Shown: piece after piece, positions 1 through 33,504 of the stretch | Layout of the letters: the number at the start of each line of letters is the position of its first letter | How positions within the stretch are numbered: position 1 is the stretch's first letter | From: Clostridia bacterium | GTDB taxonomy: Bacteria > Bacillota > Clostridia > UBA1212 > UBA1255 | Length of the DNA: 33,504 bases | Direction: 5' to 3' | Assembly: GCA_017620915.1 (NCBI GenBank) | Contig: JAFZSK010000065.1 | Coordinates: 1-33,504 of the forward strand | The notes under the pieces: model-generated | What the model saw: the letters and a program-made list of their open reading frames with translations, nothing else | The model's database searches: none | What the model was told of the DNA's origin: nothing | Translations under genes and position numbers: made by a program

Positions 1-401
1 AGTATTGCCGCCACCGACACCAGCATGCCCGCCAGCTGCAGCCACGAGACCCGCTCCCGGAGCACCAGCGCCGACAGCGCCACCGTCACCACGAAATTCA
101 GGTTCATTATGATGACGGACACGGAGAGGGTGTTGGTCTTCATCGCCTCCAGCAGCAGGAACGAAGCCAGAAACAGGCACAGCCCGCCGCCGGCGGCAAT
201 GAGCGCCCGAACGGTAGAAATGCCTGTTGACCGCGTCAACAGCGCCGCGGCCCCGAACAGCAGCGCCAGTCCCAGACACCAGCTCCCGGCAATCAGCGCG
301 CTGCCCGCGCGGCTGCGGCTGTCCGCTGTGAGCCGTTTGTACACGTTGCCCTCGAGACCGGAAGATACGATGCAGAGCGCGAAAAGCAGAGCGGTGATCA
401 T
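1..401 (-). CDS. EamA/DMT-family transporter, partial (C-terminus beyond window)
   Basis: Reading the minus strand from ATG at 399-401 gives about 133 open codons that run off the left edge. The product is strongly hydrophobic with about four predicted membrane segments: start MITALLFALCIVSS, then GLALLFGAAALL, LCLFLASFLLLEAM and a final LRERVSWLQLAGMLVSVAAI. The last segment, with its E-R-x-x-x-x-Q-x-x-G pattern, is characteristic of the end of an EamA repeat in drug/metabolite transporters. The start overlaps the stop of the upstream Gfo/Idh/MocA gene as ATGA, and GGAA lies just before it, so translation is probably coupled. A sugar or sugar-acid exporter/importer is possible from this context, but the substrate cannot be read. 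The plus-strand ORF over the same bases is a shadow. Confidence 0.7.
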   Translation of the reverse strand, partial: MITALLFALCIVSSGLEGNVYKRLTADSRSRAGSALIAGSWCLGLALLFGAAALLTRSTGISTVRALIAAGGGLCLFLASFLLLEAMKTNTLSVSVIIMNLNFVVTVALSALVLRERVSWLQLAGMLVSVAAI

Positions 402-1552
402 TTCCTGAAGTCCGGCACTTCCAGCTGCACGCCGCCTTTGTTCGCCGACTCCGCCGCCAGGATCGCGGGCGCCGCGGTCTCTACCGCCTTGTACACGTCC
501 ATCGGAGGCTGCTTGTCGTTCAGGATAGCATCAACAAAATAATATATCGGATAATAATCCGCGCCGCCGTGGGCCGCGTGCCGGAACACTTCGTCCGCTT
601 CGAGGTCAACGCACCCCCACTCGGGCCGGTCCACCCACCCCGCGGCAGGCGTGAACTGCTTGGGCAGATCAAGCGTCGACCGCGAAGATTCCACGGTGCA
701 TTCGGTGCCCTTGATCTGGTACCAGTGGCAGCCCGTGTCGCGCTTCCAGCCGTACGGCGCGTTGAACCCGGCGCGCAGGCTGAACAGGGCGCCGTTGGTG
801 TTGTGCAGCAGCGCGCACTCCAGGTCGCGGACTTCGAAGCCTTCGGTGTACGACTTACCCTTCTCCGTGCCGACGCAGGAGACGGTGTCGATGCGCCCGC
901 CGGTTATCGACAGCAGCGGCGATAATTCATGGGGCATATACCAGATCGGATCCATGAACGCGCGGTACCGCCAGGTGCGCTCCCACTCGGGATCGTTGTC
1001 GTACGACGGATCGTGGGTCCATACGTGGGCGCCGGTCTTCTTGTTCCGGAAGTAATCCCAGTCGGGAGAATAATGCAGATATTCGCCCTCCGCGTAAAAG
1101 ATCCGCCCGAATTCGCCGCGCTCCGCCATTTTGCGCCACTGTTTGATGAAATACCAGTAGCGCGTCTGCTCTGCCAGCTGGTATTTGACGCCGTTTTTGC
1201 GCACCGCGTTCACCAGCCGGAAGCACTGGTCGATCGTGTACGCCGCCGGCACCTCGGTCATTACGTGGATGCCGCGGTCCATTTCCGCCACGGCGTAATC
1301 CACCTGCACGTCCGGGTCGCAGGTGATCATCACCGCGTCGTACGCGGCGCCTTTCGCCATTTCTTCGTACGAGCGGAATACTTTGACGTCCCAGCCTTTG
1401 TTGGTTTTCAGCCGCGCGGCGCTTTCTTCCGCGAGCCCGTCGGCAATGTCGCACACCGCCACCACTTCCAGCTCCGGATGTTCCGTGTATGACCCCTCAA
1501 GCCCGCTCCAGCGCGGCCCCGCGCCCAGTACAGCCAGTCTGACTTTTTTCAT
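398..1552 (-). CDS. Gfo/Idh/MocA family oxidoreductase (EVP-motif variant)
   Basis: The 384-residue protein begins MKKVRLAVLGAGPRWSGLEG, a Rossmann NAD(P)-binding start, followed by VVAVCDI, the usual acidic end of the second strand. I chose ATG at 1552 because AAGGGG lies at good spacing upstream. A longer frame to 1624 adds an unlikely basic leader. The second half carries the usual alpha/beta domain (EFGRIFYAEGEYLH, HELSPLL). The position that is normally EKP reads TEVPAAYT, so the usual catalytic lysine is absent. From memory, an EVP variant and a similar C-terminus (GGADYYPIYYFVDAI...IPDF-like end) occur in GH109-type NAD-dependent glycosidases. A glycosidase or epimerase-like activity is therefore as plausible as a simple dehydrogenase. 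The protein is cytoplasmic and translationally coupled to the EamA transporter. Confidence 0.85.
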   Translation of the reverse strand: MKKVRLAVLGAGPRWSGLEGSYTEHPELEVVAVCDIADGLAEESAARLKTNKGWDVKVFRSYEEMAKGAAYDAVMITCDPDVQVDYAVAEMDRGIHVMTEVPAAYTIDQCFRLVNAVRKNGVKYQLAEQTRYWYFIKQWRKMAERGEFGRIFYAEGEYLHYSPDWDYFRNKKTGAHVWTHDPSYDNDPEWERTWRYRAFMDPIWYMPHELSPLLSITGGRIDTVSCVGTEKGKSYTEGFEVRDLECALLHNTNGALFSLRAGFNAPYGWKRDTGCHWYQIKGTECTVESSRSTLDLPKQFTPAAGWVDRPEWGCVDLEADEVFRHAAHGGADYYPIYYFVDAILNDKQPPMDVYKAVETAAPAILAAESANKGGVQLEVPDFRK

Positions 1553-1699
1553 ATCGTTGTCCCCTTTTTCGTGCTTTCTTGCGCTTTTCTGCGACAAACG
1601 GCTGCCCGTTGCCCCCGCGGTCAATGCGCCAAGGTCAAAAAGCAGCCGGTCATGTTGTTGTCAACCGCGCCGTTAATACCCGGCACGTCGCTGATCTGA

Positions 1700-1945
1700 T
1701 TACTTCTTTTTGAATATAAGTCTCCAGAGGAAGATCACCAGGCAGGCGCCCGCGATCGACAGAATGATGCTCATCACCCAGCCGCCGCCGAGCCCGATCA
1801 GGCTGCCCAGCCAGCCGCCAAGCGCGCCGCCGACGATACCCAGAATGAGGTTGCGAAGGAAGCTGCCGTCGCTCTTCATGATCTTGCCGCCGGCCCAGCC
1901 GCACAGGGCACCGATGACAACTGCTACAAGAATTTGCCAAAGCAT
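1700..1945 (-). CDS. GlsB/YeaQ/YmgE family small membrane protein
   Basis: This 81-residue, glycine-rich protein has three predicted membrane helices. It starts MLWQILVAVVIGALCGWAGGKIM and continues with LRNLILGIVGGALGGWLGSLIGLGGG, the hallmark of the transglycosylase-associated or GlsB/YeaQ stress-response family. It ends in a basic FKKK tail. ATG at 1945 has AAAGGTGG eight bases upstream. A GTG twelve bases earlier lies inside that ribosome binding site and is less likely. A clear promoter lies at 1988-2016. The molecular function of the family is not established; it is often induced by envelope or general stress. Confidence 0.85.
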   Translation of the reverse strand: MLWQILVAVVIGALCGWAGGKIMKSDGSFLRNLILGIVGGALGGWLGSLIGLGGGWVMSIILSIAGACLVIFLWRLIFKKK

Positions 1946-1987
1946 AGAAAAAACCACCTTTCAAAACGTATGATTGGACTTGGCAAG

Positions 1988-2016
1988 ATTATAGCACAGT
2001 CGGAGGAGAAGTGCAA
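1988..2016 (-). promoter_or_regulatory. Promoter of the GlsB-like gene
   Basis: On the minus strand TTGCAC (2011-2016) and TATAAT (1988-1993) are separated by 17 bp, with TGC before the -10 box (extended -10). The -10 region ACTGTGCTATAAT is identical to that of the promoter at 3909. Confidence 0.7.
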
Positions 2017-2020
2017 AAAT

Positions 2021-2074
2021 AAGTGATAAGTTTTAAGTGATAAGTTTCAAGTTTTAAGTGATTGGTTTTAAGTT
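2021..2074. repeat. Degenerate 14-bp tandem repeat
   Basis: Units AAGTGATAAGTTTT, AAGTGATAAGTTTC, a 7-bp half unit AAGTTTT, then AAGTGATTGGTTTT and AAGTT run in tandem. The repeat lies between the stop of the membrane partner gene and the GlsB promoter. The half unit suggests slippage in 7-bp steps. Confidence 0.75.
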
Positions 2075-2085
2075 GGGGCGGCGAC

Positions 2086-3132
2086 TCATGGCGCGACCGT
2101 TATAATGCAGCGCTTGACAACGTATTCGTATTCGCCGGTCAAACTGTTGAACGCGCAGTTCTTTTTCACGTAAAAGGCCGCGAAACAGGGCTGCGTTTCG
2201 CCGCCGGCGCCTTTGCGGAAGTCCATGAATACCGCGGCATTCTCCGCAAATTCCGCACCGCTGATGCCATCCGCAATCAATTCTAAGGTCATTTGACCAT
2301 TCGCAGCGTCATCGTTGACCGCAAACACGCTGACAGAAAGGATCTCCCCGCCGGAGATCGGCGCTATTGTGAACTCCTTTCCGACACTGACGGCCAGTAA
2401 CTGCGCCGGATCTTCTTTATATTTTTTGGCCCAGCTGAGCATAGAACCGGTAGCCGACGAACCGAAATTGATCGACCAGTCGACCAGGACCATTTTGTCG
2501 GTTTCATAATAATAGAATTTGTCCGGATATTCCGCGCCGCTCAAAGAAAAGTCTTGATAGATCGTCAAGAACAGATTATTGTCGCAGATGTACGACACGC
2601 TGTTAGGATCGTCCCATGGGATTTGCGTCGGGACCGGCGTGGGCGTGGGCTCCGGTGTCGGCTCCGCTTCCGTAGGCGTAGGCGTGGGCGGCACGTCCGT
2701 AGGTGTCGGCGTGGGCGCAAGTGTGGGCGTAGGCGTTAATGTCGGAGGCACTTCCGTGGGCGTAGGCGCTTCCGTAGGATCCGGCGTCGGCGTCAGCGTA
2801 GGCGTTGACGTCAATGTCGGCGGCACTTCAGTTGGCGCGGGGACTTCCGTAGGTCCCAGCGTCGGTGTTGGCGCGTCATCACCCGGCACGCTGCCGCTTT
2901 GCAGCGGCTTCTTGTTTCCGCGGTTTTTCAGCGCGATCCCGACGATCACCGTTGACAATATCGCCACCACGAATACTAATACGGCCGTTGCCAGCGCGGG
3001 CCGGAATTTAAAACTGCCGCGTTTGCGGGTATTGCCCGTTGTCACGGGACGCGTTTTATCGAATTCCGCGCTTTCGGCCACCATATCCGCCGGCATCTGT
3101 TTTATAATTTTGGCGAGTTCTATGTCGTTCAT
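2086..3132 (-). CDS. Single-pass membrane partner of ECF sigma factor (putative anti-sigma/sensor)
   Basis: This 348-residue protein has a short cytoplasmic segment (1-45, MNDIELAKIIKQMPADMVAES), a membrane helix (about 46-68, ALATAVLVFVVAILSTVIVG), a long Pro/Thr/Glu linker (about 87-172, repeats like PTEVPPTLTPTPT), and a roughly 175-residue ectodomain with no family I recognise. Its ATG overlaps the sigma-factor stop as ATGA, and GAGGGAG precedes it. That coupling, and the layout of a short cytoplasmic helix, one membrane span and an outside domain, fit an anti-sigma factor or signal-sensing regulator that holds the sigma factor at the membrane. This role is inferred; no zinc-binding anti-sigma motif is visible. 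The linker resembles those of cell-wall-spanning proteins in fibre-degrading Clostridia. The antisense reading of the linker gives only Val/Gly repeats. Confidence 0.7.
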   Translation of the reverse strand: MNDIELAKIIKQMPADMVAESAEFDKTRPVTTGNTRKRGSFKFRPALATAVLVFVVAILSTVIVGIALKNRGNKKPLQSGSVPGDDAPTPTLGPTEVPAPTEVPPTLTSTPTLTPTPDPTEAPTPTEVPPTLTPTPTLAPTPTPTDVPPTPTPTEAEPTPEPTPTPVPTQIPWDDPNSVSYICDNNLFLTIYQDFSLSGAEYPDKFYYYETDKMVLVDWSINFGSSATGSMLSWAKKYKEDPAQLLAVSVGKEFTIAPISGGEILSVSVFAVNDDAANGQMTLELIADGISGAEFAENAAVFMDFRKGAGGETQPCFAAFYVKKNCAFNSLTGEYEYVVKRCIITVAP

Positions 3133-3749
3133 ATTTCTACTCCCTCAGCTTCGAGAAACGCCCGAAGCCCCTCGCGGGTCCGGTTCAGGTTCGACAGCAC
3201 CGTGCCGCGCGGGATGTTCATGATCCGGGCAATGTCGTCGACCGAACGTTCGTAATAATAGCGGGCAAAGAAGATCTTGCGCTTTTTGGGCTTCAGCGTG
3301 CGCAGGTAGTCGGCAACGAGCCCCATTGTCCTCGCGCCGCTCGGGTCGCCGCCGTCGGCAATGGTTGCCCCCGCGCTGCCGCTCCCCACGCCCAGCGGAT
3401 CGGTCCAGGGATCGGTGACCTGTTGTCCGCCGCGGTCAACATCCTCCAGCGACACCGTCCCGCCGGCCGGATTGCTCCGCTTCGTGTTCCGCTTCCGCAG
3501 CATGTCCAGCGCCGTGTTGCGCGTGACCTCTCCCGCGTAGTTCTTCAGGTCGTCCGGCGCCGCGGGCGGGATGCTGTTCCAAACCTTCAGCCAGACGTCG
3601 TTCAGGCACTCTTCGACGTCGGACGCGTTTTTCAGGATATTGAGGGCAACAGTGCGGCAATAACTGCCGTACTTCCGCTGCATCTCCGCTATGGCCTGCT
3701 CGTCGCGCCGGTCAAACAGCGCAATGATGTCAATATCCCTGACCTGCAT
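3129..3749 (-). CDS. ECF-type RNA polymerase sigma factor
   Basis: The 206-residue protein has sigma region 2 at about 5-90 (IIALFDRRDEQAIAEM, VEECLNDVWLKVWNSIP, core RNA polymerase and -10 contacts). It has region 4 at about 146-200 (LKPKKRKIFFARYYYERSV, then the helix-turn-helix DDIARIMNIPRGTVLSNLNR, -35 recognition). Between them lies an unusually long Gly/Asp/Ser-rich linker (about 100-145). GGGGGAGG lies six bases before ATG at 3749. The gene overlaps its membrane partner by 4 bp, so the two are co-produced. It is paralogous to the sigma factor at 6129-6686. The target genes cannot be read from the window; autoregulation is common in this class. Confidence 0.9.
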   Translation of the reverse strand: MQVRDIDIIALFDRRDEQAIAEMQRKYGSYCRTVALNILKNASDVEECLNDVWLKVWNSIPPAAPDDLKNYAGEVTRNTALDMLRKRNTKRSNPAGGTVSLEDVDRGGQQVTDPWTDPLGVGSGSAGATIADGGDPSGARTMGLVADYLRTLKPKKRKIFFARYYYERSVDDIARIMNIPRGTVLSNLNRTREGLRAFLEAEGVEI

Positions 3750-3908
3750 TTATCCTCCCCCGGAGCGGTCAATAAACCGAATACGCGGCGCGTCCGTCGC
3801 TGCTCCTGACCCCGAACTCGCGGCGCCACGCGGCGCGGCCACCAGCGTCCTTGTTCCCGCTCACTTATATATACGCAAAAACTGCGCCGAGATTCCATTT
3901 CCGTGAAA

Positions 3909-3927
3909 ATTATAGCACAGTACTGTG
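3909..3927 (-). promoter_or_regulatory. Extended -10 promoter with 12-bp palindromic operator, upstream of sigma gene
   Basis: TATAAT at 3909-3914 on the minus strand is preceded by TGC (extended -10). The perfect palindrome CACAGTACTGTG (3916-3927) abuts it in the spacer. The -35 match is poor (TGCAAA at 3932-3937), as expected of an extended -10 or activator-dependent promoter. The leader to the sigma start is about 150 nt. Confidence 0.5.
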
Positions 3928-4032
3928 TGCGTTTGCATTCCATGTTTACAGAATCGTCTGCAAAGTGTTACGACGGCGTTGGCGGAGCGGTTCGTCAATC
4001 ATTTTCATTTTTTGCCCGGTTTTGCTGTCAAT

Positions 4033-4309
4033 ATAAACAAAAACCCCGTGTGGCAGCGCATTTTGTTTATTTTTCCCGACCTTCTTCCCCATTTTTGGGA
4101 CAGTAGTCCTATCTCAAAGACCAAATTATAAACAAAAATCAGCCAGACGATGTGTTTTTGTTTAAATGTTGATCCTGATTCAGTACAGATCCGGCCCGAG
4201 AAGGCGCCCTGGATAAACAAAAACCACTTCACCCAGTGGTTTTTGTTTATTTTTCAGTAATTCGTGCAAGCCACAAGGTCCGAGAAGGCGTCCGATTTAT
4301 AAAAACGAG
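4033..4309. repeat. Hairpin-site cluster A: three 38-bp arm-core-arm sites
   Basis: This fills most of the gene-free stretch 3750-4371. The sites are 4033-4070, 4128-4165 and 4213-4250. Each has left arm ATAAACAAAA and an inverted right arm TTTTGTTTAT (last base mismatched in the second). Exactly 18 variable bases lie between: 4043-4060, 4138-4155 and 4223-4240. The third core adds six more paired bases (ACCACT/AGTGGT). Starts are 95 and 85 bp apart. GAGAAGGCGCC lies at 4198-4208 and a variant (GAGAAGGCGTC) at 4282-4292, 84 bp apart. AAAAACGAG is at 4301-4309. No protein is credible here; the 75-codon minus-strand frame at 4005-4232 only reads through the repeats. Confidence 0.85.
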
Positions 4310-4371
4310 CAATGTGCTTTGCACCGTCGGCCTCCTTGATGTTTACGATACATGTTATCCGCTCCTACCGA

Positions 4372-6132
4372 TTATTGTCGCATTGACGGAAACTGGTCAG
4401 AGACCTTGAGCGGGATCGAGTCAAGATCGATGAATACCTGGTACGTTTCCAGCAGCGTCATCTGATCGTAGTTCAGTTCCTCAACTACATCGAGATCAAA
4501 ACGTATAGTCCTGTATTTTGAGAAATCCGCCTGATCCGCGAGCTCTTTCTGGTCAAAACGCAGTTGAAAATCCAGATCGATATTAAAGATATATACGCCG
4601 GTGGTCCTCACGCCCGGAGAAGTGTCGGCAAAGAAGAAATCCTCGTCATAGATGATGTATCCCGGAAGGACTCTGACGCCGTTGACGTCAACATCCCTTG
4701 CAGCGTATGAAAAAACGCTGTCCGTTTTATTTTCCCAGATCAGCACCAGGCTGGTCGTATCCACCTCGGGATGACCGGTCTGATTAAGCCACTGTTCATA
4801 CTTGTTTTTCCACAGGCCGATGAGCCAGACGCGGAAATACTCGTTGTCTGCCAGCAATACGTCGCTTTCCCTCGGTATGTAGCGCAGAGATTCCGCCTTC
4901 TCCTCTCCCATCGGATAAGCAGTCACGCTGTACAACCAGTCTGTATTATAATCTGACGTGTCATAGATCCTGAATTTAAGATCAAGCACTGTGGGATCAG
5001 CCATACCATACTCTGACAGAAGTATAATGTTCGGATGACTGTTGGATATGACATACTTGATCTGCTGGCGTTCTCCGGGACCGATGTATGTATGCGAACC
5101 GCTCGGCAGCCAGCCAATAAAAACACCGTTCACCGCCATCCAGCTCAGGTCAATATCAGTCAGTTTATCTGTACGGTTTTCATATTCGAACTGAAGCTGA
5201 TATTGCCCGCTTTCGGTGAGCGTTACACGTTTAAGCACCAGATACGCGACATCGTCGTCAATAAGCACCTGATCCTTGACGGTCGCCTCTTTCATGCGCG
5301 TGTACGGGCTGTTTACTTCACCGGTCAATTGATTCATATATGTGAATTCGCCCCGCGCCGGGGGCTGCTCCTCGGAACGCTCAAATATCAGTTTGAACGA
5401 GGACGGGTATACAAGGGTAAGCGTATTGTCATCGAGGCTGTATTTTAATTCCGTCCGCGATGAACGATATTCCGTTTTCTCACCGATGAACAGCCTGTCA
5501 CCGTCCCACCACAAGTCTGTTTCTGTGCCGAAATCGTTATAAAAACCGGTGCCGTCAGCATTCAGTACGACGAAACAATATTTTTTTTCGGCCGCTTTCG
5601 TTAGAGCGTACAGTTCATTGTAAAACCTATGTCCGTCCGATGCGTATCCGGTGCCAAATTTAAAATACCCGGTCACAGGGGCGGTAAACGGCGTTGGCGC
5701 TTCCGTCGGTTCCGCGGTGGGCTTTTCGGTGGGCGCCGCCGTAGGAGTCGGCGTGGCTGTGGAAGGCGGCAAAGTTGGCTCCGGCGTGGCTGTGACAGGC
5801 GGCAACGTTGACTCCGGCGTGGCTGTGACAACGACCGTTAATGAAGGCTCAGACGTGGTAACTGTATCGCGTTTGGTTTTCAGATATTTCGCAGTGAGCG
5901 CCGCGACGATTCCCAGCACGGCGCAGCACATAATAATGCCGGCGGTAATAAATCCCCGGGACAATTTGCGCCGTGATCCGGTACCTCGGAGCGAGGGATT
6001 CCGGGAACCCGCGTTGCCCGCGGTTGTGCTCAACGCGCCGTTTGTGCGCGCCTCGTACCGCTTTGCCTCCGCTTCCTCAATAAGGTCACCGTCAATGCCT
6101 TGCATCGCTTTCTCAAACAACTCCGTATTCAC
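4372..6132 (-). CDS. Single-pass membrane partner of second ECF sigma factor, lipocalin-like ectodomain
   Basis: From GTG at 6132 the protein has 586 residues. GTGA overlaps the sigma stop and AGAGGGG precedes it; the longer frame from 6180 would overlap the sigma gene by 52 bp and is rejected. The cytoplasmic segment begins VNTELFEKAMQGIDGDLIEEAE, a short helix seen in clostridial sigma partners. A membrane helix (about 61-81) and a Thr/Pro linker (about 102-150) follow. Residues about 151-260 (TGYFKFGTGY, FVVLNADGTGFY, DDNTLTLVYPSSFKLIFER) resemble lipocalin-like beta-barrel domains of clostridial surface proteins. The rest looks like beta-sandwich or Ig-like sequence. Sensor or anti-sigma function is inferred from the coupling to the sigma gene; no ligand can be deduced. 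Confidence 0.7.
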   Translation of the reverse strand: MNTELFEKAMQGIDGDLIEEAEAKRYEARTNGALSTTAGNAGSRNPSLRGTGSRRKLSRGFITAGIIMCCAVLGIVAALTAKYLKTKRDTVTTSEPSLTVVVTATPESTLPPVTATPEPTLPPSTATPTPTAAPTEKPTAEPTEAPTPFTAPVTGYFKFGTGYASDGHRFYNELYALTKAAEKKYCFVVLNADGTGFYNDFGTETDLWWDGDRLFIGEKTEYRSSRTELKYSLDDNTLTLVYPSSFKLIFERSEEQPPARGEFTYMNQLTGEVNSPYTRMKEATVKDQVLIDDDVAYLVLKRVTLTESGQYQLQFEYENRTDKLTDIDLSWMAVNGVFIGWLPSGSHTYIGPGERQQIKYVISNSHPNIILLSEYGMADPTVLDLKFRIYDTSDYNTDWLYSVTAYPMGEEKAESLRYIPRESDVLLADNEYFRVWLIGLWKNKYEQWLNQTGHPEVDTTSLVLIWENKTDSVFSYAARDVDVNGVRVLPGYIIYDEDFFFADTSPGVRTTGVYIFNIDLDFQLRFDQKELADQADFSKYRTIRFDLDVVEELNYDQMTLLETYQVFIDLDSIPLKVSDQFPSMRQ

Positions 6133-6686
6133 AGCAGTCCCCTCTCTTCCAGCGCGGCGCGCAGCTTTTCTCTGAGACATTTCAGCGTACGGTACACTTT
6201 AAGTTCCGGTTCCCCCGCGGCGCCTGCGATCTCCCGCACGCTGTCATAATGGTAGTAGCGGGACATGAAAATAAACCGTTCCCGCTCCGGCAGGCTTCGG
6301 ATGAAGGCGCTGAGGAAAGCAGACAATTCTTTCGCGTCCGTTTCCTCTTCCACCGTTTTGCCGCCGTCGATACAACCGGCAAGCTCTTCCAGACTGGTCG
6401 TATACTCCGATGGTATCCGCTTCAGACGGTGCTTTTGTTTGTACCGGTCGAGCGCGGCGTTTCGTACCGCGGCGGCAATGTATGCCCTCATGTTTCGCGG
6501 CTGTTCCGGCGGGACGCGGTTCCATACAGAAAACAGGGCGTCGTTAACGCACTCTTCGCTCTCCCCCTCGTCTCCGAGAATGTTGAGGGCAATTGTGCGC
6601 AGATACGCCCCGTACTGTCCCGCGACGGCGTTGATCGCCGCCTCGTCCCGTTTATTAAACAACTCTAAAAGATCGCTGTCTGTCAT
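6129..6686 (-). CDS. ECF-type RNA polymerase sigma factor
   Basis: From ATG at 6686 the product is 185 residues. Region 2 starts at MTDSDLLELFNKRDEAAINAV and includes SEECVNDALFSVWNRVPPEQP. Region 4 follows (LPERERFIFMSRYYHYDSVREIAGAAG, then VYRTLKCLREKLRAAL). The start was chosen by alignment with the sigma factor at 3129-3749. A GTG at 6725 has a better GGAG spacing and would add 13 residues, so the start is uncertain. The region 4 helix-turn-helix (EIAGAAGEPELKVYRTLK) is intact. The gene overlaps its membrane partner as GTGA. It sits 123 bp downstream of the DUF4349 gene, and no convincing -35 element is seen in between. Confidence 0.88.
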   Translation of the reverse strand: MTDSDLLELFNKRDEAAINAVAGQYGAYLRTIALNILGDEGESEECVNDALFSVWNRVPPEQPRNMRAYIAAAVRNAALDRYKQKHRLKRIPSEYTTSLEELAGCIDGGKTVEEETDAKELSAFLSAFIRSLPERERFIFMSRYYHYDSVREIAGAAGEPELKVYRTLKCLREKLRAALEERGLL

Positions 6687-6809
6687 TATCCGCTGTTGCC
6701 CGCTGTTTTTCCGCTCCGGAAGCACATTGTCTCCGCAAGCCCTTTGCTTTTATAGACGACGGATTTTTCCGTTTTTATCATTATGTCCGCTTTATTTCTT
6801 TGCTGTGTT

Positions 6810-7817
6810 TCAACCGTTGCTCTGGATCTGACGCTGGTACTCTTCCTGTTGCCGCCGCGCTGCCTCCGCACGGGCCGCTTCCGCCCGCTCCGCCGCTTTT
6901 TTGTTGCTCTTTTTGACGATGGCGCGGAGGATGAATATTGCCACCACCACGAACGCCGCAAAGAGCAGGAGCCCCGGCAGCGCGCCCACGAACCAGACCG
7001 TGAAGTCCTTCCAGCCGTCAACGAACGCCGCCCAGCCGTTCCGGAACGAATTGGCGATCCGCGTGCCGAAGGACTCCTCTTCGGTCTGCGTGTAGACCTC
7101 GACCTCGTTCAGCTTCAGATAGATCGTCGAATACGCGACCTTGCTGTCAATAACCTTCAGCCGCGCCGTATACGCCTCGATATCCGCGATAGTGTCGTAA
7201 AGTTTGTCCTGGATGTCAATGATCTGGCTGACGTCCTCCGCCTTCTCCAGCATCTCCGTGAGTGCCGTCTTCTTGCTGTTCAGCGTATCGAGCCGCGCCT
7301 GGATATCGTAATACGTTTCCGTGGCGTCGGTGACTCTCTCCTGCGACGAATAAATGTTGATCCGTCCGCCCACTTCCTTCAGGAACTCGCTGAGGTTTTC
7401 CTGCGGGATCCGGATCTCAAACTCCGCGGATCTGAGGGTCTTGTTGTACTCGAGACGCTCGCCGCCGCTGATCTTCGAATTGCTGATGTAGCCGCCGGCC
7501 TTGGAGACCTGCTCGAGAATGTCGTTTTTTGCCTCATCAAAATTGAGCGTTTCCGCCGCGATGTCAACTTCCTTGATGAGCTTCTCGTTGACCTTCGCCT
7601 CGGAGCCTTCCTGCGCCGACTGGGGCTGCTCGAATTCGCTCACATTGCCGTGGGAGAAGCCCGGCTCGTTGTTGTAGCCGCTGTCACTCAAATGGTCATA
7701 ATAACCATGTTTAGCACAGGAGCAAAACGCAAATACCAATATGACCGCCATCAATATTGCTGCCGGTACTCTGATCCAATTTCTTCCTGCTTCGTGCCTG
7801 TTCAAATGTCCGTTCAT
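6810..7817 (-). CDS. DUF4349 domain lipoprotein
   Basis: The 335-residue protein has a lipoprotein-like signal (about 15-34, ending AFCSC with cysteine 34 as likely lipid site). A DUF4349 domain follows: VNEKLIKEVDIAAETLNFDEAKNDI, then GGYISNSK, then a coiled-coil segment (YYDIQARLDTLNSKKTALTEMLEKAEDVSQIIDIQDKL). A second membrane helix lies at about 271-297, and the tail is a charged, Ala/Arg-rich cytoplasmic helix. GTGAGG precedes the ATG. DUF4349 proteins are envelope proteins of unknown role. The gene begins 50 bp after the ABC permease stop and probably belongs to that operon, suggesting a partner of the exporter. Confidence 0.85.
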   Translation of the reverse strand: MNGHLNRHEAGRNWIRVPAAILMAVILVFAFCSCAKHGYYDHLSDSGYNNEPGFSHGNVSEFEQPQSAQEGSEAKVNEKLIKEVDIAAETLNFDEAKNDILEQVSKAGGYISNSKISGGERLEYNKTLRSAEFEIRIPQENLSEFLKEVGGRINIYSSQERVTDATETYYDIQARLDTLNSKKTALTEMLEKAEDVSQIIDIQDKLYDTIADIEAYTARLKVIDSKVAYSTIYLKLNEVEVYTQTEEESFGTRIANSFRNGWAAFVDGWKDFTVWFVGALPGLLLFAAFVVVAIFILRAIVKKSNKKAAERAEAARAEAARRQQEEYQRQIQSNG

Positions 7818-7867
7818 GCTGATACCTCACTTTCTGAAAGTCAATTCCTGATCGTCAACATATCTAT

Positions 7868-9439
7868 TTACGTTATATCTTTCCGGCAGAACGCGTCATA
7901 CGCGCACCAGACCAGCGCCGTGAGCAGCAGGATCACGTAGATCCACGAGAACAGCGGCGTCACCGCGGCATCGGCGCCGTATTCGCTGTTGAACACCTCG
8001 AAGATCGACGGGACGCCGGTGATCCGGTGCAGATTGGCCAGGTTGTGTATCGGAAGCAGCGCGGCAATATACGGCCGCCCGCCGCCCAGCAGCATTATCA
8101 GTTCGGCCAGCAGCCCGCCGAAGATGCCCAGCAGCGGCAATGTCACCGACACCGCGGTATTGTGCGTGAGCGAGGACAACGCCAGCGCCAGCGCCGCAAA
8201 CAGCCCGATCGCCAGGCCGTCCAGCAGCATGGACAATATTGCCGCCGCCAGATACGGCATCCCGTGCGCCGCCCCGAAAGCATAATATACCACCGTGCCG
8301 AAATTCCGGAACCCGAACAGCATCCCGGTAAACAGCAGCGAGAGCAGATAACTGAACAGCAGCAGCGCGGTCTGGACCGTAAGCAGCGCCAGCCCCTTCG
8401 CCGCGAAGATCTTGCCCCGGCGCACCGGCGCGATGATCAGCGATTTGATCGAACTGTTGTTCATCTCGGAAGAGATCGCCGAACCGGCCAGCATAATGAC
8501 CAGCGCGATGACAATATACGTGCCCGTGTTGCACAACTGGTTCATGATCGACCGGTTCTGGACCGGACTGTTGGCCCGCTCCGCGTCGCCGATCACCGTG
8601 CCGTGCTTCAGCGCGTATTCCTGGAGCGCAATCTCCTTCTCCAGCTTTTCCGCGGAGAAACTGACGCCCTGCTGATCCGGTTGATCCTCCGTCTGCGCGT
8701 TCAGCGCCATTCTGTTGCTGACGTAATTGTCCGCCTGCGCCAGGATGTAGTCCGACGCGCTCACGTCGACCTTGTCCGCGTATTTGTCCAGCCAGCCGTA
8801 CACTTCTTTGTATATCGCATACGAGCCGTCCGCCGTGCCGGAACTCTCCAGAAGCTCCTGACGCCGGTCCAGCATCTCACGGAACGAAGCGCCCAGGAAT
8901 ACATATTCCAGCTGATCGAGTTCAGCATTCAGCATATTCGTATCCGCGACGATCCGATGTTCCTCCGCCTTCAGCGCTTCCATCGTCTCCACCGGTGCAT
9001 TATTATAATAAAACGTGTCGTAGATTCGGTCGTTCATGGTCTCGAAGATCGAATCGTACGAATAATTCCGGCGGGTGATTGCCTCCGCGGCGGTTCTGTA
9101 AAGGCGGGCCAGCAGCTGGGCGCGCGTCTGATCGGTCAGGTTGTCCAGGTACTGATCCGCGTATTCCGCAAACGAGTCTTTATCGGTCTCCGGATCCAGC
9201 GTCTGCAATACCGCCCGGAGTCTGACCGCTTCTGCCTCCGCTGCCTCGGCATCTTTCTTGAATTCATCCGACACATGGCCGTAGTCCTGCCAGTAGTAAG
9301 AAGTAAACGATTCGACGCCTTTGTAGGTCAACGCACAGCCGCCGATAAACACGAACATAAGGATCATCGCCACAAGGATGGAGACCTTGCGTACGGTCTT
9401 GCCCATTTCGTTCTGATACAGCAAAAACACTTTACGCAA
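7868..9439 (-). CDS. ABC-2 type transporter permease
   Basis: The 523-residue protein is best started at TTG (9437-9439). It overlaps the ATPase stop by 8 bp, and GGAGGAGGG sits seven bases upstream, whereas the open frame further up is only antisense-free overlap with the ATPase gene. The start reads LRKVFLLYQNEMGKTVRKVS (first residue made as Met), a typical ABC-2 entry, followed by a membrane helix (ILVAMILMFVFIGGCAL). A roughly 250-residue extracytoplasmic region with coiled-coil character follows. Five or so C-terminal helices come next, including the conserved stretch SSEMNNSSIKSLIIAPVRRG before the second helix. It forms the membrane channel with the ATPase next to it. The substrate is unknown; export of a peptide, lipid or drug is typical of the family. 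Confidence 0.85.
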   Translation of the reverse strand: MRKVFLLYQNEMGKTVRKVSILVAMILMFVFIGGCALTYKGVESFTSYYWQDYGHVSDEFKKDAEAAEAEAVRLRAVLQTLDPETDKDSFAEYADQYLDNLTDQTRAQLLARLYRTAAEAITRRNYSYDSIFETMNDRIYDTFYYNNAPVETMEALKAEEHRIVADTNMLNAELDQLEYVFLGASFREMLDRRQELLESSGTADGSYAIYKEVYGWLDKYADKVDVSASDYILAQADNYVSNRMALNAQTEDQPDQQGVSFSAEKLEKEIALQEYALKHGTVIGDAERANSPVQNRSIMNQLCNTGTYIVIALVIMLAGSAISSEMNNSSIKSLIIAPVRRGKIFAAKGLALLTVQTALLLFSYLLSLLFTGMLFGFRNFGTVVYYAFGAAHGMPYLAAAILSMLLDGLAIGLFAALALALSSLTHNTAVSVTLPLLGIFGGLLAELIMLLGGGRPYIAALLPIHNLANLHRITGVPSIFEVFNSEYGADAAVTPLFSWIYVILLLTALVWCAYDAFCRKDIT

Positions 9440-10364
9440 TGATGTTCCCTCCTCCCGTGAGATTGATGAACGCGTCTTCCAGCGTGTTTTCTTCGCGGCT
9501 GACGGTGTAAACGCCGATCCCCGCGGTGAGGAGTTTGTACGTGAGCTCCGGCAGGCGCGCCCCTTCCGTCTGCACCGTGATCCGCTCGAGGCCGTTCCGG
9601 GGGTCAATGCGCTCCGCTGCCAGCCCAAGTCCGTTCAGGAGGGCAATTGCCGCCGCCGCGTCCGATACGCCGTAATCGTACCGCTCGCCGGTACCGAGGG
9701 TCTTCAGCTCGTCGACCCGTTTCTCGCCGATGATCACGCCGTTGTCAATGATCGCCACCCGGTCGCACATCTGCTCCATTTCGGAGAGCAGATGGCTGGA
9801 GACGAATACCGCGGTGTTCTCCTTCGCGGCAGTCTCGCGTATGATCGTGCGCAGTTCTTTGATGCCCGCGGGGTCAAGCCCGTTGGTGGGCTCGTCCAGG
9901 ATCAGCAGCTTCGGCTTGTGCAGTATCCCCTGCGCCAGCCCGATGCGCTGCTTCATGCCCAGCGAGTACTTTTTGACTTTCTCTCCCGCCCGGTTCTCCA
10001 TGCCGACGAGCCGGACCACTTCGCTGATCCGTTCGTCCGTGACCCCGGGATGCAGCCGGCCGTACATTTTCAGATTGACGATGCCGGACAGGTTTTTGTA
10101 CAGTTCGGGGCTTTCGACGATGCCGCCGACGCATTGCATTGCCGCCTCGTACTCTTTCGAAAGCGAGTGGCCGCAGATGGTGATCTCGCCCGAGTCGGGG
10201 AACACGAAGCCCATGATCATTTTAATTGTGGTGGTCTTGCCCGCGCCGTTCGGACCAAGGAACCCGAACACTTCACCGGCGTACACTTCGAAGGACACGT
10301 CTCTGATGACGTGATGGTTCCGGAACGATTTGTTCAGCTGTTTTACTTCAAGGACGGTCTCCAT
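9432..10364 (-). CDS. ABC transporter ATP-binding protein
   Basis: From ATG at 10364 (perfect AGGAGGTGA upstream) the product is 310 residues. Visible motifs are Walker A GPNGAGKT (37-44), signature YSLGMKQRIGLAQG, Walker B LLILDEPTNGLDP and switch histidine SSHLL. The C-terminal 70 residues match the accessory region of bacitracin/lantibiotic-type ATPases, ending LEDAFINLTGG. The protein energises the ABC-2 permease encoded immediately downstream. It lies only 4 bp after a small membrane-protein gene, so the three are transcribed together from the promoter at 10838-10866. Self-protection or peptide export is possible but not shown. Confidence 0.92.
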   Translation of the reverse strand: METVLEVKQLNKSFRNHHVIRDVSFEVYAGEVFGFLGPNGAGKTTTIKMIMGFVFPDSGEITICGHSLSKEYEAAMQCVGGIVESPELYKNLSGIVNLKMYGRLHPGVTDERISEVVRLVGMENRAGEKVKKYSLGMKQRIGLAQGILHKPKLLILDEPTNGLDPAGIKELRTIIRETAAKENTAVFVSSHLLSEMEQMCDRVAIIDNGVIIGEKRVDELKTLGTGERYDYGVSDAAAAIALLNGLGLAAERIDPRNGLERITVQTEGARLPELTYKLLTAGIGVYTVSREENTLEDAFINLTGGGNIIA

Positions 10365-10368
10365 CGCG

Positions 10369-10797
10369 TCACCTCCTCTCAGCGCCCGTGTCGCAGAGGG
10401 CGAGCTCATTGTCTGCGCCGTAATACGACGTCGAATTATACTTGCAGAAGACGACGCGCCAGGAACCGCCCTCCCGCTTCAGCTCGAAATAATCGCCGGA
10501 GGCGGTGTAGTTGCTGATATAGCGCGCGTTGACGGCAATGCGGTCCAGGCTCTGGTAACTCACGTCATATTCGTAGTAGTTGCGGCTTCCGGCTTCGGCG
10601 TTGACATTGCCCGCGGCATCCACCAGGTGCGTCCGGTTGTAATCGTCAATTACCCTCGCGGCGCTCTTCTCTATCCGCGATTCTTCTATGCGCATGAAGA
10701 CCACAAAAACCACCGCCGCCACGGCCAGCGCCAGCAACAGCAGTGCGCCCCGGTTGACTTTCTGCCAGAATCCGCGTTGATTGATCTGCGTGTCCAT
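10369..10797 (-). CDS. Small single-pass membrane protein of unknown function
   Basis: The 142-residue protein has an N-terminal basic segment (MDTQINQRGFWQKVNRG), one membrane helix (about 18-36, ALLLLALAVAAVVFVVFM), then an extracytoplasmic domain of about 100 residues. This domain is rich in Tyr and aromatic residues (YYEYDVSYQSLDRI, YFELKREGGSWRVVFC). Its end resembles the strands of NTF2-like folds, but the match is too weak to name. AAAGGG precedes ATG. It is the first gene of the ABC exporter operon and ends 4 bp before the ATPase start, so an accessory role for the transporter is likely but inferred. Confidence 0.7.
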   Translation of the reverse strand: MDTQINQRGFWQKVNRGALLLLALAVAAVVFVVFMRIEESRIEKSAARVIDDYNRTHLVDAAGNVNAEAGSRNYYEYDVSYQSLDRIAVNARYISNYTASGDYFELKREGGSWRVVFCKYNSTSYYGADNELALCDTGAERR

Positions 10798-10837
10798 ATT
10801 TTTGCCCTTTCATTTTCGATTTCATTTTCTAATAATT

Positions 10838-10866
10838 AGTATACTGGAAAAAACTCTAAAAGTCAA
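10838..10866 (-). promoter_or_regulatory. Promoter of the ABC exporter operon
   Basis: TTGACT (10861-10866) and TATACT (10838-10843) on the minus strand are separated by 17 bp, close to the sigma-A consensus. It is divergent from the promoter of the phosphoribosyltransferase-like gene. Confidence 0.8.
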
Positions 10867-10896
10867 AAATCGACCGCCGGTCAAAAAGCGTCCGTG

Positions 10897-10925
10897 TTGT
10901 CTTTGACTGCCGTTTGTGGTATCAT
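10897..10925 (+). promoter_or_regulatory. Promoter of the phosphoribosyltransferase-like gene
   Basis: TTGTCT (10897-10902), 17 bp, TATCAT (10920-10925). A strong ribosome binding site, AAGGGGGA, follows before ATG at 10948. Confidence 0.65.
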
Positions 10926-10947
10926 TGAAAAAAAGGGGGACTAAAAA

Positions 10948-11589
10948 ATGTCACTTGGAGAAAAATATAAGATCGAAACGAAAAGTCCGTACCTCCGGCT
11001 CAATATTTACAAAGGACACTACGCTACGGCGCACGCGCATATGAATTATTATATTGACATCGCGTCCAACAAAGCGCGGCTGAAGGAAGCGCGGGCGATC
11101 GCCGAAGCCCTGGCCGAGCATTACCGGATGACCGCGGTGGTGGACACCATACTCTGCCTGGACAATACAGAAGTGATCGGGGCATGCCTCGCCGAAATGC
11201 TCACCGCCGTTGACTCCTTTTCGGTCAATTCCGGCCGGGATATATACGTATTGACCCCGGAATATGTGAGCGGGACCCAGCTGTTCTTCCGGGACAACAC
11301 CGCCCCGATGATCCGCAACCGATCCGTCCTTATCCTCGCCGCCTCCGTCGTTTCGGGCTATACGGCCGAATCCGCCGCGGAAGCGATCAGCTATTACGAC
11401 GGCCGGACCGTGGGCATCTGCTCCATTTTCGCCAAGATCACCCAGTGCGTCGGATTGCCGGTTCACTCCGTGTTCAATCCGGACGACCTGCCCGACTACG
11501 TGAGCGGCCCGCCGGTCTCCTGCCCGATGTGCAGAAAGGGCGAAAAAATAACCGCGCTGGTCAACAGCTTCGGCATCTCGGCGCTGTGA
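10948..11589 (+). CDS. Orotate phosphoribosyltransferase-like protein
   Basis: The 213-residue protein matches a clostridial family annotated as orotate phosphoribosyltransferase-like: KGHYATAHAHMNYYIDI near the start, MTAVVDTILCLDNTEVIGACLAE, then RNRSVLILAASVVSGYTAESAAEA in the place of the PRPP-binding loop. The ending is DLPDYVSGPPVSCPMCRKGEKI. The usual loop has two acidic residues (VDDVxTTGGT); here they read AAS, so classic PRPP catalysis is doubtful. A Cys-x-x-Cys pair (CPMC) lies near the C-terminus and could bind metal. It is cytosolic, with no signal peptide. It is the only plus-strand gene between 1 and 29700 and converges on the sigma-fusion gene with a 7-bp gap and no visible terminator. 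Confidence 0.75.
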   Translation: MSLGEKYKIETKSPYLRLNIYKGHYATAHAHMNYYIDIASNKARLKEARAIAEALAEHYRMTAVVDTILCLDNTEVIGACLAEMLTAVDSFSVNSGRDIYVLTPEYVSGTQLFFRDNTAPMIRNRSVLILAASVVSGYTAESAAEAISYYDGRTVGICSIFAKITQCVGLPVHSVFNPDDLPDYVSGPPVSCPMCRKGEKITALVNSFGISAL

Positions 11590-11596
11590 CCGCGTT

Positions 11597-14086
11597 TCAA
11601 TCGTCGTCAATATAAATAGGAAAATCGTCCTCCGGCATATCTGTTGAAAGGAACGTTTCAACGGGAGCGGCGTCGGTCTTGAATCCGTATGCGTACAGCC
11701 ATTGACCGTCAACGGCGCCGAAGTTTTTTGCCTTGACCTGTTCGGTAATATAGTTGATCATGATTTCGTCAAAGCTCTCTTGATCTGCAGCCATGGACAG
11801 ATCGGAACCGGCCTGGAACATAAACAGCGCATCATGTTCGCTCCGGTATACGGTATACATAGCGCCGTATGTCGTTCCGTACAGTCCGGTATATTCCGTC
11901 TGTTCCGGATAAAGCGCCCACATCGGTCTATAGTATTCCTCATTCCTCACGGCGGTCCCGGTGATGCGCACCTGGATATTCACAGAGCGGTCCCGGGAAC
12001 TGCTCACCGGTACCGGAAGACGGATGGCTATGACCAGATAGAGCGAAAAGCGCCCGTCTTCTGATACGGTGAACATCTGCGGGTCGGCCGTAATAATATT
12101 GTGCGCGTTCTCCCAGATATCCCTGCTTAGGATCTGGCGTACATCGTTTGTGACCGATTTGGAAAACTTGCCGAAATACAGGCCCGGTTCCGCCCATTCC
12201 GGGCGCGGAGAAATTGCCCACGCGCCGTCGTTAAAGGTTGCCGGCAACGCGGCAATGACTCTGCCGGCGGCATCAAAATATGTGCATTGCCCTTTACCGG
12301 TCGCCGGGTCATAACTCCAGCACCGGTCAGGAACGAGCGCGCCGCGGTCATTGCCGGAGCACCGGTATACGTTTTCGATAACGGTTCCGTCCTCCGTCCG
12401 CTCAAAGTTCCGGAAAACGGAAAGGCCGCTGAAGGAACTGCCGTTGTAGAAAATGCTGTTGTCTGCGGTATCCAATGCCTCGCCGTACACTTTTTTGCCG
12501 CCCTTATAATTCTCCCGCAGCAAAAAAACTCCGCTTGCATTGAATTTCCTGATCGTGGCACCGCCGTCATAGGCGGCGTATCTGCCGGACTCATCGTGAT
12601 CCGCGTAACTTGCCGAAGCGATCCGCGATTCCTCCCGCGGCGTACCGTCCCCGGCGTTTCCCCATATGAGCTCGATCTCCGTCAGGACGCCGTCGCTGAA
12701 GCCGCATACAACAGATGATCCGGAGGCGGGAGGGATATTGAAATAATAATTTTCATCATTTTGCCCCTCGTTCCGGATCTCCGGCTCCGGCTTCGGCTGC
12801 ACCGTATCCTTTGAATCCAAACTGTAACTATATACGTAAAATTCCGATATTTCGCCATTCCGGTCGTATTTATAATTCAGTTCATAAATATCCCCGTACT
12901 CTTCGTATTCCAGCTGCGTCAGAATGAAGTTTCTTTTGTCTGTGCCAAACTTTAACGTGGCACCGGTGATATGCCCCGTCGCCGCGGACGAGTTTGTGCC
13001 GAAGAAATCCTGCTTGGTCAGATAATTTGAAATCGTTTTGTTAACTGCGTCGATGTTTCCGATATGATCTTTGTAATACTCCAGATGCGGATTCATGGCC
13101 ATCAGTTCCGGGATCGACTGGAAAGGAACCGCCTTCAAGCTCTCGGCAATACAAATCAGCTCATCCACTCCCCCGCCGGGACCGGCTGTAACGAGGTACG
13201 CGGTACCGCGGTAATCTACAGGAACGTTCCCGAATATCGGTCCACCGGCGTAAGCCAGCGGCAGCGTCATCGTGGTTCTGAACTGAAACGCGGTCTCGCC
13301 GTTCATACTATCGAGCTCGTAATTGTCCAGCGTGAGGCTCTCTATGCAGAGGCCGCCGTTGACATAATTTACCATGCTGCTGACTTCGTTGACAATGCAA
13401 CGAACCTCGTCTTCCGGCTCAAACATCAGACCGCTCGAATACTGCAAATTCATAAGTTTTTCGACAGTTTCGGGCATCGTCACGCGCGGCTGGAGCACGG
13501 CAAGGCCGCCTTCGAACGGCCCGGGCGTAACGTCAACGATATTGCCGCTTCCCCCATCGCCGGTCATTGCCGGCGGGGCCGCCTTTTCCGGTCGCGTGAC
13601 GGCAATAGCGATCAGCGCGGCAATAACTACACATGCGTTCAGGCACGCGGTCAATATGATATACTTATTTAAGTTCAGGCGTTTTCGGGGTTCTGCGGCC
13701 GGTTCTGTTGCCGGTTCTGCCGCGGCGGTTTCGGGCTCCGGCGCGGTCAACGCGGCCGGCGTTTCGATTGCGGTCCGTGCAGCAGCCGCCGGCTTGGCGT
13801 TGTCCGGTGCGGCCGAAGGGACAACAAGCCCGGCGCGTTCCATTGCCCGCCGGCGCACGTTTTTGGATAGATACTCGCCCAGCTCTCCGTCATGCTCCGC
13901 CGCACGCGGGCCTGAGTTCCACAGACTGATCAGCGCTTCGTAAAAACACTCCCGCGCCGCACGGTCATCGCCGGTAATTTTCCGGGCTTCGTCAAGGCAG
14001 TTTTCCCCGTACTTTTCCGACAGTTGACCGAGCGCGGCCTGATCGCGCTGTTCTATTAATTCAATGATCCGGGTATCGTCCATCAT
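11597..14086 (-). CDS. Sigma region-2 domain fused to membrane helix and large ectodomain
   Basis: From ATG at 14086 the protein has 829 residues; the start is uncertain (GTG at 14104 or ATG at 14083 are alternatives, and the ribosome binding site is weak). Residues 2-86 align with region 2 of the two sigma factors in this window: DTRIIELIEQRDQAALGQLSEKYGENC, ECFYEALISLWNSGP, YLSKNVRRRAMER. No region 4 follows. An Ala/Pro/Glu linker (about 95-138) leads to a membrane helix (about 142-164, YIILTACLNACVVIAALIAIAVT) and about 660 residues outside. The ectodomain contains toxin-repeat-like stretches (YDRNGEISEFYVYS, YFDAAGRVIA) resembling RHS/YD-like or MORN-like repeats, but no named domain. The same regulator-plus-ectodomain theme is encoded as separate coupled genes at 2086-3749 and 4372-6686. 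The function as a membrane-tethered sigma-like regulator is inferred. Confidence 0.75.
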   Translation of the reverse strand: MMDDTRIIELIEQRDQAALGQLSEKYGENCLDEARKITGDDRAARECFYEALISLWNSGPRAAEHDGELGEYLSKNVRRRAMERAGLVVPSAAPDNAKPAAAARTAIETPAALTAPEPETAAAEPATEPAAEPRKRLNLNKYIILTACLNACVVIAALIAIAVTRPEKAAPPAMTGDGGSGNIVDVTPGPFEGGLAVLQPRVTMPETVEKLMNLQYSSGLMFEPEDEVRCIVNEVSSMVNYVNGGLCIESLTLDNYELDSMNGETAFQFRTTMTLPLAYAGGPIFGNVPVDYRGTAYLVTAGPGGGVDELICIAESLKAVPFQSIPELMAMNPHLEYYKDHIGNIDAVNKTISNYLTKQDFFGTNSSAATGHITGATLKFGTDKRNFILTQLEYEEYGDIYELNYKYDRNGEISEFYVYSYSLDSKDTVQPKPEPEIRNEGQNDENYYFNIPPASGSSVVCGFSDGVLTEIELIWGNAGDGTPREESRIASASYADHDESGRYAAYDGGATIRKFNASGVFLLRENYKGGKKVYGEALDTADNSIFYNGSSFSGLSVFRNFERTEDGTVIENVYRCSGNDRGALVPDRCWSYDPATGKGQCTYFDAAGRVIAALPATFNDGAWAISPRPEWAEPGLYFGKFSKSVTNDVRQILSRDIWENAHNIITADPQMFTVSEDGRFSLYLVIAIRLPVPVSSSRDRSVNIQVRITGTAVRNEEYYRPMWALYPEQTEYTGLYGTTYGAMYTVYRSEHDALFMFQAGSDLSMAADQESFDEIMINYITEQVKAKNFGAVDGQWLYAYGFKTDAAPVETFLSTDMPEDDFPIYIDDD

Positions 14087-14112
14087 CCGGTATTCCGTCT
14101 GCACATAACAGC

Positions 14113-14159
14113 GGGGCTGTTTGTCCGACTTGTAAAGAACAAAGTCTTAAAACAGCCCC
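14113..14159 (-). terminator. Long stem-loop after F5/8C gene, terminator-like
   Basis: GGGGCTGTTT (14113-14122) pairs with AAACAGCCCC (14150-14159), and an inner GACTT/AAGTC stem continues the fold. It lies 33 bp past the stop of the F5/8C gene and just before the start of the sigma-fusion gene. No U-tract follows on the minus strand, so it could attenuate rather than terminate. Confidence 0.4.
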
Positions 14160-14192
14160 TTCGATCTAATTCAGTTTACTAAAACGTCCGGC

Positions 14193-15917
14193 TCAGAAAG
14201 TTCTTTTCTTCGCGAAGACAACTGCGGCGCCCATTGCCAGCACAGCGATGACTGCGAACATAGCCACAGAGAAGTCGCCGGTCTGCGCGTTCTCATCCGC
14301 AGGGCCAATGTAGGTGAAGCTGGTGTTCGGCGTGGTGCCGGCGCCGTTGGCGCTGACGTTTTCGTCAATCTTCACGATGGTGCCGTCGGCAAGTTTCGCA
14401 ACGGCAACGATCTTGTTGGTGCCTTTAAGGTTGGAAACGTCGATGGTCATATCGAATCTGGTGGCGTACTGACCGCCGTTGGCAGGATCGGTGACCGCAG
14501 CTTCGGGAGCAACTTTATAGTCGCCGAAATAATTCTTGCCGTTGATCCGGTAGCCCAGCTCGGCGATCTCGGTCTCGAAACCGATCCAGCCGCGCAGGCG
14601 GATGGTCTGGACGCTGCCGTCGGAACCGTCGACTTTACGGCCTACGCCGTCAAGTTTGTCGGAAGCCGCGCCGTCGGCCTGGCCGAAGTTCATAACGTCG
14701 TTGACGTAGATCGTGTCGAAGGACGCGCCGTGGAGCTGGTAGTTCGCCGGCTCAGTCTCGGGCTGAGTCTCCGCGGGAGCAGTCACAGCGTAAGAACCGT
14801 ATACTTCGATGCCGCCGAGGCCTGTCCAGTACTGGCCGCCCAGGGTATCGGTTCCTTTGTTGATAACAAGTCTTACGTAGCGTGCGTCTTTTTCAGAGAA
14901 TTCAATAGTGCGGGTGGTGCCTTTAACACCGATGGCACTCTCGTTCTGTCCGGTATAAACAGAAGTCCAGTTGGAGCCGTCTTCAGAAATGAGTACTTCA
15001 TACGTGTTGGGGAAGTACCAGCCGTTGTCGTCCCTGCTGGCGTCATCGGTCCAGGGCATCGGGACAAGATTGATCTTATTGATTTTGTACTTTCCGTGAA
15101 GGTCCACATCCAGCCGCATCGGAGCATCTTCCGTCAGAGCGACCGCGATCCATCCGGTCATATTGTAAGGTCCGAACGCGTAAGGAACGCTGGGGCCTGT
15201 AACGGCGTGGTCGTCCCACTGCGCGCTGTTGCCGAGCACCCAGGTCGTAACGGTCGGGTCAACGGTCTCAGTGGAGGTCTTGTACGCAGCAATATTGCCA
15301 GAGGTGTAGGTGTCGTAAACTTCGATTTCGCCGAGGCCGGCGTACTGTACGAAACCGCCGTCATCAGTGTCGGCAACGATGTCATTGCCGTATACGACCG
15401 TGAATTTAACGTATCTGGCGTTGACCTTGTCGAACTCATATTCAAGCGCGTGAGTCAGGTAGTCGGATCTTCCGGCAACGCTAATGACCTTGGTCCAGTT
15501 CGAACCGTCCGCCGAAACGTAAACGTCGTAAGTGTTGGGGAATTTCATTCCCAGGAAATGATACTCCGTGTAGAGCTTGATGCGGCAGACATCATAAGCC
15601 GCCTGAAGGTCAATGACCACACTGGCATTCATCGGATCTTCGCCGACTTTTACGACGTACCAGCCGTAACGGGTATCGACCGGGTCGGCTCCGTTATAAG
15701 TGGTGGTGTCGAATCTGCTTCCGTCGGTAAGGCAGTCTTTGCCCCAGTACGGATCGCCCATAGAAGTGGTACCTTCTTCCAGCTCTTCGGTGACCGGCTT
15801 GTTAAGCGCCAGGTTCGTGGATTCAGCCGCAACCTTCACAGGAGAAGCGATGTTAAGTATCCCGACAAGGGAAAATACCATAACGGCGGCTATCAGTAAA
15901 ACGAGTACTTTCTTCAT
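14193..15917 (-). CDS. Surface protein with two F5/8 type C (CBM32-like) domains and C-terminal anchor
   Basis: From ATG at 15917 (AAAGGGG upstream) the product has 574 residues: signal peptide (about 1-31), then two discoidin-like domains. The first (about 35-205) has NLALNKPVTEE, KFPNTYDVYVSADGSNWTKV, ARYVKFTVVYGND and GLGEIEVYDTYTS. The second (about 210-385) has FPNTYEVLISEDGSNWTSVYT, ARYVRLVINKGTD and GLGGIEVYGSY. A third beta-rich domain (about 400-540) follows. The end, NAQTGDFSVAMFAVIAVLAMGAAVVFAKKRTF, looks like a sortase signal variant (TGD, hydrophobic span, KKR), with NAQTGD in place of NPQTGD. Two carbohydrate-binding modules suggest attachment to polysaccharide; the ligand is not readable. 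The adjacent GH51 and CE2 genes fit a role in plant fibre use. Confidence 0.85.
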   Translation of the reverse strand: MKKVLVLLIAAVMVFSLVGILNIASPVKVAAESTNLALNKPVTEELEEGTTSMGDPYWGKDCLTDGSRFDTTTYNGADPVDTRYGWYVVKVGEDPMNASVVIDLQAAYDVCRIKLYTEYHFLGMKFPNTYDVYVSADGSNWTKVISVAGRSDYLTHALEYEFDKVNARYVKFTVVYGNDIVADTDDGGFVQYAGLGEIEVYDTYTSGNIAAYKTSTETVDPTVTTWVLGNSAQWDDHAVTGPSVPYAFGPYNMTGWIAVALTEDAPMRLDVDLHGKYKINKINLVPMPWTDDASRDDNGWYFPNTYEVLISEDGSNWTSVYTGQNESAIGVKGTTRTIEFSEKDARYVRLVINKGTDTLGGQYWTGLGGIEVYGSYAVTAPAETQPETEPANYQLHGASFDTIYVNDVMNFGQADGAASDKLDGVGRKVDGSDGSVQTIRLRGWIGFETEIAELGYRINGKNYFGDYKVAPEAAVTDPANGGQYATRFDMTIDVSNLKGTNKIVAVAKLADGTIVKIDENVSANGAGTTPNTSFTYIGPADENAQTGDFSVAMFAVIAVLAMGAAVVFAKKRTF

Positions 15918-15957
15918 AATTTGCCCCTTTCTCAATAGAAAAAGTAGATTTGACGTT

Positions 15958-15986
15958 ATTATATCACGCAATTTTATGCAAATCAA
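15958..15986 (-). promoter_or_regulatory. Promoter of the F5/8C surface protein gene
   Basis: TTGATT (15981-15986), 17 bp, TATAAT (15958-15963) on the minus strand, with TGA before the -10 box. It gives the gene its own transcript between the upstream beta-helix lipoprotein and itself. Confidence 0.7.
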
Positions 15987-15992
15987 TACTTT

Positions 15993-17117
15993 TTAGTACC
16001 CTCTTTCGCTTCGGGGCCGGATCACACTGCCGCCGACCGCAGGGAACATACCTTCGCTGTTGGGCGTGCAATCCTTGTCCTTGCCCTCTTCGCCGCTGTA
16101 ATGGATGTCATTCCGGATGTCGTAGGAGTCAAGTTCCGCGTAAGTATTGCCGTTTTCAAGGTCGTAGTCTGTGTGATATTCGCCCCAGTAGCTGTTGACG
16201 CAATAGAACGGATCGGAGAAATATCTGGAATATTCGGGATTTTTGTAATTGGCGTTCTCCGCGTAGGAGGCGGAGTAGTTCAGGTGCACGTTTTTGACGG
16301 TGTTGTTCGCGATCGTGTAGCAGCCGTCATTGACGCAGCCGATCAGGCCGGAGACGTTGTGGAACCCGGTGACCGAGGAATCTTCGACCGTGCAGTCGTG
16401 GATATTGACCAGGGAGCCCTGGATGTCAGCGCCCACGAGCCCTCCGGCTCTTATGCTGATCCCGTCTAAATTGTTCTCGGAGCCGGTCCCGCCGCTCAGC
16501 ACGAGCCCGGATACGGTCACGTGGTCCAGTTCGACGTTGTCCGCCCCCATCTCGATGGAGCCGATCACGCCGCCGCAGTGCTTGGTGCAGGATTCCATCT
16601 TCGCGTTGGTGAAGCGCACGTTTTTAACGGTGAACGAAACGCCGACCAGGCCGAAGAACCCGGTGCCGTACACGACTTCCCCGTAGCCCTCCGCTTCGAG
16701 GTCATCCGGGGTTATGGTCACGCCGTTTATCGTGTGGCCCTGTCCGTCAAACACCGCGCCATACAGGTAACGGTCAACGAAGATCGGCGTCCAGTTTCTG
16801 CCGCCCTCGAGCGCGGGATCGAGGTCAATATCATTCATGATTTTGATCGTATATCCGCTGAAGTTGTATTTCGGATCCAGGTTGTTCATGTGTTCGGCAA
16901 ACGCGAAAAGCTCCTCGCGCGTGCTGAGCTCGACGGTCTTGCCTCTGACCACCATGTCTTCGAAGCTCGGGTCGACCTCCGGGACCGGCTCTTCCGTTAC
17001 GGCGGGTTCGGGATCCGCCTTCCCGTCGTCAGCTTTCTTGCATGCGCCGAACGCACCGGCGGCAATGCAGATTACAAGCAGAAGTGCAGCGAGTTTAAAT
17101 GAGTTTTTCATGATCAT
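15993..17117 (-). CDS. Beta-helix lipoprotein (GLUG/parallel-beta-helix-like)
   Basis: The 374-residue protein has a lipoprotein signal ending AGAFGAC (cysteine 26) and a short acidic/Pro linker. The body follows a right-handed beta-helix pattern: YTIKIMNDIDLDPALEG, YGAVFDGQGHTINGVTI, FFGLVGVSFTVKNVRFTNAK, then HCGGVIGSI, DHVTVSGLVLSG, AGGLVGADIQGS and SGLIGCVNDGC. These GLxG turns are typical of pectate-lyase-like or GLUG-repeat surface proteins. A role in binding or trimming polysaccharide is inferred; no catalytic triad is obvious. ATG at 17117 has AAAGGAG upstream. It starts 21 bp after the toxin gene stop, so it may be co-transcribed with the toxin-antitoxin pair, which is unusual. Confidence 0.75.
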   Translation of the reverse strand: MIMKNSFKLAALLLVICIAAGAFGACKKADDGKADPEPAVTEEPVPEVDPSFEDMVVRGKTVELSTREELFAFAEHMNNLDPKYNFSGYTIKIMNDIDLDPALEGGRNWTPIFVDRYLYGAVFDGQGHTINGVTITPDDLEAEGYGEVVYGTGFFGLVGVSFTVKNVRFTNAKMESCTKHCGGVIGSIEMGADNVELDHVTVSGLVLSGGTGSENNLDGISIRAGGLVGADIQGSLVNIHDCTVEDSSVTGFHNVSGLIGCVNDGCYTIANNTVKNVHLNYSASYAENANYKNPEYSRYFSDPFYCVNSYWGEYHTDYDLENGNTYAELDSYDIRNDIHYSGEEGKDKDCTPNSEGMFPAVGGSVIRPRSERGY

Positions 17118-17138
17118 GATCCTTTCTCCTTTATTAAA

Positions 17139-17411
17139 TTAAAACAGGTCAGCGTGACTGCCCGTTCGGAACAAAAAGAGTTCTAATTCTTCCTCATTTG
17201 TACGATAAACCAGAAGCCAGTCCGGTTCAATGTGACATTCTCTGAAACCGCGGTATTCTCCGGTAAGCCCGTGATCACGGTATTTTGCTTCAAGCAACTC
17301 CTGACGCACCAGAACATTTACCACATATTGGAGCTTTTGTATTATCAACCCGCGCTTTGCGGCCAATTTCAGGTCTTTTCTGAACTGATTTGACGGAACG
17401 ATCTTAAGCAT
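17139..17411 (-). CDS. YafQ-type toxin (RelE superfamily mRNA interferase)
   Basis: This 90-residue protein ends HIEPDWLLVYRTNEEELELFLFRTGSHADLF. It conserves the residues known to matter in E. coli YafQ: His in DHGL, the HIEPDW set (His, Asp, Trp), and the C-terminal GSHADLF His and Phe. The product should cleave translated mRNA on the ribosome and be neutralised by the antitoxin encoded just upstream, with which it overlaps by 8 bp. The catalytic histidines are intact, so the toxin looks active. Confidence 0.88.
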   Translation of the reverse strand: MLKIVPSNQFRKDLKLAAKRGLIIQKLQYVVNVLVRQELLEAKYRDHGLTGEYRGFRECHIEPDWLLVYRTNEEELELFLFRTGSHADLF

Positions 17412-17685
17412 CTTCTAACACCTCGGACAATAACTCATCAAAAGAATCATACCTTTTATAAGCGCCGGGGTTATTTCTCATATCACTGTATTCCGCCAAA
17501 GCAGCGCGCGTTTCAGCGTTCGGCGTGTAGCGCCGGACTTCAAAGGGGATGCCGTTGCGGTTAACTGAAGTTTTTAAAAACATCGTTATTGCCGCAGACA
17601 TGTTTAGACCAAGATCGTCAAACAGCGCTTCCGCCGAACGCTTTAGTTCGGTATCAACGCGTACGTTTATATTTGTTGTAGCCAT
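17404..17685 (-). CDS. DinJ/RelB-family antitoxin
   Basis: The 93-residue protein begins with a ribbon-helix-helix DNA-binding domain (TTNINVRVDTELKRSAEALFDDLGLNMSAAITMFLK). It ends in an acidic C-terminal tail (YDSFDELLSEVLEDA), which in this family wraps the toxin. It overlaps the toxin gene by 8 bp. The consensus promoter lies immediately upstream; antitoxins of this type autoregulate by binding their own promoter. GGAGGG lies a few bases before the ATG. No clear operator palindrome was picked out. Confidence 0.9.
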   Translation of the reverse strand: MATTNINVRVDTELKRSAEALFDDLGLNMSAAITMFLKTSVNRNGIPFEVRRYTPNAETRAALAEYSDMRNNPGAYKRYDSFDELLSEVLEDA

Positions 17686-17717
17686 AAAAGTAACCCTCCT
17701 ACTATAATAATGACAGC

Positions 17718-17746
17718 ATTTTACTCCTGTTTGTTTAAATTGTCAA
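17718..17746 (-). promoter_or_regulatory. Consensus promoter of the toxin-antitoxin operon
   Basis: TTGACA (17741-17746), 17 bp, TAAAAT (17718-17723) on the minus strand, one of the best matches in the window. Confidence 0.8.
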
Positions 17747-17826
17747 TACAATATAGTTGTTTGTTTTACATTGCTTTACAAATATCCGGATTTTTTAAAA
17801 ATTCAATTTCAGGCTCGACTGAGTCG

Positions 17827-19080
17827 TTACCGTTTCCTTTTGTTCACAGCAACAATCCCTACTGCCGCCAAAGCAGCGGCAATGACCGCCCCTCCGACTA
17901 TTGCCAGCGGCAATGCGGCAGATCCGGCTCTTTTGGGGCCCACCTCCGTGCTGGACGGCGTGACCACGGAGTAGGTCGGAGCCGCCGTTTCTTCCGGTGC
18001 GGCGGTGCCGGTCTCCGCGGGCGCAAGGTACGGTTTCAGCGTCTCAAGCAGCAGTTCGGAAGCACGCTCGTGCGCCTGCGGGTCCGGATGCAGTCCGTCC
18101 GCGCCGCCTCTGATCCCCCAGCTGCTCGTATCGATCAGTATCACTTTGGGATCGCCCGCCGATTCGACCGCGGAACGCACACCGCCGCCCATATTGCCGT
18201 TAAACGGCGTCATAACGAACAGCGTTGCCTCCGGGTAGGTCTCCCTGAGCTTTTTCAGGAAAGCCGCATATGCATCGGTGAAAACATTGCCGCCGGAAAC
18301 ATCGTTGGTGCCGAGATTGAGCACGATATAATCCGGCGCGTAGCGGCCGGTGTCCCACTCGCCCGCGGAACTGACCGCGCGCTCGGAATTGCGTTCGGAC
18401 CGGTATTCCCGCCGGAGGAAATAGCGTTCCGGCATGCCGAGAGGATCGTTGCCGGAGGCGGCGGCGTTGTCACCGGGGGCAACGACGCGTATCCCTCCGA
18501 ACGCTATCGTATTAAAGCTCATGCCGTATTCGCGGAACAGTGCGCGGCCCGTCAAAAACGCATACGAAAGCGCATATGAATTGAATACGCCGTCCCGGGC
18601 GTTATTGGGGTCAACGTACCCCTCCATTATGGAATCGCCGACAAATTCGATGAGTTTTCCCTTTTCCGAAGGCAGAAATTCCGCGCCCGGGTCAATTGAG
18701 AATCCGCTTATCACGGGCATTGCCCCCTGGTACGCCGCGTATATTTCCAGCAGGTGTTCCCCGGCTTCCAGCCCGCGGGCAATTGTCATATCGGTCGTCA
18801 ACGCCTTCTGCACCGGCGTCCCTCCGTCGATCGCAATAAGCACCGTGCCGGAAGCCCTGCCGCTCAAACTGATCCCGGTACCCGTGAATCTGAGGGCCAG
18901 CCCGCACTCAAACCCGCCGTGCATAACGCCGCGGCTGTCCGGATACCATCTGCCCATGTACACGATCCGATCGTCTTCCGCGGATATCGTCACGTTCTCC
19001 GCTTCCGCGTATGTTTTGACGAACGCCGGAAGAATCGTGATAAGCAATATAAAAGCAACTATAATAAATGCTGTTTTCAT
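17827..19080 (-). CDS. CE2-type carbohydrate esterase (SGNH hydrolase), membrane-anchored
   Basis: From ATG at 19080 (AGAGAGG upstream) the protein is 417 residues. A signal anchor (about 1-26) is followed by an N-terminal beta-sandwich (about 30-135, VYMGRWYPD, GFECGLALRFTGTGISL) and an SGNH domain. Motifs: FVGDSIMEG (nucleophile Ser150), LNLGTNDVS (block III Asn259), and DGLHPDPQAHERAS (Asp328, His331). Two-domain N-terminal sandwich plus SGNH is the layout of family 2 carbohydrate esterases, which remove O-acetyl groups from xylan or glucomannan. The C-terminus has an Ala/Pro/Thr linker and a membrane helix with a KRKR tail, placing the enzyme on the outer face of the cell. It lies 53 bp downstream of the GH51 gene and probably shares its transcript. 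Confidence 0.88.
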   Translation of the reverse strand: MKTAFIIVAFILLITILPAFVKTYAEAENVTISAEDDRIVYMGRWYPDSRGVMHGGFECGLALRFTGTGISLSGRASGTVLIAIDGGTPVQKALTTDMTIARGLEAGEHLLEIYAAYQGAMPVISGFSIDPGAEFLPSEKGKLIEFVGDSIMEGYVDPNNARDGVFNSYALSYAFLTGRALFREYGMSFNTIAFGGIRVVAPGDNAAASGNDPLGMPERYFLRREYRSERNSERAVSSAGEWDTGRYAPDYIVLNLGTNDVSGGNVFTDAYAAFLKKLRETYPEATLFVMTPFNGNMGGGVRSAVESAGDPKVILIDTSSWGIRGGADGLHPDPQAHERASELLLETLKPYLAPAETGTAAPEETAAPTYSVVTPSSTEVGPKRAGSAALPLAIVGGAVIAAALAAVGIVAVNKRKR

Positions 19081-19132
19081 GGTCTTTTTGCCTCTCTGTG
19101 TCATTCAGGTTACCATTGCGATCAGTATATGA

Positions 19133-20905
19133 TCAAAATGGCTGCGTTGTCAACGAAAATGTCGCAAACAATATGCTGTTTCCGCTGATCTCCGCCTTGT
19201 GCGTTTCGTGTATTGAATAGTTGTTGTCCGTAAAGCTGCATTCGCGGACTACGATTTCCTTGCCCACCGCAAACGTGAAGCCTTTCAGATCCAATGAAAC
19301 CGGCTCGGCGCGGCGATTGACCGCGGACAAATAAAAGTGATCGCCGTGATCGGTCAATAAAAAATCCACCGCATCCGTATCCGCCTCGCATTCAATGACC
19401 CGCCCGCCTTTATGCCCGGCCATAAGTCTGAACAGTTCTCCGGAACTTTCGAGCCGGCTCCCGGCGGGAGTTACGGTTATCATCCCCTCATTGACCGGCA
19501 TAAAGAATCGGGCTTCACGGATATGATATTTCTCCGAATTGCGGGCAAAGAACTGCAGCTGCAGCGCGTTGGAGATCAACAGCGCGTTGTTGGAGCCGCT
19601 GCCCCAGCAGAAATTCCATTCGTCCACGTTGACCCGGCACCGGTCCCACACCGGCGCGAGCAATTCGTTTTTAAAGAACTCCAGCCCTTCGTCCACGTCG
19701 TGCAGATACGTCCGCTTCATTCGTTCGCAGGCCGTAATTCCGTCCGGCGCGGCCGTCGGTCCCGTTCCGTAATACCAGTGGTAAGAAACATATTCAAAAC
19801 CGCAGTCCAGGTTTTTCATGAAGTCAACGCTCCAGGCGCGCAGACCCGGATCCGAGACCAGGCAGATAACGGCATTGATACCGGGGTCAACGGTCCGCAT
19901 AGCATTGACGAGCTCGCTCGTCCGTTTTGCGGCCAGCCCGCCGTCAACGCGGTACGGCCCCCCCGAATAGTACGGCTCGTTACCGATATACCAGGTCTTT
20001 ATATTGAAAGCATCAAACCCCAGCGCATTCCGGATGGCGCCGTATTCAGTGTCAATGCCGCCGTTACAATACTCCACGAGCCTTCGGGCGTCTTCTCCGT
20101 CGGATCGCAGCAGACTGACGGTAAATTCCGGCTCCGCTCCGATCTCCCGGCAGAGCAGAATGAATTCATTTATTCCCACCTCTACACAGTCCTGGTGCCA
20201 GGAATCTCTGAGCATAAACAGCTTGCTCCGGCCGTCGACCGGTTTCCGGAACTCGGGCAATTTTAGACTTTCTTTCCACTCAAAATGATCGGCATAGCAG
20301 CCGCCCGGAAAGCGGACAGAGGGAACGTGCAGTGCCCGGAGGTTTTCGATGACGTCCCGCCGCATGCCGTAATAATTGTCCGTAGGGATAAGTGACGCTT
20401 CGTAAACCGCAACCTCGCCTTTTACCGAGATCGTAAATATTCCGGAACCGCTGTCCCGGCCGGCAAACACGAATGCGAGCTTGTGGAACGCTTTTCCGTC
20501 CGCCTCGACTTCAAAGGCACGTTCCTCTCCCTGGATCCCGAAAGAGATCACGGCTTTTTTTGATATTGCCCGCACCCAGACCGCGGCTTCGTATTCCCTG
20601 CCGGTCCCGGGCGCGATCATGTCTGAGGTCTGGGTCATTGACCCGCTGCGCAAAATGACGAAATTGCTCCGGCACAGGCTTTCTTCCGGGCGGTCGATCA
20701 CCCGGACAAAATCGGTGCACTCCCAGCCGTCAACGCCCTCCGTTCCCATAAACAGCTTGCGGTTGTTCAGCATCTGCGCGCAGATCCCGCCGCAAAAGCC
20801 TTTGCGCGTCACTTCGGTGTTGATGCCGAACAGCCCCGGCTCAAAGACGAAACTGTTCCGGTCGGTATGCGGTGTTATTGTTGCGGTTGTATTCGTCTTG
20901 TCCAT
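19133..20905 (-). CDS. GH51-type alpha-L-arabinofuranosidase
   Basis: The 590-residue protein has no signal peptide, so it is cytosolic and should act on imported arabino-oligosaccharides. Key motifs are VPSVRFPGGCYADHFEW (start of the catalytic barrel), WYIGNEPYY (acid/base Glu310) and VNVDEWNF (nucleophile Glu429), as in clan GH-A family 51. The N-terminal region (about 20-180) includes a carbohydrate-binding-like beta-sandwich inserted before the barrel, and a C-terminal beta-sandwich ends the protein. Start at 20905 is the only in-frame Met before the family begins. It is followed within 53 bp by the CE2 esterase gene. A promoter with a dyad lies at 20943-20974. Confidence 0.85.
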   Translation of the reverse strand: MDKTNTTATITPHTDRNSFVFEPGLFGINTEVTRKGFCGGICAQMLNNRKLFMGTEGVDGWECTDFVRVIDRPEESLCRSNFVILRSGSMTQTSDMIAPGTGREYEAAVWVRAISKKAVISFGIQGEERAFEVEADGKAFHKLAFVFAGRDSGSGIFTISVKGEVAVYEASLIPTDNYYGMRRDVIENLRALHVPSVRFPGGCYADHFEWKESLKLPEFRKPVDGRSKLFMLRDSWHQDCVEVGINEFILLCREIGAEPEFTVSLLRSDGEDARRLVEYCNGGIDTEYGAIRNALGFDAFNIKTWYIGNEPYYSGGPYRVDGGLAAKRTSELVNAMRTVDPGINAVICLVSDPGLRAWSVDFMKNLDCGFEYVSYHWYYGTGPTAAPDGITACERMKRTYLHDVDEGLEFFKNELLAPVWDRCRVNVDEWNFCWGSGSNNALLISNALQLQFFARNSEKYHIREARFFMPVNEGMITVTPAGSRLESSGELFRLMAGHKGGRVIECEADTDAVDFLLTDHGDHFYLSAVNRRAEPVSLDLKGFTFAVGKEIVVRECSFTDNNYSIHETHKAEISGNSILFATFSLTTQPF

Positions 20906-20942
20906 TTTACTTGTTCAAAAAACTCAGTGAATTTACATTGCT

Positions 20943-20974
20943 ATTATAGCACGCTTGCTGCTCTTTTGCAGCAA
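20943..20974 (-). promoter_or_regulatory. Promoter of GH51 gene overlapping an inverted-repeat operator
   Basis: TATAAT (20943-20948, minus strand, preceded by TGC) has CTGCAA (20966-20971) 17 bp upstream. The dyad TTGCTGC-N6-GCAGCAA (20955-20974) spans the spacer and -35 region, where a repressor could block transcription. On the plus strand the same dyad is followed by five T and would look like a terminator, but no plus-strand gene precedes it. Confidence 0.5.
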
Positions 20975-21007
20975 TTTTTAATACAAGCCTCCCCCCAGCG
21001 GCGCCCG

Positions 21008-21277
21008 GGCGCCTTCTCGGGAAACTATATTTCATGAAAAATAAACAAAAACCGGATGTAGTATCAGTTTTTGTTTATCCAGGGCGCCTTCTAGAGGCCT
21101 CGGAAGGGGCTCAAGGGGCTCCACCGAGGCCAAAAATAAACAAAAATATTGTCTACCCTCGGATTTTGTTTATTTAATAAATGCCAAACCCGCCCAAATG
21201 AGCAACAATCTAAACAAAAGCCGCATGTACTCATGCTTTTTGTTTAGATTTCCTGAAATCAGTCCTAAAAAACGAGG
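21008..21277. repeat. Hairpin-site cluster B: three 38-bp arm-core-arm sites
   Basis: This occupies the gene-free stretch 20906-21355. The sites are 21041-21078, 21136-21173 and 21210-21247. Arms are ATAAACAAAA/TTTTGTTTAT (third CTAAACAAAA/TTTTGTTTAG), each with an 18-base core: 21051-21068, 21146-21163 and 21220-21237. Starts are 95 and 74 bp apart. GGCGCCTTCTC is at 21008-21018 and GGCGCCTTCT at 21083-21092 (75 bp apart). AAAAAACGAGG is at 21267-21277. A 26-bp block at 21067-21092 is the exact reverse complement of 4199-4224 in cluster A, so A and B share ancestry or a common binding factor. Confidence 0.85.
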
Positions 21278-21290
21278 TTAGCGATAATGA

Positions 21291-21319
21291 AAGCCGCGGC
21301 TCGTATAGAGACGCGGCTT
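21291..21319 (-). terminator. Possible terminator of the LamG-like lipoprotein gene
   Basis: AAGCCGCG (21291-21298) pairs with CGCGGCTT (21312-21319). On the minus strand it lies 36 bp past the stop codon and is followed by a short U-rich stretch (TTTCATT). The U-tract is weak. Confidence 0.4.
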
Positions 21320-21355
21320 CCAAACAACTATTGACCTAAATCAGAGTGCAGCTTG

Positions 21356-22378
21356 TTAATTTGATACCTTCACGTTGCCCAGCGCGGCGTAGTTGGCCTC
21401 GAGTTCGTTTTCAGTAAGGACGCGATTGTAGAATCTCAGACCCGTAACAGTGGCCTGGTACGCTTTTTGTCCGTCGGGATGGCCGATGAAGAAATTGCCC
21501 GCCATGTTGGTGTTTTCGGCCGCGTCTCTCGTATCCATCAATTCGCCGTTAAGATAGAGCTCGATAACGTCGTTCGACGAGAAGGTAACGGCGATAGTGC
21601 AGGTCTCGCAAAGCTCTTTCGCGTCACCGATCATGGTCGGACGGGAGCCGACGCCGTTGTTGCACTTGAATTCCAGCGCGTCGTTGCTCTGGCGGATAAA
21701 CAGGGCGAAATTGTCGTTGCCGTCGCTGTTCAGGAACGTGGCAAAGTCGTAGCCTTTGACCTCAAGCCCTTTGATGCAGAATTCAACCGTGTATTCATCG
21801 CTGTTGATCAGTTCCGGTATGGTATCGGGCAATATGATCTTCTGTGTATCGATGTACAGACCGTCGTCTTCCCAGTAGCATTTCTCGCCCAGGGCGATAC
21901 CGGTGATGTCATTGCCGTTGCCCGAAAGATCGTGCCATACAGTGCTTTCCTTGTCCTGACCGGTTTTGGTATTTAAGTTGCCCTCGTAAAGCGCGAACAA
22001 CCCATCCGTAACGTACGGGATAATAAGCTGGATCTCCGGCGCGTCGGTAGGTGCCGCGGTAGGTTCTTCTGTCGGTGCTTCGGTCGGTGTATCGGCAGGC
22101 TCTGTAGCCGTTTCGGTCGGTGCTTCGGTGGGTTCTTCCGTCGGTGCTTCGGTGGGAGCTTCGGTCGGTGCTTCAGTGGGCGCTTCAGTCGGAGCCTCAG
22201 TGGGAGCTTCAGTCGGTACTTCAGTGGGCGCTTTAGTAGGTGCTGCCGTCGGTGCGGCAGTAGGTACTTCGGTCGGTGCCGCCGTCGGTTCTTCGGCGGG
22301 AGCTTTGGTCGCGCAGGATGCCAACGTGAACAACATGACCAGCGCGATCATTGCGGCAATAACTTTTGTTCTTTTCAT
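21356..22378 (-). CDS. LamG-like (concanavalin A-type lectin) lipoprotein with long Thr/Pro/Ala linker
   Basis: From ATG at 22378 (AGAGGTGA upstream) the product is 340 residues. A lipoprotein signal ends LASC (cysteine 22), then about 90 residues of PTEAPTEAPT repeats (27-115) act as a cell-wall-spanning stalk. A LamG/concanavalin A-like domain follows (about 118-335): VWHDLSGNGNDITGI, YTVEFCIKGLE, LYLNGELMD and GLRFYNRVLTENELEANY. This domain usually binds glycans. It likely displays a lectin on the cell surface. It has its own promoter at 22410-22438 despite starting 75 bp after the hydrolase gene. Confidence 0.85.
   Translation of the reverse strand: MKRTKVIAAMIALVMLFTLASCATKAPAEEPTAAPTEVPTAAPTAAPTKAPTEVPTEAPTEAPTEAPTEAPTEAPTEAPTEEPTEAPTETATEPADTPTEAPTEEPTAAPTDAPEIQLIIPYVTDGLFALYEGNLNTKTGQDKESTVWHDLSGNGNDITGIALGEKCYWEDDGLYIDTQKIILPDTIPELINSDEYTVEFCIKGLEVKGYDFATFLNSDGNDNFALFIRQSNDALEFKCNNGVGSRPTMIGDAKELCETCTIAVTFSSNDVIELYLNGELMDTRDAAENTNMAGNFFIGHPDGQKAYQATVTGLRFYNRVLTENELEANYAALGNVKVSN
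22034..22300 (-). repeat. Short tandem repeats encoding the PTEAP linker
   Basis: The DNA for residues about 27-115 of the LamG-like lipoprotein is a run of near-identical 12-bp units (sense strand approximately GAAGCACCGACC). Such tracts are prone to length change by slippage. Plus-strand ORFs here give only Val/Gly/Ala/Ser repeats. Confidence 0.8.
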
Positions 22379-22409
22379 TTCATTCACCTCTTTGAAGAAT
22401 GTGTGGGCA

Positions 22410-22438
22410 ATTCTACCACTTTTGAAAAGCGAGGTCAA
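22410..22438 (-). promoter_or_regulatory. Promoter of the LamG-like lipoprotein gene
   Basis: TTGACC (22433-22438), 17 bp, TAGAAT (22410-22415) on the minus strand. It gives the lipoprotein gene its own transcript downstream of the 29167-22454 operon. Confidence 0.7.
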
Positions 22439-22453
22439 TGAGGTCGTATTGAG

Positions 22454-23242
22454 CTAAAACCGCGAGTATTTCAGCACAAACTCGTCCATCCGGGCGCGGT
22501 CTTCCGGTGAGATCCCGCCGTGCGGTTGTCCGGCGAGGCGCATATACGTCACGCTGCGGCCGGCGTTTTTCACCTGCTCCACATACTTTTCCAGGCCGTT
22601 TACCGGGATGAGCTCGTCATATTCATCCGCCGTGATCAGATACGGGATGTCCGGCAATTCGTCGATGCGGCAGTTCGGCGATATCGACTTGAGCGCTTCT
22701 TCCAGCGGCATATCATATGCGTTCACGGCGCTCACGAAAGTGCGCGGAAACGATTCTAGTGCGTCAAAGCAGTCAAAAATATCGTAGCACGGACAATGCG
22801 CCACACAGGCACTGACCCGGTGCGCCGAGTCGATCGAATAGATGAGCGCAGATTGACCGCCCATGCTGCCGCCCATGACGACCAGCGGAAAATCTCCGTC
22901 GGACGCCCAGCCGTACTTCTGCATGAACGCGTTTACCGCAAGGTCGGTGACCCGTACGGCGCCTTTGTTCATCCAGCTCCACGGGCCGGGGAACATATAT
23001 GCGACCACTATGCCCTTTTCGGCGCACGCCCGGGTAAACGGAGTGTCGTAGACCGACAGATTGTCCATTGACCCGCCCAGACAGGAGCCGCCGCCGAGGC
23101 CCGGGAACTCCAGCACCAGCGCGCCGGGGGTGTTGCCGCCCCGGTTCGCGATCAACGCCTCGTTCGAACAGCAGTAACAGTGCAAAGTATCCGGATCAAT
23201 ATACTTTGCGTCTTCCCGGCAGTACTTTTCAAATAAAGTCAT
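22454..23242 (-). CDS. Alpha/beta hydrolase (prolyl-oligopeptidase/dienelactone hydrolase-like)
   Basis: The 262-residue cytosolic protein has the alpha/beta hydrolase nucleophile elbow MGGSMGGQSA (Ser126), an acidic residue at about 209 (TADEYDELIP) and a C-terminal histidine in GQPHGG (His241). The oxyanion region reads EFPGLGGGS. Length and motif order fit small esterases/peptidases of the S9 or dienelactone hydrolase type. It is the last gene of the operon that begins at 29167, 42 bp after the FAD-dependent oxidoreductase. A role as a cytosolic deacylase of imported sugars or glycoside products is plausible but inferred. Confidence 0.8.
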   Translation of the reverse strand: MTLFEKYCREDAKYIDPDTLHCYCCSNEALIANRGGNTPGALVLEFPGLGGGSCLGGSMDNLSVYDTPFTRACAEKGIVVAYMFPGPWSWMNKGAVRVTDLAVNAFMQKYGWASDGDFPLVVMGGSMGGQSALIYSIDSAHRVSACVAHCPCYDIFDCFDALESFPRTFVSAVNAYDMPLEEALKSISPNCRIDELPDIPYLITADEYDELIPVNGLEKYVEQVKNAGRSVTYMRLAGQPHGGISPEDRARMDEFVLKYSRF

Positions 23243-23284
23243 CGGTTTTTATCTCCACGTTCTGTCTGCTTTTACCGTGTCAAT

Positions 23285-24514
23285 TCAATCCACCACCGCG
23301 CCGAGCTCGCGCAAACGGGCCCGGAGCGCATTGACATCGAGGGAGTGCGTATCGGCGCCGGTCCTGCGGCAAAGGGCCATCGCGACACCGGCAGCTTGAC
23401 CCAGACAGGCGCAGATAGGCATGATGCGCACCGCCGAATGCGCCTCGTGGGTCGCCGACAGGCAGCGTCCGGCCACCAGCAGGTTGTCGTACTCTTTAGG
23501 GAGCAGCGACCGGTACGGGATCCGGTAATACTCGCCGCCGTTGAAGTAGTACAGCGTAGTGCCGGAGCCCTCAGGATTGTGGATATCGATCTCGTAATTG
23601 CCCACCGCGACGGTATCCTCGAAATCGACCATATTCTTGATCTCCGCCGCAGTGAGCACGTGCTCGCCCCTCAGTTTGCGGCTCTCCCGCACGCCGATGT
23701 GGCTTGCCACCGCGATCAGTTCGGCGTTTTTGCACGCTTCCGAGTGCTCCTTCAAAAAGCGGAACATCTCGTACACCTGCCGGCGGCCTTCAAGCTCCGC
23801 GTCGGAGAGCGCAAACGTGTCGGTGGGATCATGTTTTATCACCCGCGTCGTGTTAAGGTGCAGGATGTTCTTGCCCAGGCCCGTGAACACCAGAAGGTTC
23901 TCCCGCGGGTTTCTGAGCTTGCCCTCCGACTGGAGCCGTGTATAAAGGGTGTTCAGCCGCAGTCGCTCCTTAAGGAATAGGTCAATATCCACATTCGCCA
24001 TGCGGAAGCAGGTGGTCAACGGCTGGCAGAGCGAATCCGTCTCCCGCCCCAGCTGGTAGTCGCACCCTGCCAGGAACATCAGTTCTCCGTCCCCGGAGGC
24101 GTCAATATAGTTGTCCGCCTCGAAGGTCTGTACTCCGGATCTGGTTGCCGCCTTCACGCTCACGAGCCGCCGCCCGTTGCGCCCGATCTCGAACACCGCG
24201 GTGTGAAACAGCACCTGAACGCCGGCTTCGCACACCATATCGTCAAATACGAATTTGTAGAATTCCCAGGAGCTTTCGCCGTATTTTGCGAATCTTTCGC
24301 GCATTTCGGTAAAGATCCCGGCGCACAACAGCCGCCGCTCGCTGTCCTTCGTAAAGTACAGCATGAACGGATACACGAGGCTAGCGCTCATTGCCCCGCC
24401 CAGCTGGCCGGTCTTTTCAATGAGCAGTACAGTCAAGCCTTCCCGCGCGGCCGATACCGCCGCAGCAACCCCGGATATGCCTCCGCCTACAACTATTAAA
24501 TCATATTTTTTCAT
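23285..24514 (-). CDS. FAD-dependent oxidoreductase (PF12831-like)
   Basis: The 409-residue protein starts with the FAD-binding motif YDLIVVGGGISGVAAAVSAAREGLTVLLIEK, then GQLGGAMSASLVYPF. FEADNYIDASGDGELMFLAGC and the C-terminal LLVAGRCLSATHEAHSAVRIMPICACLGQAAGVA complete the pattern of a PF12831 family member. These flavoproteins are often found in carbohydrate-use loci, where the substrate is usually unknown. It starts 10 bp after the stop of the beta-sandwich surface protein gene, so it is part of the same operon. No signal peptide is visible, so it is cytosolic. Confidence 0.88.
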   Translation of the reverse strand: MKKYDLIVVGGGISGVAAAVSAAREGLTVLLIEKTGQLGGAMSASLVYPFMLYFTKDSERRLLCAGIFTEMRERFAKYGESSWEFYKFVFDDMVCEAGVQVLFHTAVFEIGRNGRRLVSVKAATRSGVQTFEADNYIDASGDGELMFLAGCDYQLGRETDSLCQPLTTCFRMANVDIDLFLKERLRLNTLYTRLQSEGKLRNPRENLLVFTGLGKNILHLNTTRVIKHDPTDTFALSDAELEGRRQVYEMFRFLKEHSEACKNAELIAVASHIGVRESRKLRGEHVLTAAEIKNMVDFEDTVAVGNYEIDIHNPEGSGTTLYYFNGGEYYRIPYRSLLPKEYDNLLVAGRCLSATHEAHSAVRIMPICACLGQAAGVAMALCRRTGADTHSLDVNALRARLRELGAVVD

Positions 24515-24524
24515 ATGATCTGGA

Positions 24525-25715
24525 TCACTTCTTTTTGCCTTTGGCGGAACTGACGATTATTATTGCCACCGCGGCCACGGCGACAACGCCGCACGCCACG
24601 TACAGCCAGATATAATTATTGCCCTTTTTCTGCTGTTTCTCGGAAGGAACCGCTGCATTGTTCGTAGGAGCCGCCGTAGCCTTGTTCCCTGCGTTTTCAG
24701 TGGGCTCCGCGGCTTTTTCCGTGGCTTTTTCCGTGGGTTTTGAAGTGGGCGCCTGAGTAGGTGCCGGTGTGGCAGTCTTTTTCTTGGCCAAATAGGTCAG
24801 CTTGATATTGTCCAGCATGGTAGTGTTTTCGCCTCTGTTGCCCACACCGACGGCACTGTAATCCGCGCTGATGCGCGCGTTGTCCAGTTCCATGAGCTGC
24901 GTGCCGGCGGCATCCTTGATGACCGCGTGCTTATAATACATGACGTCGCTGTCGCCTTCGTCGCCGTCGGGGTACATGCCGGGTTCGCCGCCGTATTCAA
25001 CGATGGCAAACAGTGCGTCATTTATATAAATATTCACGATGCCCTTGCCGTCGTCTTCGAATCTGAAATTATTCATTCCGCTCGAGTTGAATCCCTCGGG
25101 ATACGCGAGTTCAACGCCCTTGGAGTGTACGAACAATCCGTCCTCCACCCGCGTCTTAACGGATACGCCGATGGTGGAATTGCTCTTGTTGAGAAACACT
25201 CTGATCCCGGAGCCGCCGATGCTGGAGAAGCCCTCTCCCTTGCCGCCGTTTTCACCGTACCAGTCCCATTCGAACATATCGAAAGACTGCTGTGTGCCGG
25301 CATTTTTCGGGTTCGTGACCCGGTACGACGACGGATCGATCATTCTGACGAATATACCGCCCAGCGTGGGGCTGCTGCAGGTGAAATCATAGTCCAGGGA
25401 GAATGTGTATGCTCCGGTAAAGCAGTCGTACGCCACATCGACATCGGTGTGGAAGCCGGCGTATTTGGACAGTTCCGCCACGCCGTCATTGTTAACAACG
25501 CCGTCGCCGCCCGCGGCTCTGATTATCTGCATATTAAAAGTGTCGGTCAGTTCCGTGTCCTCTACATTTGTCCCTTCATCTCCGTCAAATACGTAGGAGA
25601 TCACTTTCTCTTCGTATTCGTCCGCTTCTTCCGCCGCAAACGGCACCGTCAGCAGGGCGAGCAGGAGCGTCATGCAAAGCAGCAACGCCGCCGGTTTGAA
25701 CAGTTTTTTCATCAT
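24525..25715 (-). CDS. Surface beta-sandwich protein with Thr/Pro linker and C-terminal membrane helix
   Basis: The 396-residue protein has a signal peptide (about 1-28). The roughly 285-residue body is beta-rich: ISYVFDGDEGTNVEDTELTD, FSLDYDFTCSSPTLGGIFVRM, GIVNIYINDALFAIVEYGG, MLDNIKLTYL. This resembles concanavalin A-like/LamG or DUF1080-like folds, but no catalytic motif is visible. A Pro/Thr/Lys-rich linker (about 313-364) and a membrane helix with basic GKKK tail end it. GGAGG lies 8 bp before ATG (25715). It follows the GH71/GH99-like gene by 13 bp, so it is probably a polysaccharide-binding partner of that enzyme; the binding target is inferred. Confidence 0.75.
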   Translation of the reverse strand: MMKKLFKPAALLLCMTLLLALLTVPFAAEEADEYEEKVISYVFDGDEGTNVEDTELTDTFNMQIIRAAGGDGVVNNDGVAELSKYAGFHTDVDVAYDCFTGAYTFSLDYDFTCSSPTLGGIFVRMIDPSSYRVTNPKNAGTQQSFDMFEWDWYGENGGKGEGFSSIGGSGIRVFLNKSNSTIGVSVKTRVEDGLFVHSKGVELAYPEGFNSSGMNNFRFEDDGKGIVNIYINDALFAIVEYGGEPGMYPDGDEGDSDVMYYKHAVIKDAAGTQLMELDNARISADYSAVGVGNRGENTTMLDNIKLTYLAKKKTATPAPTQAPTSKPTEKATEKAAEPTENAGNKATAAPTNNAAVPSEKQQKKGNNYIWLYVACGVVAVAAVAIIIVSSAKGKKK

Positions 25716-25728
25716 ATCAGTTTCCTCC

Positions 25729-27756
25729 TTATTGTTCTGATATATTGTTTCTGTTTTTTCTGTTAATTATTACTACGATCACCGCCGCGGCCGCTAAAAG
25801 CAGAGTGGTCGCGCCAACGACTATAACGGGTACCGGCACGCCTGCCTTTTCAGGAGCGTCCGGCAATTCGGGCAATTTTACAGCGGTATCGCGTATCGCG
25901 CTCGAAATGTTCCCGCCGTCTTTAATATACCTGTAATTGAACCGGGAATTCGGCGCGGCGTCGCCCAGATCCATGAATTCCATTATTTCGCCGGAAACGG
26001 TGGAATTGTCCGCCCATTTGAAGTCGAAATTGTCCCGGCCCGCCAGATCGATGAGTGCGCTTTCCACCCGCACTAACATCCGGTTTCCGGCGACGGAATA
26101 ATCCGCCCAGCCTTTACTGTGCCCGCTCCAGTCCGTTCCCGCAAACTCTTCCACGGATAATTTACCGCCGGCGGCGTCAATACTGCGGCCGATCACGAAA
26201 TCGTACCCCTGCCAGCCGCTGTAGTAGTACTGGTCGCTGTCAAAGAACAGATTCATCCAGTTCTGCGTGCCTTCGGCGGTGACAATATCGTCCGCGCATT
26301 CCGCCAGGAAATACGTGTATTTATCGGTCTTCGACACCTTCACGCACAGTATGTCGTTGCGGCCGCTGTCATTGACGATCTTTTCGCCGGAGATCGTTTT
26401 GCTGCTCCGGTGTGCCGTGTCGCCCGCCGTGTCGTAATATACGGGTCCCACCGCGTCGAACTCACTGAGATCTCCCGCTAAATTGACGTCGATGCTGCCC
26501 GTGCCCTTATCCACGGCCCTGACGCCCTTGAAGCGGCGGATGTTCTCCACCATCTGGTAATAATAATTGTCCCGGAACAGCTGGGAGATCGGTTCCACGT
26601 CCCGGCTGAACTCGGCGCTGAAGGCGTCAACGTAATTGCTGCTGCACTGCCAGTCGTCCTCGATAATAGTGTAGCTGTCGGATATGAGCTGCCCGATGCC
26701 CGCGTTCTGCCAGCGCCCGAAAGTGAACTCGTTCCAGCCGGTGATCATCACCAGCGGCGGATCGAGCTCGAACACCCGGTTCCACTGTTCCTGGAACGCG
26801 AGTCCGTCGCCGATAGTGTCCAGTCCGTACCCGAAATCCCCCACACCGCGGGAAGGCTGCTTCCCGTCGTGGAAACTGCGTCCCCGGGATGAATTTGAAT
26901 GGAATCCGGCACTGACAACGATCTGCTCCACCTCTCCCGCGGCGTTTCGGCCCGGTTCCTGGGGGTATTCGGCGATCCAGGGCCACTTAAGTATTCCGTC
27001 GCCGGTAAAGCTGTTGAACGCCCAGGAGCGGCGGAAGGTGAAATATTCCTGCAGTTCCGTGCTGACTTTGGACTTGTTCAAGTTGCCGAGGATCAGCGGC
27101 TTCCCTTCCCACATGAACCACAGATCCGCGTATTCGGGTTTGGAATAGGCGTCTTTATATATGGTTTTGATGTGATTGGCAAGAGTATCTTCTTCGTCTC
27201 CGTTATGGAATACAATTTGCGGCGTATTGCCGCCCTCGTCCCGCACCTTGCGCCAGGTCTTCAGCAGCAGTTTCCAGCAGTTTTCGAAGAGGCCGCCGTT
27301 GTTCGTGGTATCGAGGAACACAAAGTCAATGCCGGCATCCGTCAGCAGCTGGGCATGTTTCCGGTATATCCACTCGTCCAGGTCGGTCCGGTAATAGCCG
27401 AAATACGGCCGTCCCCAGGTGTGGAAACCGTCCAGCGGCGCCATTTCCCATACCGCCTCCACACCGCCGTCCAGGTAAGTCTGGGTGGTGTCGTAAATCG
27501 TCGCGGCCTCATGGCTCATGAACAGAAAATAGAATATGCCCACGTATTTACCGTTGCGCGGGTCTCCGGCTTCGGCGTTGTCCGGAAACACCCGGCCCAG
27601 TTCGTCGGTGCCGGCCCAGGTGTCGGACAATATATCCGCCGGGCCCGTATCGACTTTCCCGGTCCCGGCATCGCCTTGCGCGCAGACGCTTACGATCCCC
27701 AGGCAGAGGCAAAGGGTCAATGCCAGCGACAATATAGTAATTATCTGTTTTTTCAT
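25729..27756 (-). CDS. Secreted GH71/GH99-like glycoside hydrolase, membrane-anchored
   Basis: From ATG at 27756 (AGGAGG eight bases upstream) the product is 675 residues, with a signal peptide (about 1-27). The catalytic part resembles GH71/GH99-like enzymes: YVGIFYFLFM, HTWGRPYFGYYRTDLDEWIYRKHAQLL, GIDFVFLDTTN (Asp149) and ITGWNEFTFGRW (Glu343, in the place where family 99 has NEWHEG). From about residue 450 a CBM9- or DOMON-like beta-sandwich follows (YTYFLAECADDIV, QNWMNLFFDSDQYY, YDFVIGRS). A C-terminal membrane helix (VPVIVVGATTLLLAAAAVIVVI) anchors it. It is the second gene of the operon, 13 bp after the solute-binding protein. Substrate unknown; alpha-mannan or glucan is possible for the clan. 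Confidence 0.7.
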   Translation of the reverse strand: MKKQIITILSLALTLCLCLGIVSVCAQGDAGTGKVDTGPADILSDTWAGTDELGRVFPDNAEAGDPRNGKYVGIFYFLFMSHEAATIYDTTQTYLDGGVEAVWEMAPLDGFHTWGRPYFGYYRTDLDEWIYRKHAQLLTDAGIDFVFLDTTNNGGLFENCWKLLLKTWRKVRDEGGNTPQIVFHNGDEEDTLANHIKTIYKDAYSKPEYADLWFMWEGKPLILGNLNKSKVSTELQEYFTFRRSWAFNSFTGDGILKWPWIAEYPQEPGRNAAGEVEQIVVSAGFHSNSSRGRSFHDGKQPSRGVGDFGYGLDTIGDGLAFQEQWNRVFELDPPLVMITGWNEFTFGRWQNAGIGQLISDSYTIIEDDWQCSSNYVDAFSAEFSRDVEPISQLFRDNYYYQMVENIRRFKGVRAVDKGTGSIDVNLAGDLSEFDAVGPVYYDTAGDTAHRSSKTISGEKIVNDSGRNDILCVKVSKTDKYTYFLAECADDIVTAEGTQNWMNLFFDSDQYYYSGWQGYDFVIGRSIDAAGGKLSVEEFAGTDWSGHSKGWADYSVAGNRMLVRVESALIDLAGRDNFDFKWADNSTVSGEIMEFMDLGDAAPNSRFNYRYIKDGGNISSAIRDTAVKLPELPDAPEKAGVPVPVIVVGATTLLLAAAAVIVVIINRKNRNNISEQ

Positions 27757-27769
27757 TGTCCCCACCTCC

Positions 27770-29167
27770 TCATTCTCTGGTATAGATCGGCCTTTTGCCG
27801 TCGATCACGGCATTGGCGTCTTCCTGAAAGACCGCCAGTTTTTTGAAGAAACGGTCAATGCCCTTGCCTCCGCTGAACTCCCGCACCATCACGGCCGAAA
27901 ACACCGTGCGCATGCGGATATTCTTGTTGTAGATCTCGTTGTCCCCGGAGAGCGCCGCGGTGAAGTCGTCCCGGAGCCCGTCGTCAACGCCTATAAGCGC
28001 CCGTTCCGCATTGTCCCCCGCGAACACCCCGGTGCGCCAGAACGTCTCGCCCCACATATCCCGGTTCGCGGGAATACCGCCGTAATACGAGATCAGTATT
28101 TTCTGACCTTCCGCCGTGAGCGAAAACGCGGCCAGTTTTCCGGCCATATTCTGCTTTGCGGAGGTGACCGGAACCGCGAAGCCTTTTATGAAATCGGTAT
28201 CCGCGATACCGGTGCGGTTTCCGGCGTCCGATTTGGGCAGCGGCAGCAGTACCAGCCGGTTTTCGGCCAGCAGTTCATCTACCTGTTTTCCCGGGTTTAT
28301 GATGGTCTTTTTCTCGGTTTCAAACGAATAGTTGTTGCGCCCTGGCTCGCAGGCGAAGGTGAAGCTCATGGCGCAGATCCGGCTGGAACTGTCCAGCACC
28401 GGACTGTACGCGTAATTATGTGTGTACATGGAATACATCCGCTCCAGCGCCTGCCCCGCGCTGCCCGTTCTCGAAAGATCGAAGCGGCCGTCCGTCAGAT
28501 ACGACCCGGCCAGGAGGTCGCAGTAGTATTGCCACACGTAGTTCATGTAATAGGGCATGTAAACGCCGGCATACGCTTTGCCGTCGCGCCGTCCGGTCAA
28601 TGCCTCCGCCACCGCTTCGAATCCGCTGAGGCTCCAGTCATTATCCGGAAGCGTCACTCCCGCGTCGCCGAACACCCCCGCGTCGGCAATTATTACGGCG
28701 TGGTCATAATTGAACGGTATCATCCGGAGCGTCCCGCTTTCGCTGATCTTAGCGGTATTCCGCGCGCCGCCGGCCAGTTTTTCTTCCGCGATCCCTGCCG
28801 CTTCGAGGTATTGCCCCGCGTCTGTCAGGCTGCTTGCCGCATACAGCAGCATATCGTCCGCGCCGAGCAGCATGCAGTCGATCCCCGCCGTTTCTTTCGG
28901 CAGTTCGCTGTAATACTTTATGCTGACTTTGATTCCCGGTTCGGTCTTGTTAAAGGCGTCAATATACTCCCCGAGGCACCTTTCCAGCGCCTGCTGCCCC
29001 GCGGCCGAGGTCTGATCCTTCTTTACCGCGAGGACGATCGTATCGGCAGGGATAATTTCTTTCCCGGAGCTTTCCTGTTTCGCGCAGCCCCCCGAAAAGG
29101 TCGCCGCGAAGGCCAGCATCGCGGTAAGGATCAGCAATGCTGCAGCACGAACCGATCTGTTTTTCAT
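27770..29167 (-). CDS. Extracellular solute-binding lipoprotein (family 1, sugar type)
   Basis: From ATG at 29167 (AAGGAG upstream) the product is 465 residues with a lipoprotein signal ending FSGGC (cysteine 28). It has the two-lobe layout of family 1 solute-binding proteins: IVLAVKKDQTSAAGQQALERCLGEYIDAFNKTEPGIKVSIKY, then WSLSGFEAVAEAL, LVLLPLPKSD, GFAVPVTSAKQNMAGKLAAFSL. Such proteins deliver oligosaccharides to an ABC importer. No importer permease or ATPase gene is visible in the window, so the partner must be encoded elsewhere, or the protein serves as a sensor or surface binder. It is the first gene of the operon, with a palindromic operator at its promoter. Confidence 0.88.
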   Translation of the reverse strand: MKNRSVRAAALLILTAMLAFAATFSGGCAKQESSGKEIIPADTIVLAVKKDQTSAAGQQALERCLGEYIDAFNKTEPGIKVSIKYYSELPKETAGIDCMLLGADDMLLYAASSLTDAGQYLEAAGIAEEKLAGGARNTAKISESGTLRMIPFNYDHAVIIADAGVFGDAGVTLPDNDWSLSGFEAVAEALTGRRDGKAYAGVYMPYYMNYVWQYYCDLLAGSYLTDGRFDLSRTGSAGQALERMYSMYTHNYAYSPVLDSSSRICAMSFTFACEPGRNNYSFETEKKTIINPGKQVDELLAENRLVLLPLPKSDAGNRTGIADTDFIKGFAVPVTSAKQNMAGKLAAFSLTAEGQKILISYYGGIPANRDMWGETFWRTGVFAGDNAERALIGVDDGLRDDFTAALSGDNEIYNKNIRMRTVFSAVMVREFSGGKGIDRFFKKLAVFQEDANAVIDGKRPIYTRE

Positions 29168-29220
29168 GCTTTTATGCTCCTTCCTGCTTCCTGTCAACAG
29201 ATAATTCCTGATCGCCCTTG

Positions 29221-29250
29221 ATTTTAACATATGTTAATAATAGTACACAA
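29221..29250 (-). promoter_or_regulatory. Promoter of the SBP/GH71-99 operon with 14-bp palindromic operator
   Basis: TTGTGT (29245-29250), 18 bp, TAAAAT (29221-29226) on the minus strand. A perfect palindrome TTAACATATGTTAA (29224-29237) overlaps the -10 box, a classic repressor position. The regulator gene is not in the window. Confidence 0.55.
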
Positions 29251-29309
29251 GGACAATTTAAAACACTCTGTTACTAATTTGCTACGAAATCCGGCCGCAC
29301 GACGGACGG

Positions 29310-29679
29310 CGCTCGCTCATTTTTAGTTTGCAGGCGCCTTCTCTTGTTTTTGGCAGAACGCCAAAACCCGCAGATGTCATAGCAAATCAATAAATAATAA
29401 AAAGTGCTATGACGAGGGTTCCTTCTTTTGAACGGGCAAAAGAACGGTATGACCTTTCAAATCATAGCAAAATCGCAAAATGGTCGGATTGCTATGATGA
29501 TTCTGGCCTTAACAGTTCGATACACATCGTTATTTAATAAGATACAGGTGAATTGACAGAAATAGAAGCCGCCTTATGCCAAAAAACGAGGACAACAAGC
29601 CTGATATGTCATAGCAAAAATAAAATAACGCCCGTTTGCTATGATGTCGGCACTTTTTTGATCTGAAAATGAGCGAGCG
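29310..29679. repeat. Hairpin-site cluster C bounded by 14-bp inverted repeats
   Basis: This fills the gene-free stretch 29251-29755. CGCTCGCTCATTTT (29310-29323) and AAAATGAGCGAGCG (29666-29679) are perfect inverted repeats bounding the cluster. Inside are three 38-bp sites: 29376-29413, 29461-29498 and 29608-29645. Left arms are GTCATAGCAA, ATCATAGCAA and GTCATAGCAA; right arms are GTGCTATGAC, TTGCTATGAT and TTGCTATGAT (one mismatch in the first and third sites). Each core is 18 bases: 29386-29403, 29471-29488 and 29618-29635. Starts are 85 and 147 bp apart. GGCGCCTTCTC is at 29333-29343 and AAAAAACGAGG at 29581-29591, both shared with clusters A and B although the arms differ. The layout resembles a small non-autonomous mobile element, but no transposase is seen. 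Confidence 0.85.
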
Positions 29680-29720
29680 TTGCTTATCGCACAGCCGTCG
29701 CATTAAAACAGAGCCTCGGC

Positions 29721-29749
29721 TTGCGCAACTAACAAAAAAGTAGTATTAT
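29721..29749 (+). promoter_or_regulatory. Promoter of glycerophosphodiesterase gene, probably leaderless
   Basis: TTGCGC (29721-29726), 17 bp, TATTAT (29744-29749). The ATG of the gene starts at 29756, where transcription would begin, leaving no room for a ribosome binding site. Confidence 0.5.
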
Positions 29750-29755
29750 AAATAC

Positions 29756-31303
29756 ATGATCAGATATACCAAACTAAACAAAATAATAAAACTTTCATCG
29801 GTGGTCGGCATTGTCCTCGCCGCGGCAATATTGTTGACTCTGGCAGGCTGCAGCAGAAAAGTAAACGTCTCCGGCGTAAAGATCGGCGGCGTGGCGCTGG
29901 AAGAACTGCGTATTTATATGGAATTGACCGGAGATACGGACCTCCGGCGCGCCGAAAAAGCCGAAGAACTCAGTACGCACGTAAATACGCTGTTGACGCA
30001 GGCCGGAGGCAAAGCGCTGGAGCTCGCCGACAGCGCGCCCGACGGCGATCCCGCCCTTATATTCACCGAGACTGCCGCCAAGGGCTACGACGATTATACT
30101 GTTCGGCTCGGTTCCAGCGGGCAGGTACTGTTTGAGGGCGGCAGCAAATGGGCACTAAAAATGGCATTCAGCGCGTTCCTGGAGGCATATGTGCTGAACG
30201 GAAAAGGCATTGACGCCGAGACCGCCGCGGCGGAAGGGATCCGTCCCGGAGAACCGCTCATTGACTACATCGCCCCGGACCGGGACGCGTATATCAACGA
30301 CCCCTCGCTGCTCCCCTTTCACTGGCGGGGCGAATGGTCGCCGCCGGCCGAAATGCTGGACTATGATGCAAAAGTCGCCTGCCTGGAACGCAAAGAAAAC
30401 CGCCACGTGTTCACTGCCTCCCACCGCGGCGACTGGCAGCGGTACCCGGAAAATTCCATCGAAGCGATCATCTCCGTTTGGGCAATGGGTGGTGACTGTG
30501 TTGAGATCGACCTGCACTTCACGAAGGACAAGGTACCGGTGGTCCTGCACGACTCCTCGCTTTCGCGGACAACAGATTTCGCGGACAAAGCAGGCAAAAA
30601 CGGCCTGCCCGAATCCGACAAGATCGGCGACTGGACGCTGGAGCAGGTGCGGCAACTGCGCCTGAAAGAAGGCAAAGGCGGCAATGACGCGGCGGTCACC
30701 CCGTACCTCATCCCCACGCTGGAAGAATGCCTTGTGGCCGCGCGGGGCCGCTTTTTCTACATCCTGGACAAGCCGAAGGCCTGGCGTTACGCCAAATTGC
30801 CTGACATAGAGGAGCTCCAGCCCCTCAGCAAAAAGCGCTACCTGGCGCCTTATATGGAGCGCGCGGAAAATTTCGAATCCGTGCTCATCGCTTACGGCAC
30901 CATCGACGAGACTGAGGAAGGCACGCTGGACGCGGACGAGGCGCTGAAGATCCAGCAGTATATCTACGATACCTACGGCCGCAAAATGTTTTTCTTCCTG
31001 AGAGGCTGGACGGACCGCGGCACCGCCGGACCGTACGCGGAAACGCTGGAAAACGGGTCGCTCTCTAACTCCGGCGTGATCGTGAACGGCGGCTTCGTTG
31101 GCGCCGACACCGAAATGGCCAAAACCATCCGGGCACTCACGAAGACCCACCCGTACACGTTCTTCGGGAGTTGGACACTTGACGCCGGCAATGATCACGA
31201 GGAGGTCTGGGACAAGATGTACAAAGTGGGCCTCCGGGGCATGATGACCGACGATATCATGCGGCTGGTCAAGCGGGCCGCCGAACTGGGCGGATATGTT
31301 TAA
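29756..31303 (+). CDS. Glycerophosphodiester phosphodiesterase lipoprotein with extra N-terminal domain
   Basis: The 515-residue protein has a lipoprotein signal ending LAGC (cysteine 32). Residues about 35-165 (LEELRIYMELTGD, YDDYTVRLGSSGQVLFEGGSKWALKMAFSAFLE) resemble the small N-terminal domain found before alpha-glucuronidase or hexosaminidase barrels. The catalytic GDPD domain follows: SHRGDWQRYPENSIEAI (His223, Arg224, Glu232), CVEIDLHFTKDKVPVVLHDSSLSRTTD (Glu250, Asp252, His265), all family signature residues. It should cleave glycerophosphodiesters or related teichoic-acid/lipid head groups outside the cell. No Shine-Dalgarno is visible, and a -10 box lies 6 bp before the ATG, so translation may be leaderless. 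Next possible Met starts lie inside the mature protein. Confidence 0.88.
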   Translation: MIRYTKLNKIIKLSSVVGIVLAAAILLTLAGCSRKVNVSGVKIGGVALEELRIYMELTGDTDLRRAEKAEELSTHVNTLLTQAGGKALELADSAPDGDPALIFTETAAKGYDDYTVRLGSSGQVLFEGGSKWALKMAFSAFLEAYVLNGKGIDAETAAAEGIRPGEPLIDYIAPDRDAYINDPSLLPFHWRGEWSPPAEMLDYDAKVACLERKENRHVFTASHRGDWQRYPENSIEAIISVWAMGGDCVEIDLHFTKDKVPVVLHDSSLSRTTDFADKAGKNGLPESDKIGDWTLEQVRQLRLKEGKGGNDAAVTPYLIPTLEECLVAARGRFFYILDKPKAWRYAKLPDIEELQPLSKKRYLAPYMERAENFESVLIAYGTIDETEEGTLDADEALKIQQYIYDTYGRKMFFFLRGWTDRGTAGPYAETLENGSLSNSGVIVNGGFVGADTEMAKTIRALTKTHPYTFFGSWTLDAGNDHEEVWDKMYKVGLRGMMTDDIMRLVKRAAELGGYV

Positions 31304-31311
31304 AACAAAAA

Positions 31312-31335
31312 ACCGCAGAGATCTCTCCCTGCGGT
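31312..31335 (-). terminator. Rho-independent terminator after the L,D-transpeptidase gene
   Basis: ACCGCAG (31312-31318) pairs with CTGCGGT (31329-31335). On the minus strand the stem is followed by TTTTTTG TTTT. It lies between two convergent genes, so it may also slow plus-strand transcription. Confidence 0.8.
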
Positions 31336-31354
31336 AAAATATGTTCGCCGCGCT

Positions 31355-32134
31355 TTACCAGCTTATCTCCGCTTTTCCGGTGAGCGCCTCCACCGTATCG
31401 ATCACTACGACGCAATCCGGATCGACCCGCTCAAGAATAAGCCTCATGATGTTCTCGGGCACCGATACGCAGCCGCCCGTATAGGGTTTGACCGGGCCGA
31501 GACAGTGTAGAAAGATCGCCGACCCGCGTCCGGGCGTGCCGTCCTCATTAAAGCTGATGTTCAGGCAATACTGATACTGGTACTCGTAGTCGACAATGTG
31601 CTCGCTGTCAGTGAGATCAAGGTTCGGATAGTCTGCAATGTCTACCATCTCGTTATAATGCATCCCATCGCGCACGTCGCCGGACCAGTAGGTGTTGTCC
31701 GTCACCTTTATGTACGGGATCGCGCAGCCGGGGTCCGCGGCAATTCCAAACGCCTTATTAAACTTATAAACACCTATAGGGGTCTGGCCGCAGCCCTCAG
31801 CGTGGTCGGCGTCAAGGCACAGGCCGTTCTTCCCGACGTATCCCGGCGTCGACAGGATCTGCTTCCAGTTGCCGTCCTGGTCGCGCTCGTGCATCGATAC
31901 CGTGGCGGTGGTTTTGTCCATGCCCATTCCGGCGACAATAAACAGCTGCTTCACCGAGCTGTCCTTTGCGGCGGGAAGCGCCTTCACCCAGTCGGGCGAA
32001 TCAGTCTCATGCTGGGTCGAAGAATGAATACTGTCGCTCCCCCGGCCCCGCGGAACAGCGGAGCACGCGGCAAACGAAAACAGTGCTATGCTCGCGGTCA
32101 AAATACTTAATAGCCTTTGAATTGATCTTTTCAT
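31355..32134 (-). CDS. L,D-transpeptidase (YkuD family) lipoprotein
   Basis: The 259-residue protein has a lipoprotein signal ending FAAC (cysteine 24) and a YkuD catalytic domain (about 62-250). TPIGVYKF and the catalytic motif HCLGPVKPYTGGCVSVPE with His210 and Cys222 are present. It should form 3-3 peptide cross-links in the wall or attach proteins to peptidoglycan, on the outer side of the membrane. AAAGGAG lies before the ATG. The gene overlaps the stop of the SpaA-like adhesin by 4 bp (ATGA), so the enzyme and the surface protein are made together. A strong terminator follows at 31312-31335. Confidence 0.9.
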   Translation of the reverse strand: MKRSIQRLLSILTASIALFSFAACSAVPRGRGSDSIHSSTQHETDSPDWVKALPAAKDSSVKQLFIVAGMGMDKTTATVSMHERDQDGNWKQILSTPGYVGKNGLCLDADHAEGCGQTPIGVYKFNKAFGIAADPGCAIPYIKVTDNTYWSGDVRDGMHYNEMVDIADYPNLDLTDSEHIVDYEYQYQYCLNISFNEDGTPGRGSAIFLHCLGPVKPYTGGCVSVPENIMRLILERVDPDCVVVIDTVEALTGKAEISW

Positions 32135-33504
32135 ATGGAATCTCCTTTGCGCTTCCTGTCAAAGGCCAGCACGATTATGCAGCAGGCAAGGCTCGCGAAT
32201 ACAAGCACCGTCATGGCGGCGTGCGCGTTATCGCCGGTCTTCGGGTTTACAACTTCTTTCGGAACCGCGGTAAACAGCGGTTGGTACGTCGTTACCGTCC
32301 CTTCGACCGTTCCGTCGTCCCAGCTGTTGAAGATGTATGTATAGTTTTCATCCTCAGCCTTGACCGGAACTTTGTCAGTCGTCTCCGGCGCTTCCTCACC
32401 CTCCTTGTACGACTTGCTGTCAAGGACAGTGTCATCGCCCTCGAGCCAGATCACGGTGTACACGATCTTCTCGCGGTATTTAGCGGTGAGTTCCGTATCC
32501 TGGGTAAGAGCGAAAGTATAAACAAGCTCGTCCGAAACCTTGCTGTCCCCGCTGTACCAGCCCTCGAAAATGTAGTCATCGCCAACCGTGGCAGTAACAG
32601 TTACGGAGGAGTTGACAACGAATGTCCCGCCTCCTGACACCGTTCCGCCTTCCGAAGGATCTGCGATAACGGTAACGGTGTACTTTATCAGCGAGTTGTT
32701 GACAAGGAGTACGGTCTTGCCTTCTTCATCGATCTTTATGCTTCCGGTGGAGGTCACCGCTCCGGTCTCGTCAATGGTGAATGTGGTGTCGTCCGCGGCA
32801 ACATAGTTTTCAGGGGACTCTGCTTCGCGTAGTGTGTATACCTCGCCTGTCTTAAGTCCTTCGACGGTATGAACTGCATTGTTCGATATCCATTCTTCAA
32901 CTACATTGCCATTGCAGTCAATTATCTGGAGTTTCGCTCCCTCGAGCACTTCGCCCTCATCATCCACCTTGAGGATATTAACGACCGTCTTTGCATTCTC
33001 AACCAGCATAACGGTATTACCGTTCTCGTCGACCGCGGTACTGCCGGTCGTGGTTATCTTTCCTGTTTCATCGATCGTGAAGGTCGTATCCGTCGTGACC
33101 GTATAGCCTTCGGGAGCTGCTGCTTCACGGATCGTATACTCCTCGCCGGTCTTGAGTCCCTCTATCTTATGGGCATCGGCAGCCGAGACCCACTCTTCCA
33201 CGACATTTCCGTTGCTGTCAATGATCTGAAGCGTCGCGCCTTCGACTTCCCAGCCGCCATCGATATCCACTTTAGAGACATACACGACAGTCTTTGCATT
33301 CTCGACGAGCATAACGGTATTGCCGTTCTCGTCGACCGCCGTGCTGCCGGTCGTGGTGATCTTTCCTGTTTCATCGATCGTGAAGGTCGTATCAGTCGTG
33401 ACCGTATAGCCTTCGGGAGCTACTGCTTCGCGGATCGTATACTCCTCGCCGGTCTTGAGTCCCTCTATCTTATGGGCATCGGCAGCCGAGACCCACTCTT
33501 CCAC
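32131..33504 (-). CDS. SpaA/Cna-B-type sortase-anchored surface protein, partial (5' end beyond window)
   Basis: The frame is open to the right edge, so the N-terminus is missing and the visible 457 codons are the C-terminal part. It shows three prealbumin-like (SpaA/Cna-B) repeats of about 100 residues: KVD near the start of each, YTIREAxAPEGY with the catalytic Glu, and VENAK with the Asn. These residues form Lys-Asn isopeptide bonds in this family. After these come about 80 residues of bacterial Ig-like/InlB-B repeat sequence (YTVTVIADPSEGGTVSGGGTF, FEGWYSGDSKV). The end has a sortase signal NPKTGD, membrane helix and RKRKGDSI tail. It is a stiff wall-bound stalk or adhesin, perhaps a pilin-like protein. 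Its stop overlaps the L,D-transpeptidase start. Confidence 0.88.
   Translation of the reverse strand: MEEWVSAADAHKIEGLKTGEEYTIREAVAPEGYTVTTDTTFTIDETGKITTTGSTAVDENGNTVMLVENAKTVVYVSKVDIDGGWEVEGATLQIIDSNGNVVEEWVSAADAHKIEGLKTGEEYTIREAAAPEGYTVTTDTTFTIDETGKITTTGSTAVDENGNTVMLVENAKTVVNILKVDDEGEVLEGAKLQIIDCNGNVVEEWISNNAVHTVEGLKTGEVYTLREAESPENYVAADDTTFTIDETGAVTSTGSIKIDEEGKTVLLVNNSLIKYTVTVIADPSEGGTVSGGGTFVVNSSVTVTATVGDDYIFEGWYSGDSKVSDELVYTFALTQDTELTAKYREKIVYTVIWLEGDDTVLDSKSYKEGEEAPETTDKVPVKAEDENYTYIFNSWDDGTVEGTVTTYQPLFTAVPKEVVNPKTGDNAHAAMTVLVFASLACCIIVLAFDRKRKGDSI
32890..33504 (-). repeat. Near-identical 303-bp repeats encoding SpaA/Cna-B modules
   Basis: DNA from about 33000-33200 repeats at an offset of 303 bp (101 codons) toward the right edge with only scattered changes. 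A more diverged third copy lies to the left (100-codon spacing). The near identity suggests recent duplication or gene conversion, and the array probably continues beyond the window. Confidence 0.8.

Follow-up and report, generated by a model that had tools for sequence, protein, structure and literature searches.

In REPINs, which are REP-based and linked to RAYTs, a variable spacer separates two conserved ends in inverted orientation, MITEs are short, non-coding, dispersed elements, and the res sites of resolvases and the end arrays of Tn7 and Mu are single sites at element ends, within which several subsites, inverted or repeated, keep helical register. REP/BIME repeats with their RAYT are dispersed, intergenic mosaic repeats; the RAYT gene is bordered by its own repeats, and enzyme and repeat diverge together (PMC2817692), and insertion sequences are reported to target REP-type repeats (PMC1525189). 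The organisation that we describe here, arrays of sites together with a gene, parallels that of REP/RAYT, while the enzyme and the structure of the site differ.

The window, by which we mean the whole analysed stretch of 33,504 nucleotides from a Clostridia bacterium with a 2.57-Mb genome, contains nine sites in three arrays, all at the coordinates given in an earlier note on this DNA and all (9/9) with 10-bp arms around an 18-bp core. Arrays 1 (4033..4070, 4128..4165 and 4213..4250) and 2 (21041..21078, 21136..21173 and 21210..21247) carry arms of family A, ATAAACAAAA-N18-TTTTGTTTAT, and array 3 (29376..29413, 29461..29498 and 29608..29645) those of family B, GTCATAGCAA-N18-TTGCTATGAC. The start-to-start spacings previously listed, 95 and 85 bp in array 1, 95 and 74 bp in array 2, and 85 and 147 bp in array 3, were all reproduced. 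Three sites have a single unmatched arm base, which is an outer one at 4128-4165 and 29608-29645 and an inner one at 29376-29413. In the third site of array 2, where the arms read CTAAACAAAA and TTTTGTTTAG, the change in CTAAACAAAA is compensated on the opposite arm (outer base).

Across the genome, 30 exact sites of the TAAACAAAA type (A) and 28 of the TCATAGCA type (B) were found, against none for the backward-pattern controls, so that these sites are not there by chance. Among 57 other genomes, family A has six sites in G003 and one each in G022 and G047, the two lone matches resembling an ordinary hairpin, and family B has none. Core length is kept and does not scatter around 18: with two mismatches allowed, it is 18 in 35 of 43 family A sites and as expected in 31 of 32 family B sites. 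That the cores are unrelated in sequence, as first proposed, holds for family A, where they are nearly free (0.21 bits, n = 34), but not for family B, where they have a common central A-tract; the conservation of the arms in the core/arm profile is partly built in, as at most one mismatch was permitted when collecting sites. About ten arm families of the same geometry occur in this genome and other arm families in other species, with site sizes of 36-42 bp across families. Unselected contigs of this genome gave a single array pair in 246 kb, and the counts of families A and G are inflated because several of its loci were picked for carrying A, B or the motif M1 described below. The intervals between sites carry common motifs in place of unique, uniform spacers, and the spacings vary by helical steps, which does not fit a CRISPR array.

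The claim that sites are spaced by whole helical turns extends to the genome, where 64 site spacings follow a period of 10.55 bp (R = 0.897, peak at 10.55-10.6 bp) with a phase of about 0. The reported list of spacings was real but incomplete, as 53, 63, 117 and 137 bp are found too. An array in G001 with the arm TGGCACACAAA, which was not used in discovery, has spacings of 74, 74, 74, 85, 73 and 73 bp. Arrays at the gene loci introduced below have median periods of 52-54 (8 loci), 63-64.5 (3), 74.5-75 (3), 81-85.5 (5) and 94 bp (1), mostly near 53, 63, 75 and 84 bp, that is, 5-8 turns; the exact period is only loosely fixed there, with R = 0.83 at 10.3-10.5 bp yet 0.81 at 10.0 bp. Distinct spacings alone show a weaker periodicity (R = 0.59 at 10.55 bp for 34 values, 0.57 at 10.5 bp for 52).

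All three arrays of the window lie upstream of genes, here named by eye: array 1 of a sigma-factor-like gene (3129..3749, minus strand), array 2 of an arabinofuranosidase-like gene (19133..20905, minus strand) with homologues in 7/7 genus genomes, weak in G005, and array 3 between two divergent lipoprotein-like genes (27770..29167, minus strand, and 29756..31303, plus strand). The motif M1, GGCGCCTTCTC, lies within array 1, between its second and third sites (4198..4208, minus strand), and ahead of arrays 2 (21008..21018, plus strand) and 3 (29333..29343, plus strand), and has 72 copies in this genome compared to 11 for its backward control. A search for M1 pairs returned 84 stretches in 84,980 genomes, and 2 in viral contigs; AAAATGAGC occurs near M1 only in RUG12823 records (12 loci, including the twin of L123) and in RUG12588 (L123). 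The matches viewed at L099, L124, L128, L171, L177 and L178 look like coding sequence or simple repeats and were rejected, the remaining ones being checked solely for AAAATGAGC. END modules flank some arrays on both ends; inspection by eye of three arrays having both ends revealed no target-site duplication.

A gene family near the arrays, for which the earlier note advised looking, was indeed found. Regular arrays are present at 20 of 40 loci of this nuclease-like family and absent at 20, compared to 10 of 339 control windows (Fisher 2.6e-15), and three of these ten (L244, L253 and L165) are themselves arrays of these families. Leaving aside the three loci that gave the lead, the count is 18 of 37; an exact-arm test gives 18/40 gene loci vs 7/339 controls, and the loosest test of gene flanks 28/40 vs 79/339, a background of 23%. 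Arrays stand on both sides of the gene at 5/40 loci by the exact-arm test and at 11/40 by a looser one. These counts cover protein matches fetched as loci, 40 of the 42 chosen, L347 and L351 having been dropped by a motif filter that required KSE and PDF; excluded from the list were the C-terminal-only L313-L330 and L363-L370, the duplicates L303, L304, L331 and L332, and the broken gene L293 of G006. The control windows were drawn from this genome (unselected contigs), from relatives, and from contigs that M1 picked out in many phyla.

The arms of the adjoining arrays vary from one paralogue to the next: of 13 genus loci tested, 10 have at least three same-arm sites, and the arms differ between loci. 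The arms of all six paralogues of this genome recur outside their own contig, with 36 sites at 16 loci, 21 at 13, 8-15 at 3-5, 5 at 2, 4-7 at 1-4 and 4 at 2, compared to 0-1 sites for reversed-arm controls. Both features, a gene bordered by its cognate repeats and the dispersal of that repeat in the same genome, are shared with REP/RAYT. The arm of the G001 gene has one dispersed site, and small samples of the G002, G003, G004 and G006 genomes showed no dispersed sites for the arms of their genes. Arrays 1 and 2 match the arm of the C49 paralogue, named after its contig, whose gene occupies 1780-2676 on the minus strand of locus L028; for the arm families B, C, D and also H this genome yielded no partner, which makes array 3 an orphan. 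Gene-linked arrays are spread over many genera, and the proposed system spans at least three families of bacteria (f1, f31 and f47).

The partner of the arrays is probably this unannotated family of about 270 residues with a PD-(D/E)XK-like C-terminus, and its motifs do not support a recombinase, partition or silencing protein, the binders originally proposed. There are six copies in this genome and one to three matches in each of G001-G004 and G006. In an alignment of 13 of the 15 genus matches, from which two pieces of one broken G006 gene were excluded, SKSE and PDFT are invariant (13/13) and followed by a nearly invariant E-H, so the E of SKSE and the D of PDFT precede E-H rather than (D/E)XK; at the gene loci, the same motif count of 40/40 holds by construction, the loci having been selected on these motifs. 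PADLOC nuclease-tail models match 13/13 members, and no match of weight was found in Pfam or NCBIfam, none in a PDB sequence search, and none to the Y1 HUH transposase (PF01797) in the 13 members scanned. In every one of six compared pairs the N-terminal part is less conserved than the nuclease (N-terminal/nuclease 55/91, 60/85, 55/69, 50/58 and 34/41 for different-arm pairs, 86/97 for a same-arm pair); as this includes the same-arm pair, the N-terminal part is no more than a tentative candidate for the arm reader. Relatives in viral contigs occur at eight loci, all as C-terminal tails of helicase-like proteins, and two further scans found none; plasmids have seven partial relatives (C-terminal only) and phages three, of which one spans 88% of the query and has no pair of same-arm sites in its surroundings. 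The 551 called proteins (∼28% of the genome) include no further prominent multi-copy family of DNA-binding proteins, bar a sigma-factor-like one (four), and the open-access literature yielded nothing on such arrays or on the ∼270-residue protein, which is weak evidence of novelty.

Could the arrays be ordinary REP/BIME repeats spread by a RAYT, an HUH transposase? They are dispersed, intergenic, palindromic mosaic repeats and this genome has a RAYT-like gene, but that gene is bordered, by eye, by GGGGACAGACC repeats and by no array arm, and the number of Y1_Tnp matches (1 in this genome and G001, 0 in G003 and G005, 2-3 in G002, G004 and G006) does not track array abundance, for which reasons we reject this very improbable reading. 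The RAYT paper (PMC2817692) does not use the word "helical" and describes inter-REP segments of varying length. The enzyme here is PD-(D/E)XK-like and not HUH, the site consists of two half-sites set apart by a core of constant length and not of a hairpin (single arms, by reading, are not palindromic), and whole-turn spacing and a position upstream of promoters are peculiar to the present arrays in this comparison. They also differ from REPINs (PMC3116915) in having varied arms phased in arrays. With prokaryotic MITEs (PMC10969869) they share that short, non-coding, dispersed elements depend on an enzyme in trans, but they have several internal phased sites, and terminal repeats with target duplications are not established for them. 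Unlike res sites and Tn7 or Mu ends, the arrays are dispersed, and no recombinase was found at them. Candidate defence proteins of the PDC-S68 type (PADLOC) have a similar C-terminal nuclease part, although these models are ∼1200 positions long and the match is confined to the last ∼120. This resemblance, which extends to the tails of helicase-like proteins, is what speaks for a solitary defence or restriction-like nuclease, with the arrays as decoys or self-marks and not a means of spread; we regard this as improbable, as many matches per genome (13 in G087 and 8 in G055, some C-terminal only) and varying arm families upstream of the same gene fit selfish families better.

The position of the arrays bears on two further explanations. 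Both flanks are known for 42 array regions, of which 25 are divergent, 16 codirectional and 1 convergent; only two of the listed distances from array to gene start are below 95 bp, the rest all being above, and a sigma-A-like promoter separates the array from its gene on 41 of 65 sides (5/65 on the reverse strand, 2.5% in shuffles). This is as expected if the arrays were operators of paralogous transcription or chromatin proteins of the host, with the nuclease genes nearby by accident. Against such host regulation, which we hold to be unlikely, stand the lack of any array-promoter phase (R = 0.07-0.23 at 10.5-10.6 bp), by which a fixed-face contact with polymerase is not supported either, the absence, by eye, of a coherent theme among the flanked genes, the presence, in closely related species, of different arm families upstream of one and the same gene, and the concentration of arrays at one gene family in many genera. 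Every site is also an inverted repeat able to fold, but the single convergent region, the location upstream of promoters, the mixed orientation of M1 relative to genes, a spacing that tracks the 10.55 bp of B-DNA, and the lack of any Rfam match within the window at the gathering score make RNA hairpins acting as terminators, attenuators or mRNA-end structures hardly credible.

We therefore favour, with a probability of roughly 70%, the reading in which a repeat-plus-enzyme system has these sites as its DNA part and the ∼270-residue nuclease-like family as its enzyme. A dimer of this protein, with its PD-(D/E)XK-like C-terminal part, would read each site, in which a core of constant length separates two inverted half-sites, and as neighbouring sites are whole turns apart, the dimers would be aligned along a single face of the helix. 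Genomes carry several paralogues, with an arm apiece; a gene beside an own-arm array would be an autonomous copy, and the scattered arrays with the same arm, in this genome mostly upstream of promoters, non-autonomous ones, much as for REP/BIME and RAYT. Most likely the nuclease would act on array DNA and repair of the break would then copy or exchange arrays; this would account for the different arm families that closely related species have ahead of the same gene. What survives of the first interpretation is the pairing of half-sites, around a core that in family A is hardly read, their position on one face of the helix, and a link with a repeated family that may be mobile, and its two readings, bound sites and mobile-element relics, may both be true together.

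A more specific proposal, to which we give slightly less than even odds, is that of a new repeat-spreading class in Clostridia-like bacteria, with one PD-(D/E)XK-like paralogue per palindrome type reading pairs of B-DNA half-sites on one helical face. Cutting and templated repair would copy phased arrays upstream of genes and swap arm families at promoters, where the ends of the elements would stay ∼16 bp upstream of the -35 hexamer. If true, this would be a repeat-plus-enzyme system unrelated to REP/RAYT in enzyme and site, and one that seeds phased protein-binding arrays into upstream regions. Its natural library of protein-arm pairs would open the reading code of an unstudied nuclease-like family to direct tests, and the system may also influence how genes are regulated in bacteria of the rumen and gut.

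The nine sites that the earlier note had described are all present in the window, in clusters at 4033-4250 and 21041-21247 (arm family A) and 29376-29645 (arm family B), and their geometry was measured as claimed, with 10-bp arms, 18-bp cores and spacings of 95, 85, 95, 74, 85 and 147 bp. Across the whole genome (G000; 2.57 Mb in 121 contigs, the window being contig C88), the exact pattern AAACAAAA-N18-TTTTGTTT of family A occurs at 30 sites and TCATAGCA-N20-TGCTATGA of family B at 28, against none for either pattern read backwards. A search of 57 other genomes found six copies of the A pattern in G003, which belongs to the same genus, and single copies resembling an ordinary hairpin in G022 and G047; it found no B pattern. 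The fixed core proved general when two mismatches were allowed, with a length of 18 kept in 35 of 43 A sites and the expected length in 31 of 32 B sites, and so did the phasing: neighbouring sites are whole helical turns apart, centre to centre. The 64 neighbour spacings, pooled from arm families A, B, C, D and H (B and D overlap in part), give a periodicity strength R of 0.897 at 10.55 bp with a phase near zero and a single misfit (214.5), and the distinct values taken alone give R = 0.84 (n = 25, p about 2e-8). Arms, in which at most one mismatch was allowed, carry 1.93-1.97 bits per position and inner cores 0.21 (A), 0.53 (B) and 1.01 (H) bits, so that the description of the cores as unrelated in sequence holds for family A, where they are nearly plain spacer, and fails for family B, which has a central A-tract; the core of family H has a conserved CTCGTTTGAG. 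In 53-bp arrays (L057 3240-3600, L308, L301), half-sites alternate at steps of 26-27 bp, forming a complete lattice of roughly 2.5 turns, and the gap between sites therefore resembles a second core.

On printing the arrays, we found that they share two flanking motifs, M1 (GGCGCCTTCTC) and M2 (AAAATGAGC). M1 has 72 copies in G000 and 64 in G003, where the backward control has 11 and 8, respectively; the same search counted between 0 and 5 copies in each of 13 other genomes. Its loci yielded new arm families in G000 (CGTCTAGCAAA, AACATAGCAAA, TGGATAATT, TGGTATAAA) and G003 (CGTCTAACAAAA, GGATAAAA), and GTAAGACAAA, GTCAGCCACAA, GCGGTATCCC and others were added later. A search blind to arm sequence recovered same-arm site pairs in chosen loci of G000 and G003, one pair in the 246 kb examined of unselected G000 contigs, 21 pairs in G001, of which a single contig supplied 15, and one pair across seven genomes belonging to other genera. 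Neither local shuffles nor 26-87 kb samples of G002, G004, G005 and G006, all congeneric, gave any; in G002, G004 and G006, arrays were seen later, beside genes of the family described next. In G001 the main array is built from unrelated arms (TGGCACACAAA), at spacings of 74, 74, 74, 85, 73 and 73.

The hunt for a nearby gene family that had been proposed was productive: three array-side genes encode paralogues for which no Pfam model scored above cut-off. Within the genus, this probable partner family has six copies in G000 and one to three matches in five other genomes, with no match in G005. The inverted repeats flanking these genes carry different arms, in G000 ATAAACAAAA (C49), TGGTATAAA (C55), TTGTGGCCTCC (C59), GGCGGTATCCC and AGGCCGAAA (C69) and GTCTAAAAAA (C103), and elsewhere AAATGGGACAAAA (G001), AAAACGCCCAG (G002), AGTTCTTAA (G003) and AGTAGTATAA (G004); at least three same-arm sites occur at 10 of 13 genus loci, and one G004 gene (L295) has no inverted repeats in its flanks. 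Counting some matches to the C-terminal domain only, inside larger proteins, the family is found in 28 of 196 genomes class-wide and in 30 of 60 genera of the bacterial family f31; partner genes of f31 and of f47, another bacterial family, also adjoin arrays, with arms new again. Regular arrays (at least three same-arm sites with at least two spacings of 40-110 bp) accompany 20 of 40 partner-gene loci, as against 10 of the 339 windows used as controls (Fisher 2.6e-15), or 18 of 37 loci without the three that gave the lead; a stricter test gives 18/40 and 7/339, a looser one 28/40 and 79/339. Median periods per gene locus fall at 52-54, 63-64.5, 74.5-75, 81-85.5 and 94 bp, with R = 0.83 at 10.3-10.5 bp, yet 0.81 at 10.0. 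The arms of all six G000 paralogues recur as dispersed sites off the gene's own contig. Arms ATAAACAAAA and GTCTAAAAAA are also present in G003, in whose 70% complete assembly no paralogue for them was found. For the family B array of the window, no partner gene was found.

The 13 partner proteins aligned over 268 model positions have SKSE and PDFT invariant (13/13) and E-H nearly invariant in the C-terminal half. PADLOC candidate-defence models match all 13 through the models' own nuclease tail; Pfam and NCBIfam gave no weighty match and PDB no sequence match at all, and phage-family matches are weak. The nuclease is better conserved than the N-terminal part in all six compared pairs (N-terminal/nuclease 55/91, 60/85, 55/69, 50/58 and 34/41 for different arms, 86/97 for the same arm), a pattern that is compatible with the N-terminus reading the arm, an idea that it fits but does not test.

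With genes called by codon usage, and at loci mostly picked for holding A, B or M1, all but one of 151 sites (62 clusters) lie outside called genes. The 42 regions with both flanks known comprise 25 divergent, 16 codirectional and one convergent; an array between codirectional genes is necessarily upstream of one of them, so the telling comparison is divergent against convergent, 25 to 1. Distances exceed 95 bp to gene starts, with two exceptions (-61, 65), and go down to 25 bp to gene ends. A sigma-A-like promoter lies between array and gene on 41 of 65 start sides, against 5 of 65 when the reverse strand is read and 2.5% in shuffles; no phasing of the array-to-promoter distance was found. 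An END module of about 55 bp (GAGCGAGCGCCGTCGGTCGCGCGGC...CTGCGAAATCGGGAGCAGAGCC; in G000 and G004, for example at L046 5063, L052 5288, L041 6723 and L272 4) marks the outer ends of many arrays at a fixed distance short of promoters, the best -35 hexamer beginning 15-17 bp past it in 15 of 45 END-like matches and within 5-25 bp in 23 (random 14%). Five G004 contigs (C30, C65, C113, C118, C141; L268, L272, L274, L276, L278) start within one shared END sequence and have unique flanks, as would be expected from the collapse of a near-identical multi-copy element during assembly.

Orthologous genes (named by eye) may carry different arms. A metallo-beta-lactamase-like lipoprotein gene is preceded in G000 by B sites, in G003 by a GGATAAAA site and in G001 by a GGGACAAA site, the last at a greater distance, some 500 bp; an ABC-transporter gene by GTCAGCCACAA sites in G000 and one A site in G003; and the gene at L031 (G000) and L067 (G003) by TAAGACAA versus GGGACAAA arms at all three sites. 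In the syntenic pair L043/L077 the arms are nearly conserved and the first site's core has diverged, and an argC-like orthologue in G006 has no array. These cases give no frequency, because G003 loci were picked for M1 and G000 loci for arrays.

Other repeats were seen alongside. Two that resemble insertion-sequence ends (TTACACACAAAATTGGACTTGACTC, GTTATGTCCGTATAATGGTGTAAATTT) lie in or next to arrays at a number of contig ends, in some cases within an arm (L021 end, L026 start, L029 start, L055, L057; L027, L039, L048, L056); REPs are reported to be targets of IS elements (PMC1525189). Arrays of 84-bp period, or 28 codons, at four G003 loci (L069, L072, L074, L078) form open frames of repeated peptides, likely a chance product of the period, since other periods break the frame. 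By eye, window positions 32131-33504 hold the C-terminal part of a large surface-protein-like gene with near-identical repeats of about 70 aa, which runs off the window.

A passage of PMC2817692 describes RAYT/REP organisation as an enzyme gene flanked by its own repeat, with dispersed and orphan copies. The array system is organised like what is described there, with a repeat-bordered enzyme gene and dispersed and orphan sites, but its enzyme and site are both different. G000's own RAYT was rejected as the array enzyme, as it has other repeats (by eye): RAYT-like genes at L222 (G000, C76) and L221 (G001, C19) are surrounded by scattered GGGGACAGACC-type repeats and probably belong to a REP/RAYT system of their own within the same genomes. 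Given this organisation, the different enzyme and site and the RAYT's other repeats, our proposal is a REP/RAYT-like system whose enzyme is a nuclease-like protein, with paired half-sites bound in helical register. The protein would bind the paired half-sites and may cut DNA, and the resulting breaks would drive the copying of the arrays.

Follow-up and report, generated by a model that had tools for sequence, protein, structure and literature searches.

A divergent ECF sigma region-2 domain joined to a membrane helix and a large ectodomain in a genus of Clostridia

The window analysed here (the whole 33,504-nucleotide stretch of contig JAFZSK010000065.1 from a Clostridia bacterium) contains, at positions 11597..14086 on the minus strand, a single open frame of 829 codons running from 14086 to 11597, whose product has the order sigma2 domain, linker, membrane helix and ectodomain, as judged from the open frame and from comparison with homologues. 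Residues 1-86 (13829..14086, minus strand) form an ECF sigma region-2 domain of five helices, assigned by sequence comparison, profile and structure model; within it, helix 2.2 (residues 41-58; 13913..13966, minus strand) carries ARECFYEALISLWN, with Tyr49 where working sigma factors have Asn or Gln. An Ala/Pro/Glu-rich, low-complexity linker follows (residues 87-139; 13670..13828, minus strand; AlphaFold2 pLDDT about 30-40), and then a membrane helix (residues 140-163; 13598..13669, minus strand), which lies at the one strong membrane segment of the protein (Kyte-Doolittle peak 2.74 at 143-161). The flank on the N-terminal side of this segment is positively charged, indicating an N-in/C-out topology. 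The remaining residues, 164-829 (11600..13597, minus strand), make up an ectodomain consisting mainly of beta-hairpins and assigned to no known family; because Foldseek matches to the PDB were weak and mixed (beta-repeat and propeller folds, query TM-scores <=0.12), we leave its family unnamed. The linker, membrane helix and large outside domain described by the first-pass annotation are thus all present.

No Pfam match to region 4 was found anywhere in the 829 residues, and no hidden region 4 was found in the other two frames of the linker, both of which are rich in stops, in agreement with the earlier statement that region 4 is missing. Pfam likewise gave no match in the linker, with no anti-sigma or zinc-finger domain ahead of the membrane helix, and no receiver domain in the protein. 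Upstream of the ATG at 14086 we saw no clear ribosome site; an inverted repeat, GGGGCTGTTT...AAACAGCCCC, lies at window positions 14109-14160, in the interval that separates the fusion gene from the gene at 14193-15986. An ECF-type promoter (AAC-N15-19-CGT) common to the upstream regions of the fusions was looked for and not found. Elsewhere in the window, two small overlapping genes (17139-17411 and 17404-17685, minus strand) resemble a YafQ/DinJ-type toxin-antitoxin pair, a likeness that we judged by eye.

Two full-length ECF sigma genes in the same window (6129..6725 and 3129..3749, both on the minus strand) serve as the comparison. Each is overlapped by the gene of a membrane partner that we regard as a putative anti-sigma factor (4372..6132 and 2086..3132, respectively, both minus strand), so that the neighbouring loci do consist of two coupled genes, as had been noted. 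This arrangement is the normal one for full ECF genes of the genome, which are overlapped, usually by 4 bases (ATGA), by a gene whose product spans the membrane once, bears an I(S/D)(D/E)DLV-type motif at its N terminus and has a large ectodomain, and such membrane anti-sigma-like proteins accompany nearly every ECF in the genus. The fusion gene has no overlapping partner of the ECF/anti-sigma type; both the N-terminal motif and an overlap with an upstream ECF gene are absent from it.

The identity of the N-terminal domain was evaluated at the level of sequence, profile and fold. Residues 2-86 are 28-41% identical to the corresponding part of eleven full ECF sigmas that this genome encodes, including 35% (6129-6725) and 34% (3129-3749) for the two ECFs nearby, confirming the alignment from which the first-pass annotation started. 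Against a profile of full-length ECFs (built from 38 ECFs of the order only, mostly from the same genus), the segment scores 67.7 bits (E about 1e-22 when three sequences were searched). The Pfam Sigma70_r2 model, which had been suggested as a check, stays under its cut-off on the isolated 86 residues (E=0.11, 12.7 bits versus a cut-off of 24) and gives no match on the whole 829-residue protein, and the best NCBIfam sigma model reaches 7.9e-5 on the isolated segment, far under the cut-offs; we therefore regard this region-2 domain, on its profile scores, as divergent from the general library models, with the match holding at the level of the genus. The lack of a significant profile match, which the first-pass annotation had set as a condition that would refute it, is answered by this genus-level profile. 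Structure prediction, a second suggested check, agrees with the assignment: AlphaFold2 places five helices in the segment (pLDDT about 71-98 per 10-residue block), and 48 of the 50 PDB matches in the VIA-align list belong to sigma factors or to the sigma-like domain of PhyR (Z >10 for SigK, SigW, E. coli sigmaE and AlgU; Z 4.6-5.8 for PhyR chains). Foldseek on the sigma2 model alone returned weak E-values (none better than 0.066), and the assignment accordingly draws on the within-genus homology and the VIA-align list. Sigma2 homology together with one N-in/C-out membrane segment makes this a membrane-tethered, sigma-like protein, as first described.

Searches of the genus recovered the same layout in seven genes from five genomes, including the window gene; the six others are in four genomes (one each in G001, G003 and G004, and three in G002). 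The genomes are fragmented and largely metagenome-assembled, and the named records behind the loci are metagenome-derived genomes of clostridia, of which several come from rumen (Mageeibacillus sp. UBA1255; water buffalo, yak). Every member has a single strong membrane segment, flanked by positive charge on its N-terminal side; the linkers span 31 to 95 residues while the sigma2 domain and membrane helix are kept. One member (P0012) carries a different, shorter ectodomain on a similar sigma2-linker-membrane part, and another (P0010) is broken off where its contig ends and contains a stretch rich in glycine ahead of helix 2.2. In G002, contigs C58 (L027:1-114) and C97 (L026:1-2721) hold what are probably the two halves of a second fusion gene, which seems to begin just after the first and would give G002 a tandem pair; the part on C97 has a glycine-rich stretch before helix 2.2, with the helix itself kept. 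The family is specific to the genus: the ectodomain profile found nothing outside it among 16 genomes of the family, and the sigma2 profile found no other long fusions among these 16 genomes, among 31 genomes of the order or, at E up to 1e-12, among 391 genomes of the class. The fusion was not found in G005 (70% complete) or G006 (88% complete), a search for a phage origin yielded nothing close in 50,697 phage records, and the open-access literature that we searched contained no sigma2-only membrane protein.

Two other kinds of sigma-related gene were seen in these genomes. In one protein family an XRE helix-turn-helix stands in place of sigma region 2 and is followed by an ECF-type region 4; each of the seven genomes of the genus has members, as do two other genera of the order (g11 and g12), and they include L076:278-784, L078:395-856, L079:331-786, L080:226-684 and L082:133-588 in G000 and L072:3769-4257 in G002, the last followed by an overlapping membrane protein gene in the manner of an ECF/anti-sigma pair. 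The other kind is a reduced sigma gene in G005 (L121:1169-1489, plus strand, contig C138) that consists of the first residues, a linker and region 4; it has a GTG start after a GGAGG site and is overlapped by an anti-sigma-like membrane gene. This gene is the mirror image of the fusion, and could be the product of an assembly deletion.

The sigma2 part of the fusions has a single origin. The six usable fusion sigma2 domains form one clade (support 97/93), whose sister is a full-length ECF of G002 (L065; support 99/92). Between the G001 and G004 orthologues, dN/dS is 0.015 over residues 1-60, compared with 0.40 in the linker and 0.52 in the ectodomain, and 1 of these 60 residues has changed, compared with 176 of 683 (Fisher p about 2e-6). 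No portion of the protein is more constrained than the sigma part, which is under strong purifying selection. The C-terminal outer part of the fusion was also compared with P0013, the partner of the sister ECF, and this first gave an hhalign E-value of 0.0018 (probability 15%), which became 0.2 once a second homologue was added. An origin in which an ECF was joined directly to its own anti-sigma partner is a possibility that the first comparison suggested and the second did not support. This weak resemblance concerns the sequences at L109:2481-4037 and L121:1486-3291.

What is conserved is a face of the domain on which residues typical of working sigma factors have been exchanged. At position 49, 36 of the 38 full ECFs have Asn and one has Gln, whereas all seven fusions have Phe or Tyr; an acidic residue at position 43 occurs in 38/38 ECFs and in 0/7 fusions, and position 45, Glu in ECFs, is mostly Arg in the fusions; Asp/Glu50 and Trp56 are kept in all seven. 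Because the fusions all belong to one clade, these counts represent few independent events, and the replacement of conserved sigma residues is fixed across them. The consensus of regions 2.3 and 2.4, including the -10 recognition segment, is largely lost. With region 4 absent and the -10 segment diverged, the fusion by itself is, to judge from its residues, unlikely to be a working sigma factor. Alignment on the E. coli rpoE sequence equates position 49 with RpoE Gln51; the equivalent residue of sigma70 is Gln406, a main core-binding residue. RpoE Gln51 is also among the contacts made with anti-sigma helices in four crystal structures, and the contact positions of anti-sigma helix 4 in these four ECF/anti-sigma complexes (PMC7406223, Table 2) map to 19, 20, 23, 24, 28, 32, 45, 49, 52 and 56 in our numbering. 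The fusions have a common set of residues at these positions: L19; R20, E23, R/K24 and R45 in most members; F/Y49 in all; L/M/F52; and W56 in all. This pattern suggests a binding face that is kept but re-tuned, less acidic and more aromatic, in a manner common to the members.

As a reading that we find plausible, if somewhat short of probable, we propose that the fusions are genus-specific single-pass receptors whose altered sigma2 domain is a protein-binding module competing with ECF sigmas for a sigma2-binding partner. The cytosolic part would be an ECF region-2 domain that has lost region 4 and has altered core- and promoter-contact residues. A signal outside the cell, acting via the ectodomain, would change the availability or release of this module, which would then compete with full-length ECF sigmas for the partner. 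A site-2 protease gene in the genome makes proteolytic release a possibility. The likeliest partner would be the short helix that the membrane anti-sigma-like proteins have in the cytosol, with the I(S/D)(D/E)DLV-type motif as a candidate generic target and the fusion as a tethered anti-anti-sigma; the second candidate would be the beta' clamp of polymerase. We rank anti-sigma helices above polymerase because the fusion and the putative anti-sigmas are expected to share one topology and one membrane. The first-pass annotation had offered titration of a sigma factor, for which we found no support; region 2 is the part of a sigma that binds polymerase and anti-sigma helices, so titration of an anti-sigma is the more natural idea. 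The more specific proposal, that these proteins are a new one-component transmembrane receptor with a sigma-mimic output, which arose once in a rumen genus and frees ECF sigmas from membrane anti-sigmas, is a possibility that we hold only tentatively; its origin would lie in an ECF sigma2 domain whose region 4 was lost and to which a membrane helix and an ectodomain were added.

The alternative that survives best, although we think it rather unlikely, is that the sigma2 domain, membrane-bound or cleaved, binds to the beta' clamp of core polymerase, thereby blocking or modulating other sigmas. Regions 2.1 and 2.2 also bind the polymerase clamp helices, and it is this clamp-binding face that is conserved (PMC7406223). 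Since anti-sigmas and the beta' clamp use this one face, its conservation fits either partner. A partner as conserved as polymerase would also explain how one interface persists beneath seven divergent ectodomains, and the site-2 protease gene would fit the cleaved form. The residues themselves are divided: the retention of Asp/Glu50 and Trp56 in 7/7 fusions is in keeping with the original suggestion that the protein binds core polymerase, but that suggestion is weakened by the loss of Asn/Gln49 and of the acidic residue at 43 and by the change of Glu45 to Arg, all within a segment that is near-invariant in working ECFs.

We consider it unlikely that the sigma2 fold was recruited outside transcription altogether, for example for oligomerisation or as a receptor scaffold. 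The new hydrophobic residues that the fusions have in common on helix 2.2 and the absence of a DNA-binding or region-4 part would suit such a role, whereas the part that is kept is the sigma interaction face, and this in a genus with many ECF/anti-sigma pairs. Still less probable is a split sigma, in which the sigma2 receptor would combine with a separate region-4 protein to give an active factor, as SigO does with RsoA. The genome does hold several region-4-only proteins with an XRE domain, the gene of one such protein adjoins a fusion in G002, and within family f1 the fusions and the XRE-region-4 proteins are both confined to this genus; however, proteins of the latter type are common in genera of the order that have no fusions, none is encoded beside the window gene, and region 2.3, the SigO-binding segment of RsoA according to a title cited in PMC8103513, has diverged in the fusions. 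A sequencing error, frameshift (which the first-pass annotation had raised against its own reading) or decaying pseudogene would fit the divergence of the segment from the Pfam region-2 model, but is excluded for all practical purposes by the same layout in four other, independent genomes, by the dN/dS of 0.015 and by the lack of region-4 sequence in the other frames.

As a rule, sigma and anti-sigma are two partner proteins, or else a complete sigma is fused to its inhibitor; here half a sigma seems to have been fixed as the tail of a receptor, under clear selection and with the residues of a working sigma replaced. If the fusion is a tethered mimic, it extends the anti-anti-sigma principle to a membrane form and offers a possible path for cross-talk between the numerous ECF systems of each genome. 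The replacements themselves (Asn49 to Phe/Tyr, loss of the acid at 43, Glu45 to Arg) provide a handle on how a sigma2 face discriminates between polymerase and anti-sigma.

Compared with known systems, the fusion is closest in sequence to the ECF (group IV) sigma70 factors of its own genus, with which it has the region-2 fold in common (28-41% identity) and among which its nearest relative, a full ECF, is found; it differs from them in having no region 4, in its altered core-binding and -10 residues and in being joined to a membrane helix and ectodomain. C-terminal anti-sigma-like membrane extensions are known from several membrane-tethered ECFs (IutY/ECF243, ECF48, SCO4117 of ECF52, and ECF53), which are described as becoming active sigma factors upon proteolysis and have anti-sigma-like parts such as a zinc-finger domain (PMC8999054). 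Like the fusion, they are single polypeptides in which a sigma sequence precedes a membrane helix and an outer part. Tethered ECFs of this type have region 4, whereas the fusion has neither region 4 nor an anti-sigma-like part. RsoA, a region 2 without region 4 that is an active sigma together with SigO (PMC8103513), resembles the fusion in having region 2 on a polypeptide that lacks region 4. In the fusion, by contrast, sigma2 forms the tail of a receptor and its region 2.3 is diverged; RsoA is, to our knowledge, not a membrane protein. The sigma-like domain of PhyR is an anti-anti-sigma, a sigma mimic (PMC8103513). It parallels the fusion as a sigma-like domain, with sigma activity lacking in PhyR and unlikely in the fusion, and with protein binding known for PhyR and proposed for the fusion. 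PhyR consists of a sigma2-sigma4-like part and a phosphoreceiver, in contrast to the fusion, which is membrane-bound and has no receiver and no sigma4. The membrane anti-sigma-like partners of the genus (for example, window 4372-6132, L109 and L110) have the same single-pass N-in/C-out form and large ectodomain, and differ in having the short I(S/D)(D/E)DLV-type motif and the overlap with an ECF gene, neither of which the fusion has. The fusion mixes features of tethered ECFs, RsoA and PhyR while departing from each in a defining property, and we therefore place it in none of these groups and describe it as a sigma-factor domain serving as the cytosolic end of a membrane receptor.
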